From contig JASXTE010000011.1 in NCBI GenBank assembly GCA_030280995.1, positions 22,879,817-22,943,816 of the forward strand: DNA of 64,000 bases, in the 5' to 3' direction. The notes beneath the pieces are model-generated. The model was not told the origin of the DNA. It did no database searches and saw only the letters and a program-made list of their open reading frames with translations. Within the stretch, counting starts at the first letter, position 1. The number at the start of each line of letters is the position of its first letter. The position numbers were made by a program, and so were the translations under genes. The stretch is from Hemileia vastatrix (lineage: Eukaryota > Basidiomycota > Pucciniomycetes > Pucciniales > Zaghouaniaceae). This document shows, in pieces, positions 1 to 64,000 of this stretch.

Positions 1-1503
1 AAGCATCCAGATGCAGTTGAATGGAAGTCAGCTTGTCTTCAGGAATTAGACAACATGTCTAACATGAAAGTTTGGGGTATTGTTCCTCTTCCTCCTGGAA
101 AAACTGTTACAGGTGCCCAATGGGTTTTTGCTCTAAAAAGGGATGAATTTGGGAAGATCATCAAACACAAGGCACAATATGTAGCTCAGGGTTTCAAACA
201 GATTGAAGGTATTGATTTTAATGACACTTTTGCTCCCACAGCCACTTTTGCATCTCTGTGTCTGATTCTCACCCTAGCTGCTACCTACAACTGGCCAATC
301 AAAACTTTTGATGTCACTGCAGCTTATCTCCACAGAGATCTTGAAGAAGAAATTTATGTCAAGCAACCTGAAGTTTTTGAGTCTGTTAATCCAACTCATG
401 TCTGCAAACTTAGAAAAGCTCTATATGGTACTAAGCAAGCAGCCAGGTGTTGGTGGAAACATCTCAGCAAAATTCTGGAAAATTTAGGTTACAGATCAAG
501 CAATCAGGATGCAAGTGTATATGTGCTAGCAAAAGAGGGTTTGAAGTGAATGTTGTGGATTCATGTATATGACGGTGTGGTGGTAGGGAGTAGTGATACA
601 GTTTTGAGGGAGTTGGAAATGGATATGGGGAGTAGTTTGAAGGTAAAATGGTCTGATGGTATCTCTTCTATTGTTGGTCATGCAGTTTCACAATGTCTCA
701 AAGGTTTTACTATCCACCAACCAGCTCTTATCAACAAAATTCTGAATGAAAAAAACCCAGTTGGTCTTAACTCTCACTCACCTTTACCAATGGGTCTTTC
801 TTTGGTATCTTTAAAGGAGAAATATCATCCTCTGCAGGAACCTCTCAAATTTCTGTCTTTTATTGGTTCTTTATCATATCTTGTAGCTGGATCAAGGCCT
901 TATTTGGCGTATCCTGTCAACTTCCTGGTATATTATGCATCAAGACCAGGTAAAGCTGAATGGGATGCGCTTAATCATTTGCTGAGATATCTACAATTTA
1001 CCAAAGACATGAAATTTCATCTTCTCCCAACAATCAATCCCAATCCATCTACGGAAGTTTATTGTGATGCTACTTGGGGTGGTGAATTTGCTAGGGCTAC
1101 AGGAGGTCATGTTCTTCATGTCAACAACTGTCTTATCTTATGGAAATCAAAGCGTAAATCAAGGGTGGCCTCAGCTTCACTTCGCTCAGAATTAATGACA
1201 ATGTCAAATGCAACACGTCAAGCTCTTTGGATGCATAACCTTCTATGTGAAGTGGCTTTGTGCCATGGTCCAACAACTCTGTATTGTGACAACAAAGGTG
1301 CAATTGTAGCAGCTACTGATAACCCCTCTGACAAACGTTGTAGGCATGTTGACAGAGATTTCTACTTTGTGAATGAACAATTTCATTGACGTGAAATTGA
1401 CATTAAGTGGGTATCAACTAAAGATCAGGTGGCAGATTTGTTGAGGAAGAATTTGGGACCAAATTTTTGGAAAGAAAAGAGATATTTATTAGGGGTTTTC
1501 TAG
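1..1503 (+). pseudogene. Copia-1 pol, C-terminal part (reverse transcriptase and RNase H), broken
   Basis: This is the 3' part of a Ty1/copia polyprotein, open at the left window edge. Visible in order are the RT start (TGAQWVFALKRDE, GFKQIEGIDFNDTFAPTA), the block FDVTAAYLHRDLEEE, LYGTKQAARCWW, and the RNase H/tail region (YCDATWGG, LYCDNKGAIVA). One frame runs from the edge to a natural TAG at 1501-1503 but is cut by two in-frame TGA codons, at 547-549 and 1387-1389. The RT active-site box, normally xVDD, reads HVYDG at about 562-576, so the first catalytic aspartate is tyrosine. The closest relative in the window is the minus-strand Copia-2, which keeps HVDDG. The copy is therefore dead both by stops and by active-site loss. 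Family assignment is firm; inactivity is inferred from the lesions. Confidence 0.93.
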
Positions 1504-1594
1504 TTTCTATGGTTTTCCTTCTTTTCTTTTCTTTTTATTTACTTTCAAATTTCTCTACTTGTTTTTGGCAAGGGATGGTTATAGGGAAATCACT

Positions 1595-1605
1595 AAGAGG
1601 GGGGG
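1595..1605 (+). other. Polypurine tract of Copia-1
   Basis: AAGAGGGGGGG lies immediately before the TGTTATG start of the LTR. A purine run abutting the 3' LTR is where plus-strand cDNA synthesis is primed in LTR elements. The equivalent G-run sits in the same place beside the Copia-2 LTR. Confidence 0.8.
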
Positions 1606-1783
1606 TGTTATGTGTAGTATGATAGCTTAGTGATTGTTAAGTACATAAAGTGCATATAGTCTGTGGTGCAGCTGATGCGTCTAACTCCGATTCACTCCGG
1701 ACAAAGCACTGACACTGCTACCATAGGTGAGTAACAAAATACTATTGGTTAACTCCGGAAGAAGCGCTGACACTGCTACCATA
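1606..1783 (+). repeat. Copia-1 3' LTR
   Basis: The LTR starts TGTTATGTG directly after the purine tract and is about 178 bp long. Its 3' part carries a tandem duplication: CTGACACTGCTACCATA occurs at about 1707-1723 and again at about 1767-1783, each preceded by an ACTCCGGA-like block. The Copia-2 LTR has the same start and the same duplicated tail, which supports the boundaries. No 5' LTR is in the window. Confidence 0.75.
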
Positions 1784-2183
1784 ATTGTATTTAAATGATT
1801 TTGTGGAATATAAAATTGATATGGTTGTTTGTTTTAGGTATGTATGTATGTACAGTTACCGGAAGCAAATCATTGTCACCCCTGTTTTCTTATGTTGAAA
1901 ACTCAATATTTTTTTTCATTACAACCGCTATGTGTAGTTTCATAATAACTAATCAAATAAATGATAATATCAAAACTTTTTTTTAAATTTAAATTTTTGT
2001 CATACCCTCTATATCTAAATCCAACAATAATGACAGCATGATGTTGACAATAGTATCATTTGGAAGCTTAAAGATCATATAATTGATATTAAAAAAACAA
2101 AAACAGAAAATTGGTTGATTATGCAGTTGAAATTGGTTGATTCAAAAGTGCAAAAAGAAAACATTTATTTAATGTAAGAAAAT
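1784..2183. other. AT-rich spacer without a gene
   Basis: This is AT-rich sequence between the Copia-1 LTR and the Gypsy-1 3' LTR. A 63-codon open frame starts at 1795 but has no recognisable motif and looks accidental. I see no repeat or RNA gene here. Confidence 0.6.
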
Positions 2184-3478
2184 TGTTGGCCAGTTGACTA
2201 GAAGAAGGAGAAGAAGAAGAAGAAGAAGAAGAAGAAGAAGAGAAGGGGACAAAGGAGGAAAGGGAAAATGGACTTAAAGAATATAATAAAAAAATAAAAG
2301 AAATAAAAAAGAATAAAGAGAATAAGTAAGGGGAGTGCAATGACAACTTTGAGACTGGTGACAAGACAAAATTAATGGTTTATAAAGGTATTCTGATCAA
2401 GTAAGTATTTTTTTATTCTGCTTAAATATCAACTACAACTACTAATAGACTTAAAGCAACCTTACTTCAATTATATAATATTTTTATAGGACTTGCAGTG
2501 TCAAAAATAAAATAATAATAATATTATTTAAATTTGTAAGTAATGTAAGTGATGGTGGCTAAAGGGGAATTCCAAGGCCTTTTTATAGGCAAGGAGACCT
2601 ATGAAGCACCACAATAGTGTATATACAAATTAATAAAAATGTTAAATCAGAAAACAAGACAATATAATTAAAACATAGAAATTAAGAGAAAAACATGAAA
2701 CAATAAACTAAACCTGTCAGTAAGTAACCAATTTTCCCACCATAAGTTCCCAAAAAAATTAATTAAAATAATCAGTAACTAAGTAAGTCTGAAACATAAG
2801 AACCGTGAGTAAAATAATCCAAAACAGGTATTACAATGAGATGTAAAGGGTTTAATTAAAACAAATAAAATTATTTTCATGCAAAAATTCATGTAATCAA
2901 TTTAATCCAGTATAAAGAAAATTTAATTAATTTTTTAACTATTTAATTAATTCAATAACTAGTTTAAAGGAAATAAATAATTAATTTAATAATATTGCTA
3001 ATTTAAAGTGAGAATCTGAATAACATTTTATTAAACAAGTGTTTTTAAATTATTTAATAATTTTCCTGAAACAATTAAGGGTCAAAAAAGCGCCCAATAT
3101 TTTTGGATAATAATATATGACAAGTTTTATTTAATGTAAAAATTTTATTAATTAAATATTAATTAAATTATATGTTAAATTTATCATTACACTTGTAATA
3201 TATATTTATTAACATTAATAAATAATTTATAAATATTAAATACATAAAAATGTGCCATGATTTTATAGAATATAAGATATTTTTATGTAATGAATAATTT
3301 ACTTAATAATAAAATTAATACAATAATTATTTTACTTATTTATAAAATGTTGATATAATTTCATTATTCAATAAAATATTTTATTTTAAATACATAAAAT
3401 ACATAATGTTATTCCGTTTTATGATTCCAATAAAGTATTATTACAATTTACTGGACTCCTGAGACAGCCTGGCTGACA
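2184..3478 (-). repeat. Gypsy-1 3' LTR
   Basis: On the minus strand the LTR runs from TGTCAGCCAGGCTG at 3478 to GGCCAACA at 2184, about 1295 bp. Its inner boundary is set by the adjacent purine tract. The lower-coordinate part matches the 5' LTR at 13053-13766 closely, including the purine-rich block just inside the end (2199-2246) and the promoter-like stretch near 2580. The middle (2870-3420) is extremely AT-rich. Confidence 0.85.
2560..2600 (-). promoter_or_regulatory. Probable LTR core promoter (TATA box)
   Basis: On the minus strand CCTATAAAAAGGCCTTGG is followed by a conserved stretch. The same TATAAAAAGG-like block recurs at 13413-13425 in the 5' LTR, and TATAAAAGGGCC/TATAAGGGC forms occur at about 47503-47512, 49838-49849 and 50495-50515 in the solo LTRs. 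Its conservation in an otherwise fast-drifting AT-rich LTR suggests the transcription start region. This is inferred from sequence only. Confidence 0.6.
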
Positions 3479-3490
3479 CTCCCTCACTCT
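3479..3490 (-). other. Polypurine tract of Gypsy-1
   Basis: The minus-strand sequence AGAGTGAGGGAG sits directly before the TGTCAG start of the 3' LTR and just after the pol stop codon at 3511-3513. It fits the plus-strand priming site of an LTR element. Confidence 0.75.
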
Positions 3491-3510
3491 AAAAAAAACA
3501 ATAAAAAATG

Positions 3511-5135
3511 CTATGATTTTTTCTTTTTATACTTTTTTAACAGAGTAGGAAGATTAGAAACTTTCTTTCCAGGTATCCATGCATCATGTTCAGATGATTT
3601 GTTTTTATATCTCAATGAATATTTAATACCTCTTTCAGAAGTGATAATTCTATCATTGAGAATTTTATCAATTTCTGCAGTTTCTGTGACTTCCTGAGGG
3701 TTTTTCTTAGGTCTTCCCCTTTATTTTGTGAAATAAGTCACTGTTGGAAGTATAAGGTTTAAGCAAGGAAATGGGAAAACAGGATGTTTTCTATCATATG
3801 GAGATTACAATACAACTTCTACTGCATTATCTCCAAGCATTCTTTTAAAAACAAATGGTACCACAAAAGGATCTTTTAATTTGTTGTTTCCCTGTAGATT
3901 GAAATTGACAGTAGATATCAACACTTCATCACCTATGTTAAATGTGCATTCTTTATGGGATTTATCCCATCTTATCTTTTCATATTCAAATGATTTATCA
4001 ATACAGCTTTGAGCATGTTTTTTGCATAGCTGTTGCATTTGCATAAAAGACTTTACACCAGGGTGTAGTTCCAACTTAGGTAATTTATTATTGAAAATTT
4101 GAGCAGGAGTGTTTGGGACATAACCTAGCCAAAGCTCAAAAGGCTTTTTCTCAGTGACAGAATGAGCAGTTCTATTAAAAGCAAATTCAAGACCTGGTAA
4201 TAGAGTAACCCAGTCATGAGTAAATCTGTCATTGTCTTTATATTCTAATCCAAAGGCACAATACCTTCTAATCATATCTTCCAGAGTTTGAATCATTCTT
4301 TCAGCTAGACCATCAGTTTGAGGATGGTGAGCTGTAGATAATTTCAACTCACAGCCACAAATATCCATCAAAGACATCCAAAATTCAGATGTAAATTTTG
4401 GGTCTCTGTCAGAGATAATGGCTTTTGGAAATTAAAAAATATTAAACATGTATGACCACCATAAGAAAGCTAATTCTTTTGTTGATACATCTTTGTGGTG
4501 GGAATAAATTTGCACATTTTGGTGAATCTATCCACTATTACCCAACAAGAGTTATAACTGTCATTACCTGCTACAGGAAGACCAGTGACAAAATCAATGT
4601 TAATGATTTGCCAAGGAGCATCAGGTGCTTCAATATGTTGCAACAATCCTGCTCTTTTACCTGTCAATCTTTTATATGTTTGACAAGAATCACAAGATTC
4701 AACATATAATTTAGTGTCCTCAGACATATTAGCCCACCAAGCAGTGTTTTTAATTCTGATAATGGTTTTTTCAAGATAAAAATTTCCTGTTAATATGTCA
4801 TCATGACAAAGTTTTAGGATGGTTTCTTTCATGGAAGGAGGAATAACAATGACATTTGTAAGTTTTCTCCTGTAATAAATATAATCATCTTCAATGGAAA
4901 ACTTTCCCTTACTCAAGGAATTTTGGTACTTTGGAGGAAGAGTTTTTATCAATGCTTGAATAGAAGCATTCTTTGGATCATTCAAGATTGTAACTAATTT
5001 ATTTAAATCAGAATCTTTATCATATGAATCGAGAATTAATTGTAATAGTTCCTCTTCCATATCAACAATGTATATACCATGTATATGTACTGTATCATCT
5101 TCAGGTAAATAAGCTGTATTGGTTACAACATTTGG
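3511..5135 (-). pseudogene. Gypsy-1 integrase with chromodomain-like tail, broken
   Basis: The order is zinc-binding domain, catalytic core, then tail. The H2C2 module keeps CDSCQ, but the second histidine (normally GHF) is asparagine (TGNFYLEK, about 4775-4800). The core shows INIDFVTGLP (first Asp), SDRDPKFTSEFW (second Asp, in another frame after a shift near 4440-4470) and HPQTDGLAERMIQTLE (the Glu). After the core, at 3513-3720, comes RGRPKKNP, which resembles an AT-hook, then EIDKILNDR...IKYSLRYKNKSSEHDAWIP, which has the spacing of a chromodomain. Chromoviral integrases use such a tail to target chromatin. At least one frameshift and one stop (TAG near 4470) break the gene. Confidence 0.85.
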
Positions 5136-6604
5136 AAGAGGTAATCTAGACAACATATCTACATTTGAATGAACATTTCCAGCTCTGTGAATAATAGTCA
5201 TTCTACCCCTGTATTCTTGAGAAGCAAGTTTCCACCTAAACATATATCTTTTTGGTGTTTTCAAGTTTAAAAGTGATTTTACAGCACTTCAATCAGTAAA
5301 TAATTCAAACTTTTGATCATCTAGGTAATAATGAAACTTTTCTAAAGCCCATACAGCTGCTAAGCACTCTAATTGAGTGACACCATACTTCAATTCACTC
5401 TTTCTCAAGGTTCTTGAAATATAAAAAATTACTACTTCTGAAATTTTATCATTAATAATTTGTTTATGGTGTAGAGAAGCTCCAAGTCCAATAAAACTTG
5501 CAGCTGTATAGAGGACAAAATGCTTATTAAAATCTGGAAGGGCAAGGGTTGGAGCTGATATTAAACATTTCTTTAATGTATCAAAATCTTTTTGAGTATC
5601 CTCATTCCATATATAAGCCATATCCTTTCTAGTCAATTTGGTAAGTGGTAGAGCAATGACTTGATAATTTTTAATGTATTGTCTATAGTAGCCACACATT
5701 CCCAAAAAACATTGTATTTCTCTTACAGAGTTGGTGCTTTTACATTCTGGATAGCAGCAACTTTACCTTGGTCTACACATATTTGTAAGCTATAAACTAC
5801 ATGACCTAAGACATTCAGGGATTGAAAACCAAATTTACACTTTTTCAAGGATAGAGTCATGTTAATTTCATCCATTTTTTGGAAGACGCTTCCTAAGTGC
5901 TGGATATGTTAATCAAAAGATTTAGAAAAAACTATTATACCAATATAAACCATTAACTATCCTTCAATTATTTCCTGATGAAATGTGTTATACATTACTT
6001 TTTGAAATCCTGAAAGGGCATTTTTAGGGCCAAAGGGCATCCTACCATATTTTTAAATTCCCGAATGAGTTGCAATTAGCAAAAAATTTTGGGAGGATTT
6101 TTCAACAGGTATTTGATGATAACCTTTATTACCATCCAGACAACTTATTAATTTTGCACCTTGAAAGGTAGCATAAATAGAGTTTATCCTGGGTGAAGGG
6201 TAAATATCATCTACAGTATAGTTATTTAATTCTCTATAATCTCCACAAAGCCTAGATTTATTGTTCTCATAGGAGATCAAAACTGGAGAGATGATACAAT
6301 ATTTGGGAGTAAAATCCACTTTTTCAATAATATTCATACTTAATAAGTTTGAGATATTATCTTCAATATCTTTTCTCTTTGAGGGAGAAGAAGGATAGGG
6401 GTTTTTCTTAAGGCTAGGAGGTATTTCATTTAAATTACAGGATAAAGAAATTTTCATTTCATCCTTAACAAATCCTAACACGTGGGAACCATGAGTAAAA
6501 GCCATAGGGAAAGATGTAATTAAGGCAACTATTGAATCTTTTTGATCATTAGTTAATTTATCACCAAATGAAGCTGTGTCTATTTCAGAAAATAATACAT
6601 TCAT
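5136..6604 (-). pseudogene. Gypsy-1 reverse transcriptase and RNase H, broken
   Basis: The RT fingers/palm are visible as NKSRLCGDYRELNNYT and LISCLDGNKGYHQIPV, then (after stops) KYGRMPFGPKNALSGFQ and GHVVYSLQICVDQGK. The catalytic box, normally YIDDIIVF, reads YIGIIVF at about 5934-5956: three bases are missing and both aspartates are gone. RNase H follows, with MGMCGYYRQYIKNY (the RT connection), FVLYTAAS (normally TDAS), ELKYGVTQLECLAAVWAL and HRAGNVHSNVDMLSRLP. The frame is interrupted several times (for example between 6053 and 5705, and at 5289). The copy cannot encode an active polymerase. Confidence 0.88.
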
Positions 6605-7580
6605 TTATTCTGTTTGTCTACCCTTACACTGGATCAATGAATTACAAGATTTTAATAAGGGTGCAGATTGCTTTTTAGAGGAAGAAATTTTAAATTTTGT
6701 TTTCCCATTCATGACCAAGGTAAAACAATTATTTGCAGGATCTAATTTAATGCCAAACCTGTTTAATATGTCATTTCCCACAATAAACCAATTTTTTAAA
6801 TTATCAATTTTTCTTCACAACAAATTCACAAATAGCTCTGACAAAACCACCATAATATTTAAAGAACACAGTGGTCTTGAATTTTCCAACGGGACATAAA
6901 ACAGAACCATAACCTTTCCATTTTTCAGATGTTATAGGTAACAATTTGATTTGATAATCTTTATCCACTGAAGCTAGTGCTTTCTCAGACACTACACTTC
7001 CTCCAGCACTAGAGTCAAGAATAACCTCAACATTTTTACCATTTATGATAACTGGTGCTCTTGAAGGTGATTTTAGAATTGAGCTGTCAGTAATATCCTT
7101 AATGATTTCAGAATTTTCTACAGAAGATAAATCAACATCACAATTTTCAGACCAATTATCTAAATATTGGAAATCTTTTTCTAAGACTAGAACTTCTTGA
7201 GAAGAATCATGGTCATAAGAGATATTACTATTACAGTCACTCAAGGAATCATCAAGATCAGCTTGAGTATTTTCAGATTCTTCAGTTTGTTCAACAAGAT
7301 TAATTTTCTCATCACAAACATGTCCTTTCTGCCATGGTTTGTTACATTTAAAACAAGTTTTTGTTGCATATTTCTTTGGTGCACCTGGGGCAGAGGGTTT
7401 ACCAGTTTTTTCTGGAAGTTTTGTTGAAGGCTTCTTCTGGTCATGATAAGATTTTAAAGGATAATTCCTTGGTTCATATCTATGATTAAGTAGAACTTCA
7501 TTACAGATATTAATAAAGGAAGAGTTTTCTCTCACTTGCTCATTCCTTGTCACAATCAAATCTCTCAGAGAATTTGGCAA
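6605..7580 (-). pseudogene. Gypsy-1 nucleocapsid knuckle and aspartic protease, broken
   Basis: An open stretch of 258 codons contains the zinc knuckle CFKCNKPWQKGHVC (CX2CX7HXC, the form usual in chromoviral Gag) at about 7310-7355, an acidic linker, and the protease motif VEVILDSSAGGSVVSE at about 6985-7035. The protease active site is normally DSGA or DTGA; here the glycine is serine. The reading frame stops at 6804 and continues in a shifted frame (WFIVGNDILNRFGIKLD) to about 6605. The family call is firm; loss of activity is inferred. Confidence 0.82.
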
Positions 7581-7595
7581 TTTATAGAGAAGTTT

Positions 7596-9623
7596 CTATC
7601 TCCAAATATCATAATCCATCTTTGGATCCATTTCTCTAAGAATTTTTGTTATTTTCATGATGAAAAAAAAAGGTTTTTCAGAAGAGGAGGATGCATATTT
7701 AGCAGTCTCATATAATCTCTGTTGAGAAAGTCTGAATTTTGAACCACCAAATCGACTTTCAATTAATGTTTTCCACTCTTTCCAAGTATATTGTTGATTG
7801 TCCAATAAGACAGATTCATACCACATTAAGGCTACATTGGAACATAAAGAAATTAATTTAGAAACAATATCTTCATCTGGAAATTTATAGCAATTTTTTA
7901 GATTATCAATTCTTTGGACAAAGTGCTGCCAATCAGATGAAGAGTCGCCATCAAAGGTGGATACCGATCCAGTTTAGGCCAATTTTTCTGACTGCTGGGA
8001 TGGTCCATCTTTTGATTAGAATTATTTAAGATTAAAAAATCTTGAAGTTTTGACAGGTGTTCAGAAATTTTATTATTTACAGAAACAGCTGGTTGATGGC
8101 CATTAAAATATTTTTTGCTAGTTGAAAAAGATTTCAAAGACTCATTGTCAGGGTTGTTTAATGGCTGAAATAGGAGGAAAAAAGGAGCTGCTTTGTTCAG
8201 GCTCTTTTCCTTTATTCTTATGCACTTTATTAGCAGCATATTCATGTACACCATAATGATTGGCAGTTAAAGCTGAAAATTTTTCCTGTAGGTCAGAGAC
8301 AGAATTTCTTATCCTTGGAATTTCAGAAATCTGGTCATTTATTTTTGCAAGGGATAAAACATTTCTGTCTTCAAAAACTGTGTATTTGGCTCTCTGTTCT
8401 TGGAAATAATTTTTCAGCTTTTTCAACTCATTGTGTAGAGACGTAATTTCATTTTTCAATGAATAATTCTCTTCAATAAGGGGTTTTAACTCACTCAAGG
8501 TTTAATGAAAGTGAATATTTTTATCTGAGATAGCTCTATGATCACTTCTTATTTGTTTTTGTTGGCTAAGAATAATATTCAAAGCTTCTTTGATTTTAAA
8601 ATAAGCTGTATCTTGCAAAGAAGAGCTCACTTTACAATGTAAGTCAAAATTATTCAATCTATCACTCTCATGTACTAATACATCTCTTATATTTTTTTCT
8701 GTTACAACATTAAAATCAAGTGTATCTTTCAATATATCCTCAGAGTTTTTCTCAAGCAAGGTATAAACTTTAGGTGAAACAGAATCATTCTTAATTGCAA
8801 GAGAAGGATTTATTAAAGAAGTAGAGGTTAAATGTAAAGGTTCATCAAATGATAATTTACTAATTACATCATTAGGGCTACTTATTAAAGGAAGTTGTCT
8901 CATTAAGGGTTTAACTTTTCTCTCACCATTATCCACAATATTACCTGTGGGAGAAGATTTGTTATTATACATACCAACATGTTTATCAAACAGATTACTT
9001 ACCATGGCAAGGGAGGAAATTTCCCCTGCGCCTTCTTTCTTCTGCCTCCCTGATAAGGATTGGCCTGAGGAGGTTGATGGTAGGTTTTTGTCCTGGATGG
9101 GCAAGGGTGTTGAGCTACTGGCTGCTGAACATTATATTGATAATGGTTCATCAGGTAATCCCATTTCCACTGTTCCACTTGTAGAGTGTTTTGATTTTGA
9201 GTGAAAGAGCTGGGTGCCTGATGGGGCTGAGGCTGAGGCTGAGAAGTTGGGAAAGGAGGAGGTTGAACCTTCTTTTGATTTAAGAGCCCCTGGATCTGTT
9301 GCCAGAGTGTGTCTACCGTTGCCTTGTACTTCATGCTTTCTGCCTTCAGTTCTTTTATATGGCTGGAAATATTGTTTATTTGTTGCATCAGAGGAATCTT
9401 TTTTATTTTTATACCCTTTAGAGGATTTTCCTTATTGATCTGAGGCTTTACTTCTTTCAGAGTAGTTTGGTGAGGGGGGTTTTCCGCTTCACCTGAAGTT
9501 TTTATGTCCTGAAGAATATGAAGGTTTTTTGTCATCTGAAGAATTTTTGTTAGTTAATTTTGAAGAACCTACAGATTCATTATCAACATCCACATCAATT
9601 TCATCAACATGTAGATTATCCAT
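7596..9623 (-). pseudogene. Gypsy-1 gag (coiled coil and capsid), broken
   Basis: The likely start is the ATG at 9621-9623 (MDNLHVDEIDVDV). The same frame reappears at 9104-8502, separated by stops near 9490, 9440 and 9150. The middle part (8498-8148) is a predicted coiled coil (ENYSLKNEITSLHNELKKLK). The capsid-like region at 7960-7600 shows SDWQHFVQRIDNLK, WYESVLLDNQQYTWKEW and LIESRFGGSKFRLSQ, typical of the retrotransposon Gag domain. Open frames overlapping this stretch in other phases are shadows. Several frameshifts separate the blocks. Confidence 0.75.
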
Positions 9624-10298
9624 GCTGCTTGTCAAGCTACTGGTCATAAAAACTGTGAGCAAAAATCAATTGGATATAATCAATGACTTAAATTTATATT
9701 TCCCAAAATAATAATAAAAAATTTCACATTATTTTTAAAAAATAAAAATATAAATTTTATTCAGTTTATAAATCAATTAAAAATAATAATGTAACATAAA
9801 AAATATGTATTTACAAACTATATTATTAAAATATAAACAATAATTATTTTGGGATCAACCAAAAAAGGTTTAAGAAATCAACCAAAAATAATTAATATTA
9901 AAAAATATATTGGTAATATTGGGACTAAGAACTGAGTACTATTATGGTCAACCAATAATATCAAAATATTAATAAAAAAATTAATTTAATAATTCTTTTA
10001 AGAAAATAATGATCTTCTAGGACTAAGAGAATAACTCTATTATGGTAAACTAGGAGAAAAAAATTATTTAAAAAAATGGATCACTTACACTCAGTGACTC
10101 AGAAAAATAGCCAAGGCACTGTTATTGCAATAAAAATTTAATAATAGAGTTGATAGGTGCAAAGGTTTACTTACTATAGTGATTGAGAAATCACTTTAAA
10201 ACATATATGAAATAATATTATATAAACCAAATAAGTCAAACCCAAGTTCAAAACACAGTCGTGGAAAAATTTGACTTTTTTGCACTAGGTGTCCATGC
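9624..10298 (-). other. Gypsy-1 untranslated leader
   Basis: This is non-coding AT-rich sequence between the gag start and the insertion point of Element A. It holds short repeated phrases such as GATCAACCAAAAA and CTATTATGGTCAACCA/CTATTATGGTAAACTA (9857-10060). The leader resumes at 13007 and reaches the 5' LTR at about 13053. I see no gene. Confidence 0.65.
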
Positions 10299-10301
10299 AT
10301 T

Positions 10302-13003
10302 AGGGGGTATCAATGTTCAGTGATCTGCAATTAGGTATCAGGAATTTTTTCCGCCCGGATCTGACATTATTAATTGCGGAAGATTCTTATCCACTAGCAC
10401 CAGGGCTAGTGGATAAGGAATGCATGATAGTACATTATCCCCCCTCTTATACCCCAATTTCCATTCCTAATTCCTGATCTCAAACTCATCTCATCCATGA
10501 TGGATTTGCAAGAAAGTCACATGACTCATAATTGCTGATGCCATCTTTAAGTCTTTCCTCAATCTATGCTACTTAGTTTTGGTGGTGAACACTTAACCTT
10601 TTTTTCTATCTACACACCCTCATTTCTTTTTTACATTCATGGTTTATTCCTTTTTTGTAAATATTTCCTTTGTAAATTAACATACGTTTCTGATCCTATC
10701 CTTCCCTCATGTTCCCACCAATTCCACTAAACCTCAAATCTTCCTTTCTCCCTTCCCTTACACCTTCTCTAGAAACCCCACTTCTCAAACTTACCTCGCT
10801 CTCCATCTCTTCATCTCCACTAGACACCCCAGCACACACTCTCAACTTTAATTGATGCCTCACCTTTCAAATTCACCTTGCTTTACTCCCTTTTGCCTCC
10901 AATAGAAACCCCGCTCCTCAAACTTACCTTGCTCTCCATCTCTTCATATCAACTAGACACCCCAGCACACCCTTTCAACTTTAATTGATGCCTCACCTTT
11001 CAAATCCACCTCGCTTTACTCCCTTTTTCCTCCAATAGAAACCCCAACACACCTTTTTAACCAAACTTGATTCCCCAAGCATCAAATCCACCTCTCTCCC
11101 TTCCTCTTCACCTCCAATTGACACCTCATCACCCAAAAATTAGCTTGTCACCCTCTTATGTGCTTCTTTAGTACCTTGAACATATATTTAATTTGTCCAC
11201 ATTAATCAAGATTTATAAAAAAAAGTTAATATTAATACAAACTATCACATTAACCTTTACTTATAGACATCATTATAGAGAAAAAATATATATTTCAAAA
11301 ATTTTGAATGTAACAGGACTTTAATTTTTGTATTCAGGAAACTTACAAAAGATTCAGGTCAATAATTTTCTAATATTTTTTGGGAAAAAATTTACTTTTT
11401 TACTTATTTATGGCATGAATTATAACTCTTGGCCCTTTTGACATTTTTTGTGGATGTTTTATACTGTTGTGGCATCTTTTATGTTGGATGAATCACCCAA
11501 AAAAGCCTAAAAACCCCAAATTAGGGCCAGAAAAGTGCTGATACAGCCAAAAAAAGTATTAAATAATTTTTGTCAAAAAGGCCAAGCATTTATGGTTTTG
11601 CCAAATATATAATTGTACAAATTAAAGTGACTGTTTGTCAGACTTTTAGTTACTTTTTGGAGATTCTTAATGGTGTGAAATATAATAATTTCTTTATTCA
11701 TTGGTTCATATGTTATTTATTTATTAGCTATTTTCTTCAAATAATTTTCATTTTTATTATATTGGGCTATTAAATCATATATCTTGTCCCATAGACTATT
11801 TCAGTTATTGCAAAACAGTTGTCTGTATCATAAACTTATTTTAAAATATTTGTATTACTTTTCTTTATTCATCTCTATAAATTTAATATTACATACTTTA
11901 AGATTATCATTTTTTTTGTGGAGATGAAGTGAAGAAGAGAATATTGGATGTCAAGGTGGAGGTTTTTTAGTTGGAGGCTATGGAGAGGGTGGCAAGTTAA
12001 TTTTTGCATGATGAGGATGGGAGCAAGATGGATTTGATGCTTGGGGCATCAAGTTTGGTTAAAAAGGTGTGTTGGGGTTTCTATTGGAGGCAAAAGGGAT
12101 TAAAGAAAGGTGGTTTTGAAAGGTGAGGCATCAATTAAAGTTGAAAGGGTGTGCTGGGGTGTCTAGTGGATATGAAGAGATGGAGAGCAAGGTAAGTTTG
12201 AGGAGCGGGGTTTCTATTGGAGGCAAAAGGGAGTAAAGCAAGGTGAATTTGAAAGGTGAGGCATCAATTAAAGTTGTAAGGGTGTGCTGGGGTTTCTAGT
12301 GGAGATGAAGGGATGGAGCGCGAGGTAAGTTTGAGGAGTGGGGTTTCTATTGGAGGTAAATGGGAGGCAAGCGAGGTGGATTTGCAGGGTGGGGAATCAA
12401 GTAGAGGTGAAGCAGTGAGGTGGAGTCTCTTTTATAGAAGGAAAAAATAAAAATAATACAGCAGTATCCTGGTTAGAAGCAGTAGCTCATCACATAAAAT
12501 AGAAAATCTATTTACCATCTACTTCCCATAAGATAGGTCTAACACTGCCTCTCAAGTCTGGAGGTTGAGAAAGATCATACCATTTCTGTTCAAAATATGC
12601 TATGAAATCATACGATGCTTAATTTTTTGATTCATAGATTGAAAATATTTTCTTTCTTACCACATAGGGGAGGTTCTGGCCCGGCATTCAGGATGTTGGT
12701 GAGAGAGATTGTCTATGGTAAAGAAGATTGGACATTTCAATGAAGAATTTTTCAGGGTAGATGACAGGATGGGATGAGGGTAGGAGTGCACAGAAAGGTG
12801 GGAAGGCTGGGATATCCAGAAAGTTGACCAAGATGTGGTTATGAAATATTGAGGATAAAAATGTTGGATAAGAGGTGAACATTGACACGTAAAGTGTCTA
12901 ATAACCCAATTATTAGAAAAAATAATTACAGAAGATAATTGGGGTATGCAGATTATTTTCCGCAATTAATTTAATTGCGGATCGGTCAACATTGATACCC
13001 CCT
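10302..13003. mobile_element. Element A: non-autonomous foldback-like DNA transposon inserted in Gypsy-1
   Basis: The ends are inverted: AGGGGGTATCAATGTT at 10302 and AACATTGATACCCCCT ending at 13003, flanked on both sides by ATT (10299-10301 and 13004-13006), a 3-bp target duplication as expected for PIF/Harbinger elements. The left 330 bp are nearly identical, inverted, to the right end of Harb-1 (19800-20124), including a CTTATCCACTAGC..GCTAGTGGATAAG hairpin at 10387-10420. The interior has no coding sequence but holds a large palindrome. It is most simply a transposase-dependent relative of Harb-1. Confidence 0.85.
10690..12440. repeat. Large inverted repeat whose arms are tandem ~120-bp repeats
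   Basis: The left arm (about 10690-11150) and right arm (about 11930-12440) are reverse complements. Each arm is itself a tandem series of about 120-bp units built from blocks such as CTTACCTCGCTCTCCATCTC, TCTCAACTTTAATTGATGCC and CTCCAATAGAAACCCC (left) and their complements (right). The spacer is AT-rich. Such an arrangement can extrude a hairpin of several hundred base pairs, as in Foldback elements. Confidence 0.85.
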
Positions 13004-13052
13004 ATTGAGTTGATTGTCAAAAGTTGTCATCGCCATTTGGAAAGGACCTCAG

Positions 13053-13766
13053 TTGTCAGCTGGTTTTCTAGAAGAAGAAGAAAAGGACACAAAGGAGGAA
13101 AGGGAAAATGGACTTAAAGAATATATTTAAAAAAATGAAATAAAAAAGAATAAAGAGAATAAGTAAGGGGAGTGAAACGACAACTTTAAGACTGGTGACA
13201 AGACAAAATTAATGGTTTATAAAGGTATTCTGATCAAGTAAGTATTTTTTTATTCTGCATAAATATCAACTACAACTACTAATAGACTTAAAGCAACCTT
13301 AGTCTAATTATATAATATTTCTTATACGACTTGAAGTGTCAAAAAAATAATAATAATAGTATTTAAATTTGTAAGTAATGTAAGTGATGGTGGCTAAAGG
13401 GGAATTCCAAGGCCTTTTTATAGGCAAGAAGACCTCTGAAGCACCACAATAGTGTATATACAAAATAATAAAAATTTGAAACAAGAAAACAAGATAATAT
13501 AATTAAAACATAGAAATTAAGAGAAAAACATGAAACAATAAAGTAAAACCATGAGTAAGTAACCAATTTTCCCACCATAAGTTCCCAAAACAATTAATTA
13601 AAATAATCAGTAACTAAGTAAGTCTGAAACATAAAAACTGTGAGTAAAATAATCCAAAACAGGTATTAAAGTGAGATGTAAAGGTTTTAATTAAAACAAA
13701 TAAAATTATTTTCACACAAAAATTCATGTAATCAATTTTATACAGTATAAAGAAAATTTAATTAAT
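13053..13766 (-). repeat. Gypsy-1 5' LTR, truncated
   Basis: This matches 2184-2930 of the 3' LTR almost base for base, including GGACACAAAGGAGGAAAGGG, the TATA region at 13413-13425 and the AT-rich block. The minus-strand end near 13053 reads CTGACAAC, then the leader. The homology stops at 13766, where Harb-1 tandem repeats begin, so the first third of the LTR is missing. Confidence 0.8.
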
Positions 13767-13774
13767 ATTTTTTT

Positions 13775-14032
13775 CAAAGTCTCATATGAAAATTTGGCAA
13801 TACCCCCCCCCCCCCCCCTGTATTTTATTGAATTAAGTTAAGGGTATCACCAAATTCTCAAGTCAAAATTTTTTTTAAAGTCTGATATGAAAATTTGGCA
13901 ATACCCCCCCTGAATTTTATTGAATTAAGGAAAGAGTATCATCAAATTTTGAAGTCAAAAGTTTTTTTTAAGTCTGATATGAAAATTTGGCAATACCCCC
14001 CCCCCTGAAATTTAGTGAATCAAAGAAATCAA
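13775..14032. repeat. Three tandem ~95-bp repeats with C-runs
   Basis: Units start at about 13775, 13877 and 13970 with AAGTCTGATATGAAAATTTG, then GCAATACCCC and a run of 7 to 18 C, then TTTATTGAATTAAG and GGTATCA(C/T)CAAATT. The same sequence family occurs in Harb-2 (26560-26710) and Harb-3 (60060-60350), always on the far side of the dioxygenase position. Confidence 0.85.
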
Positions 14033-14401
14033 ATGGAAAAAAAATTAAATTGAAAATTTCTACAACCAATTATTTTCACCAGTCCCAATCAAATTTGCCT
14101 ATTTTATATAATAGCCGTTATAACAACCTCAGGCCAGACGCACCATTATTTAAAAACAGTAATCTATCTTGATGTAACTTTAAAAAATAATTGGAATAGG
14201 CAAATCCAAAATTAAATGAAAAAAAAATTAAAATTGAAAATTTCTACAACCAATTATTTTCACCAGTCCCAATCAAGTTTTCCTATTTTATATAATTGTC
14301 AGTAGAATGACCTAAGGCCAGATGCACCATTTTTTAAAAACAGTAATCTATCTTGATGTAACCTTAAAAAATAATTGGAAGAGACAAATACAAAATTAAA
14401 T
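14033..14401. repeat. 184-bp tandem duplication
   Basis: Two copies, about 14035-14217 and 14218-14401, share AATTGAAAATTTCTACAACC, ATTATTTTCACCAGTCCCAA, CAGTAATCTATCTTGATGTA and AATAATTGGAA. The copies differ at scattered positions. The stretch is non-coding; a 61-codon frame crossing it is accidental. Confidence 0.85.
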
Positions 14402-14567
14402 GAAAAAATTATAAAGGATAAATAAAATTGAAAAAGAAGAAAATAATAAGGGAAATTTATAAAAAAATAAAAAATATAAAAATTAAAATAAAAAAATTAA
14501 TAAAAGAGAAAAAAAAAGAAAAAAAAACTTGGAAGAAAATAGTTAATGATAGAAAAAATATAATATT

Positions 14568-15959
14568 TTAGTTGAAGTACTTGACAGATCTACTAAGAAC
14601 AATTTTTTTATCTAATTTTTTTTGATTATTAACACAATTAATATGAACTTCATTTATTTGGAATGAACAGTCAAAATGGGTAAATTCTTGACAAGAAACT
14701 AAAGATGGAGGTGCTTTAGTTGTTTGATGCCAATGTTGAGACAAATTCCATACAGCCTCAAGTATTCCATTGGCACCACCAAAATCAATAATACATTTAT
14801 GGTCAGGAAAATAAAGACCATGTCCCTCTTCAGAAGAGGGTCATGGAATAGGAATGGCAGTCTCTGGATTAATATAAGAGAAAATCCTAAATGTTAGACA
14901 ATTCTTATCATGTTTATCTAGATGGACATTGTTGTAGAATCCTTTATAATTGATGATAACATTAGAACAAAAAACATAATCATTTATTGCTTCTTCTCAT
15001 TCAGGATCAGACCAATTAGGTAAACCAGATTCTAAAGCAAGTTGATGGTTTTTTTGAAAATCTTGAAAACATAATTTTTCAAATAGATTTTCCAAGAAAA
15101 TATTAAATTATTTTAAAGAATTACATTGTTTAAGATCTTCTTCCATTTGCTCTGGTTTCAAATTTTTCAATAAAGAATGAATTCCTGAAATATATTACCA
15201 AATAAAAATTGCTAATAAGAAAAAGAATATTTACATACCAGAATAAAATCCTTGATCATATCCTGGTTTCCAACCAAAACCTTTCATGACACCAGAAATC
15301 AGATTTTTATTTAATAAGAGTTGTCAAACCAAAGCCATTTGATAGAGAGTAGAAATTAAATCAGAAAGCTGGCAAAAAACTTCATCCTTTTTCATATTAA
15401 ATGAATGAACTTCTAAGATGAATTGAGGTTTGTATCTGTTATTAAAAACTGCAACAATGAGATCTATACCACCTTCTGTAAGGTTTTGGATGTTTTTGTA
15501 AAAAATAAAAATTCTTAACATTTAATATTGAAGTCTTGTAAAATTTGAGATCATCCAAATTTCCAAAGAATGTTTTTCAAAATATCTTCATCTTAATAAA
15601 TTTTCTATTTTGATAATATTTTTTCTTTGAATTTCTTGATTCTTTAGCTGGTTCCATGATTTTCTGCTTTTTATTTTCTGGTAAGGAAATCTCATATTGA
15701 TTGGGAGAAGGAATAGAATTGAAGGACATTGAAGAAATAGAAGAAAGTAATGATAAAGAGGAAGAATTTGAATATATTGAATGAATATAATAGAAGGAAA
15801 TTGAAGAGATAAAAAAAGTAAAGATAAAGAAGAGGAAGTTGAATATATTTGATGATTATCCTTGGAGCTTTCAAGATTTAAAAACAAGGAAGAAAGAGAG
15901 GATAAAGATGATTCAGAAGAGATTGATGATAATGAAGATTAGCAAGTTAAATTTTCCAT
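14568..15959 (-). pseudogene. Tet-like 2OG-Fe(II) dioxygenase pseudogene carried by Harb-1
   Basis: Blocks in order: a Ser-rich and basic N-terminus (KKKYYQNRKF), GGIDLIVAVFNNRYKPQFIL, QLSDLISTLYQMAL, GVMKGFGWKPGYDQGFYSG, then a 54-nt intron (GTATGT..TTTCAG, 15236-15183). After it come NVIINYKGFYNNVHLDKHDKN, LTFRIFSYINPET, GHGLYFPDHKCIIDFGG and SQHWHQTTKAPPSL, ending at TAA 14568-14570. HLD fits the HxD iron-binding pair and the later HWH the distal histidine of 2-oxoglutarate/Fe(II) oxygenases; the overall pattern resembles the Tet-like family abundant in rust genomes. At least four in-frame stops (mostly TGA) and a frameshift near 15540 make it a pseudogene. Function of the family (oxidation of methylated bases) is known for TET/JBP and only inferred here. 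Confidence 0.72.
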
Positions 15960-16505
15960 AGTAACTTCCTGGAAAAAAAAAATTATAAAACAAAAAAAAT
16001 AAAAAATAAATATATTAAAAAAACCCCCCCCCAACAATAAAAAATTATCAGTAAAATAATTGAAAAGAAAAAAAAAATTTGATAAAAAAAAACAAAAAAA
16101 AATTGCAAAAAAATCAGTAAAAAAATTTGAAAAAAAAAATTCAAAATAAAAACTTGAATTATGAATGAAATACCAGGTAAAATAAATTCACCAAAAAAAA
16201 AAATAGAGTAAATCAAAATTTTTTTTAAATAAATTCAGTAAATTTAATAGCAAATAAAATATAAAGAAATAAATAAAAATTACTTACCTGCTATTGGAAA
16301 TACCTCTTGATGTCATTCAATCCAATTTATTAAAATATAGTTAAAAAAATGAATTCAGTAAATTTCAGAATAATTAATTATTTTCAAAAACAAACACAAA
16401 TAAAAAAAATAAATTACCTGATTTATTTTGGAAACAGGGGGAAATGTTCAGAAACTAAGGGAAAGAAAAAAAAATTCTCTAAAAAAAATTAAAAAGCAGA
16501 TATTA
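15960..16505 (-). other. AT-rich spacer upstream of the Harb-1 dioxygenase gene
   Basis: This is A-rich low-complexity sequence. Minus-strand splice-like sites are visible: acceptor TTTTTTTCCAG at about 15975, and donors AG|GTAAGT at about 16284 and AG|GTAATT at about 16415. These suggest untranslated 5' exons, but no coding sequence is recognisable. Confidence 0.45.
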
Positions 16506-17165
16506 GTCTTTTTTTTGCTTCAAAATTCCCCCCAAAAAGTCCCCCCTTTACCCCTTCCTTGTCCGCCTCAAACCCCCCCTTTAACCCCTCCTTTCCCACC
16601 TCAAAACCCCCCTTTAGTCCCCCTTTACCCTCCCTTTACCCCCCCCATTTACCCCTTCTTTAACCTCCCTTTACCCCCCTTTACCCCTTCTTTACCCCCC
16701 TTTACCCCCCTTTAACCCTTCTTTACCCTCCCCTTTACCCCCTCCTTGCCTGCCTCTAACCCCCCTTTACGCCTTCCTTGACCCCCTTAAGCCCCCCTTT
16801 TACCCCCTCATACCCCTACACCTAGCTTATTAAATTTTTAGTAATTTGATAAGTTAATGAACAATCTTTAGTGAATTATCGTTCTTGATTTTTCACTAAC
16901 TTACCAAATTGTTAGAAATTTGATAACTTAATGAATGATTGCTGATAATTGTTCATTAACTTATCAAATTGATAGCAATTTGATAAGTAGGTAGTGGGGG
17001 GGGTGTGGAAGGGTTTGAGGGGGGGGGCTTGAAGGGGCCAAGGAGGGGGTAAAGGGGGGGTTGAGATGGGCAAGGAGGGATTAAAGGGGGGATTTGAGGT
17101 GGCCAAGAAGGGGAGAAAGGGGGGTATGGAGGCAGACAAGGAGGGGGGAAAGGGGGATGATGGAG
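16506..17165. repeat. C-rich/G-rich palindrome in Harb-1
   Basis: A C-rich arm (16520-16830; units like CCCCCCTTTACCCC) is followed by an AT spacer, itself a decayed inverted repeat around TTGATAAGTTAATGAACAAT (16846-16985), and then a G-rich arm (16995-17160; units like GGGGGTAAAGGGGGG). The arms are imperfect complements. Proline-rich open frames on both strands are by-products of the C/G runs. The same structure sits at the same position in Harb-2 (42290-42745). Confidence 0.8.
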
Positions 17166-17648
17166 GGTGAAAAAAAAGATAAAAAAAGATAAAAAAAGAT
17201 AAAAAAAGATAAAACAAAAAAAAAACAAATTTAGTCTAACCTTGAAAACCAAAAAAAAAAACCCCTTACAGGACAGAAAAAAAAAGCAAAAAAAAAAAAA
17301 TCAACAAAAAAAAAATCATGATTAGTAAATAAAAAAAAAACAAAAATGAAAAAATGACTTACCTGGTGAGTTGATTTGAGAAAATAAAAGCAACAAAAAT
17401 ATATGAGGGATGTTTGAGGAGAGGATGAAAAGGATATGAGTGATGAATGAAAAAAACACTGACAAAATATGTGATTTCAGAAAGTATGTGATTTCATGTT
17501 GAGCTGGTGAAAGAAAACCATTGAGCCATCCAAAATAAAGGTATTCACTGTAAATTCAAAAAAAAAATGAATATTCAACAATCAAAAATACCAAACCAAG
17601 TGAATAAAGTACACAAAGTGGACATTTGTAGAGCACCAAAATACAATT

Positions 17649-18911
17649 TTAAAAGTGTTGTGAAGTGAAATGTTGGAGAGTAAATTGCATTATAATGGAG
17701 TGTATGCCGGTTGATTGAATGTTTTGTGATTCAAGGGAGGGGAGAGCCGGTGCTGGTTCAGGATCCTCTTCGTCATAAAGATCATACCACTCATCCTTTA
17801 AATCAGCTAGGATATTGTGGAGTATAACACAAGTCATGATCTAATGATTTGAAGTTTTGATCTCCAATTTTTTTTTAAATTGGATTCTGAGCTCCCGAAG
17901 ACTAGAAAATTGTCCCTTTAAAATACCTATAGCGTGTTTAATCTGTACTCTTGATTGGGAAAGGTGATAATTAAATTTAGTTTTGGGGTCATTTTCTAAA
18001 CTTGCACCACGGAAAGCAGGTATAATGTACTTCACACTTGCATATGCTGAGTCTGCAAGGAGGTACTGAGATTCGTCAAAGTATGAGTCTGGGGTTTGCG
18101 AAATCCTCATTCTTTGGAAGATGGAAGAGTCATGACATGATCCAGGGCAGCCACTGTGAAAAGCAATAATTTTTCTATTGACATTGCATATAAGTTGAAT
18201 GGCAATAGAGTATCTAGAAGGAAGATAAAAAGTTAGTTCATGAATGATGAGAAATTGGAGAAGATTTTGAATAAAACTTTTTTTGCAATCAAAATAATGG
18301 CTACCATCATGAGCAGGCTTTTGAATCAAAGGTATAGTTGTGCCATCAACAAAACCTACACAGCCAGGGAAACCTTTGGCTTGCATTACTTGAGAGGATT
18401 CAAGTTGCTGTTCTGGAGTTGACCAAGCAAGTGTTTGAGAATTGAGTGAAAGGATAGAAATCATACATCTCTTGGTGTATAATATCACCATAACATATCT
18501 TATGTTAAATAGATTATCCAAACTTCTTACAGCAGCACCATTTCCATTTGAGCCAAAGCAACATATTGGAACAGCAAGTTGAATGGCAGGATTATGCTGT
18601 TTGTTATGGGAATTGTTATGAAAGATAGGATGATTGGAGATGAGTTGATAAAGTTTGAAGAAAGAATCAGAAGAAGTTCTAAATAGTTGAGTGAGTTTTA
18701 GTTGAGTAATGTTGAGAATTGAGTGGAGATCATATTGGGGATCATGATAAAGATTTGGCACCCTGGAAATGAGGTAACGCTTTTTGGAAAGAAAACACAA
18801 ATAGGCTAAAGCATCTTCCAAATTGTAGTCAGATTTATAGTAGAGAACTAAAAGTAAAGTGATAGCATTCATAGTGGAGTGAAGTAGCTGTCTAGTAGAG
18901 AGGTTCTTCAT
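17649..18911 (-). pseudogene. Harb-1 PIF/Harbinger transposase (DDE_Tnp_4 type), nearly complete but inactivated
   Basis: The start is the ATG at 18909-18911. Residues 1-160 form the N-terminal region with NHPIFHNNSHNKQHNPAIQL and CCFGSNGNGAAVRSLDNLF. The catalytic domain follows: GCVGFVDGTTIPL (first Asp), GCPGSCHDSSIF, YLLADSAYASV (second Asp), SRVQIKHAIGILKGQFSSLREL and, after a TAG at 17841-17843, IMTCVILHNILADLKDEW. In this family the third catalytic residue is Glu in R-V-x-x-E-x-A-x-G; here it is Lys (IKHA). Length (about 420 codons with the read-through tail) is normal for PIF/Harbinger. The stop and the Glu-to-Lys change indicate a dead enzyme. The paralogue in Harb-2 keeps the Glu (HIEFS). 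Confidence 0.9.
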
Positions 18912-19799
18912 TGTTGTCAGTAGTATAAGTTGTCAGTAGAAAGTTTAGGTGATGAGTGTGTCACAAGACAACCTACGCACAAGGTTGAGGGTTTTCCTGG
19001 AAGTGAGATGAGGAGAATAGTTTAGAAACTTCTTCAAAGCACAGAGGAAATGTTTGAGGAAGTGATTCAAAGATGACTCAAAAGAAGAGCTACTGCTTCA
19101 AGATATGTTTGAGAAGAATTCTAATATAATTTAAAGGTAATATTAATATTCTTAAGATCTCATAAAGGGTTGGAAACTCAATAATCAAAGATTTAGGATT
19201 GAGAAACAATTACTGAGAAAATAAGGAAAGATACAATAATAATGATTTAACCTGAATCTTTACCACTATTAACTATATATACTTTTTATAATTTAATTCT
19301 AAAGAATGTCGAACCAAAATCCAACCCCTTTTATATCCTTTACTCCTCCTCGCATTGACCTCATACCCATTCATCATTCTGCACACCACAGACCACCAAA
19401 ATTACACCCATTACACCTGGAACCTCCTCACTAACATCCGTTAACCCTTTAATCCTCCACTAACCATTCCATCCATGCTCACTACCCCTTTTTAATAACT
19501 CACAGATACTTTAATAAACCCTTTTAGTGGACTATTACATTGACTATTGCACTGTGCGTTGCTTATTGAGAAAAAGACTAAGACACACTATTGAGAGATT
19601 GACTAATTTAGATTTAGAATATAGACTAGCATGGTTGAATAGTGAGTACACAAAGGAAAGTCGCAGTTGCTATGTAGAATTGCTTTCTGCGCTTTGAGTA
19701 TGGATTTAGACCTCTGTTTTATTGATTTAATCAGCTGCTTTTGCCTCGAGTGTCATGTGGCGCGTGACAGAGTGGGAAGTGGGAATTCACCGCCAAATG
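18912..19799. other. 5' region of the Harb-1 transposase, no gene
   Basis: This stretch lies between the transposase start and the terminal repeat. It contains one arm (about 19250-19795) of a diverged inverted repeat whose partner is at 20880-21375. A TATA-like TTTTATATCC occurs at 19330-19340. No coding sequence is recognisable. Confidence 0.5.
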
Positions 19800-20124
19800 T
19801 GCAGTTGGGGTGCGTAGATAGAAAAAAAACTTAAGTGTTTGCCACCAAAATTAAGTAGCATAGAGTGAGGAGAGACTTAAGGGTGGCATCAGCAATTATA
19901 AGTCATGTGACTTTTATAAAAATCCATCATAGATGTGATGAGTTTGGAATCAGGAATTAGGAATGGAAATTGGGGTATAAGAGGTGGTATAATGCATTAT
20001 TGTGGATTCCTTATCCACTAGCGCCTGTGCTAGTGGATAAGAATCTTACGCAATTAATAGTGTCTGATCCTGGGAAAAAAAATCCTGATACCTAATTGTG
20101 GATCCCTGAATATTGATACCCCCT
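19800..20124. repeat. Right terminal region of Harb-1
   Basis: It is nearly identical, inverted, to the first 330 bp of Element A (10302-10630). It ends with ATATTGATACCCCCT at 20124, followed by ATT, and contains the hairpin CTTATCCACTAGC..GCTAGTGGATAAG at 20010-20042. Shared ends suggest that Harb-1 and Element A are mobilised by the same transposase type. Confidence 0.82.
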
Positions 20125-20127
20125 ATT

Positions 20128-20260
20128 GTGAGTTAATTATTGAGTATAAAAGTTTTATAATTCTTTTGCTGAGGTTTAAAACATAAATGATATCTTATTA
20201 AGTAGTCTGGCCATTTATATTTACTATTAAATCATACCTATATACTAGCATACACTGACA
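20128..20260 (-). repeat. LTR fragment with adjoining polypurine tract
   Basis: On the minus strand TGAGGGGGAG (20270-20261) is followed by TGTCAGTGTATGCTAG, the arrangement of a purine tract and LTR start. The LTR is cut after about 130 bp by the Harb-1 end at 20124. The family is uncertain. Confidence 0.5.
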
Positions 20261-20267
20261 CTCCCCC

Positions 20268-20528
20268 TCATCTTTGTTGATGTTTCAGAGCAGGAGCCAC
20301 CTCAACTGCTAGTTTGACCCCGTCCTCAATCAATTTATTGACCTCCTCCTCCTCTTCCAGCCAGTGTTTTCCCAACTTGATGTTGGCAACCCAATCAAGA
20401 ATCTTCTTCTGTTCCTTTTGGCTCATCACTTCATCCTCTTCTCCAACCACCAAGTTATCTTCAACGGGTACATCCCATATATCTTTGATAACTGTCCAAT
20501 CCTTGGAAATTGACCAAAGCTTAGTCAA
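20268..20528 (-). pseudogene. C-terminal fragment of an unidentified retroelement protein
   Basis: The open frame has 86 codons, stops exactly at the polypurine tract, and continues upstream in frame without a clear start. It is acidic and Trp-rich (SKDWTVIKDIWDVPVEDN, KKILDWVANIKLGKHWLEEE). I do not recognise the domain. The position immediately before a purine tract and LTR start suggests the end of an LTR-element polyprotein or an extra 3' reading frame. It could also be accidental. Confidence 0.4.
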
Positions 20529-21778
20529 TGTAAATCTTTCTTTGAGGACTGCATTCTTTTCTAATGCATTTCAGGTCAATCATTGCCATCAACAACACTC
20601 ACATTTTTTGTGAGGACCTGGAGTTGCCAAACTCTTGATGCAAAACAAATCCATGGCCATGCAGGTGGTGCATGGCTGCTTGAATTGGCATGTGGGAACA
20701 CTTCCATCAGTGCAAGGGTGAGGTGAGGTCAGCATGGGATTGGGTTGTTCAAGGCATTAATGAAAGGGTTTTAAAAATAAAATAAAATAAAATAAAAGAA
20801 GGGGTATTTATGGTGTGAAATAATATGAGGAGATAAAGTTAATGAAGAGTTCTCATGCTCAGCTGAACTTGTAATTTATACCTGGGAATCTGTCACACAA
20901 CATGTGACACTTAAAGCAAAAGCAGCTCACTAAGTCCATATTCCAGAGGCATAATTGTTTCAACTAAATCCATACTGAAAGTGCAGAGGCAACATTTGCT
21001 TAGCAACGGTGTTTCCTTTGTGTTCTCAATCTGGAATTGCTTTTTTGACTGCACTTGGTCTAAATGCTAAATCTAAATTAGTCAATTGATTTCAATTATG
21101 TGCTTATGCTTTTCAATTTAAGTGAATCAACATACTATTAGTGCTATGGTTGATGTTATATTCTCAATATGGGTTATGGTGTGTCTGAGGGTTGTTAACA
21201 GGTCTGTGAGTAGGAACAGGTGGCAATATTAAGGGGTCTGTGATATGGTACTGGCATTTATTAAAAGGGTCAATGCAAGGAGGGGTTGTCTATAAAAATG
21301 GTGTTGGTTTTGATTCAACATTCCTTTAGAATTAAATTATAATATTGTTGTGATAGTGGTTAAATTTATAGTAATATATATTGGGCTATTATTTTTTTTT
21401 TCCTTCTTTTTCTTAATAATCAATTTTTATTTTAAATATTAAAGTTTTACTATTATTCTTTTTCCTTACTTCCTTTTTGATTTTTTACTGTTTTGTTCTT
21501 GAAAAAGAAGAAAGATTCTCATGGTTGCTATATATTTTTCTACACTTATTTTTCTGGCACTTACTTTTGTTACATTTTTTTTTTCTGACCTTATGTCACT
21601 CCCTTAAATATTACTAACTTGTGCATCATGGATATCTTACTTGGTGCATAGTGATTTGAATTATTTTTGTCATGATGATGATGAATTTCTTAACCTTTTT
21701 TCCCACACTATTAAAAAAAATACAATTTAAAAAATAAAATAAAAAAATAACCATACCAATCGTAGGATATACCCATTT
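20529..21778. other. Intergenic sequence without a recognisable gene
   Basis: It holds the right arm of the long inverted repeat (20880-21375), an AAAAT repeat at 20777-20797 and T-rich sequence at 21390-21600. A TATA-like TCTATAAAAATGG lies at 21290. I see no coding region. Confidence 0.55.
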
Positions 21779-21975
21779 GGGGGTATCAGAGTTATAAATT
21801 ATTAATTATTAAAAATGTATTTCACAACACAAAAAGAAAGCCACAAACTTGAAATTAAATCTCAGTAAAAAGGTGGTTTTGGGGTACAATATGCCATATA
21901 TTAAAAAATAAACATGGTTGAATTGGTGGAAAGAAGAGGTATTTTAAAATGGAAGATTTCTAACTTTGATACCCC
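21779..21975. mobile_element. ~197-bp MITE with Harb-1-type ends
   Basis: GGGGGTATCAGAGTTATAAA at the left and TTTCTAACTTTGATACCCC at the right are imperfect inverted repeats. The GGGGGTATCA terminus is the same as in Harb-1 and Element A. The interior is AT-rich and non-coding. Confidence 0.7.
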
Positions 21976-22000
21976 TTATTGGGTATATTTCACTTTAAGC

Positions 22001-22190
22001 GTAGTGACTGCAATAAATATTCGTTTCGTCTTGGGGCGCAACATAGGCGGAACAATTACACAACCGTTATGTAACGATTGTTTTTAGCGCTTAAAGGTCT
22101 TAAGTGCAAAAAACAATTGTTTCGTAACTGTTGCACAATTGTTGCGTAATTGTTGCGTCCCATGGTGAAACGAAAATGTGTCGTAGTATA
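22001..22190. mobile_element. Palindromic ~190-bp MITE, copy 1
   Basis: The left arm (TAGTGACTGCAATAAATATT, CGTTTCGTC) and right arm (its complement ending GTCGTAGTA) fold onto each other along their whole length. Inner parts are built from GCAACAATTACGCAAC-like and ACGATTGTTTTT phrases. A second copy is at 48416-48612. Confidence 0.8.
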
Positions 22191-22335
22191 ATGATATGGC
22201 AAAGAGTGGTGCATGAGACCTCAAAATGGCAGGAAATTTGACATGCAGTGGCATTTCCTAGTGCCATTACTCCTTTGGCAACAATGAATTTGCTTCTTGG
22301 GACTTCATGCCCTGAGATAGTTAGGAGAGATTGTA
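22191..22335 (-). pseudogene. Possible transposase helix-turn-helix remnant
   Basis: The minus strand reads SKFIVAKGVMALGNATACQ then ISCHFEVSCTTLCHI, which has the rhythm of a Tc1/mariner-type helix-turn-helix (IV..r..G.s...Ia...gVS..Tv..I). There is no start and no catalytic domain; the palindromic MITE abuts it. The identification is weak. Confidence 0.25.
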
Positions 22336-22355
22336 AGATTATTAATTTTTTTAAA

Positions 22356-22379
22356 ATATATATATATATATATATATAC
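22356..22379. repeat. (TA)n microsatellite
   Basis: About twelve TA units in AT-rich sequence, marking the edge between transposon-derived DNA and the host island. Confidence 0.9.
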
Positions 22380-22389
22380 ATTTATACGC

Positions 22390-22913
22390 AGTAAAATAGG
22401 GCGAAAAGCTGTCCAGTCAAGAAGACGGCAAGTATTCAGGTGTCTGGATTCTCTAAGATATCGGAAACTATCTGACTGGTACTGTGCAGTTACGAGAAGT
22501 GAGTGAGGTTATTTGTCTACTATCGGGACTCGTAGTTCCTTGTGAGGGGCAAGATAACGAATTATCGCATGAACTAAGGAAAGAGATCAATCCAGGTAAG
22601 GCTATTGGAATGATCTCGACGGTATAGTGACGTAGGCAACGTTGCTCAGTGCGGAGGATCACATCCATCCTCGCTGCTCCACCACCGAGCCAGCCAAGCA
22701 GGTGCCAGGTATCGATCCTAATTGTCTTCCAACGAAAATAAACCCAAATTAAAAAAAACCCAACTGTCATTGCACTGCATGCACCAACTAGAGCACACTG
22801 CGGCCTCAATATAAACCCACCCTTGTCCCCTCCAATCACCTTTAATCCCTTGCTCCAATTATTCTTTTTCTTTTCATTCTCCTCTTTTCCTCTCTGTCTC
22901 GCTACCTAAACTA
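22390..22913. other. Upstream region of the Cys-rich gene
   Basis: This is moderate-GC sequence with a pyrimidine-rich stretch before the ATG, as often seen in fungal promoters. An antisense 123-codon frame across it (22468-22839) has no recognisable motif and is probably accidental. Confidence 0.5.
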
Positions 22914-23584
22914 ATGAACGAAATGGTCGCCCCAAACCCTATCGATACTACTCTCCAACCTCAGCCAATGAAATCCATGCTGCCAGGTTTGCCACTCTTT
23001 CTTTCCTTTTCATTTCGGTGTTACTGCAACATTTTTTTAGTGAATACCTGACGTCAATGTTGATAATGGTCCCCCCCTCCCCCTTTTGCCGTTGCAGTTT
23101 CTTCCCCTGATCAATCTTTGTCCAATTCGGATCCGCCCTCACAACCACAGGATGGTCTTCAGGCTCGCGGTCCCTTAAGCTCTGCTCTCTTGCGCTTGCG
23201 TGGTGGTAAGCTCTTCTCTCATCGACATTACATTGTACTCCTCAAACTCAATCGGCAATCTAATCCTACTCGTCTTTTATTCTCCTTCATGATTAGGTGG
23301 TCATCATCCTATTGCTGAGTCAGTTTTTCTCATCCTCTTCATTCTTGAGTTTTTTCATTTTGATTTGAAGGGATTTGACTTATGGTTGGATGTTCTTGCC
23401 TTTTTTTTCTTTCTCCAGATGCTGTTGTTGTCTTTGCATTTGCATCGGTATTGAAGAATTGTAAGTAAACATTCCGCGTCTATGTCTTTGAATGAATCAT
23501 GTCGCTCAACAATCGCTGAATTTTTTTTTTTTTTTTCATAGGTGTTGCATTTCAATGATTGATTCTTGTTTCGAATGTTGTTAA
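22914..23584 (+). CDS. Small Cys-rich C-tail protein, 95 aa, five exons (host gene)
   Basis: The exon model is 22914-22986, 23098-23205, 23297-23318, 23419-23460 and 23542-23584, with GT..AG introns (donors GTTTGC, GTAAGC, GTCAGT, GTAAGT; acceptors TGCAG, ATTAG, TCCAG, CATAG). Phases agree across all five and end at TAA. The product has a polar Pro/Ser/Gln-rich N-terminus, a LLRLRGGGHH element at about residues 56-65, and a tail with CCCCLC and ending CFECC. I know of fungal small proteins with an RLRGG element and a Cys-rich tail that is probably palmitoylated, but not of an assigned function. GC content is higher than in the flanking transposons, and CT-rich sequence (22860-22905) precedes the start. 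The ending could differ if intron 4 is retained (TAA at 23462, 82 aa). Confidence 0.6.
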
Positions 23585-23871
23585 AATACGGTTCTTTTTT
23601 CTAACGGTAACATGGGAAGAGATTAAATAGTCTTTCTTAATCATTCTATCTTTCTTTACCATGAAAGAAATATCATTTCTCTTTATAGATGTCTAACTCT
23701 GCTTAGTTGGATTGTCCTGATTGTGATTCTGTATAATGAAGAAGTTTCTATTTTTTGCCGTTGGAAAATTTGGTGTTTTTGTTCCCTCGAATCATAGTCA
23801 TCATTTTAGTGTAATAGATTGATCTCTAAAGGCATGAAAGAAATTTGAAATTGTTTCTTTTGCAAAGGTTA
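23585..23871. other. 3' flank of the Cys-rich gene
   Basis: This presumably contains the 3' untranslated region; T-rich and otherwise unremarkable. No further open frame continues the gene. Confidence 0.45.
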
Positions 23872-24043
23872 ATATACAGCTAGATCGAAAACGGTTGGTG
23901 CAGTTTTCGACAGTTATGCCCAACTTACCCAGCATTTTCCCTCATTATTTCATCCCGCTAGCCTGCTGCCCGCCAAAAATGCTGGGTATGTTGAGCAAAA
24001 TTTTGAAAAGCTGCACCAACCTTTTTCAATTTAGCTGTATATA
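23872..24043. mobile_element. ~172-bp palindromic MITE
   Basis: The left arm TATACAGCTAGATCGAAAA, then CGGTTGGTGCAGTTTTCGA and CCCAACTTACCCAGCATTTT, pairs with the right arm AAAAATGCTGGGTATGTTGA, GAAAAGCTGCACCAACC, TTCAATTTAGCTGTATATA. The loop contains GCCCGCC. It is non-coding and lies in the 3' flank of the Cys-rich gene. Confidence 0.78.
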
Positions 24044-24163
24044 CTTCAAGTTTAACCCCCCTGAGAGCATGTACATACAATCGCGCATGAAAAATTAAAT
24101 TAGCAAATGTCGCGCGACATTAAAAAATTAGGCTAATTGGCCTGTTTCTGCAATTGTTCAAAA

Positions 24164-24294
24164 TAGTACAGCTATTTGGGAAAACCTTGCTCTCTTTTTG
24201 CCCCTCATCCCCCGCCAAAAGCGGTTTAAACTCATGTTTTTGGCGGGGAGTAGAAGGCAAAAACACAGCAAGCTTTTCCCAAATAGCAGTATTC
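24164..24294. mobile_element. ~130-bp palindromic MITE
   Basis: GCTATTTGGGAAAACCTTGCT (24171 on) pairs with AGCAAGCTTTTCCCAAATAGC (24267-24287), and the inner GCCCCTCATCCCCCGCCAAAA pairs with TTTTGGCGGGGAGTAGAAGG. The CCCGCCAAAA phrase is shared with the neighbouring MITE, so the two may be related. Confidence 0.75.
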
Positions 24295-24357
24295 AATATG
24301 AATTTGCTAATGTTTGCTAAAAGCTGGAGTTCCACAATCATGCATCATTAAATCCTT

Positions 24358-24363
<6 letters not shown>

Positions 24364-24411
<48 letters not shown>
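24364..24411. repeat. (CT)n microsatellite
   Basis: An uninterrupted CT dinucleotide run of 24 units between the host island and Harb-2. Confidence 0.95.
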
Positions 24412-24415
<4 letters not shown>

Positions 24416-24497
24416 ACCATGCCACCCATCAATTAGTGCAATGTTTTGAGAAACCAAGCAATTGCAACTCTTCTCAACAATGTGTAAACATTTTAAT

Positions 24498-24600
24498 AGG
24501 GGGTGTCAGTTCTAGCAAATCCGCACTCAAATTTTGCAAAAATGTTATTTATTTCAAAATTGGGTGTCAGTTATAACCTCAAATCAGCACTTTTTTCCCA
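24498..24600. repeat. Left terminal and subterminal repeats of Harb-2
   Basis: The terminus AGGGGGTGTCAG is followed by AAATCCGCACTC and, about 50 bp in, a second terminal-like GGGTGTCAGTTATAACCTCA and AAATCAGCACTT. The same nested layout occurs at the right end of Harb-3 (61660-61811). Repeated AAATCCGCACTT-like motifs are candidate transposase binding sites. Confidence 0.75.
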
Positions 24601-24836
24601 TATATATATTATATATATATATTCACAACCACATGTTGGCCACATCATCCCTTCTTTTCCCACCCTGTCCCTGTCACATGAGACACCCAGACCTCCATCT
24701 ACTCATCAATCCTTGGCACACACTCCTCACTGAGATTTGAAATGTTTTATTGTGACATGTTAACCAGGCATGTTTTTTTCCTTCTTTTCTTATTTTTCCA
24801 ACCTCTTAATCTCTTTTCTTGTAACATACCAGTTTC

Positions 24837-26209
24837 ATGACACCTCCCAGAAAATCCAACACTCAAAAGGCAACACAAGAAAATGCTACATCACAAAGGT
24901 CTTCTGGTAATGCAAGTCCCTGACCTGAGAAATCAAAGTCTGGACAGCTAAAAAAAAAAAAAGGAAGATTATCTCATCATCACCAACTTCCTCAAAATTA
25001 AATCAAATTATGATGCATGTTTTGGATGTGAGAAGTCCACCCAAATCAGATGTCCACCTTCATCAAAGTTCAATGGCTTCTTTTTAATGGCAAATGAAGT
25101 AAAAAAGAAAACAAAAGGGAGAATTAACATCCATCCTAAGCAAATGAAGGAGAGGTTAAAAAGTTATCAATCAAAATACAAAAAGGCTCATTTTGCTTTC
25201 ACTTCCACTGGCTTTGGTATTGATGATGATGATTTGGAGATTGGAATTACTACTGTTTTGGAAAAAGTTCAATGTCATGTGTTCTTTCTATGAGGAAATG
25301 GATAGTCTTTTTGGATCCTGAGTTGTTTTCAACCCTTGGGTTATACATGATACCACTAAGGATATACCCTCTGGTACTCAACCATCAAATAATCCTCCCA
25401 GCACACCTGTACTTCAACATTATCAATCCCCTCCAACTTTTAACCATAGCTCAGCTGAAGATGATCCTGACTATCAAGAAGAACAATTATTTTAGAGTAG
25501 ATCTGAGTCCTCAGAGCCACAAAATTTTAATGTATGTTTACCTTCTCTTTTTTCTTCAATTTTTTTTGCTAAATTGCTCATTCTTTCTTTTCTAGTCTCC
25601 TCCTACCCAAACTCAAATTTCCAAAAAGATTAATGATTCCAGAAATGACAATCCTGCTTTGCAATCTGCTTTAGATGAACTTCCTGAACCCTTTAGCTCA
25701 AACAACAAACTAAAGCATCAGGCCTCCACTTCAATGAACTTGAACCATCTTTTAAAACATGGTAATACTTCAACTACCTCTTTTTTCCTCCCTTGACAAT
25801 TATTTTGAGAAGAAAAAAAAAGATATGAGTAAGATTTGCTCACTATATACCTTCTTCAATAACATATATATATATATATATATATATATTTTGTATTAAA
25901 TTTTCTCAGAAAAATCCTCTATTGCAAAAAATGCCCTTGACTTTGAGGAGATAAAGTTTGATCATATGCTAATGAAAGATCAACAGGCCTTAAATTTGGA
26001 GGATTTTTTTTTTTTTTTTTGCTTTAATCAAATGTTGAAAAAGGCTAATTTTGAGGCAGAGGAGATAGAAAGAGCTCACTTTTGCTTAAAGAAAACAAAA
26101 GATGGTGAATTTCAAAAAGAGAAAAAAATGGCTAGTTGTGAATCGGAAAAACAAGAAAGTTTTTATTTTTTTATTTTTTTTTTTTAAAAAAAAAGAATTC
26201 ATTGCAGAA

Positions 26210-26246
<37 letters not shown>

Positions 26247-26270
26247 CAATTTTATGAGGAAATTAAAAAA
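24837..26270 (+). pseudogene. Harb-2 helper DNA-binding protein, broken
   Basis: The ATG at 24837 gives TPPRKSNTQKATQ, then a TGA at 24921-24923, and the frame continues with KEDYLIITNFLKIKSNYDAC, MANEVKKKTKGRINIHPKQM and TGFGIDDDDLEIG. A frameshift near 25275 ends that frame. A C-terminal coiled-coil exon is recognisable after 25920 (KFDHMLMKDQQALNLE, ERAHFCLKKTKDGEFQKE) but is interrupted by long A and T runs (26005-26020, 26165-26243). The Harb-3 copy (60507-61440) shows the same protein nearly whole. In PIF/Harbinger elements a second Myb/SANT-like protein helps the transposase bind DNA and enter the nucleus; that role is inferred. Confidence 0.75.
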
Positions 26271-26277
26271 TGACATT

Positions 26278-26318
<41 letters not shown>
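26205..26318. repeat. Poly-A and poly-T homopolymer runs
   Basis: An A-run at about 26214-26243 and a T-run at about 26280-26317 lie close together and could pair. They fall within the degraded end of the helper gene. Confidence 0.9.
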
Positions 26319-26554
26319 GTTAATGGTTGGGGAATGAATTTAATAATGACTTTTAATCTTATCAAAAATAGTTATATCATGATATTATGAAACTACCATT
26401 TGTCCTTACTGGACTCTAAAATATTGCACTTTTAGAATTAAAGATGGTAAAATAATACTTACACTTGAGTGAAAATCCTCATCACCAACATAATTTTATC
26501 ATATCACCATGAATTTGCATTTCTAAATAGAGCCAAGTCATTAAAATTCTATAT

Positions 26555-26710
26555 CTGTTTGGAAAATTTGGCAATAACCTCTTTAAAATTTCATTGAGGT
26601 AAGGGGTGGGTATCATCAAATTTTTCCAAGTCATCAATTTTCCATGTCAGATTTGAAAATTTGGCAATACCCTCCCCTGCATTTTATTAAAGCAAGGGGT
26701 GAAATTGACC
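26555..26710. repeat. ~90-bp repeat units of Harb-2
   Basis: Two units carry TTTGGCAATAACCTC/TTTGGCAATACCCTC, then AAATTTCATTGAGGTAAGGG or GCATTTTATTAAAGCAAGGG, then ATCATCAAATTTTTCCAAGTC and ATTTTCCATGTCAGATTTG. They are the same family as 13775-14032 (Harb-1) and, inverted, 60060-60350 (Harb-3). Confidence 0.85.
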
Positions 26711-27831
26711 AAAATTTAATATAATTCCATAAAATAATAAATAAATAAATAAATAAGGTAAGTCAAATTCACTGGTTTTAAAGTCATGACAATTCCTCAA
26801 ACCAAATTGAAGACAAGTCTAGAAGCAAAGTTTGGGACTTTACACCATGAAACAATTTAATGTTATCATGATTACCTTTTATACAACACAAGGTCTTTGG
26901 CTCATTACTTTTGTCAGCCAGGCTACTAAACTTACCCAGTAAATAATTAATTATTTACTAGAGTAGAGATACACCTTTACCTCTCAGTTAATGAATTATA
27001 CTTACTTTATAAATTATTGATACAATTTTGACTAACTAATAGGTGAAGATAAGTAGAGATATAATTCTATTATTTCCTCATATATTTTCTTCTGTGACAG
27101 AATCCTCATGACAGCTGAAGAGAAAACTAAAAAAAAAAATATTAAATCAAATATTTTTATTTTTATTTTTACTTTGACATTTTCAGAAAATTAAAATAAA
27201 TCAAATAAAATGAAAATATACAGTTAAATACATTATATGGGTACATTCTATATAGAACAACTTTAATATTTAAAATTTCTAATTGTGGAATTTCTCTTTC
27301 TTGGATACTCATGTATATAGAGTTTTTGACTCTGTAATTTATCTCCTTTTTCCCCATATAAGGCCTCTCAATCTGGCTGTTTTCATTCATTCCATTCTCA
27401 CTTTACAAATTTATTATATATATACAAAACACATCTATTACTACTGTTATTACCTTAGTATTTACATCTGTGTACTTCTAAGCTTTCAAAGTAATTATAA
27501 TAATAATCTTTTTCCCTTTTCATTGAGTATTAAATTATAAAGATAAAAAAAAATGTACCTCTTTTTAAATCTTGAGTTTTTCCCACCTTTCATTGCCGTT
27601 GGACCGCCATAAAATCTTCTAGACCAAAAGCACCCCTTGACAAATTTAGTTTAGTAAATTGAAATATCAGATTTATTTATTAAAAATTTATGTAAGAATA
27701 AAAAATATTCAATGACTTTACAAATCCCTATACGTTTTTGATCTACCTAAAGTTTTATTAAATTTATTACTTTTACCTTCTTTTTTTTTTTTTTTTTTTT
27801 TTTTTACCTTTTTTATCCTTTAAATTAGCTT
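26711..27831. other. Harb-2 interior without a gene
   Basis: 26760-26900 matches, inverted, 59860-60020 of Harb-3 (shared TTATCATGATTACC and ATACAACACAAGGTC). TGTCAGCCAGGCTA at 26908 resembles the start of the Gypsy-1-type LTR but does not continue. A T-run of about 25 occurs at 27781-27805. I see no coding sequence. Confidence 0.55.
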
Positions 27832-27887
27832 TTAACTTATTTGGAAGGAACAGTAAAAATGAGTAAATTTGTTGTAGAAAATAATAT
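27832..27887 (-). pseudogene. C-terminal piece of the Harb-2 Tet-like dioxygenase
   Basis: The minus strand reads FTHFYCSFQIS then TAA (27832-27834), matching the Harb-1 C-terminus FTHFDCSFQINEV. It was separated from the rest of the gene (40880 upward) by the Gypsy-2 insertion. Confidence 0.75.
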
Positions 27888-28903
27888 AGTACTAGCTATA
27901 GGCTTAGACCAAGGGAGTTGGAGAACAACCAGAGAGAAACTCCCCTGTCCCTTTGAGAAATACCAGGTGAGATTTATTTGCTACAGAAAATTAGAGACTG
28001 TTACAATACCCCTTCCAACACACTTCTTGACTGCTTAACAAGTCAAGAAAGTAGCCTAGATAGACCATAGACCAAAGAAAACTTGAAATGCAGAAAGATC
28101 CACACCAGAAAACCAAAACACTGTCCACTTGTTGCACAGAAAACAGCAATAATACTTGATGCAGGTTGCAAAGCTACACCAGAGAAACCAGTTGCCAAAG
28201 TAGAGTTAAATGAAGAACTCACTTTCCAAACAACATAGCCAATTGTGGCCAAAAAATAGTGAAAATAGAGTTATAAATAATGATATAATTACCAGATGGT
28301 TGTATGATAATCAAGGTTGCCTCAAACTGTCTTATTCTGTATGTACACACAGACCCCAATCTAAAAATCTATGCTTCAGCAACAAATTTTCCACGTCTTC
28401 CAGCCAAATTGCATTTAAACCCCTCTAGAAGTGCTCCCCAGCATGCTACAACTGAGGTGGGTGGGCCCCCTGAAGCCAGAAAACCACTAAAATCCACTAA
28501 AAAACCAGAAAACAACAGAAAACACCTTAAACCTTAAAATATGATAAAAAATCATCAAGAAATAAAACATAAGGAAAAAAACAGGGCTATCTAATGGTAC
28601 TAAGAACTTAACTCTGAGACTTAAGATTAGCCAAAAAAATTCAAAAAAAAAATTAAACAGTTATAGTAAAAATGAAAAGTGACCAAAAGAGCTCTCAAAA
28701 CTTAGAATATAAAAAAATCATCAAAACATAAAATATAGAGACAAAACAGGGATATCCAATGCTAATATCCTCATCTCTGTAGCTCCAATATTCATCCTGA
28801 GAATCCAGAAAAACACCATAAACAGAAGTCAATACCATTTAAGACATTACCAAACTGTACCAAACTACACAACAAAGGCCCCAGCCAATGTTGGATGATC
28901 ACA
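27888..28903 (-). repeat. Gypsy-2 3' LTR
   Basis: On the minus strand it starts TGTGATCATCCAACATTGGC at 28903 and ends CTATAGCTAGTACT at 27888. It is matched along its length by 39883-40877, with substitutions and short indels. The first bases abut a purine tract. Confidence 0.88.
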
Positions 28904-28913
28904 TCCTCCTTCA
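28904..28913 (-). other. Polypurine tract of Gypsy-2
   Basis: The minus strand reads TGAAGGAGGA immediately before the TGTGATC start of the 3' LTR. Confidence 0.75.
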
Positions 28914-28987
28914 AATCAAGTATTTCCACATTCTTCCTTCTAAAACAACTACCATGTTCAAACACTTTTTCAAAATCAACCCCTGAG

Positions 28988-29311
28988 ATGGGTCCCTGTC
29001 AATACTGTATTGACCTTAACCTTATCTGTACCACAACACCACCAGCTCATCCATACAGAACCATTTGTGATGCCTGCTATTCAAGAAAGAAATCTTGCTA
29101 CATACCTGGTCCCTCTTCTTCTTCATCAAATTCATCCACACCTCAACCTGGTCCATCTTCCAACAGAACCAAAAGATCTAGGCCTTCCATCCTGATACCC
29201 AGATTAATCAATAAAATACACCCTTCCAAAAAGAGGTCCAACACAGTTAAAAAAACTAGTTCCACCATACCTAGTCCTTCTGATGGTAAAACAAATATTT
29301 CTTCATACTGA
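28988..29311 (+). CDS. Antisense accessory ORF a of Gypsy-2, zinc-binding Cys6-like domain
   Basis: The open frame starts at ATG 28988 and ends TGA 29309-29311 (107 codons), opposite in direction to gag-pol. Its N-terminus is CQYCIDLNLIC, then CDACYSRKKSC 14 residues on: CX2CX6C...CX2CX5C, the spacing of fungal Zn2Cys6-like modules, with the basic SRKK before the last Cys. A Ser/Pro-rich basic tail follows (KRSRPSILIPR, KKRSNTVKKT). I do not know a named family. The paired occurrence with ORF b suggests a real accessory gene rather than chance. A regulatory or DNA/RNA-binding role is inferred only. Confidence 0.5.
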   Translation: MGPCQYCIDLNLICTTTPPAHPYRTICDACYSRKKSCYIPGPSSSSSNSSTPQPGPSSNRTKRSRPSILIPRLINKIHPSKKRSNTVKKTSSTIPSPSDGKTNISSY

Positions 29312-29639
29312 ATTTGGAACTAATGACTTTCCAGCTCATCCCCATACAGACAGTGATGATGACAATGTAAGAACCATTAAAACACCACCACCCAATCAAT
29401 TGCCCATTATAAAGGACTAATTCCAACAACATTCTTCTCAACACAAACATCTCATTCTAAACTACTTCCAATCTACTCCTGCCAAAGATCCACAGGAAAT
29501 TTAGAAAAGAAGACACCTCATCCATCAGTTCAAGACTAATTCTGAACACTTTGTTTCATCTCTTGATTCTCTTCTGTAATTTTATTCTTGACTTAGAAAT
29601 AAAAAAATTTGACCACTTCCCAGACTTCCTGAATGTAGC

Positions 29640-29990
29640 CAACATAAAAAATACCTCAGTTTAAAGTCTTGGGGGACTCAAAACCCTCAGTTTATAGTCT
29701 TGGGGGATTCAAAAACCTAAATCAAAAATACAGAACCAGAGATCAAACCATTAAAGACTCAAAGAAACAAACTAACATTCTGGAGTAACTGTTCTACAGA
29801 GCAGCCAGCTCATCAGTTACCCCCACACTTGCCTTAACTAAATTTAGAGACTCCCCCTTTAGATGACCTATGCCCAATTATCACACCAAACTTCCAGTTT
29901 ATAGTCCTGAAGGACTCACCCATCACCAATCCTCAGTTTATAGTCTTGGGGGACTCATCTTCCTCAGTTTAAAGTCTTGGGTGACTGATT
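29640..29990. repeat. Dispersed ~27-bp repeats in Gypsy-2
   Basis: The phrase CCTCAGTTTATAGTCTTGGG followed by GGACTCA occurs at about 29658, 29688, 29898, 29932 and 29963 with small changes. Related AGTCATAGAGGACTAAAAA phrases occur at 32540 and 32805. They lie in the non-coding part between the antisense ORFs. Confidence 0.75.
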
Positions 29991-30145
29991 CATTTTTGAA
30001 TATGAATTTACACCTGCTCTCATACATACACTCCCACATCCAACTTGTTGAACTTCAAAATCCCTTCATCTTCTATCCATCACTGAAAAAGAAAAATATT
30101 TTTCTTCTTATCTCTTTCTTCTTTTTTCTTGTTCCACCACAGATC

Positions 30146-30322
30146 ATGTTAAACATTGGATCCCCTGATTTTGACCAAAAAACTCTTCTTTGCTTCACTT
30201 CTTCCAAGGACTATGCTTTTAAAAAGTGCATCCACATGTGCAGACCCTGCACTTTCACTCTACCAACTCCAGATGCCAAACTATACAACAGGTCTTGTGA
30301 CTCTTGTAACTCCAAAAAGTAA
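30146..30322 (+). pseudogene. Antisense accessory ORF b of Gypsy-2, second Cys-rich domain
   Basis: The ATG at 30146 follows an acceptor-like TTCCACCACAG. The frame carries CIHMCRPCTF, then CDSCNSKK, a TAA at 30320-30322 and RCDRD in the same frame. With read-through this gives CX3CX2C...CX2CX5C, a variant of the domain in ORF a, so the two are probably duplicates. Reading continues with Ser/Pro-rich sequence and further stops to about 30420. It may be the 5' part of the gene that ends at 31458. Confidence 0.5.
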
Positions 30323-30660
30323 AGATGTGATAGAGATACCAAATAAATTCTACCCCCACCTTCAACTTCCCACAAATACATTTCCAGATCCCCTACTAGA
30401 TCCCCGGAACTAGGTCCAGCCTCTTCTTCTTTATCTTCATCTCCTTCCAGAAACTCCAGGCAATAAGTCCCCAGACCACACTCTAAAAGGGCAGATTTAC
30501 CTTCCCAAATATCTGCTTTTACCTCTGAAAATTCAGCTCCTAGGCTTCTAGACTGCATCCAGGCAGGCCACCAACCTCACTAGGAAGCAAAAATTAGGCT
30601 CAAAACATCCAAATTCAGCCAGAAAACAGCAAAAATCATCCAACAAACAACAACACTTCT

Positions 30661-31458
30661 ATGCAAAAACCTCATAGTGCTCCCAGAGCAATTCAAAAAA
30701 GAATTTCAAAGTCCAATAATGCTAAAACTTTCCAAACTTCTAGAAGACCTTCCAGGGCTCCCCAAGGAAGAATCAGAACTCCCAAAACTGCTCCGAACCC
30801 TAAAATACCTTCTCCATCCAGAAGAAGAAACTACACCTCTCCTCTGCCTGCCAAATATTGTTCTGAAAGTTCACTTTCTTCCAGAAATTCATCCAGAAGA
30901 CAACAGTCAGTCCCTAGATTACCTTCACCTGCCCCATCATACAACAACTTTGGTTCTTCAGCACCAGCAACCAATCCAACTGAGCAGGATATCAATAACA
31001 ACAACAACAGCAACAAAAAACATCCTTCTCCAGCTAGGCCCCAGGAACAGTTTCATCCCAGTTCACCTTCTCAGCACCCAATGGAAGAAGATCAAGAAAT
31101 CCCATATTTATCTCTGGCTGATCCTCCAACCACACACCTTTCCATTCCTTTAGAAGTCCAAATCCTTACGGCTTACAATTTCGACAAACTTCCCATCTGT
31201 AAGTACCATAATATTTCATCCAATTTCATCAAAAAAATAACTTCTGAGCAAAATTCTTCTTGTTTAGATGGCAACCCTCTTCCTGAAACTACTATTGGAG
31301 TTGGCCAACCTCTTGAAAATTCTTTATCACTGGATTATGAGGATACAAAGAAAAACCTAAGCCTCATGTGTTCAAACATGCTAATGGCTTTTGATCTTCA
31401 TGGATCATTGAATGAGTTTGAAAAAACCCTGATAAAGAAGCTTCTGGATGACCACTAG
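30661..31458 (+). CDS. Antisense accessory ORF c of Gypsy-2, Ser/Arg/Pro-rich protein with helical C-terminus
   Basis: This uninterrupted 265-codon frame runs opposite to gag-pol. The N-terminal 150 residues are rich in Ser, Arg and Pro (KTFQTSRRPSRAPQGR, SSRNSSRRQQS) and include an Asn run. The C-terminal 110 residues have mixed composition (EVQILTAYNFDKLPICKYHN, SLMCSNMLMAFDLHG) ending in a helix-like FEKTLIKKLLDDH. No domain is recognised. Together with ORF b upstream it may form one gene: Cys-rich module, basic linker, helical end. A frame this long in degenerate surroundings suggests recent selection, but it could be chance in C-rich sequence. Confidence 0.5.
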   Translation: MQKPHSAPRAIQKRISKSNNAKTFQTSRRPSRAPQGRIRTPKTAPNPKIPSPSRRRNYTSPLPAKYCSESSLSSRNSSRRQQSVPRLPSPAPSYNNFGSSAPATNPTEQDINNNNNSNKKHPSPARPQEQFHPSSPSQHPMEEDQEIPYLSLADPPTTHLSIPLEVQILTAYNFDKLPICKYHNISSNFIKKITSEQNSSCLDGNPLPETTIGVGQPLENSLSLDYEDTKKNLSLMCSNMLMAFDLHGSLNEFEKTLIKKLLDDH

Positions 31459-31751
31459 AAGATGTCAAGAATAATCAAGCACACCTTCCAAAATTCTATT
31501 CCAGCCACTTCTTCTTCCTCCCACAAAATACCTTCCAAACTGGTTCCAGAGCATTACAACCCATACAATCTTTCCAGAAGAATGCACTTTAAAGAACACA
31601 GTGCATCCACCAACCCCAACAAAAAACAAAAATGTCAACACAATCCAAACCAACCTCCAGAAACTTCTTCTTCCAGACATTAAACTATTGAACACTGAAA
31701 ATAAAATTAATAAATAAATAAAGAAAACAAATAATAATTAGCAATTCAAAA

Positions 31752-31845
<94 letters not shown>
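31752..31845. repeat. (ATT)n microsatellite
   Basis: About 31 uninterrupted ATT units in the non-coding part of Gypsy-2. Confidence 0.95.
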
Positions 31846-31846
<1 letters not shown>

Positions 31847-31983
31847 TTTTTTTTACTACTACCTACAACTACTAACATACTAAAAAAAATTTGAAAAGAA
31901 ATAAACCATAATTCACAAAAAAAATATGAGAGCTGAGAAAATAAAATGAATAATAATAAAATAAAATAAATAATAAATACAAA

Positions 31984-32275
31984 TGGTATCTCCCAGCCAA
32001 TTGATGAGCTGATCCCCTGATACCTTACCCACATCCAAGTGCACCTTGATGTGGATACACCTTTAAATAATTTTTGAATAATTTTAAACTGAAATAAAAT
32101 ATAAAAAAAAATACTGAAAATGAAAAATAAAAAATAAATAAAATAAACTGATAAATAATAATAATAATAATGAAAAAGAAAAAGAAAAATAGAACTTCCT
32201 GGCCAATTGATGAGCCATTAACTACCAATGCTTGCCCAAATCCAGGTGACCCTGATGTGGTGACACCATGTAATT
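31984..32275. repeat. Tandem ~205-bp duplication in Gypsy-2
   Basis: CAGCCAATTGATGAGC... at 31994 and GGCCAATTGATGAGC... at 32202 begin similar 80-bp blocks, each ending in CTTGATGTGG/CCTGATGTGG and ACACC. AT-rich spacers differ. Non-coding. Confidence 0.65.
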
Positions 32276-32439
32276 TTTATTTTTGTAATTTTCCACCTTT
32301 TTATCTAATAAACTACCCTAAAAAATTAAAAGAAAAAAAGAAAAAAAGAAAAAAATCTAAAACAACATCCATAAACACATAACATAAAATAAAAAATAAG
32401 AAAAATACAAGTTCAGGTACATTCAAAAGAAAAGATCAC

Positions 32440-33000
32440 TGGTTGGGCTCCCTCCAATAAGTAATAATGATGGGAGACCACCAGGGATCCACCACCATTC
32501 CAAAGAAACTAAAGATTAAGGAACCAGTCTATGCCAGCTAAAAGTCATAGAGGACTAAAAACCTGAATGAGAAAACACAGAACTAGAATTTAACTAGGAC
32601 AAACAAAAGACTTGAAACAGACATTCTTGGGTGACTTCTCTACAGAGCATCCAGCTCATCAGTTACCCCCACACTTACCAAAATCAAATCTAGATGCCCC
32701 CCCTGGGTACCTTCTAACAAAAACCAACATCAAACACAATAAACCAAAAAAACTAATAATAATGAAGAGTCCAGAACTTGAAGACCAAAGATAAACCCAG
32801 TTTAAAGTCATAGAGGACTAAAAAAACTGTGAAAAGAAACCAATACTAGGGTTCAACCAAATTAAGAAAAGAGGTTGGAAACAGAAAATCTGGGGTAACT
32901 GTTGATAGAGCAGCCAGCCCATCAGTTACCCACACACTTTCCAATATCAAATTTAGAGCCCCACCCATGGGTACCTCTAACAAAAGGTTTCAAACACAAA
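32440..33000. repeat. Repeated non-coding modules of Gypsy-2
   Basis: A module of CAGCTCATCAGTTACCCCCA with CACACTT and GGGTACC occurs at about 32650-32710 and 32910-32970, and a related one at 29800-29860. Each is preceded by a GACTTCTCTACAGAG or similar block. The modules are spaced about 270 bp apart here. Structure or packaging roles are possible but not shown. Confidence 0.65.
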
Positions 33001-33059
33001 AGCTGCTCTGCAGCAACCAAAACCCAAATTTAAAAGAATGGTCCTTACTTTATTATCAT

Positions 33060-34230
33060 TGCAGAGTCAGTCTTCTTCATATCTTGTGCCTCTAGGATAA
33101 AACCTCTTCACTTGATCTGCAGCCACTCATTTATTTAAGACTGCACTATCCAACTCTTCCAAAAAATAAAAACCTCCAGATACCTGGGGTCTGATTCTGT
33201 AGGGTCCATTCCATCTGTCAGCAAACATTTTTCCTCACTTACTCTCCAAACTTCTATTGTAAACCAACACCAAACAGCCAGTCTTTAAAGGATTCCTGAG
33301 TCTATGAGCCAACCTCTTGTCTCAGTATCTGACTGCTTGATTTCTAATCTTCATCATTCTAGAGTATGCCTTCTCCTGACATTTTTCTTTACATTCCAAC
33401 TGTTGCATCCTAGCACAGAGCAAATCTTCTGTTGAGTGCACCTCATCCCAATCAATTACAAGATAAGAAACAGCTTCCAAATCCACTGGTAAAACTGCCT
33501 TCTTGAAAAAAATTAACTCATAAGGAGAATAGCCAGTTTTCCTTTTCATAGTGACCCTATCAGCAAACAACATCAAAGGTAAATAATGCCTCCACTTTTC
33601 AGCACTATCTCCACACATTTTCACCAAAGCATTCTTGATAACTTGATGGCCTCTTTCAAGGATGCCTTCAGCTTCAGGATAATAAGGCATAGCCTCTCTA
33701 GCTTTAGAACCAATGCTAGCCACAGCATCTTTGAATTCAGCTCCAAATTCTGGCCCACCATCAACAGTCACTAACTTCATTAACCCATATCTATAAACCC
33801 ATTCCTTTCTCAAAAACTCTGCCACATTTATAGCAGTCATATCAACCAGAGACACAGACTCAACCCAACCAGACAAATCATCCCTGGAAAAAATTAAATA
33901 TTTATACCTGCCCTCTTTAATATGGACAGCATCCAGACTGACTCTTCCAAACACAGTTGATTCACCAGTAGCATGACCAATTTCCTTTGGTTTCAGGTGA
34001 CTTATTCTTTGACACTCTTCACAAGATTGGACCCAACCATTCACAGCCAACTTCATACCAGGCCACCAAAATCTGTCTGCTACTCTTCTGTAAGTCTCCC
34101 CAAAGCCTCAATGACCAAGGCTTTCATTCAAAAACTTCAACACCACCTATTGACCCTTTTTCTGAGTCACCACCACCTGAAGATTTGGATGCCTCCTCAT
34201 AATCAACCTTCTCCCTGACACATAAAAGCC
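33060..34230 (-). pseudogene. Gypsy-2 integrase, broken upstream but with a complete catalytic core
   Basis: The zinc-binding part (FLNESLGH, RVADRFWWPGMK, WVQSCEECQ) lies at 34000-34150 and is interrupted by a TGA after LGH. The core is open from 34056 to 33322: VSLDAVHI (first Asp), TVDGGPEF (second Asp) and YYPEAEGILERGHQVIKNAL (the Glu), followed by GYSPYELIFFKKAV. All three catalytic residues are present. The C-terminal part after 33322 is in broken frames. This is the Ty3/gypsy integrase type with the RDDLSGWVE block common in basidiomycete elements. Confidence 0.88.
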
Positions 34231-34419
34231 AGGACTCTTCTTCTTGATTACTAACCAAGTATCATTATCACAACAATCTGGCCTCTCCAAGGTTGACAGA
34301 TATTACACAATAAAAAAATAAAACCCAGACTGACCCCAGGTCTCATCTTCAAAATTCAACAAAATAACATCCAAGGGCACAACCCTGTCATCAAAATCAC
34401 CAGTATACACATGGGCCAA

Positions 34420-36300
34420 TTAACCAGCCCATCCAGGATACCATTCTTTAAATTTTGGCACATACTTCTCTTTCCACTGAATTTTTAGAAAATTCAGTGT
34501 ACCAACAAAAACACCATTTTCTAAATTTGAGCCATCCCAAACAACAGCTCTTTCTTCATCAATAAAAACATCCTGATCACAAGAATCAAGATTAGATCCA
34601 TCCAGCTTATTCTCACAGGGAAGGTCTAAACCTTCATCAGAAACACAAATATCACCAGCCAGTTTATCCTCATGGGGGAGGGTTAAACCTTCATCAGAAA
34701 CACAAATATCACCAGCCAGTTTGACCTCATGGGGGAGGGTAGAAAAATCTTCAGCACCTTTTGTGCTGGCCCTAACCACTGGAACATCTTCATCAAACTC
34801 TTCAGAATCAGAGTCTTCATCTTTAGGTGGCCTCCTTGACATCCCATCAGGAATAGTAAAAGTTTTACCTGGCTTATGAACCAGGTTGAAAGAAAAATGT
34901 TGAATAAATGCCACCAACCTAGTCATTGGAGCATTTGGAAGACTAGGTGTGTTGATAATTTGAACCATAGATTTTTTATCCACCTGCAGCTCAAAATGCT
35001 GACCCCACAAAACAAACTGTAGCTTCTTCAAGATTTTAGCTACACCACACAATTCAAACTTTGGCTGAGAATACTTAGATTCAACCTCATTAAACACCAC
35101 TGACTCATAACTTACTAGCCTGAAACTCCCAGTTTTGTCTTCCTGAGACAAAACACAACAGAAGCAATATAGCATGAGTCCACTTCCAGATAAATTTTTC
35201 CGGCACAAACACCATAATCCAACTTGTGAAGAATAATATCTTCACCTACCACCTTTTTCAACTTCTGAAAAGCCTCTTCACACTCTTCAGTCCATTCCCA
35301 GTCTGCATCTTTTCTGGTCAGCTTCCTTCAAGGTGAAGCCAACAAAGAAGAATCTTTAATAAAAATCCTGACATACACACACACCCAAAAATCTCCTGAA
35401 TTCAGTAGTATTTTTAGGTCTTGGTCATGACTGAATTTTATTTATCTTATTCTTTGCCATAATCCTTCCCTCATTACACAAAACATGTCCCAGAATTTCC
35501 AAATCAAGAACACAACAACAAAATTTTGAACCATATATGGCCAAACCAGCCTCTTCTATCCTAAACAACACTCTCTCTAGAGTTATTGCATATTCTCAAA
35601 CAAACCTCCTTATACCAGGATTTTCTTTCAACATCTCATTACCATAATCAGTGGATGGTCCTTTGATTCCACCATCATCAGTAAAAATACCAGCATGAGT
35701 AGGAACCTCATCCTGCAAAATCCAAGCCATTTGTGCATGATATACTTCTACTGAATTAATTGCTCCTTGAGGCAAACTAGTCAGCTGAAATCATCCCAAA
35801 GGAGTCTCAAAATTTGTAAGTGGCCTTGAATCCATGTGAAGTTCCCTTTCATCATAATCACCCATAACATCACCCAAACCATAACACACCCTACCAGCAA
35901 AAGCTTCAAAAAAATTCTCTGCACTTGGTGGCATACCAGCATTCTTAATAGTGACTCAATTAAAAGCTCTAAGATCATGTACCAACCTCAGCTTCCCATT
36001 CTGCTTTTTAACACAGAAAACCGGACTTGAGTAACTAGAAGTTGATTATTCATACAATCCTGTCCTGACTCTTTCCCTAACAATCTCCACAAAATCATCC
36101 CAGATAGCAACTGGAATTGGAATAGGTTTGATTTGCCAAGGTTCATGACAAACCACAGGAATCAATTAAGGTTCCCCATAAGAGTGTTTCAACACCCCCC
36201 TTTCCTCCTCTACAAATGCCACAGCCTTCTCTCTTAGCACAATAACGTACAACAAAAACTTCTTTTCCTCCTCAGACAACTACCCATCAGAACCAAAATT
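34420..36300 (-). pseudogene. Gypsy-2 reverse transcriptase and RNase H, broken
   Basis: The RT part (36050-35300) shows VFCVKKQNGKLRLVHDLRAF, SLPQGAINSVEVYHAQM and the active site FTDDGG, so both aspartates survive, but in-frame stops occur at several points (mostly TGA, for example after RAFN, PLG, RFV and IQS). RNase H (35208 on) shows YSQPKFELCGVAKILKKLQ and VHKPGKTFTIPDGMSRR. It is followed by an acidic linker in which a 19-residue unit, LPHE(V/D)KLAGDICVSDEGL, is repeated two to three times (34590-34740). Domain order RT-RH fits Ty3/gypsy. Confidence 0.87.
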
Positions 36301-36489
36301 AACAACTTTCAACCTTTCCACAGTCACTCTAGAATTTTCAACAAAACCAGGAGGATTCTTCACCAGCTAATTACAGTACAAATCTCTTGACAACAGAGGT
36401 CTCTTCAAAGGAGGATTCAAACCCACAGGCATAGGCTCATTGACAGGCTTAATCTTCTGAGCTACCTTCTTATATTTTGCTGCTCTACC

Positions 36490-37130
36490 TTCAACTTGAG
36501 GAATCTTCAGGAATCCTTCTTTACTAAACCTGAACAAAAACCAAGGGTTTCCCCATTGCTCACATGTGTGGCCAAGGTAATATTTTTAAAAGGTTTAGAA
36601 GAAACCCTAGCAGTGCACAATTGGGAGGACTTACTTTTAGACCCCAATCTCACCACTCCAAAGCATTTCCTCACATCCACATCATCATCTTCACTCAAAT
36701 CCTCCAAATCTTCAAATCTTTATTCATCCACAGAATCACATCTTCTAAACTTGTGCAGTTTAACCTCATTCTGGAAGCTTAAACCATCTTCAGAATCAAG
36801 CACACTAAAATTGTGCAGTTTAACCTCATGCTGGAGACACAGACATTGATCTTGCTTATCTTCACAAAAATTGTTTTTATTTTCTTTCTTCATTATCTTC
36901 AGATTTTTTTTGTTGATTATCCTTAATTATCTTGAAATTTTTTTCTTCTTTTCTTGAGTTTTCTTCTGACCTACAAAAATAACCAGGGGTTTCCCAAATG
37001 CTCACAGGTGTAGCAAAGGTAATGTTTTTGAAAGGTGTAGAAGAAACCCTAGTGGTGAAAAATTGGGAGGACTTACTTTTAGACCTCAATCTCACCACTC
37101 CAAAGCTTTTCCTCATATCTTTCAATAAAG
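36490..37130 (-). repeat. Duplicated linker segment between protease and RT in Gypsy-2
   Basis: The minus-strand blocks at 36507-36700 and 36960-37130 both encode FGVVRLxSKSKSSQ and RVSSxPFKNIT. At the DNA level ACTTACTTTTAGACC and CACCACTCCAAAGC recur about 440 bp apart. The segment belongs to the pol polyprotein linker; both halves carry stops. Confidence 0.6.
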
Positions 37131-37432
37131 ATATGTAACCAATCTTCTTTCTTGAACTTGAATATAAATAATTGAGAATATTGAGAGAGAAAAGAGACTT
37201 GATAAAAGACTTGAAGCATACTTTCAGAGAAGAGAAACATTAAAAAGAGAAAGTTAAAGATCCACTTGGTATATCTCCAAGGGAGCTGAGCTACTACAAC
37301 CTGGGATTTCCTCATCTTGGGGAGAGGTTGTAGCACTAGGGTGATCAGCCCTCATTACTCTAAAAAAGACAGGCTCCTACTAGAGCCTGAGCCACACTCC
37401 AAAAAACCAGAGGCAGAACCCACTTCTCTTAT

Positions 37433-38134
37433 TTACCTGCAACAGTCCATACACTGGCACATTGATGATAAGCCAGGCCTTGTCTCCCAACCATCCTCTC
37501 CTGGGGATGATAACCTCATGTGAATCCTTCTTTCATCTTCACCAGTAAACTCCAAATAAATTCCCACATAATAATAATAACCAATTCTTGCTAGAAAATC
37601 CATCAAGAATGGCCCACCCAAAACTGCTTTCACTTCTCCCTTGGCAATGTAAAAATGAACCTTTCCTGAGGCTCCACCAAAATCTAATTTAAAAAATTCA
37701 GATGTTCTCACAAATTTTGTGACATGGCCACCAATCCCTCTTAAATTTCCACCAATACCAGTCTTGATGGGGAGGCCAAAATGAGTCGCCTCATACAAAG
37801 AAATCAGGTTAATCTGAGAACCTGAATCCACCAATGAATTAGCCTCCCTACCATTCAGGGTGATGTTGACATAACCCAGAGGAGCAGCAAAATGAGTTTC
37901 CAACCCCTCATCAAATATTTCAGCAGAATCACAAATTTATTCCACTTCCCCAGAAGAAACCCTTCTCCTGGTCAAAAAACTCTTTTGTCTATCAGCCAAC
38001 CCAGGACTGATAGCATACAACTCCCCATAAGTAAGGGAAACCTGACTCTGGTTCATTCTATCCAACACAGAGTCCATAAAAGTTAATTGACCAGAAACGA
38101 CTGGCCTCTCAAAGTGAGCCCTTGGCTTCACCAT
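37433..38134 (-). pseudogene. Gypsy-2 aspartic protease region
   Basis: The open frame of 156 codons (37903-37433) contains NSLVDSGSQINLIS, the DSG active site of retropepsins, and AVLGGPFLMDF, the usual downstream hydrophobic-Gly block. The active site is intact. Upstream, in the same frame, RAHFERPVVSGQLTFMDSVL (38134-37937) is separated by a stop. The protease acts on the Gag-Pol polyprotein. Isolated by stops, it cannot be made as part of a polyprotein here. Confidence 0.82.
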
Positions 38135-38506
38135 CTTGGTCCTAGAAAGTTATTGAGGACCAGAACCACCAAAAGATTTTCCTTCAACAGGAATCAAACC
38201 ATATCCCTCACCAGACCCTTTAACTCCAGCAGAATTTGGAAATGAAGCCAAAGGGACATCCTCCTCAGTGTCAGGATCAACCTCCATAGGCATTGGCTCA
38301 CCATTCATGTCCAACGCTCCAGAATTAGGGGGGCCCATATCAGACATACCCTTCTGCATTTTATACAGCTCCTATTTTCTGGAATTTTTCCTAGCTGCAC
38401 AAATCTAAGGATCCACCTTTTAACCCTTAGGCTTTGGTTGGACCTGAGAACTTCTCTTAGGCCTTCCCACCTTTCCTACTTCCACATCATACACACCAGC
38501 CAAGAA

Positions 38507-39760
38507 TTACCCACTTGGCTGTCCACCACAAGAATACAACTCCAAACCACCAAATGAAGATATGAATGAGACTCTATTAGCCTCCTTACCTTTTCCATTG
38601 CCATAATCTCTACCTTTACCAGAAGAGAAAGCCTCATCAGGAAACTCTTCAAACCTTGGCCTCCTTGAGTTGACATTATGTCTCCTCCTCACCAAGTCTA
38701 CTGGAGCCTGACCATGACTAGGCTTAACAAAAGAACCATCAGAGAACTTGAAAATTTTCACATCAAAATCCACATTCCCTTCAGAAAAATCTCTATTCAG
38801 TTCCCAAAAATTATTGGACTTGTGTCCCTTCCTACTACAGTAAGAGCAGACCCAAGGATCACTTCTACTAGCCCTCCTTTCAAAATACCTAGGCTGAGAA
38901 GGAGCCTTATTGGCCTTCTGATCCTCCTGAACAAAAATATGTAGCTTTTTTGTCAGATCATCCAACCACACCACTACTAGATCAACTTATTTAGGCTTCT
39001 CAGGAGCCTTCCCCTTCTTCATACTCTCCTTCTTCCTCCTTGAATCCTCTACATCTTCATAAAAGGCTTCACTGACCTTGCTAACATACTTGGTGCTAGC
39101 TTCTTGGCAAGAATCCAGTGCCAATAGTTTGAGGTGGTCCTCCACAAACTCCTTCACCACCAAATGAGAAGGCAAATTCTGTTTCCCACTAGGAAGAACC
39201 TTCATTTTGTCCTTCCTTGCCAACTCCTTCAACACATCAATTCTGACCTCTCTTGTCAGAGCAGACCAGAAAATATCCCTTTCAGAATCAGTACTTTCCA
39301 TCTCCTGCATATCCACAAAGTAATCCACCACTGGCTCTAACTGAGCTGCAAACTTCCTATAGGAGTGAAGATTATTCACCCCACCATAAGATTGCCATTC
39401 ACTTGTAATCATATTGAGATCCACCATAGAGTATCTAGATCCCCACCTGTCTGTAATCTGCAGACACAACTTTTTTGAATTCTTTCTCCTATAACCCTCT
39501 ATAGCAGCAACCTCCTTCACCAGAGCACTTTCAACAATGTAGAAAATGACTTGCTTCACCATGTCCAAGTGGGAAGCACCATCCACATTCCCAGAAGCTT
39601 CAAGTGGCTCCAGAAACAACTTCACATTTTCACCCATAAACATGGGCTCCTTCCAGAATTTGATCCTGAAAGAGGGCCTAAAAGAAACAGGAGGATTAAA
39701 ATCCTCAGCAGCACTAGCAGTTCCACTACCACAACTATAGAAAGAGGGTCCTGAAGCCAT
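38507..39760 (-). pseudogene. Gypsy-2 gag, one in-frame stop
   Basis: MASGPSFYSCGSG begins at about 39760. The capsid region has FRIKFWKEPMFMGENVKLFL, DRWGSRYSMVDLN and SALTREVRIDVLKELARKDK, followed by a lysine-rich stretch. A single TAA at 38987-38989 separates it from the nucleocapsid part in the same frame (TKKLHIFVQEDQKANK). The zinc knuckle CSYCSRKGHKSNNF has Phe where the last Cys of CX2CX4HX4C should be. An acidic/Met-rich region follows to 38150. Gag would form the virus-like particle. Confidence 0.85.
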
Positions 39761-39844
39761 GGTACAATAGATTCCAGAAACCCTATTTCCTACCAAAGAA
39801 GAGAGACCAACAGTAACAGAAAATCCAAGAAGCTAAAACATCCT

Positions 39845-39870
39845 CACCCCAAATTGGGCACCAGAAATTT
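39845..39870 (-). other. Probable primer binding site of Gypsy-2
   Basis: Just inside the 5' LTR the minus strand reads TTTCTGGTGCCCAATTTGGG. TGG-starting sequence with GGTGCC is typical of tRNA primer sites and their vicinity. The exact tRNA is not determined. Confidence 0.4.
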
Positions 39871-39882
39871 AGACAATCCTAA

Positions 39883-40877
39883 AGTACTAGCTATAGGCCT
39901 TGACCAAGGAAGTTGGAGAAAACCCAGTGAGAAAGTCCCCTGTCCCTTTGAGAAATTCCAGGTGAGATTTATTTGCTACAGCAAATTAGAGACTGTTACA
40001 ATGCCCCTTCTAACACACTTCTTTACTGCTTAATAAGTCAAGACAGTAGCCTAGATAGACCACAGACCAAAGAAAACCTGAAATGCAGAAAGATCCATAC
40101 CAGAAAACCAAAAAACTGTGCACTTGTTGCACAGAAAACAGCAATGATACTTGATGCAGGTTGCAAAGCTACACCAGAGAAACCAGTTTCCAAAGTAGAG
40201 TTAAATGAAGAACTCACCTTGCAACAAACACAGCCAATTGTGGCCAAAAAACAGTGAAAACAGAGTCAGAAACAGTGATCTAATTACCAGATTGTTGTAT
40301 GATAACTAAAGTTACCCCAAACTGTCTTATTCAGTATGTACACACAGACCCACATCTAAAAATCTATGCTACAGCAACTAATATGGCACTTCATCCAGAA
40401 AAATTGCATAAAAAACCCTCTAGAAGCACTCCCCAGCATGCTACAACCAAGGCAGATGGTCCGCCTGAATCCAGAAAACCACTAAAAGCAACTAAAAAAT
40501 CAGAAAACAAAAGAAAACACCTTAAACCTTAAAATATGCTAAAAAATCATCAAGAAATAAAATGTAGTGAAAACCAGGGCTATCTAATGGTACTAAGCAC
40601 TTAGCCCAAAAAACACAAAAAATAAAATTAAACAGTTATAGTAAAAATGAAAAGTGACCAAAAGCTCCCTTAAAACTTAGAATATAAAAAAATCATCAAA
40701 AAATAAAATGTAGAGGAAACCAGGGCTATCCAATGATAATAGCCTCATCCCCATAGCTCCAATATTATGCCTGTTAATCCAGAAAAACACCATAAACAGA
40801 AATCAATGCCATTTAAGACATCACCAAACTGTACCAAACTACACAAAAAAGGCCCCAGCCAATGTTGGATGACCACA
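39883..40877 (-). repeat. Gypsy-2 5' LTR
   Basis: Direct repeat partner of 27888-28903, starting TGTGGTCATCCAACATTGGC on the minus strand at 40877. The two LTRs differ by many substitutions and short indels, so the insertion is not very recent. Confidence 0.88.
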
Positions 40878-42060
40878 TTGTGAAAAGATTTCAAACCTGG
40901 AGGAGCTTTTGTTGTTTGGTGATTATTTTAAGAAGAGTTCCAAACTGATTCAATGATTCCATTCACTAATCCAAAATTTATTATACACCTATTATCTGGG
41001 AAATATAAGCCATGTCCTTTGATTTTAGCAGGAGAAGGAATAGGTTGTCTAGTATAAGGATTGATATAAGAGAAGATCCCAAAAGTAAGATAATTTGCAT
41101 CATTTGAATTGGTATGAATTAAGTTATGAAATCTGGAAGGAGTAATTATAACATTCAAAAATAATAGATTTTCATTTCTGATTTCTTGCCATTCTGATTC
41201 AATCCAATTTGGTATTCCTATTCTAGTATAAAGTTCATTATTTACTTCAAAAGATTTCTTGTGGAGTTTTAGAAGCCAAAGAGCAATAAAAGACTTTAAT
41301 GAAGCTAAGGTGTTCCATTTTCAAAAATTGTTATCTTTTTCAGCTTTAGATAAATATTTGAGTAAACAATAGATGCCTATAAAATTAAAATGAGTAATTT
41401 TTATAATCATTAAAGATAATTAATACACTTACCAAGAGAATAACCTTGAACAAATCCTGGTTTCCATCCAAAACCAATCATGATTCAACCCATCAAATTC
41501 TTATTCCTTATTGGTAAGCAAACTGAAGCCATTTGATATAGTATCATAATGAGATTGGATAGTTGAATAAAGAATTCATCTTTTACTCCATCAAATGAAT
41601 GGTTTTTTTCAATAAGTTGAGGTTTAAAATTATTACTGATTACAGCCTTAGCTTCATCCCCTCCTAATTTGGTTAGATATTTGATATTTTCTGGTAAATT
41701 CTTGAAATATTTATTTTTCTTATCAACTTTAGTTTTACAATACTTGATGTTTGATATGTGGCCAAATAAAATATATAAGTGTATTTTTTTCTTTAATATC
41801 TTTTTTTTGATAATATCAATCATCATTTTTTGAAGGTTTTGAAGAAGATTGAAATGAAGTAGAAATTGAAGAAGATGATAAAGAATATAAATATGAAGAT
41901 AGAAGTGTAAGGCTTGAATCAGAAGAAACAGATTTTTATTCCTGAAATTTCTTTTGACAATTGAAATGAAGTAGATTTTGAAGAAGAAGATAAAGAAGAT
42001 AAAGATGAATATAGAAATGTAAGGCTTGAATCAGAAGAAATAGACTTTTTTTTTATTCTG
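40878..42060 (-). pseudogene. Tet-like 2OG-Fe(II) dioxygenase pseudogene carried by Harb-2 (main part)
   Basis: This is the same gene as in Harb-1, with the same single intron position (GTAAGT..TTATAG, about 41433-41377). Blocks: NLPENIKYLTKLGGDEAKAV, SNNFKPQLI, QLSNLIMILYQMASV, MIGFGWKPGFVQGYSLG, NVIITPSRFHNLIHTNSNDA, LTFGIFSYINPYT, GHGLYFPDNRCIINFG, then a TAA and NNHQTTKAPPGLKSF. The iron-binding HxD reads HTN, so the metal-binding aspartate is Asn. The gene is broken by stops and by the Gypsy-2 insertion after 40878; its C-terminus resumes at 27887. The homology to Harb-1 across two elements shows that it is standard cargo, not a random insertion. Confidence 0.72.
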
Positions 42061-42289
42061 AAAAAATATTTACTGGTTAAAAAAATGTCAAAAAAAAATT
42101 TTTTTTCTTAAAAAATAAACAAAAACTCACATAATTTAAATTAAAAGACCTTAAATATTTTCTGCAAATAATTAATAAGAATAATTATTACTTTACTTGA
42201 ATTTGAGGAGTTTTTTTTTGTTAATTCTGCACAAAAAAAAATGTTAAAAGAAGTTGTAAAACTTTTCTGTCAATTTTTTCATTAATCCC
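42061..42289. other. AT-rich spacer in Harb-2
   Basis: Low-complexity A/T-rich sequence between the dioxygenase gene and the palindrome; matches the position of 15960-16505 in Harb-1. No gene seen. Confidence 0.5.
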
Positions 42290-42745
42290 TTTTTGATCCC
42301 CTTTCCCCCGTTGTAAAACTTTTAAAAAGCCCATTCCAAACTGTATCTAAACCCCAATTAAATCTCTCAAAACCTCTCTAAAACCCCCTCAAACCCCCCT
42401 ATAACCCCCTGGAATCCTCCCCCCCCTCCTCAAACCCCTCCAAACCCCCTAAAACCCCCCCTCAATCCCACCCTAGACCTGCTTCAACCTCCCCCCTAAA
42501 TACTCATATAATCTTTTTTTAATGAACAATTAGCTGGGGTTTTAAGATGGGGAATAGGGGGGGGGAGATTGAAGCGGGTTGTAGGGGGTTTTAAGGGGGT
42601 TATAGAGGGGACCAGAGGGGGAGTTTGAAGTATGTGTAGGGGGGTTTGAGGGAGTTGTAAGGGGAGGAACGGGAGGTTTAGAGGCAGATAAGGAGGTAAA
42701 AAATGTGGGGAAAGGTGGGATAATGACCAGGATGAGGAGGGATAA
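42290..42745. repeat. C-rich/G-rich palindrome in Harb-2
   Basis: The C-rich arm (42300-42500; units such as AAACCCCCCTATAACCCCC) and the G-rich arm (42545-42745; units such as GGGGGTTATAGAGGGG) are imperfect complements around an AT spacer. It occupies the same place between dioxygenase and transposase as the palindrome in Harb-1. The 86-codon Pro-rich antisense frame here is a by-product. Confidence 0.8.
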
Positions 42746-43139
42746 CAAGGGGATTATGGAGATAAAAAAATAAGAAAAGAGGGAGAGCAAGAGAAAGAAC
42801 AAAAAAAATAGTAAACTTAACCTTGAAAACCAGAAAAAGAACCACTTACAAAAAAAAGATTACAGAAAAAAAAATTATAATTAACAATCAAAAAATAAAT
42901 AAAAAATGAATAAAATAACTTACCTGGAGAGATGAGATGAGAAAATAAATTAAACCACTTTTTTTGAGGGATTTTTGAGGAGAAGAGGAAAGAAGGTGAA
43001 AAAAAACAAAAGATACAGGGAGAAAGAGACTTTCACTGAAAATTCAAAATAAAAGTCAATATGAAAAAATAAAATTAATAAATCAAGAGAATAATACATG
43101 CAACTTGATTGTTTGAAGAGTATTAAAAAAATTAAAAGG
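42746..43139 (-). other. Spacer downstream of the Harb-2 transposase
   Basis: A-rich sequence; the minus-strand donor-like CCAG|GTAAGT at about 42921 is followed by sequence matching 17360-17430 in Harb-1 (TGAGATGAGAAAATAAA, TGAGGGATTTTTGAGGAGA). It suggests a conserved transcribed, spliced leader for the dioxygenase gene. No coding frame. Confidence 0.5.
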
Positions 43140-44732
43140 GTTTTGTTGAGCAAAGTTGGAGTATTATTGGCATAATTATGGAGCCTATCCCGGTTGGAAA
43201 TATGATTAATAGTAGATAAAAATGAAATGAATTTTGTAATAATTCAAGAAAAAGTTGCTTAATATCCCAATTTTCCAGTGTGATTGTAAGAATTTTCACC
43301 TGTATGCTAGTAGTTTGAGAAAATGAAGTTTTAGATATAGTGGGAGGTGTTTCAACGTTTTCATCTTCATACAACTCTAACCATTTATCTTTGAGATCAG
43401 CAAAGAGGTTATGAAGTATATTGCAGCACAGAATTCATTTAATCATTGCCTCCATTTTGGATTTATTTCTAATAAGACTTCTTAATTCCCTTAAGCTAGA
43501 AAAATGACTTTTCAAGACTCCAGTCACCCCTAAAAATCAAGTGGCACCTGCTAGCAGGTGCATATCCCTATAGTCAGCTTTGATTTAAGAGTAAATTTGA
43601 TTTGATGTTGTGCAAGCTAGTGTGCTCATTTTTCAGTGTACAGTCTTTTCCAGAAGAATTACAGCTGAGCTGAAATTCAGTTAAGTCAAAGATAGGGATT
43701 GGCACCTGCTATTAGGTGCCCATGTTTTTTTTCTGGTGAGTAGAAAATTCAATATGGACTCTTGGATTTTCCAAATGATTGTTGAACTTGGCATTTTGAC
43801 TGTATTCAGATGCCTCTCCACAAAAATCAGAAAGTTCATATTTTCTATTCACATAAGCAGAGTCTTCCAGAAGATACAGATCTTCATTGAAGAATTTTTC
43901 AGGTTCTTTTTGTAATTTGCATTCTTTGAAAGATGTAGGAGTCATGAAATGAACCAGGATATCCAGCAAAGAAAGATATAAAATTTTTTCACATCACATA
44001 TAAGCTGACCATAAATTGAATATCTATAGAGAAGATATAGTTGCTTGTTTTAGTATGAAAAAGAAAGAATTGAATTAAAAATAAGCTAACTCTTTTTACA
44101 ATCATAGTAATTGTTTCCACCTTGAGCAGGTTTCTTACTTAAAGGAATAGTAGTATCATCAACAACACCAATGCATCCTGGGACTCCCTCTTCTTGCATA
44201 AACTGAGATGATTCAAGTATCTCTTCTTTAATTGGCCAGGTAAGAAGTTTACATTCCAAGGATTTGATAGCAGTGATGCATTGTTTTGTATAAGTGTCAA
44301 CAGAGCCATACCCTAAATAAAAGACATTTTCCAAACATTTCAAGGCAGCTGCGTTAACATTGGAAGGCAAATGACATAGTGTGATGGCCAATTGAATTGA
44401 AGGATTATGTTGTGGTTTTTGAGAATTATTGTGAAATACAGGGTGGTCCTGAATAAGCTCAAGAAATTTAAGGAAACATTCCTGAGAAGTCCTGAATGAC
44501 TGTCTAAAAAATGGGTACAGATAGGTTAAGAAGGGTTTGGATGGTTCACTTGGGGGGAGGAAGTAATTGAGGCTTTCTAAGAAGAATGTAGTGTTTTATG
44601 GCAATTTTGGATAAAAAATAAAATCTTCTTTAAGATCAGAATCAGAATTGCAATCAGAGTCCAAGAGGAGATCAAGAGCTATGAAAGTTATTGCTTGATG
44701 TAGCTTATAACAATTTAAGAGTGAGGAAGGCA
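43140..44732 (-). pseudogene. Harb-2 PIF/Harbinger transposase, broken
   Basis: It starts at ATG 44730-44732 (PSSLLNCYKLHQAITFIALD). Blocks, across frameshifts: HPIFHNNSQKPQHNPSIQL, VNAAALKCLENVFYLGYGSV, GCIGVVDDTTIPLSKKPAQG (first Asp), LYLLEDSAYVNRKYE (second Asp), NPRVHIEFSTHQ (the Glu), then a 180-bp MITE insertion, LKSHFSSLRELRS and CNILHNLFADLKDKW. All three DDE residues can be seen, but frameshifts near 44560 and 44085, stops and the MITE destroy the gene. It is closely related to the N-terminal fragment in Harb-3. Confidence 0.87.
43542..43722. mobile_element. ~180-bp MITE with palindromic ends inside the transposase
   Basis: The left end contains GCACCTGCTAGCAGGTGC, a perfect 18-bp palindrome; the right end contains GCACCTGCTATTAGGTGC, a near palindrome. 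Beyond these, ATCCCTATAGTCAGCTTTGA pairs with TTAAGTCAAAGATAGGGAT as longer inverted repeats. The element interrupts the transposase just after the catalytic Glu block. Confidence 0.75.
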
Positions 44733-45022
44733 TGACTCTTATATAGTATAAAAATGTAAATGATATACAATGTTTATAGTTATAAAGTGTTATGCTGTGG
44801 AGTGCTGTGTATGAGTGGGATGATGCTGACAAATCATTGAAGTGGGACGTTATGGTGAAATCTGCACTTTTGGTTGAGAAAGTGCAGATTTGAGTGAATT
44901 AAGTGATTTATTTCATTTTGAAATCTACCAGTGTTGGGGCTAGTATATTTCAGAAATACGCACTTAAATAAGTGCAGATTTGGTCAAATTTAAGTATGGA
45001 TTTTGCAGAACTGACACCCCCT
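44733..45022. repeat. Right terminal and subterminal region of Harb-2
   Basis: It matches, inverted, 58340-58647 of Harb-3. It holds AAGTGCAGATTT-type motifs at 44880, 44960 and 44970 (counterparts of AAATCCGCACTT) and ends GAACTGACACCCCCT. It presumably also contains the transposase promoter. Confidence 0.8.
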
Positions 45023-45039
45023 ATTATCAACAAACCAAA

Positions 45040-45328
45040 AAAATTCAGCAGCCCTCTGACAAATGGAATATGGTGTATCAGCTGACATCACAGATGAATA
45101 CATTTAAATTGGTTCTAGAACTGTAATTGAATGTTTTATATTTTTTGTTAGAGATGTGACAGAAATATATTGTTCTGAATGTCTTTGACCTTCAAACCCT
45201 GAAGTGCTAAAAAAATTTTTAAGAGAATTTGAGGATTGAGACTTTCCTGGCTGTAAATTAAGCTTGGATGGAACACACTGGACATGGAAAAACTTTCCTG
45301 CTGCATGGGCTGGCCAGTATCAGGGTAA
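45040..45328 (+). pseudogene. Fragment of a second Harbinger transposase type (Plant_tran-like)
   Basis: In one frame, with two TGA stops, the sequence reads PEVLKKFLREFED, FPGCKLSLDGTHWTWKNFPA and AWAGQYQG, then a donor-like GTAAGT. The core DxxHWxWKNxPxAWxGQYQG is the signature of the DDE endonuclease family PF04827. This is a different lineage from the DDE_Tnp_4-type transposase of Harb-1 to -3. Only about 95 codons remain. Confidence 0.7.
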
Positions 45329-45771
45329 GTAAGGAACAAGTGTCAATGTTTGATCATTATTCTACCAGTATTTACTATTACATATTCAAACACTTATACT
45401 CATTTATATATATTTATATATTTACATATATTCCATCTTATATATATATATATTTAGTTTCCATTACATTTATTTTCTTTTACTTGACCTAACCTAACCT
45501 AGGTATATAGCACTACTATATATGAGTGAGGAACTGTGTGTAGTTCTTCATTCACTTTTCTTATTCTTATCTCTTACTTATATTTTATTATTTGTATAAT
45601 ATTTCAAAAGTCCTTCATTTATCTCTCTGTCCCAGTCCAAGTCCTAGTTGTCCATTTGTCCACCTAGTCCATTGAGTCGCAAATCTAATATAGTTTTTAT
45701 TCATCAGGGTTATGGGCCCAGAGCCCCAGCTATCAAATTAATTCTGGCTACTCCTGCTTCAGCCTGACTTT
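45329..45771 (+). repeat. Probable Copia-3 5' LTR and leader
   Basis: This AT-rich stretch precedes the gag start. TTATGGGCCCAGAGCCCC at 45711-45728 could be the primer-site region, since copia primer sites follow the 5' LTR and precede gag by a short leader. The LTR boundaries cannot be fixed because the 3' LTR is absent. A CCTAACCTAACCTA stretch occurs at 45487-45500. Confidence 0.4.
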
Positions 45772-46686
45772 ATGTTCCTCCAAGACAGCTCTAACTTCTC
45801 TGAAATCAAAGGAATTGAAAATTTCAATGATAAAAATTACAGCACATGGAAAACTGACCTTAAATATGCCTTAACTGTATGAAACTTGGATCAATTCCTT
45901 GAGGAGGACTTTCCAATACCAACCAATCCCAAGCTCCTACCCATCTTTAGATTGAAAAAGTGACAAACTAATACAATTATTAAGATGTTCATGGACAGAG
46001 CCAATCAACATAAATTTATAATTGATGACAACACTGTAGAAACTGCCAAATTATGGACTCTAATCAAAAATCCTTACGCCTCCAAGTCAAACCAAAATTG
46101 TTCCTACATCATAAATGAATTATTCAAGATAAAATTTACTGAAAGTAATCTTCTTACCTCTATGGACAATTTTAGAAGCACTATTAAATTACTTTGTGAT
46201 GTGGCTCCTGACTTGTTTAAAGAAAATCTTTTATCCTATATAATGGCAAATTATATGCTCAATCTTTTACTGGACTCTTATCAAAATGCTGCAACTATCA
46301 TCCTAAGCAAATATGACATTACAAATCAAAGACCCACCATTGAAAGTATATTTGCCGATATTGAAGCTGAAATTACGCTGTGAAAAGTTTTAAATTCATC
46401 TGGGACAACTACTGGGACTGTCTTCACAATGGACTCTAAAGCAAAACATCTCTGTTCTAGAGGAAAAAATAATCCTTTGGCTCCTCATTCCAAAGCAAAC
46501 TGTTTCTATTTCCACCCTGAAAAAAGGGAAGAATTTCTTAAGCGGAAAGAGGATAGAGAATCTAAATACAACAACAACCAACACAAGGTACTAACTGTCT
46601 TCTCCAAATTACCTGATAACTACGCCATTTTGGACAGTGGTGCATCATTTTCAATCTTTAATAAACAATCATCAAATTTTTCTTAG
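45772..46686 (+). pseudogene. Copia-3 gag and protease fragment, broken
   Basis: A single frame from ATG 45772 shows IKGIENFNDKNYSTWKTDLK (the Gag/UBN2 start), NELFKIKFTESNLLTSMDNF, CSRGKNNPLAPHSKANCFYF (a C..G..NP..H....C knuckle seen in rust copia elements), then NYAILDSGASFSIFN (protease DSGA). It is cut by TGA at 45880, 45961 and 46381 and by TAG at 46684, after which homology ends. The order gag-protease is that of Ty1/copia. RT and integrase are missing. Confidence 0.85.
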
Positions 46687-47162
46687 GCTTGCAATCCTAA
46701 GACAAATTTGAAAGAACATTTTAATATTATTTATTATTTTCTATTTATTTTTCTAAAATTATTGCTTTTACTTTCCTTAGTTTTCATATTTTTTTACATC
46801 CTTTTTTCACTATTATTCATCCCTTGTACTCCTAGGCATTTATTACTTTATGAGTTTCAGCTTGTTAGTCTTTATGAAAGTTTTTAATTGGTCTCTTTAT
46901 TGTAGTGTGAAGTAGTTAGTGCTTTTATTAAATAAATATAAGTTTTTTGTTAAAATTTTGTTTCTATATGGATATGATTCTGGAGGTGTGAGAAAGATAA
47001 ATGGGAAGAAAAGAAAAGTTATATAGAAACTTTTCCACTGCTATAAAGGAAGCTGAATTGCCTTTCCATTTCCCTTCCAGGGGAGAATGGCTGAGAGAAA
47101 TTAATAGAATCAAAAAAGAAAAGATTAATATAACATATCATACACATCAGCTAGACTATATT
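46687..47162. other. AT-rich spacer without a gene
   Basis: T-rich sequence to 46960, then a purine-rich part. A 72-codon frame at 47001 shows no motif. The last five bases ATATT are the target duplication of the next solo LTR. Confidence 0.55.
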
Positions 47163-48409
47163 TATTGGCCACTACATCTAGAAGAAGGAGAAGAAGAAGT
47201 AAAAGAAGGAAAGGGATGAAAGGATGGTATGATAAAAGAGGAGAAAAAAAGAAAGGAAGTGACAAAGATATAAAGTTTTATATAGGACTAATGATGTTGG
47301 GTAAAAGACTTATAATAGTAAGTACTTTTTATTTCTCTCTGTGTAAATATCAATCACTAATAATTATAATACTCTTAATGCAACCTTTAGATAATTATTT
47401 AATAGTTAAAGGAGCTGAGACACTTCAAAAGTAAAAAATAATAATAATATTTAAAGTATGTTAAGGTAATGTAAGTGATGGAGCTGAAGGGGATTATCCA
47501 AGGCCCTTTTATAGGCAAGGAGTCCTCTGAAGCGCCATAAATTTGTAAATACAGAGTGAGAACATAATTAAACAAGAAAATAAAAGAACAAAATTTAAAC
47601 TTGGTAATTGAGAGAAAAACATGAAACATATAATTAAATCCCCAAAGAAGAAGTAAATTTTCCCACACTAAATTCCCAACCCAGTTAATCAAAATATTGA
47701 GTTACTACATAGATTTGTAACAATAGAAACTGTGAGTAATTTATCTACAATAGTCATTACAATGAGTCTTAAAAATGGTTTTAATTGAATGGATACAATT
47801 ATGTCATTTTGATGCAATTATTTATGTAATCAATTTAAACCCAAAACAGAAATTAGTAAATTGTTTTAACTATTACATTTGAGTAATAACTAATTTAAGT
47901 GAAACAAGTAATTAATTTAATGAATACCAATTAAAACTAAGTATTTTAATTTATTTTATTAAGTATGTTTTTTAACTTATTTAATAAATTTTCTGACACA
48001 ATTAAGGGCCAAAAAAGCGCCTAATATTTATGGATTATAACATATGAGAATTTTAATTTAATATACAATTTTGATTAATTAAATTTTAATTACATTATAA
48101 TTTTAATTTTTCAATTGTAATTATAATAAATGGTTATAATTAATTTATTATTAATTTATTAATATTAAATACATAAAAAATGTGCCATGATTTATAGAAT
48201 ATGATATATATTATGTTTGATGTAAGTGTATAAATAATTTATTTAATAATAAAATTAATATAATACTTATTTTACTTAATTTTAATAAAATGTTTATATA
48301 ATTTTATCATGTAATAAAATATTGCTTTAAATGCATAAAATAAATCAATATATTCCCTCTAACAAAATATTATATAATTTACTAGGCTCCTGAGACACCC
48401 TGGCTGACA
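47163..48409 (-). repeat. Solo LTR 1 (Gypsy-1 family)
   Basis: It is 1247 bp, from TGTCAGCCAGGGTG at 48409 to GGCCAATA at 47163 on the minus strand, flanked by ATATT on both sides (47158-47162 and 48410-48414). A perfect 5-bp duplication proves integrase-mediated insertion followed by LTR-LTR recombination. It matches the Gypsy-1 LTRs, including the TATA region (near 47505) and AAAAAAGCGCC at 48012. Confidence 0.9.
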
Positions 48410-48415
48410 ATATTC

Positions 48416-48612
48416 ACACTACAATAAATGTTTGTTTTGTCTAGGGGTGCAAAAATGGTGCAACAATTACGCAACAGTTATGTAACAATTGTTTTTGGCA
48501 CTTCAAGGTCATAGGTGGGTCTTAAGTGCAAAAAAACAATTTTTTTGTAACTGTTGCACAACTGTTGCGTAATTTTTTCACCCCATGGTAAAACAAACAT
48601 GTGCTTTAGTGT
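48416..48612. mobile_element. Palindromic ~197-bp MITE, copy 2
   Basis: CACTACAATAAATGTTTG at the left pairs with CAAACATGTGCTTTAGTG at the right. Inner GCAACAATTACGCAACAG pairs with CTGTTGCACAACTGTTGCG. It is about 75-80% like copy 1 at 22001-22190 by eye. Confidence 0.82.
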
Positions 48613-49019
48613 CATGGAAATATAAAGCTTTTTCAATTTTTTGACTCAAAATATCCTTCTTATTAATTTCTGATTTATGTTTTAATTTATTATTTTTTTT
48701 CTTTTAGATTTTTCTTATTTAAAGTCACTTTTTTAATTTAATTTTATTTGATATTTTTATTTTTTTTGTTTTTTTAATTTTTTCAATTTTTAATAATATG
48801 GTTTTTTAATCTTTTAAATTATAAATTTTTGGGTTTTTAATTTTTGTGTTTTTTAATCTTTTTAATTTTTTGTTTTTTAATTGTTTTAAATTTAAATTTT
48901 TTTTGTTTTTTAGACTTTTTAATTTCTAATTTAATTGTTTTTTAATCTTTTTTATTTTTAATTTAATTTATTTTTTGTTTTAGTTTTTAAGTTTTTTTGT
49001 TATTTTTTTATTTTCTTAT
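48613..49019. repeat. T-rich low-complexity sequence left of solo LTR 3
   Basis: Repeated TTTTTAATTTTT and TTTTTTGTTTTTTAAT phrases. It resembles decayed satellite like that right of 51352, suggesting that solo LTR 3 inserted into a T-rich array. Confidence 0.6.
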
Positions 49020-51351
49020 TATTGGCCAGTCATCTAGAAGAAAGAAGATATAGAGAAGAAGAAGAAGGAAAAGGAGGAAAGAAACAAAAGAGGAGAAAAA
49101 TATAATTGTCAGCCAGGCTGTACCAGGAGCCCAGTAAAACTTATGTAAAGTCATTGGACCTGAAAGAGGGCAAAAATTTATGCTTTTTATGTATATAAAT
49201 TAATATTTTATTGCATAATAAAATTAAGTACAAATTACCTTATTAAATAAAATTAAAATAAGGGTTATATTTATTTTATTATGTTATTAATTATATACTA
49301 TTAAAATAAACATAAATTATATTATATTCTATAAAATTTGGGCGCATTTTTATGTATTTAAATAATTATAAAATAATAATTAATTAATTATAATATTATA
49401 TTATACTTATAAGGCAAAATGTTGACTTATAATATTATTAATTAATTATTAGACCCTTATAATAATTTATACATTATTATCTTGATTTTTGGGCGCTTCT
49501 GTGGCTCAAAATTATGTAATTAAATTTATTAAAACATTTAAACTAATTACATTCTCATATTTTAATCTAAAATAATTACTTATATTAATTGTATGAATTA
49601 AAATAGTAATATATTACATTCCACTTTAAAATAGTACTGCATAATACTTATTTTAAATTACATTAGTTATTTTTTATATGTCTTGTACTTATTTATGCGT
49701 AATATCCAGGGGGAATTAATACTGGTGAAATATTGACTACTGCATTTTAACAAATTAGTACATTTTTGATTTCTCACCCCTTACATTTACTCATAAATTA
49801 TTGTATTTACTTTTGTGGCGCTTCAGAGGGCCCCTTGGCTATATAAGGGCCTTGGGAACCCCCTTCAGCTGCATCATTTACATACTTACAATAAACTTAC
49901 ACTTATATATTTTTATACACATATTAATTCTTTTTCTTTTAACTAGTAATACATTTTAGTTGAAATAAAATAAATAAATACTATATACAAGATCTTAAGG
50001 TTGCGGTAAGAACATTAAACTATAATAATTGACATTTGTGCATTGAATTTAAAACACTTACATTACAATAACATTAAGACTACTCACCTTATATATTAGA
50101 TCCTTTTCCCTTATCTGTGTCCTTCCCTCTTTTCCTCTTTCCATTCTTTATCTTCTTGTGTTCTTTTCTCCTTTTTCTTCTTTCTTATTCCACCTTCTAG
50201 ACAACCGCGCCAATAATAATGATGATAACTAAGAGACTAGACAGGAGTGGAATGACTGAAGTGGGAGGATATAAATGTGAAAGTACTTTATTTTCTCTGA
50301 GATCCCAACACAATATCTAATATTAAAAGGATTCTTAATTCAACCTATAGATAATATATAGTTTTTAATTTTAAAAAAGGCCAGTTCCAGAATAAAATTT
50401 AAAAAGCTAATATATTATTTGTAATTATTTTATAAAAAAAATAAAGATTTGGTGTAATTAATTATAGTGATAAATGATGGGGCTTCAGGGGATTAATCAA
50501 TGCCCTTATATAGGCAAAGGGCCCTCTGAAGCGCCATATACATGTATATAAAATGTGAGAAATAAGATAAAATAAAATAAAATAAATGTAACAAGAATAT
50601 ACTATTGAAGCTGAACAAGTAATTAAAAACATGAGTAAGAGCCCATTTCCCACCAATTATAACCCAGAAACTGTAACAAAATTAAGTGGGACATTAAATT
50701 AGTTTGAAACAAAAAGAATCTAACCATTTTAATTTAAAAGAAGTTTTTCAATGATTAAGGGAAATAGTCATTTTTAAGTGAAACAAAAAGTATACTATTT
50801 TTTTTGAAAAATTTTTATGTAAGTAATTAATTTAGTATAAAACATGAATAAATAATTGTTTTAATCTATTTCATTAATGTAATAACTATTTTGAGTCAAA
50901 AAAAATAATTAATTTAATGTGATTACTAATTTAAAATAAAAATATTAATATTTTTTATTAAGTAAGTGTTTTAACTTAATTAATAATTTATCTGACACAT
51001 TTAAGGGTCAAAAAAGCGCCCAAAATTTATGCATTATAAGATATGTATAAAATTATTTAATAATTATATATAATTAAGTATTTAAAAATTTAAAATTATT
51101 AAATACATTTAAAAGTGCTCATACTTTATAGAATATAATGTATTATTTATTTATTTAATTGTATATACAATTTATATAGTAATAAACTTCATATAACTCT
51201 TACTTTAATTTATTATTATGAGTTAGTTATGTAAATTTATTGTTTAATATAATCTTAATTTACATACATAATTTAAATAAACATTTGCCCATTTTGAAGT
51301 CCAACAAAATATTATAACATTTATTGGACTCCTGGTATAGCCTGGCTGGCA
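49020..51351 (-). repeat. Solo LTR 3 (Gypsy-1 family), interrupted by solo LTR 2
   Basis: The right part (51351 down to 50221, starting TGCCAGCCAGGCTATACC) and the left part (49106-49020, ending GGCCAATA) form one minus-strand LTR of about 1.2 kb once 49107-50220 is removed. Flanks are CTTAT (49015-49019) and GTTAT (51352-51356), a one-mismatch 5-bp duplication. The purine-rich 3' block CTAGAAGAAAGAAG matches the other family members. Confidence 0.85.
49107..50215 (+). repeat. Solo LTR 2 (Gypsy-1 family), nested in solo LTR 3
   Basis: Runs from TGTCAGCCAGGCTGTACC to CGCGCCAATA, 1109 bp, plus strand, flanked by perfect ATAAT duplications (49102-49106 and 50216-50220). It is in the opposite orientation to its host LTR. 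A TATATAAGGGCC promoter block lies at 49838-49850. Confidence 0.9.
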
Positions 51352-52219
51352 GTTATTATGTAATTTTGTAATTTTGTTATTTTGTAATTTTGTAATTTTG
51401 TAATTTTGTAATTTTGTAACTTTGTTATTTTGTTATTTTGTTATTTTGTTATTTTGTTATTTTGTTATTTTGTTATTTTGTTATTTTGTTATTTTGTTAT
51501 TTTGTTATTTTGTTATTTTGTTATTTTTTTATTTTGTTATTTTGTTATTTTGTTATTTTGTTATTTTGTTATTTTGTTATTTTGTTATTTTGTTATTTTG
51601 TTATTTTGTTATTTTGTTATTTTGTTATTTTGTTATTTTGTTATTTTGTTATTTTGTTATTTTGTTATTTTGTTATTTTGTTATTTTGTTATTTTGTTAT
51701 TTTGTTATTTTGTTATTTTGTTATTTTGTTATTTTGTTATTTTGTTATTTTGTTATTTTGTTATTTTGTTATTTTGTTATTTTGTTATTTTGTTATTTTG
51801 TTATTTTGTTATTTTGTTATTTTGTTATTTTGTTATTTTGTTATTTTGTTATTTTGTTATTTTGTTATTTTGTTATTTTGTTATTTTGTTATTTTGTTAT
51901 TTTGTTATTTTGTTATTTTGTTATTTTGTTATTTTGTTATTTTGTTATTTTGTTATTTTGTTATTTTGTTATTTTGTTATTTTGTCATTTTGTTATTTTG
52001 TTATTTTGTTATTTTGTTATTTTGTTATTTTGTTATTTTGTTATTTTGTTATTTTGTTATTTTGTTATTTTGTTATTTTGTTATTTTGTTATTTTGTTAT
52101 TTTGTTATTTTGTTATTTTGTTATTTTGTTATTTTGTTATATTGTTATTTTATTACTTTGTGATTTTTTTATTTTTTTACTTTGTTATTTTTTTATTTTG
52201 TTATTTTGTTATTTTGTTA
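51352..52219. repeat. Satellite 1: 8-bp TTATTTTG array
   Basis: About 100 copies of TTATTTTG run almost without change from 51422 to 52140, preceded by TAATTTTG variants (51361-51420) and followed by decaying units. Because 8 is not a multiple of 3, all three plus-strand frames read the same eight-residue cycle (LLFCYFVI), producing long open frames that are not genes. Confidence 0.97.
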
Positions 52220-55200
52220 GATTTTTGATTTTTAGATTTTTAGATTTTTTAATTTTTTGATTTTCTTGATTTTCTTGATTTTCTTCATTTTTTGATTTTT
52301 TGATTTTTTTATTTTTTTTTATTTGTTAGATTTTTAGATTTTTTAGATTTTTAGATTTTTAGATTTTTTGATTTTTAGATTTTTAGATTTTTAGATTTTT
52401 TGATTTTTTGATTTTTTGATTTTTTGATTTCTAGATTTTTTGATTTTTTGATTTTTAGATTTTTAGATTTTTAGAATTTTAGATTTTTAGAATTTTAGAT
52501 TTTTAGATTTTTAGATTTTTAGATTTTTAGATTTTTAGATTTTTAGATTTTTAGATTTTTAGATTTTTAGATTTTTAGATTTTTAGATTTTTAGATTTTT
52601 AGATTTTTAGATTTTTAGATTTTTAGATTTTTAGATTTTTAGATTTTTAGATTTTTAGATTTTTAGATTTTTAGATTTTTTAGATTTTTAGATTTTTAGA
52701 TTTTTTGATTTTTAGATTTTTAGATTTTTAGATTTTTTGATTTTTTTTTGATTTTTTTGATTTTTTGATTTTCTTGATTTTTTTTGATTTTTTGATTTCT
52801 TGATTTTTTTTGATTTTTTGATTTTTTGATTTTTTGATATTTTGATTTTTTCATTTTCTTGATTTTCTTGATTTTTTAATTTTTTTTTATTTTATTGATT
52901 TTTTGATTTTTTGATTTTTTTTTGATTTTTTTTGATTATTTGATTATTTGATTTTTTGATTTTTTGATTTTTTGATTTCTTGATTTTTTGATTTTTTGAT
53001 TTTTTGATTTTTAGATTTTTAGATTTTTTAGATTTTTAGATTTTCTTGATTTTTTGATTTTTTGATTTTTTGATTTTTTGATTTTTTGATTTTTTGATTT
53101 TTTGGTTTTTTGGTTTTTTGATTTTTTGATTTTTTGATTTTTTGGTTTTTTGGTTTTTTGATTTTCTTGATTTTTTGATTTTTTTGATTTTCTTGATTTT
53201 TTTGATTTTTTTGATTTTTTGATTTTTTTGATTTTTTTGATTTTTTTGATTTTTTTGATTTTTTTGATTTTTTTGATTTTCTTGATTTTTTGATTTTTTG
53301 ATTTTTTTAGATTTTTTAGATTTTTTAGATTTTTAGATTTTTTTGATTTTTTTGATTTTTTTGATTTTTTTGATTTTCTTGATTTTCTTGATTTCTTGAT
53401 TTTTTGATTTTTTTTAGATTTTTTTGATTTTTTTGATTTTTTTGATTTTTTGATTTTTTTGATTTTTTTGATTTTTTTGTTTTTTTTGATTTTTTGATTT
53501 TTTGATTTTTTTGATTTTTTTGATTTTTTGATTTTTTGATTTTTTTTGATTTTTTGATTTTTTTGATTTTCTAGATTTTCTTGATTTCCTTGATTTTTTG
53601 ATTTTTTTTGATTTTATGATTTTATGATTTTTTTTGATTTTATGATTTTTTTGATTTTCTTGATTTTTTGATTTTTTGATTTTTTAGATTTTTAGATTTT
53701 TAGATTTTTAGATTTTCTTGATTTTTTGATTTTTTGATTTTCTTGTTTTCTTGATTTTTTTGATTTTTTGATTTTTTGATTTTTTTTGATTTTTTGATTT
53801 TTTTGATTTTCTAGATTTTCTTGATTTCCTTGATTTTTTGATTTTTTTTGATTTTATGATTTTATGATTTTTTTTGATTTTATGATTTTTTTGATTTTCT
53901 TGATTTTTTGATTTTTTGATTTTTTAGATTGTTTGATTTTTAGATTTTTAGATTTTCTTGATTTTTTGATTTTTTGATTTTCTTGTTTTCTTGATTTTTT
54001 TGATTTTTTGATTTTTTGATTTTTTGATTTTTTTTGATTTTTTTGATTTTCTAGATTTTCTTGATTTCCTTGATTTTTTGATTTTTTTTGATTTTATGAT
54101 TTTATGATTTTTTTTGATTTTTTGATTTTTTTGATTTTCTTGATTTTTTGATTTTTTGATTTTTTAGATTTTTTGATTTTTAGATTTTTTGATTTTCTTG
54201 ATTTTTTGATTTTTTGATTTTTTGATTTTTTGATTTTTTTGATTTTTTTTATTTTTTTTATTTTTAGATTTTTAGATTTTTAGATTTTTAGATTTTTAGA
54301 TTTTCTTGATTTTCTTGATTTTTTGATTTTTTGATTTTTTTGATTTTTTGATTTTTTTGATTTTTTTTATTTTTTGATTTTTTGATTTTTTGATTTTTTG
54401 ATTTTTTGATTTTTTTGATTTTTTGATTTTTTTTATTTTTTTTATTTTTAGATTTTTAGATTTTTTGATTTTTTGATTTTCTTGATTTTCTTGATTTTTT
54501 GATTTTTTGATTTTTTTAGATTTTTTTGATTTTTTTGATTTTTTGATTTTTTGATTTTTTTGATTTTTTTGATTTTTTTGATTTTTTTGATTTTTTGATT
54601 TTCTTGATTTTTTGATTTTTTGATTTTTTTTGATTTTTTGTTTTCTTGATTTTTTGATTTTTTGATTTTTTTTGATTTTTTGATTTTTTGATTTTTTTGA
54701 TTTTTTGATTTTTTTGATTTTCTTGATTTTTTGATTTTTTTTGATTTTTTGATTTTTTGATTTTTTTTGATTTTTTGATTTTTTGATTTTTAGATTTTTA
54801 GATTTTTAGATTTTTTTGATTTTTTTGATTTTTTGATTTTTTTTGATTTTTTGATTTTTTTTGATTTTTTTGATTTTTTTGATTTTTTGATTTTTTTGAT
54901 TTTTTGATTTTTTTGATTTTTTTGATTTTTTGATTTTTTGATTTTTTTGACTTTTTTGATTTTTTTGATTTTCTTGATTTTTTGATTTTTTGATTTTTTG
55001 ATTTTTTGATTTTTTGATTTTTTGATTTTTTGATTTTTTGATTTTTTGATTTTTTTGATTTTTTGATTTTTTTGATTTTTTGATTTTTTGATTTTTTTGA
55101 TTTTTTTGATTTTTTTGATTTTTTGATTTTTTTTGATTTTTTTGATTTTTTTGATTTTTTGATTTTTTTGATTTTTTTGATTTTTTTGATTTTTTGATTT

Positions 55201-55680
55201 TCTTGATTTTTTGATTTTTAGATTTTTAGATTTTTAGATTTTCTTGATTTTTTTGATTTTTTGATTTTCTTGATTTTTTGATTTTTAGATTTTTAGATTT
55301 TTAGATTTTTAGATTTTTAGATTTTTAGATTTTTAGATTTTTAGATTTTTAGATTTTTTGATTTTTTGATTTTTTGATTTTTTGATTTCTAGATTTTTTG
55401 ATTTTTTTGATTTTTTGATTTTTAGATTTTTGGATTTTTAGATTTTTAGATTTTTTGATTTTTTGATTTTTAGATTTTTTGATTTTTTGATTTTTTGATT
55501 TTTTTGATTTTTTTGATTTTTTTGATTTTTTTTGATTTTCTTGATTTTTTGATTTTTTTGATTTTTTTGATTTTTTTGATTTTTTTGATTTTCTTGATTT
55601 TTTGATTTTCTTGATTTTTTAATTTTTTTTGATTTTTTGATTTTCTTGATTTTCTTGATTTTTTGATTTTTTGATTTTTG
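52220..55680. repeat. Satellite 2: GATTTTT-type array
   Basis: 3.46 kb of interspersed GATTTTTT (7-9 bp) and AGATTTTT (8 bp) units, with blocks of homogeneous AGATTTTT at 52497-52680 and 55280-55345 and mixed stretches containing CTTGATTTT. A higher-order repeat is at 53571-54170. Open frames on the complement (Lys/Ile/Asn-rich) are artefacts. Confidence 0.96.
53571..54170. repeat. 240-bp higher-order repeat in satellite 2
   Basis: The phrase TTTTCTAGATTTTCTTGATT followed by TCCTTGATTTT and GATTTTATGATTTTATGATT recurs at 53571, 53811 and 54051, exactly 240 bp apart, with only a few differences. It shows amplification of a larger unit within the simple array. Confidence 0.88.
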
Positions 55681-56336
55681 AGACCACCTAATAGATACTT
55701 TTTTTTTTTTTTTTTTTGTTCTTGTCACATTAATTCAGTAACTAATAATAATAATAAAAAAGAAACATGGTCCAACTAAATGAAAAAGAGAAAGCTACAG
55801 GATCATTTAGATGTATAAGATTGATGAAATTCTTACAAGGTGATAATTGTCTGAAGTAGTGATGAAAAAGGTTTTTGAAGTATAAAAGTGCAAAATACTT
55901 TCTTCTCGTTGCTGTGCATACACTTGATAGGTCAACTTAATTTATAAATTAAAACTAATGCATATAGTTTTCCTCCAATGACATCATATCATTCTGTTTT
56001 TACCAATTTAGCAATATATATATCTTAATCTTTGCATTTCGTCATCATCTTTATTGAATCCAATATTATTACAAGCAACACATCTAAGAAATATGCACAC
56101 TTTCACCATCTCCAGCCCTGGAATTGTCCATGAAAAAAAGCCAAAAAAAAAAAACGAAAGCGAAAACAAACAACAACAGTAATAAAACTGTGTGATGAAG
56201 AAAAAAGAAAAATTCCAATGAAAACCAACATGGAATGAAATCAACATTGGTCTGACTTTTTTATTAAAGGTAGAGAAACACAAAATCTGGTCGCCATCTT
56301 CTTACATCCTTAACTCCTATAACCCTACAAGCAATT
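55681..56336. other. Intergenic region downstream of the NECAP gene
   Basis: Moderately AT-rich, unique-looking sequence between the satellite and the NECAP stop codon. It presumably includes the NECAP 3' untranslated region. Short antisense frames here have no motif. Confidence 0.5.
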
Positions 56337-57352
56337 TCATTTCTTTCTTGAACTAGGTGGTGGAGGAGGAGGAAGTAAAGGCATAATACCTCCATTACTC
56401 GCTCCACCTGATTTTTTATTACCATCTTCAGAAGACAATAAATTTCCTTCCACCTTTTTCTTAGTACTTTTGCCACCAATACAAACTGAAATTGTTTCTC
56501 CTTCTTTTAAAGAGAAATCACGTTTAGGACCTGCTGGTAAATGTGGCGATTTTGTTGATTCTTGATTGTTAAGAGACACTTTCTGACGTCTTTTTTATTT
56601 TTTATTTTTAAGCGTAATGAATCATCCCCATTTGAAAATATATATTAAAAAGATCAGTCTCAAATGTCTGTGAGACACAAAAAAAGAAAAGAAAAGAAAA
56701 AAAAAAAAGACCAGACAAAAATACGTCTTACTTGGTCCAATCTTGTAAAGCGACGTTAAAGTCAAAACTATCAGTTCGTTCCAAAAAACCAAGACCTAAG
56801 AAAGCTCGATGACCACTTGTAGCATCTTCAATACGAAGAACATAATATCTTGATGAATCTAAAACTGGTTCAACAGCTTTCCCATCCAGTGTATAAGGAC
56901 AATGAGCAAATAAATCGCCTATTAGTGTTATTATTATTATTTTGTGACCAGGTTTAGGTTTTAAGCCAAAATTGAAGTCCAAAGTGAAAACCAAAGTAAG
57001 TATAAACCGAAGAAAAAGCATACAACGTGAAAAAGGATTCACTTACCCGAACCAGAATCTTCCAATCTTATGAAACAAGCAGATGATGGTGACGATTCAG
57101 AAGTTGAGGAGGGTATCTTTTCAATGATTCTGAGTCTACCTTTCCAAAGAAACGATTGATCACCACCCCAATCAGCCGCTTTATAGCCTGCAGCAGAAGT
57201 TCTTTTTTAAGGATCAAAAGAAAAAAAAATAAGTTAAAATGAAAAAGGAAAAGGAAAAAAGAAGTCCAGACAGTAACAGACCTGGGAGGAAGACGATACA
57301 CGTAGCATTCTCTGCCCACCCAAAGGACGGATTCATAAAAGTCGTCGTCCAT
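56337..57352 (-). CDS. NECAP family protein (adaptin ear-binding coat-associated protein), four exons
   Basis: The exon model on the minus strand is 57352-57282, 57201-57047, 56918-56732 and 56589-56337, giving 221 aa with consistent phases. Donors are GTCTGT, GTAAGT and GTAAGA; acceptors AAAAAAG, TAATAG and AAAAAAG. The product begins [20 protein letters not shown] and continues with [55 protein letters not shown] and [10 protein letters not shown]: the PH-like NECAP domain (PF07933, about residues 1-140). The tail has ISVCIGG and [14 protein letters not shown] binds AP-2 and regulates clathrin-coated vesicle formation at the plasma membrane. No stops or shifts are needed, so it appears intact. 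The start is fixed by the conserved ESVL context. Confidence 0.93.
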
Positions 57353-57553
57353 AAGTAAGTGGGCTAGCTTACCCTCGATCAGATAATCATTGAACATATT
57401 TATGCATATGTAACAGCCCCACCAAAACATGACTCTGGAAAAACGGAAATTGCCTAGACCTTGGAGCTGTCAGGGGGACATTTACTTCTCGATTTTCCCA
57501 CTATACATCTATCTATTTCCTAATCTTTTTTAACCTTTAACATACTGCCCTCA
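57353..57553. promoter_or_regulatory. Putative promoter region upstream of NECAP
   Basis: About 200 bp of mixed-GC sequence lies between the NECAP start and a divergent short frame. No clear TATA box is visible. In-frame ATG codons upstream (57390s) belong to a non-conserved extension and were not used as start. Confidence 0.4.
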
Positions 57554-57655
57554 ATGGATTCTGACCAGAACCACTACATGCTAGTTGACGCGCCACTGCC
57601 TATCCCGCCCGATCCCGTACCTCCGCTGGTTGAAGATTCCCCCTCACCCAAATAG
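57554..57655 (+). CDS. Short Pro-rich open frame, possible 5' remnant of a host gene
   Basis: The ATG at 57554 gives 33 codons (MDSDQNHYMLVDAPLPIPPD, then a Pro-rich end) before TAG at 57653. Its GC content is distinctly higher than the surroundings, like the host exons. It is divergent from NECAP. It may be the first exon of a gene lost beyond 57700, or chance. A donor-like GTAAAT follows at 57688. Confidence 0.3.
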   Translation: MDSDQNHYMLVDAPLPIPPDPVPPLVEDSPSPK

Positions 57656-58296
57656 TTGGTGGCCTTTCCCAGTCCTCTGATGTCCATGGTAAATGTCAGC
57701 CAATCACTTATTTAAGATATGTGGACTGGTCTGATAAAACTACTTACTCAATGATTAAATTTATTAAAATATGTAAAATTTGTATTTTAATTTCTTTAAG
57801 TAATACAAATTATTATGTAACTTCATTATTTAAATCATTTAACTATTATTTAAATTATTTAACTATTATATAATTGTTTATTTTACTTTTTTAAGTAACT
57901 GCTTTTATTCTGTTAATTCAAATTCTGTTCATCAAATTCATATTGTTTTATCTTTATTTTATTAATTGAGTTACATATGAATAAAATTGTGGCAAAAGTT
58001 GTAGATCTAAGCTCACTGCATTTACTGGACCTAAGACCTTGCTTAAAGTTGGCTAGAGGGAGGGCCAGGGAGAGAAAGAAAGAGTTTTTGGTTTTTCTCT
58101 GAGACTTTAAGGGTATATTAAAATTTATAAATCATTTCTTTATTAAAACTTCGATTTTAATCTTGGTTTAATAAAAGTTTGATTTTTATTAATTTTATTA
58201 ACTCTTGTTTTTATTCTTTTAACTTAAATTTTCCTTTCAAAGTTTAATTTATTTCTCTCTCAATTTTTTTATTACAGGGACATCTGAAAAGGATGA
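57656..58296. other. AT-rich spacer between the host island and Copia-2
   Basis: T/A-rich sequence with repeated ATTTAAATCATTTAACTATTA-like phrases (57825-57880). No gene recognised. Confidence 0.5.
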
Positions 58297-58339
58297 TGTA
58301 GCACGGTGTCAGCCTGTAGAACTCCAGAAAGAACCTATT
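58297..58339 (-). repeat. Distal part of the Copia-2 LTR
   Basis: Minus-strand GGTTCTTTCTGGAGTTCTAC then AGGCTGACACCGTGCTACA. The same sequence occurs once more at 61826-61864 because the LTR tail is tandemly duplicated, as it is in Copia-1. Harb-3 lies between the two units. Confidence 0.78.
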
Positions 58340-58340
58340 A

Positions 58341-58520
58341 GGGGGTGTCAGTTCTGGCAAATCCGCACTTACAAATCCGCACTTAAATTTGACCAAATCC
58401 GCACTTAAATAAGTGCGGATTTCCAAAACACACTAGCCCCAATACTGGTGGATTTCAAAATGAAATAAGTCACTTATTTCACTCAAATCCGCACTTTCTC
58501 AACCAAAAGTGCTGATTTCA
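58341..58520. repeat. Subterminal iterons of Harb-3
   Basis: AAATCCGCACTT occurs at 58359, 58374, 58395 and 58485, and inverted (AAGTGCGGATTT) at about 58411. The right end has one copy in each orientation (61766-61795) plus AAGTGCTGATTT variants. Repeated subterminal motifs are usual binding sites for transposase or helper protein in hAT, CACTA and Harbinger elements; here this is inferred. Confidence 0.75.
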
Positions 58521-58647
58521 CCATCAAGTCCCATTTCACTGATTTGTCAGCATCATCCCATTCATACGCAGCACTCCGCAGAATAACACTTCATAACTCA
58601 AAACATCGTACATCACTTACATCTTCATATCATATCATATAAGAGTT

Positions 58648-59165
58648 ATGCCTTCCTCACTTTCAAATCGTGATAAATTACATAAAGCAATGACTTTCAT
58701 GGCTCTTGAACTGCTCTTGGACTCTGATTGCGATTCTGATTCTGATCTAGAAGAAGATTTTGTCTTTTTATCAAAAATGGCCACGAAACGTTACCTTCTT
58801 CCCAGAAAGCCTCAAGTACTTCATACCCCCAAGTACACCATCCAAACACTTCTTAACCTATCTACACCCAGTTTTAGACAGCTGTTCAGGACTTCTCAGG
58901 AATGTTTCCTTAAATTGCTTGAGCTTATTCAGGATCATCCCATATTTCACAATAATTCTCAAAAAGAACAACGACATCCTTCAATTCAATTGGCCATCAC
59001 ACTATGTCGTTTGGGTTCAAATGGTAATGGAGCCGCTTTGAAACGTTTAGAAAATGTCTTTGATTTAGGGTATGGTTCAGTTAACACTTATACCAAACGA
59101 TGTATCACTGCCATCAACTCCTTGGAATCTCAACTTCTCACCTGGCCAACAAAAATGAAATCGCA
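58648..59165 (+). pseudogene. Harb-3 transposase, N-terminal fragment
   Basis: From ATG 58648 the frame reads PSSLSNRDKLHKAMTFMALE, DSDCDSDSDLEEDF (acidic), LLNLSTPSFRQLFRTSQECF, QDHPIFHNNSQKEQRHPSIQ, CRLGSNGNGAALKRLENVF and LLTWPTK, collinear with Harb-1 and Harb-2. At about 59155 homology ends and unrelated sequence follows, so the DDE catalytic region is lost. No stop or frameshift interrupts the remaining 170 codons, making this the best-preserved N-terminus in the window. A truncated protein could still bind ends or act as a repressor; that is speculation. Confidence 0.85.
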
Positions 59166-59255
59166 TATTTTCAGCAAACGCATATTTTTTCAGTCACTCT
59201 CTTTTTTTTCTTCACTCATATCCGTTTTCTCCTCTCTTCCTACATCACTCAATCA

Positions 59256-59633
59256 ATTTCACTTATATTTCTTTTTTCTCAACTCATCTCTCCAGGTAAG
59301 TCATTTTATTCTTTTTAAACAGAGTGTGAAAATAGGAGGATGAACTCTGTTCTTCGGGCGAAGAACAGAGTTCACTTCCATTCACTTATATTTCTTTTTT
59401 CTCAACTCATCTCTCCAGGTAAGTCATTTTATTCTTTTTAAACAGAGTGTGAAAATAGGAGGATGAACTCTGTTCTTCGGGCGAAGAGCAGAGTTCACTT
59501 CCATTCACTTATATTTCTTTTTTCTCAACTCATCTCTCCAGGTAAGTCATTTTATTCTTTTTAAACAGAGTGTGAAAATAGGAGGATGAACTCTGTTCTT
59601 CGGGCGAAGAACAGAGTTCACTTCCATAAAATA
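59256..59633. repeat. Three ~123-bp tandem repeats, each with a perfect hairpin
   Basis: Each unit contains CTCATCTCTCCAGGTAAGTC, TTTAAACAGAGTGTGAAAAT and AGGAGGAT, then the hairpin GAACTCTGTTCTTCG-GG-CGAAGAACAGAGTTC at 59342-59373, 59465-59496 and 59589-59620. The stem is 15 bp with a 2-nt loop; the second copy has one mismatch (AAGAGCAG). The CCAG|GTAAGT phrase is a consensus splice donor. Confidence 0.9.
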
Positions 59634-60059
59634 TTAGCTGAAAATGTAAAATTATTGTTTTTCCATCAAAGAAAATTCTTTAAAATTTTTTGTATTATTA
59701 CATGATTGAGTTCTAATGCAGCGAGCATGTTGTTAGAGCATTATTGCCCCTCTTAGTAACTCAATCAAGTAATATATACAAAAAAATAACCAAATATTTA
59801 ATATTCTTCCATAAATTTTTAATAAATAAATATGATATTTCAATTTATGAAATTAAAGTAATGGGCCCACGACCTTGTGTTGTATAAATGGTAATCATGA
59901 TAACATTAATTTGTTTCATGGGGTTCCTCTAGCCTATACCTGTGGAAAGTCCCAAACCTAGTTTCTAGACTTGATCTGCATTTTGGCTTAAGGAATTGTC
60001 ATTACTTTAAAAGTAGTATACTTGACATATCTTATTTATATATTAATTAATTTATGTAA
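59634..60059. other. Harb-3 interior without a gene
   Basis: AT-rich; 59860-60020 matches, inverted, 26760-26900 of Harb-2. No coding sequence. Confidence 0.55.
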
Positions 60060-60352
60060 TTATATTAAATTTTGATGACTTTCACCCTTTACTTCAATAA
60101 AATGCAGGGGAGGGTATTGCCAATTTTTTAAATCTGACATGTGAAATTGATGACTTAGAAAAATTTGGTGGTACCCACCCCTTGTTTCAATAAAATGCAG
60201 GGGAGGGTATTGCCAATGTTTTAAATCTGACATGTGAAATTGATGACTTAGAAAAATTTGGTGGTACCCACCCCTTGTTTCAATAAAATGCAGGGGAGGG
60301 CATTGCCAATTTTTTAAATCTGACATGTGAAATTGATGACTTAGAAAAATTT
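60060..60352. repeat. Three ~88-bp tandem repeats of Harb-3
   Basis: Units contain TTTCAATAAAATGCAGGGGA, GGGTATTGCCAAT, TTTAAATCTGACATGTGAAA and TTGATGACTTAGAAAAATTT. They are nearly identical to one another, indicating recent amplification, and belong to the same family as 13775-14032 and 26555-26710. A repetitive antisense open frame across them is a by-product. Confidence 0.9.
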
Positions 60353-60506
60353 AGATAAGCAAACTTATTGACTAGCAAGTAAAGATAGAAAATTTTTATT
60401 ATACATTCAAATTTTTGTCAAAAATAACGTACTATATTCTTTTCCTTTTATAAGTCAGCATATAAGAAAATATTACCAAAATTAAATTAACTAGAAAAAC
60501 AATTTA

Positions 60507-61440
60507 TCAATTGAAAAGGTCAAGTAATTTTTTAATGTCCTCATAAGATTGGCCATTTTTAACACATTCCATAATGAAATCTTTTTTTTTAAAACTCTCT
60601 TGTTTTTCCAATTCACAAGTAGCCATTTCTCTTTGAAATTGACGGTCATTTACTCTTTCCATCTGCTCTACCTCAAATTTTTTTTCTTCCAAATCTAAGG
60701 CTTGCTGATCTTTCCTTAGCATATGATCAAACTTCATCTTCTCAAAGTCAAGGGCATTATTTGCAATAGTTGATTTCGCTGAGAAAATTAAATTGAAATA
60801 AATAAATAAATGAGTTAATGATTAAGATATATAGTAAACAAAACTTACTTATATCTTGATCTTCTTCAAGTAAAGGTGTGTTGGGAGGATTATAGGAAGG
60901 TTTGGATCCAGAGGGTATATGCTTAGTAGTATCGTGTAGAAACCAAGGGTTTACATCAACTCGGGTGCCAAAAAGATTATCCATTTCCTCATAGAAAGGA
61001 CACATGACATTGAGCTTTTTGGAAACAGTAGTAGTTCCAATCTCCAAATCATCATCGTCAATACCAAATCCAGTTTCATTTGCAGCATGATGAGCCTTTT
61101 TATATTTTGATTGGTAACTCTTAAATCTCTCCTTCATTTGTTTAGGATTGATATCGATTCTCTCCCTTGTTTTCTTCCTTACTTCATTGGCCATCAATAA
61201 GTAGCCATTAACCTTTGAAGAAGGTGGACATCCAATACGAGTGGACTTTTCACATCCAAAACATGCTTCAAAATTTTATTTTATTTTAAGGAAGTTGATT
61301 ATGATGAGATAATCATCCTTTTTAAGCTGACCTGAACCTGACTTTGATTTTTCAGGTGTAGGGCTTGCTTTACGAGGGGACTTTTGTGACGAAGCAGATT
61401 TTTGAGTTACCTTTTGAGATTTGGAATGTCTGGGAGGCAT
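60507..61440 (-). pseudogene. Harb-3 helper DNA-binding protein, nearly intact (one in-frame stop)
   Basis: The start is ATG 61440 (MPPRHSKSQKVTQKSASSQK), a basic Ser/Lys-rich leader. Then KKDDYLIIINFLKIK, a TAA at 61276-61278 (TCA in Harb-2), CFGCEKSTRIGCPPSSK, MANEVRKKTRERIDINPKQM, KERFKSYQSKYKKAHHAANE and TGFGIDDDDLEIG: the layout of a Myb/SANT-like DNA-binding region. A 70-nt intron (60848-60779, GTAAGT..TCTCAG) leads to a C-terminal charged coiled coil (KFDHMLRKDQQALDLEEKKF, EMATCELEKQESFKKKDF) ending KKLLDLFN at TGA/TAA near 60507. In Harbinger elements such a protein partners the transposase. It converges on the transposase, on the opposite strand. Only the single TAA prevents calling it intact. 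Confidence 0.78.
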
Positions 61441-61811
61441 TATGAAACTGGCACATAACAAGAAAAAAGATTAAAAAGTAGAAGAAATAAGTAAAAAAGA
61501 ATGTAAACATGCCTGGTCAAAATATTGAAAATGTCAGGAAGGGGTGTGTGCCGAGGATTGATGGGTAGGTAGCGAGGAAGGTCAGTGTGTCACATGTGAC
61601 AGGGATGGGGTAAGAAAGGAAGGGATGTTTTGTGGCCAAAATGTGGTTGTGAAAAAAAACGGGAAAAAAGTGCTGATTTGAGGTCATAACTGACACCCTT
61701 TTTTGAAATAAGTGACTTTTTTGCAAAATTTAAGTGCTGATTTGTAAGTGCTGATTTGGTTTGAAATCCGCACTTAATTTAAGTGCGGATTTGCCAGAAC
61801 TGACACCCCCT

Positions 61812-61941
61812 ATTATTTATTGCTTACCTGTAGCACGGTGTCAGCCTGTAGAACTCCGGAAAGAACCGGAGAACAGGGGACGCCGCAACTACAGTCTATA
61901 TCTCAAATGACTATGTACATAAGGTGCCTAGGCACATAACA
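61812..61941 (-). repeat. Proximal part of the Copia-2 3' LTR
   Basis: Starts TGTTATGTGCCTAGGCACC at 61941 after a 12-nt G-run, the same first seven bases as the Copia-1 LTR. The palindrome GTGCCTAGGCAC lies near its start. Confidence 0.82.
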
Positions 61942-61953
61942 TCCCCCCCCCCC
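61942..61953 (-). other. Polypurine tract of Copia-2
   Basis: Minus-strand G-run (GGGGGGGGGGGA) directly before TGTTATG. A second G-run lies at 62077-62084. Confidence 0.8.
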
Positions 61954-62098
61954 ACATGGTCATTTAAACTATTCCAGTATAATTATCCTTCCCACTTGTA
62001 AATAACCATCACAAAATTAAAAGAAAGTGAAAAGAAATATAAAAGAGAAAAAAGAAATAAGAAAGAAAAGAAATAATCCCCCCCCATTCCACTATATT

Positions 62099-64000
62099 TC
62101 ACCATACACAGACATCTTTCCTTTTGTTAAAAGTTAGAGATGGGCCCAGTGCTTTGGTTAGAATATCAGCACGCATTTTTGCAGTTGGAACCCATTCTAG
62201 AAAAGCTTTCTTAAGAAAGAGCTGTTCATTTACCAAGTAGTAACATCTGCTAATATGTCTTGTCCTCTTTTCTCCAGGATTATTTTTTGCATTGGAGACA
62301 GCCCCTTTATTGTCACAGTGAAGCCTGACAGGTGGAAAATCAGGGTATAGATCTTGAAGAAAGTTTGAGATCCAAATTGCATCCTTCATTCCACTACTAA
62401 GAGAAACATATTCAGCTGTCATAGAAGAGCCACTAACAGTTAGTTGCCGTCTTGATGTCCATACAACAGGGCAGCCATTGAGCAGTAAAAGATGACCAGA
62501 TTGAGCTCTGGAAAACTCTTTGTTGTTCCATGTGGCATCAGTGTAAGAGAGCAATTCAAGGGGGCTGTCTCTATCAGGATGAAGGTGGAAAGAAAGTTTA
62601 GCGGTGTACTGTACATAGCGTAATAGGTGATTGAGTGCCGTCCAATGAGTGGCTGTTGGTTTTGAAGAGAATCTAGCAAGGAAATTTACTGGGAAAGAAA
62701 GGTCAGGCCTAGTTGCCACTGCCACATAGCTGAGAGCACCTAGAATAGAAAGATATTTAGTAGTGTCAATAGCGTCCTCATCATCTGTTGCTGTCCTGAT
62801 TTTCAGTTGCTGAGGTAGTGGAGATCTGGTGACTAATCCTGAAGGGTTGTGTTCTCTTAAAATCTTGTTAATAAGCTGAAAATTGTTGAGATTAAAGCCT
62901 TCAGGGACCTCTTCAATACCTACACCTACAATGCCATTCACCTTTTCATTCCATTTTACCTTCAAAGATCCATCTAACCCATCCTCCAGCTCCTTTAACA
63001 CCTCCTCACTACTACCAGTCACAATTCCATCATCAACATGTATCCAAACTACACCCAAACAACCTTTCTTCCTTAAGATATAGAAACTTTTGTTGTATTG
63101 GCTAGCTTTATATCCTAAAGAGTCAAGTTTGTCAGCAATGTGTAACCACCAACATCTTGTTGCCTGCTTGGTGCCATATAGAGCTTTCTTCAGGCAAAGG
63201 GCACTGTCTTTATCCTTCAGTTGATAACCTTCAGGAGGACGTACCCATATAGCTTCATCGATTGGGCTATGAAGATAGGCTGTTGTGACATCAAAAGACT
63301 TTACCGGCCACTTGTGATATGCTGCAAGAGTCAGGAGAACACGCTGTGATGCAAAATTTGCAGTGGGAGCAAAAGTTTCAGTAAAGTCAATGCCATATTG
63401 TTGAAGGAAACCTTTTGCTACATATCGTGCCTTGTATGTTGGTGAGTCTGAAGAAGGGTTTTTGATGGTGAATACCCATTTTGCGTTGGTGATTTTATTG
63501 CCTGGTGGGACTTTTTCTTCATACCAAACATCCATATTCTTCATATTAGCTAGTTCTCTTCTGCATGCCAGTTCCCATTTTTGACGGTCAGGAGATAGCA
63601 TGGCTTGCAGATGAGTTCTAGGGATAACATCAGAGTGTGACAAACCTTTTTGGACAATTTCTGTGACAGTTTTTTCTTATGACAGGAGTGCTTCTTCATC
63701 TTTGAAATCACCTAATTTCATATTGTTGAGAATGGACTGAAGAGAACCTTTTGATGGTGTTGTCATTGGAGCTTGTAGAGCAGTGTCATGATTGGGAAGA
63801 TGATCGCCAGGGAAAACAGCCATGGCTGATTCAAAAAAGGTGTTTGATTCTTCATGCCAGAAAAGCCAGCCAGCATTGTTTAAGGAATAAACTACACACT
63901 TACAAATCAAAGCACGTTGATCAAGTTTTTGGCGTGTCTCTTTTTGGATATGGACAAATGCTGTTTCACCGAAGATGCAAAAGTTGGAATAGTTTGGGGT
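62099..64000 (-). pseudogene. Copia-2 pol (reverse transcriptase and RNase H), one in-frame stop
   Basis: The frame enters from the right window edge (integrase-RT linker with CIFGETAFVHIQKETRQKL) and ends at 62099-62101. A single TAA at 63677-63679 interrupts it. The RT-RNase H part is open for 514 codons: NAKWVFTIKNPSSDSPTYKA, YGIDFTETFAPTANFAS, FDVTTAYLHSPIDEAIWV, LYGTKQATRCWWLHI, WIHVDDGIVTGSSEEV (both catalytic aspartates present), SILGALSYVAVATRPDLSFP, SYTDATWNN, RLHCDNKGAVSNAKN and EWVPTAKMRADILTKALG. This is the most intact retroelement gene in the window. It is the same family as Copia-1, which has lost the first aspartate. Confidence 0.92.

What the first reader, a model, noticed from the sequence alone, without database searches (positions are those of the whole stretch)
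24498..45022. Harbinger-type transposon with a Tet-like dioxygenase as standard cargo
Two independent elements (Harb-1 and Harb-2, with different terminal sequences) carry the same extra gene, in the same place and orientation downstream of a PIF/Harbinger transposase, with the same intron position. The blocks HLDKHD, GHGLYFPDHKCIIDFGG and HWHQTT fit a 2OG-Fe(II) dioxygenase of the Tet-like type expanded in rust fungi. TET/JBP cargo is known for KDZ transposons in basidiomycetes; linkage to an IS5/Harbinger transposase plus helper protein would be a separate transposon-dioxygenase system, possibly demethylating or marking its own DNA to escape silencing.
Basis: partly seen in the sequence, partly recalled or inferred. 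Interest (0 to 1): 0.88.

Follow-up and report, generated by a model that had tools for sequence, protein, structure and literature searches.

The report
Harbinger transposons carrying Tet-like dioxygenase genes
Two jumping genes in this rust-fungus DNA carry an extra gene resembling enzymes that erase DNA methylation, a combination described in 2025 for related rusts; here the extra gene appears optional and has changed hands between transposons.

Summary
Both elements encode a Harbinger transposase followed, on the same strand, by a dioxygenase matching Pfam PF20515 above its cut-off. Harb-1 lies between TA-flanked inverted ends, 24499-45021, but is decayed, with an LTR retrotransposon inside the dioxygenase gene. 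Harb-2 lacks its helper-side end; 10303-13002 is a separate deletion derivative. The host is inferred to be Hemileia vastatrix (largest scaffold identical in length).

The arrangement is not new: Kojima 2025 (PMC12730594) describes it as TET+ "PHISTA" in Puccinia and Austropuccinia, without Hemileia.

New here: young TET+ copies with open dioxygenase frames; purifying selection on the dioxygenase (dN/dS 0.07-0.12 between families); optional cargo (of nine loci picked by transposase, four carry it, two lack it, two lack it by inference, one undecided); and two very different dioxygenase types in elements with similar transposases, hence exchange. CpG depletion shows no lasting protection of TET+ copies. 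Demethylation itself is inferred, not shown.

The parts
24499..45021 (.). Harb-1: decayed TET+ Harbinger (PHISTA-type) element with both ends, GGGGGTGTCAG, TA on both sides
   Evidence: inverted arms 24494-24554 / 44966-45026
24952..26187 (+). Harb-1 third (helper-like) gene, broken; likeness to Myb/SANT-like PF13837 far below cut-off in this copy (11.9 bits)
26533..26701 (.). remnant of the ~93-bp repeat array between helper and dioxygenase genes
   Evidence: self-match, and match to 13811-14048 and 60067-60363
27760..27874 (-). 3' end of the Harb-1 dioxygenase gene, cut off by the LTR element
   Evidence: tblastn of the Harb-2 piece 14571-14840 onto 27885-27760, 38% over 42 residues, E 0.001
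27875..40878 (-). nested Ty3-type LTR retrotransposon (protease, RNase H, integrase pieces); LTRs 87.5% identical
40886..41691 (-). Harb-1 Tet-like dioxygenase gene, main part (PF20515 58.2 bits over 40931-41320); Fe-ligand motif reads HxN, not HxD; intron 41377-41432
43132..44688 (-). Harb-1 Harbinger transposase gene, broken
13744..20123 (.). Harb-2: left-truncated TET+ element, transposase-side end GGGGGTATCAA at 20113-20123
14571..15521 (-). Harb-2 Tet-like dioxygenase gene, broken (PF20515 33.2 bits on 14571-14840; HxD kept); intron 15185-15238
17844..18932 (-). Harb-2 transposase, open frame of 363 aa, PF13359 73 bits
10303..13002 (.). separate deletion derivative of the Harb-2 family: transposase-side end at 10303, helper-side end at 13002; the transposase, third-protein and dioxygenase pieces I used gave no match in it
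58341..61810 (.). TET-less deletion derivative of the Harb-1 family, opposite orientation, part of transposase and third gene kept, TA on both sides

Best explanation
These are TET-carrying Harbinger transposons of the PHISTA kind in a rust fungus, by all signs the coffee leaf rust Hemileia vastatrix. Shown: transposase, Tet-like dioxygenase and a third protein gene inside TA-flanked inverted ends in better-kept copies elsewhere in the genome; purifying selection on the dioxygenase; recent near-identical TET+ copies; absence of the gene from other copies; two different dioxygenase types within one transposase family, i.e. exchange of the gene. Inferred: the enzyme oxidises methylated cytosine on transposon DNA and so loosens silencing, for TET-less relatives in the same nucleus too (acting in trans), which would explain why TET-less copies with the same ends also multiply.
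For: PF20515 hits in the window and in open frames of other copies, 99-117 bits (L039, L040, L052, L054); 150 of 150 scored matches over the cut-off out of 10,849 candidates in the genome, 0 of 14 control genomes. L039 (40-7505) and L040 (1098-7582): both ends, TA flanks, and the three genes in the Harb-1 order; dioxygenase frames open in both, transposase open in L040 in two frames, with a stop in L039. dN/dS of the dioxygenase 0.07-0.12 between L039/L040/L042 and L052/L059, 0.16-0.23 against the Harb-2 type L054. Ten of 29 TET+ loci compared (L017, L024-L028, L030-L033) have a nearest copy 98.8-99.4% identical. Trans action, indirectly: TET-less copies nearly identical to TET+ ones (L051 vs L052 transposase dS 0.014; L062-L064, judged TET-less, vs L039 98.8-99.3% in the third gene). 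Literature: Kojima 2025 (abstract, passages, sections 3.4 and first part of 4).
Against: No enzyme assay, expression or methylation data. The Fe(II)-ligand Asp of HxD is Asn in 15 of 45 distinct copies, among them young open ones (L030-L033), so part of the spreading copies may be inactive. CpG depletion is no weaker in TET+ than in TET-less copies. Only 16 of 150 scored GTGTCAG-family transposase copies, and 2 of 111 GTATCAA-family ones besides Harb-2, have a scored dioxygenase in place; both counts are far too low, since four sampled GTATCAA loci carry a dioxygenase that the capped lists miss, but they do not favour a fixed cargo.
Confidence: 0.65

Rival explanations
1. Passive passenger: the dioxygenase gives the transposon no advantage and is carried along and lost at random.
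For: TET-less copies with the same ends exist and are young (L051, L057, L058, L061 are 99% alike); part of the young TET+ copies lost the Fe-ligand Asp; dN/dS between the two very close copies L039 and L040 is 0.77, on very few changes.
Against: dN/dS of 0.07-0.12 between families whose transposases are saturated at silent sites; the gene changed hands between elements and was kept.
Confidence: 0.15
2. Marking rather than erasing: the enzyme makes a stable modified base (5hmC, 5fC or a 5gmC-like base) that changes recognition by host or transposase, without demethylation.
For: Kojima 2025 states that another activity on cytosine or thymine cannot be excluded for PU-type enzymes (section 3.4) and cites oxidised methylcytosine around Kyakuja elements in Coprinopsis (Discussion).
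Against: No data for PU-type enzymes; nothing in the sequence separates this from demethylation.
Confidence: 0.2
3. The gene is a host gene caught by chance between two transposon ends.
For: Only one element with both ends and the gene lies in the window.
Against: L039 and L040 on other contigs have the same ends and gene order; 26 of 40 scored copies of the block 3' of the gene have a scored dioxygenase at one fixed distance.
Confidence: 0.02

Closest known systems
TET+ Harbinger / PHISTA elements of Puccinia and Austropuccinia psidii (Kojima 2025, PMC12730594)
   Same: DDE Harbinger transposase, TET/JBP-type dioxygenase, a third protein, TA target duplications, TET- relatives alongside
   Different: Host genus Hemileia (inferred; 0 mentions in that paper's main text); third protein here shows weak, sub-threshold Myb/SANT-like similarity; exchange between two PHISTA families, minisatellite edges and HxN variants are not described in the parts I read (the words minisatellite and tandem repeat do not occur)
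KDZ transposons with TET/JBP (Kyakuja, Dileera, Zisupton; Iyer et al. 2014, known to me through Kojima 2025 and recall)
   Same: fungal DNA transposons with a TET/JBP gene
   Different: different transposase group and longer target duplications (8 bp for Zisupton)
Nuwa lineage of PHIS transposons (through Kojima 2025)
   Same: Harbinger transposase plus a second protein gene
   Different: 3-bp target duplications and a Myb/SANT DNA-binding protein

Membership tests
PHISTA (TET+ Harbinger) | Harbinger-type DDE transposase | tested here: met
   PF13359 73 bits (17844-18932), 91.8 bits in L051; the broken Harb-1 pieces stay below the cut-off and rest on tblastn
PHISTA (TET+ Harbinger) | TA dinucleotide target duplication | tested here: met
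   TA directly outside both ends of Harb-1, 10303-13002, 58341-61810, L039, L040, L051, L052; not testable for left-truncated Harb-2
PHISTA (TET+ Harbinger) | PU-type TET/JBP dioxygenase inside the ends | tested here: met
   PF20515 in Harb-1, L039, L040, L052; the PU/AG/PE type itself was not tested against published sequences
PHISTA (TET+ Harbinger) | third protein without Myb/SANT domain | tested here: inconclusive
   third protein present; of five scanned, four (58341-61810 copy, L039, L040, L051) hit PF13837 at 17-20 bits and the Harb-1 piece at 11.9, cut-off 27
PHISTA (TET+ Harbinger) | transposase falls in the PHISTA clade | not tested
TET/JBP dioxygenase, active | HxD...H facial triad | tested here: inconclusive
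   HxD in 30 of 45 distinct copies, HxN in 15 of 45, Harb-1 among the latter; the downstream His is read by eye as HQTT in pieces listed
TET/JBP dioxygenase, active | oxidation of methylcytosine in DNA | not testable with these tools
   needs an assay or methylation data

The most novel reading that the evidence does not exclude
The Tet-like gene is a swappable cassette bounded by minisatellite arrays: a C-rich array on the transposase side and a ~93-bp repeat array on the helper side. TET+ elements serve, in trans, a crowd of TET-less siblings with the same ends, and a sublineage that has lost the Fe-ligand Asp still spreads as a structural or decoy version of the enzyme.
Probability: 0.25. 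Interest if true: 0.65.

Novelty: new member of a known kind. Interest (0 to 1): 0.42.

Why it matters
If these enzymes really undo or rewrite methyl marks, rust genomes would host a long arms race in which transposons carry their own eraser. This genome, inferred to be Hemileia vastatrix, adds a rust genus that the published survey does not mention, with at least 150 scored dioxygenase matches, young TET+ and TET-less siblings side by side, and public HiFi reads. That makes the open question, does the cargo change methylation in cis or in trans, directly testable by comparing siblings.

Tried and rejected
Rejected: Harb-2 as a 10303-20123 element. Its supposed left end is a transposase-side end (92% to L051), and 13002 is a helper-side end of the same short element. 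Rejected: 3-bp TWA duplications of canonical Harbinger (recalled, and Kojima 2025); all ends fit TA. Led nowhere: two AlphaFold models from alignments of 2 and 3 sequences (mean pLDDT 39.8 and 35.2), so no fold search was made; phmmer of the Harb-1 dioxygenase piece against PDB, no match at E up to 10; transposase scan of viral contigs, 3 pattern matches, no relative. Literature terms PF20515 / 2OG-FeII_Oxy_6 / Tet-like 2OG-Fe: no paper. The protein database was switched off, so relatives in other rusts could not be compared. Silent-site divergence as a clock for the cargo exchange was set aside: it is near saturation for both dioxygenase types.
Full report
What is in the window. Ends GGGGGTGTCAG face each other at 24499 and 45021, both directly flanked by TA. 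Between them lie, on the minus strand from the right, a broken Harbinger transposase gene, then a Tet-like dioxygenase gene, and from the left on the plus strand a broken third gene. The dioxygenase gene is interrupted by a 13-kb Ty3-type LTR element whose LTRs are 87.5% identical. PF20515 matches 40931-41320 at 58.2 bits and, in the second element, 14571-14840 at 33.2 bits; 14844-14996 stays below the cut-off and 41488-42030 has no match. The second element's transposase is a 363-residue open frame matching PF13359 at 73 bits; the Harb-1 transposase pieces do not reach that cut-off and rest on tblastn. The dioxygenase cores of the two elements are 47% identical over 128 residues, with a GT...AG intron at the same place.

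Borders of Harb-2. With a complete relative, L051, as yardstick, 20123-19796 and 10303-10619 are both transposase-side ends (92%), and 13002-12764 is a helper-side end (92%). So 10303-13002 is a deletion derivative of its own, and Harb-2 (about 13744-20123) has lost its helper side. A third family member, 58341-61810, is a TET-less deletion derivative of the Harb-1 family.

Host. The held genome has 747,610,610 bases in 791 contigs. Its contig C26 is 71,415,227 bases long, exactly the largest scaffold of the Hemileia vastatrix Race I assembly (747.98 Mb, 794 scaffolds, GC 33.78%; PMC10652848, part 1 of 2 of the text read).

Genome-wide. All 150 scored PF20515 matches exceed the cut-off, out of 10,849 candidates, most of which were not scored. 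L039 and L040 are GTGTCAG elements of 7.5 and 6.5 kb with both ends, TA flanks and all three genes; the dioxygenase is open over 406 and 389 residues, in frames that read through the presumed intron. The transposase of L040 is open in two frames; that of L039 has a stop. Of four 10-kb stretches chosen from dioxygenase hits, two (L039, L040) showed both ends and a transposase, one (L042) one end and no transposase, one (L041) no GTGTCAG end and no transposase match. In the other family L052 has both ends, an open transposase and an open dioxygenase core, though its third gene holds a stop; L051 has both ends, transposase and third gene and no dioxygenase.

How regular is the cargo? Nine GTATCAA-family loci were taken by their transposase alone. 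L052, L055, L056 and L059 carry a dioxygenase. L051 was read whole and lacks it. L058, read from the C-rich array onwards, passes to the third gene without it. L057 and L061 are 99% identical to L051 in the stretch read and leave 2.2 kb unread where the TET+ layout of L052 takes 3.7 kb, so I judge them TET-less by inference. L060 holds the block that follows the dioxygenase in TET+ copies but the place of the gene itself was not read: undecided. L053 and L054 were picked because a dioxygenase hit lay nearby and are not counted. In capped lists, 16 of 150 scored GTGTCAG-family transposase copies have a scored dioxygenase 1.5-7 kb downstream, and 2 of 111 GTATCAA-family copies (all rows; one search had used only 16 rows). 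These are heavy undercounts: L052, L055, L056 and L059 are missed. Three GTGTCAG copies without a listed dioxygenase, from the best seven transposase rows, were sampled (L062-L064): the third gene lies 1.8 kb closer to the transposase than in L040 and 2.7 kb closer than in L039, too close for the gene and the block behind it (inferred from distance, the gap was not read). L064 also shows a 39-residue dioxygenase fragment, but beyond the element's end.

Selection and exchange. dN/dS of the dioxygenase between L039/L040/L042 and L052/L059 is 0.07-0.12, against L054 0.16-0.23; between close copies it is higher (L039-L040 0.77, L039-L042 0.31, L040-L042 0.32, L052-L059 0.29). The transposases of L052 and Harb-2 are 83% identical (dS 0.18), yet the L052 dioxygenase is 80% identical to that of L039/L040 and only 57% to the Harb-2 type of L054. 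Elements with similar transposases thus carry two very different dioxygenases, so one of them was exchanged. In a tree of 45 copies (39 different) the Harb-2 type with the best PF20515 hits (11 rows) and the GTGTCAG copies with the loci not assigned to a family (30 rows) are well-supported groups, with the four dioxygenases of L052, L055, L056 and L059 between them; midpoint rooting puts these four with the Harb-1 type, but the tree is unrooted, its bootstrap had not settled, and the donor and direction cannot be told. About 300 bases of non-coding DNA behind the gene are 82-96% identical between L039 and L052, L056, L059 and L060, more than the coding part, and identity falls to 53-69% at the edge of the ~93-bp repeat array; against L053 and L054 the same stretch is 38-48%. 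Constraint on that stretch is an alternative to recent exchange. L051 and L052 part company at the end of a C-rich array and meet again at the ~93-bp array. I take the arrays as likely edges of the exchange; this is suggestive only. The 40 full-length copies scored of the block behind the gene (1,992 candidates) are listed at 100% identity to L039 (rounded), 26 of 40 with a scored dioxygenase at one fixed distance.

Does the enzyme protect its carrier? CpG observed/expected is 0.07-0.08 in the old Harb-1, 0.17 in Harb-2, 0.03 in the nested LTR element; 0.32-0.36 in L039, L040, L052 and 0.19-0.27 in the stretches L055, L056, L059 (all TET+); 0.34-0.41 in L051, L057, L058, L061 (TET-less) and 0.42 in the TET-less 58341-61810; 0.26 in L060. 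Age confounds this and the sample is small, but there is no sign of lasting protection by the gene. The Fe(II)-ligand pair named in Kojima 2025 section 3.4 reads HxD in 30 and HxN in 15 of 45 distinct copies. Most copies were ranked by likeness to Harb-1, itself HxN, which may inflate that share.

Comparison with what is known. Kojima 2025 (PMC12730594; I saw the abstract, passages of 3.1, section 3.4, the first part of the Discussion and the figure legends) reports fifteen TET+ Harbinger families with TA duplications from five Puccinia species and Austropuccinia psidii, named PHISTA, with a third protein, TET-less relatives, transfer of TET genes between transposon superfamilies, and the idea of escape from silencing. 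The present elements meet the features that I could test, the third protein excepted. They differ in host genus, and four of five third proteins scanned have a weak, sub-threshold likeness to Myb/SANT-like PF13837 (17-20 bits, the fifth 11.9; cut-off 27), where Kojima states there is no Myb/SANT domain. A 2025 paper on rust transposons (PMC12210899, passages only) has no mention of TET, dioxygenase or Hemileia in its main text. My literature searches were made, open-licence papers only; in their listings I saw no report of TET transposons in Hemileia, but subscription papers were not searched.

Verdict. A real finding of moderate interest: an apparently new host for a recently described kind of transposon, with useful evidence that the dioxygenase is selected for, optional and exchangeable. 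The demethylation function remains an inference.

Noticed in passing
L039 3152-3730, L052 3627-4291, window 16541-17156; by eye window 42382-42753: Between transposase and dioxygenase lie C-rich minisatellites and, next to them, G-rich ones; in TET-less L051 only the C-rich array is listed.
   Followed up: partly
window 21779-21976: A 198-bp MITE-like element with ends GGGGGTATCAGAGTT / AGGGGTATCAAAGTT, possibly mobilised by the same transposases.
   Followed up: no
right flanks of 13002, 20123, 21976, 45021, 61810: All five right ends are followed by TATT, which hints at a wider target preference than TA.
   Followed up: no
window 53011-55734 and 51404-52260: Long open frames made of lysine/asparagine-rich and phenylalanine-rich repeats in several frames, i.e. 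short tandem repeat DNA.
   Followed up: no
window 13070-13771, 2230-2936, 47317-48428: An unidentified interspersed repeat; its copy at 13070-13771 abuts the truncated side of Harb-2.
   Followed up: partly
L041: Two third-gene copies in opposite orientation within 10 kb, 71% and 50% identical to the Harb-1 piece, i.e. nested or adjacent elements.
   Followed up: no
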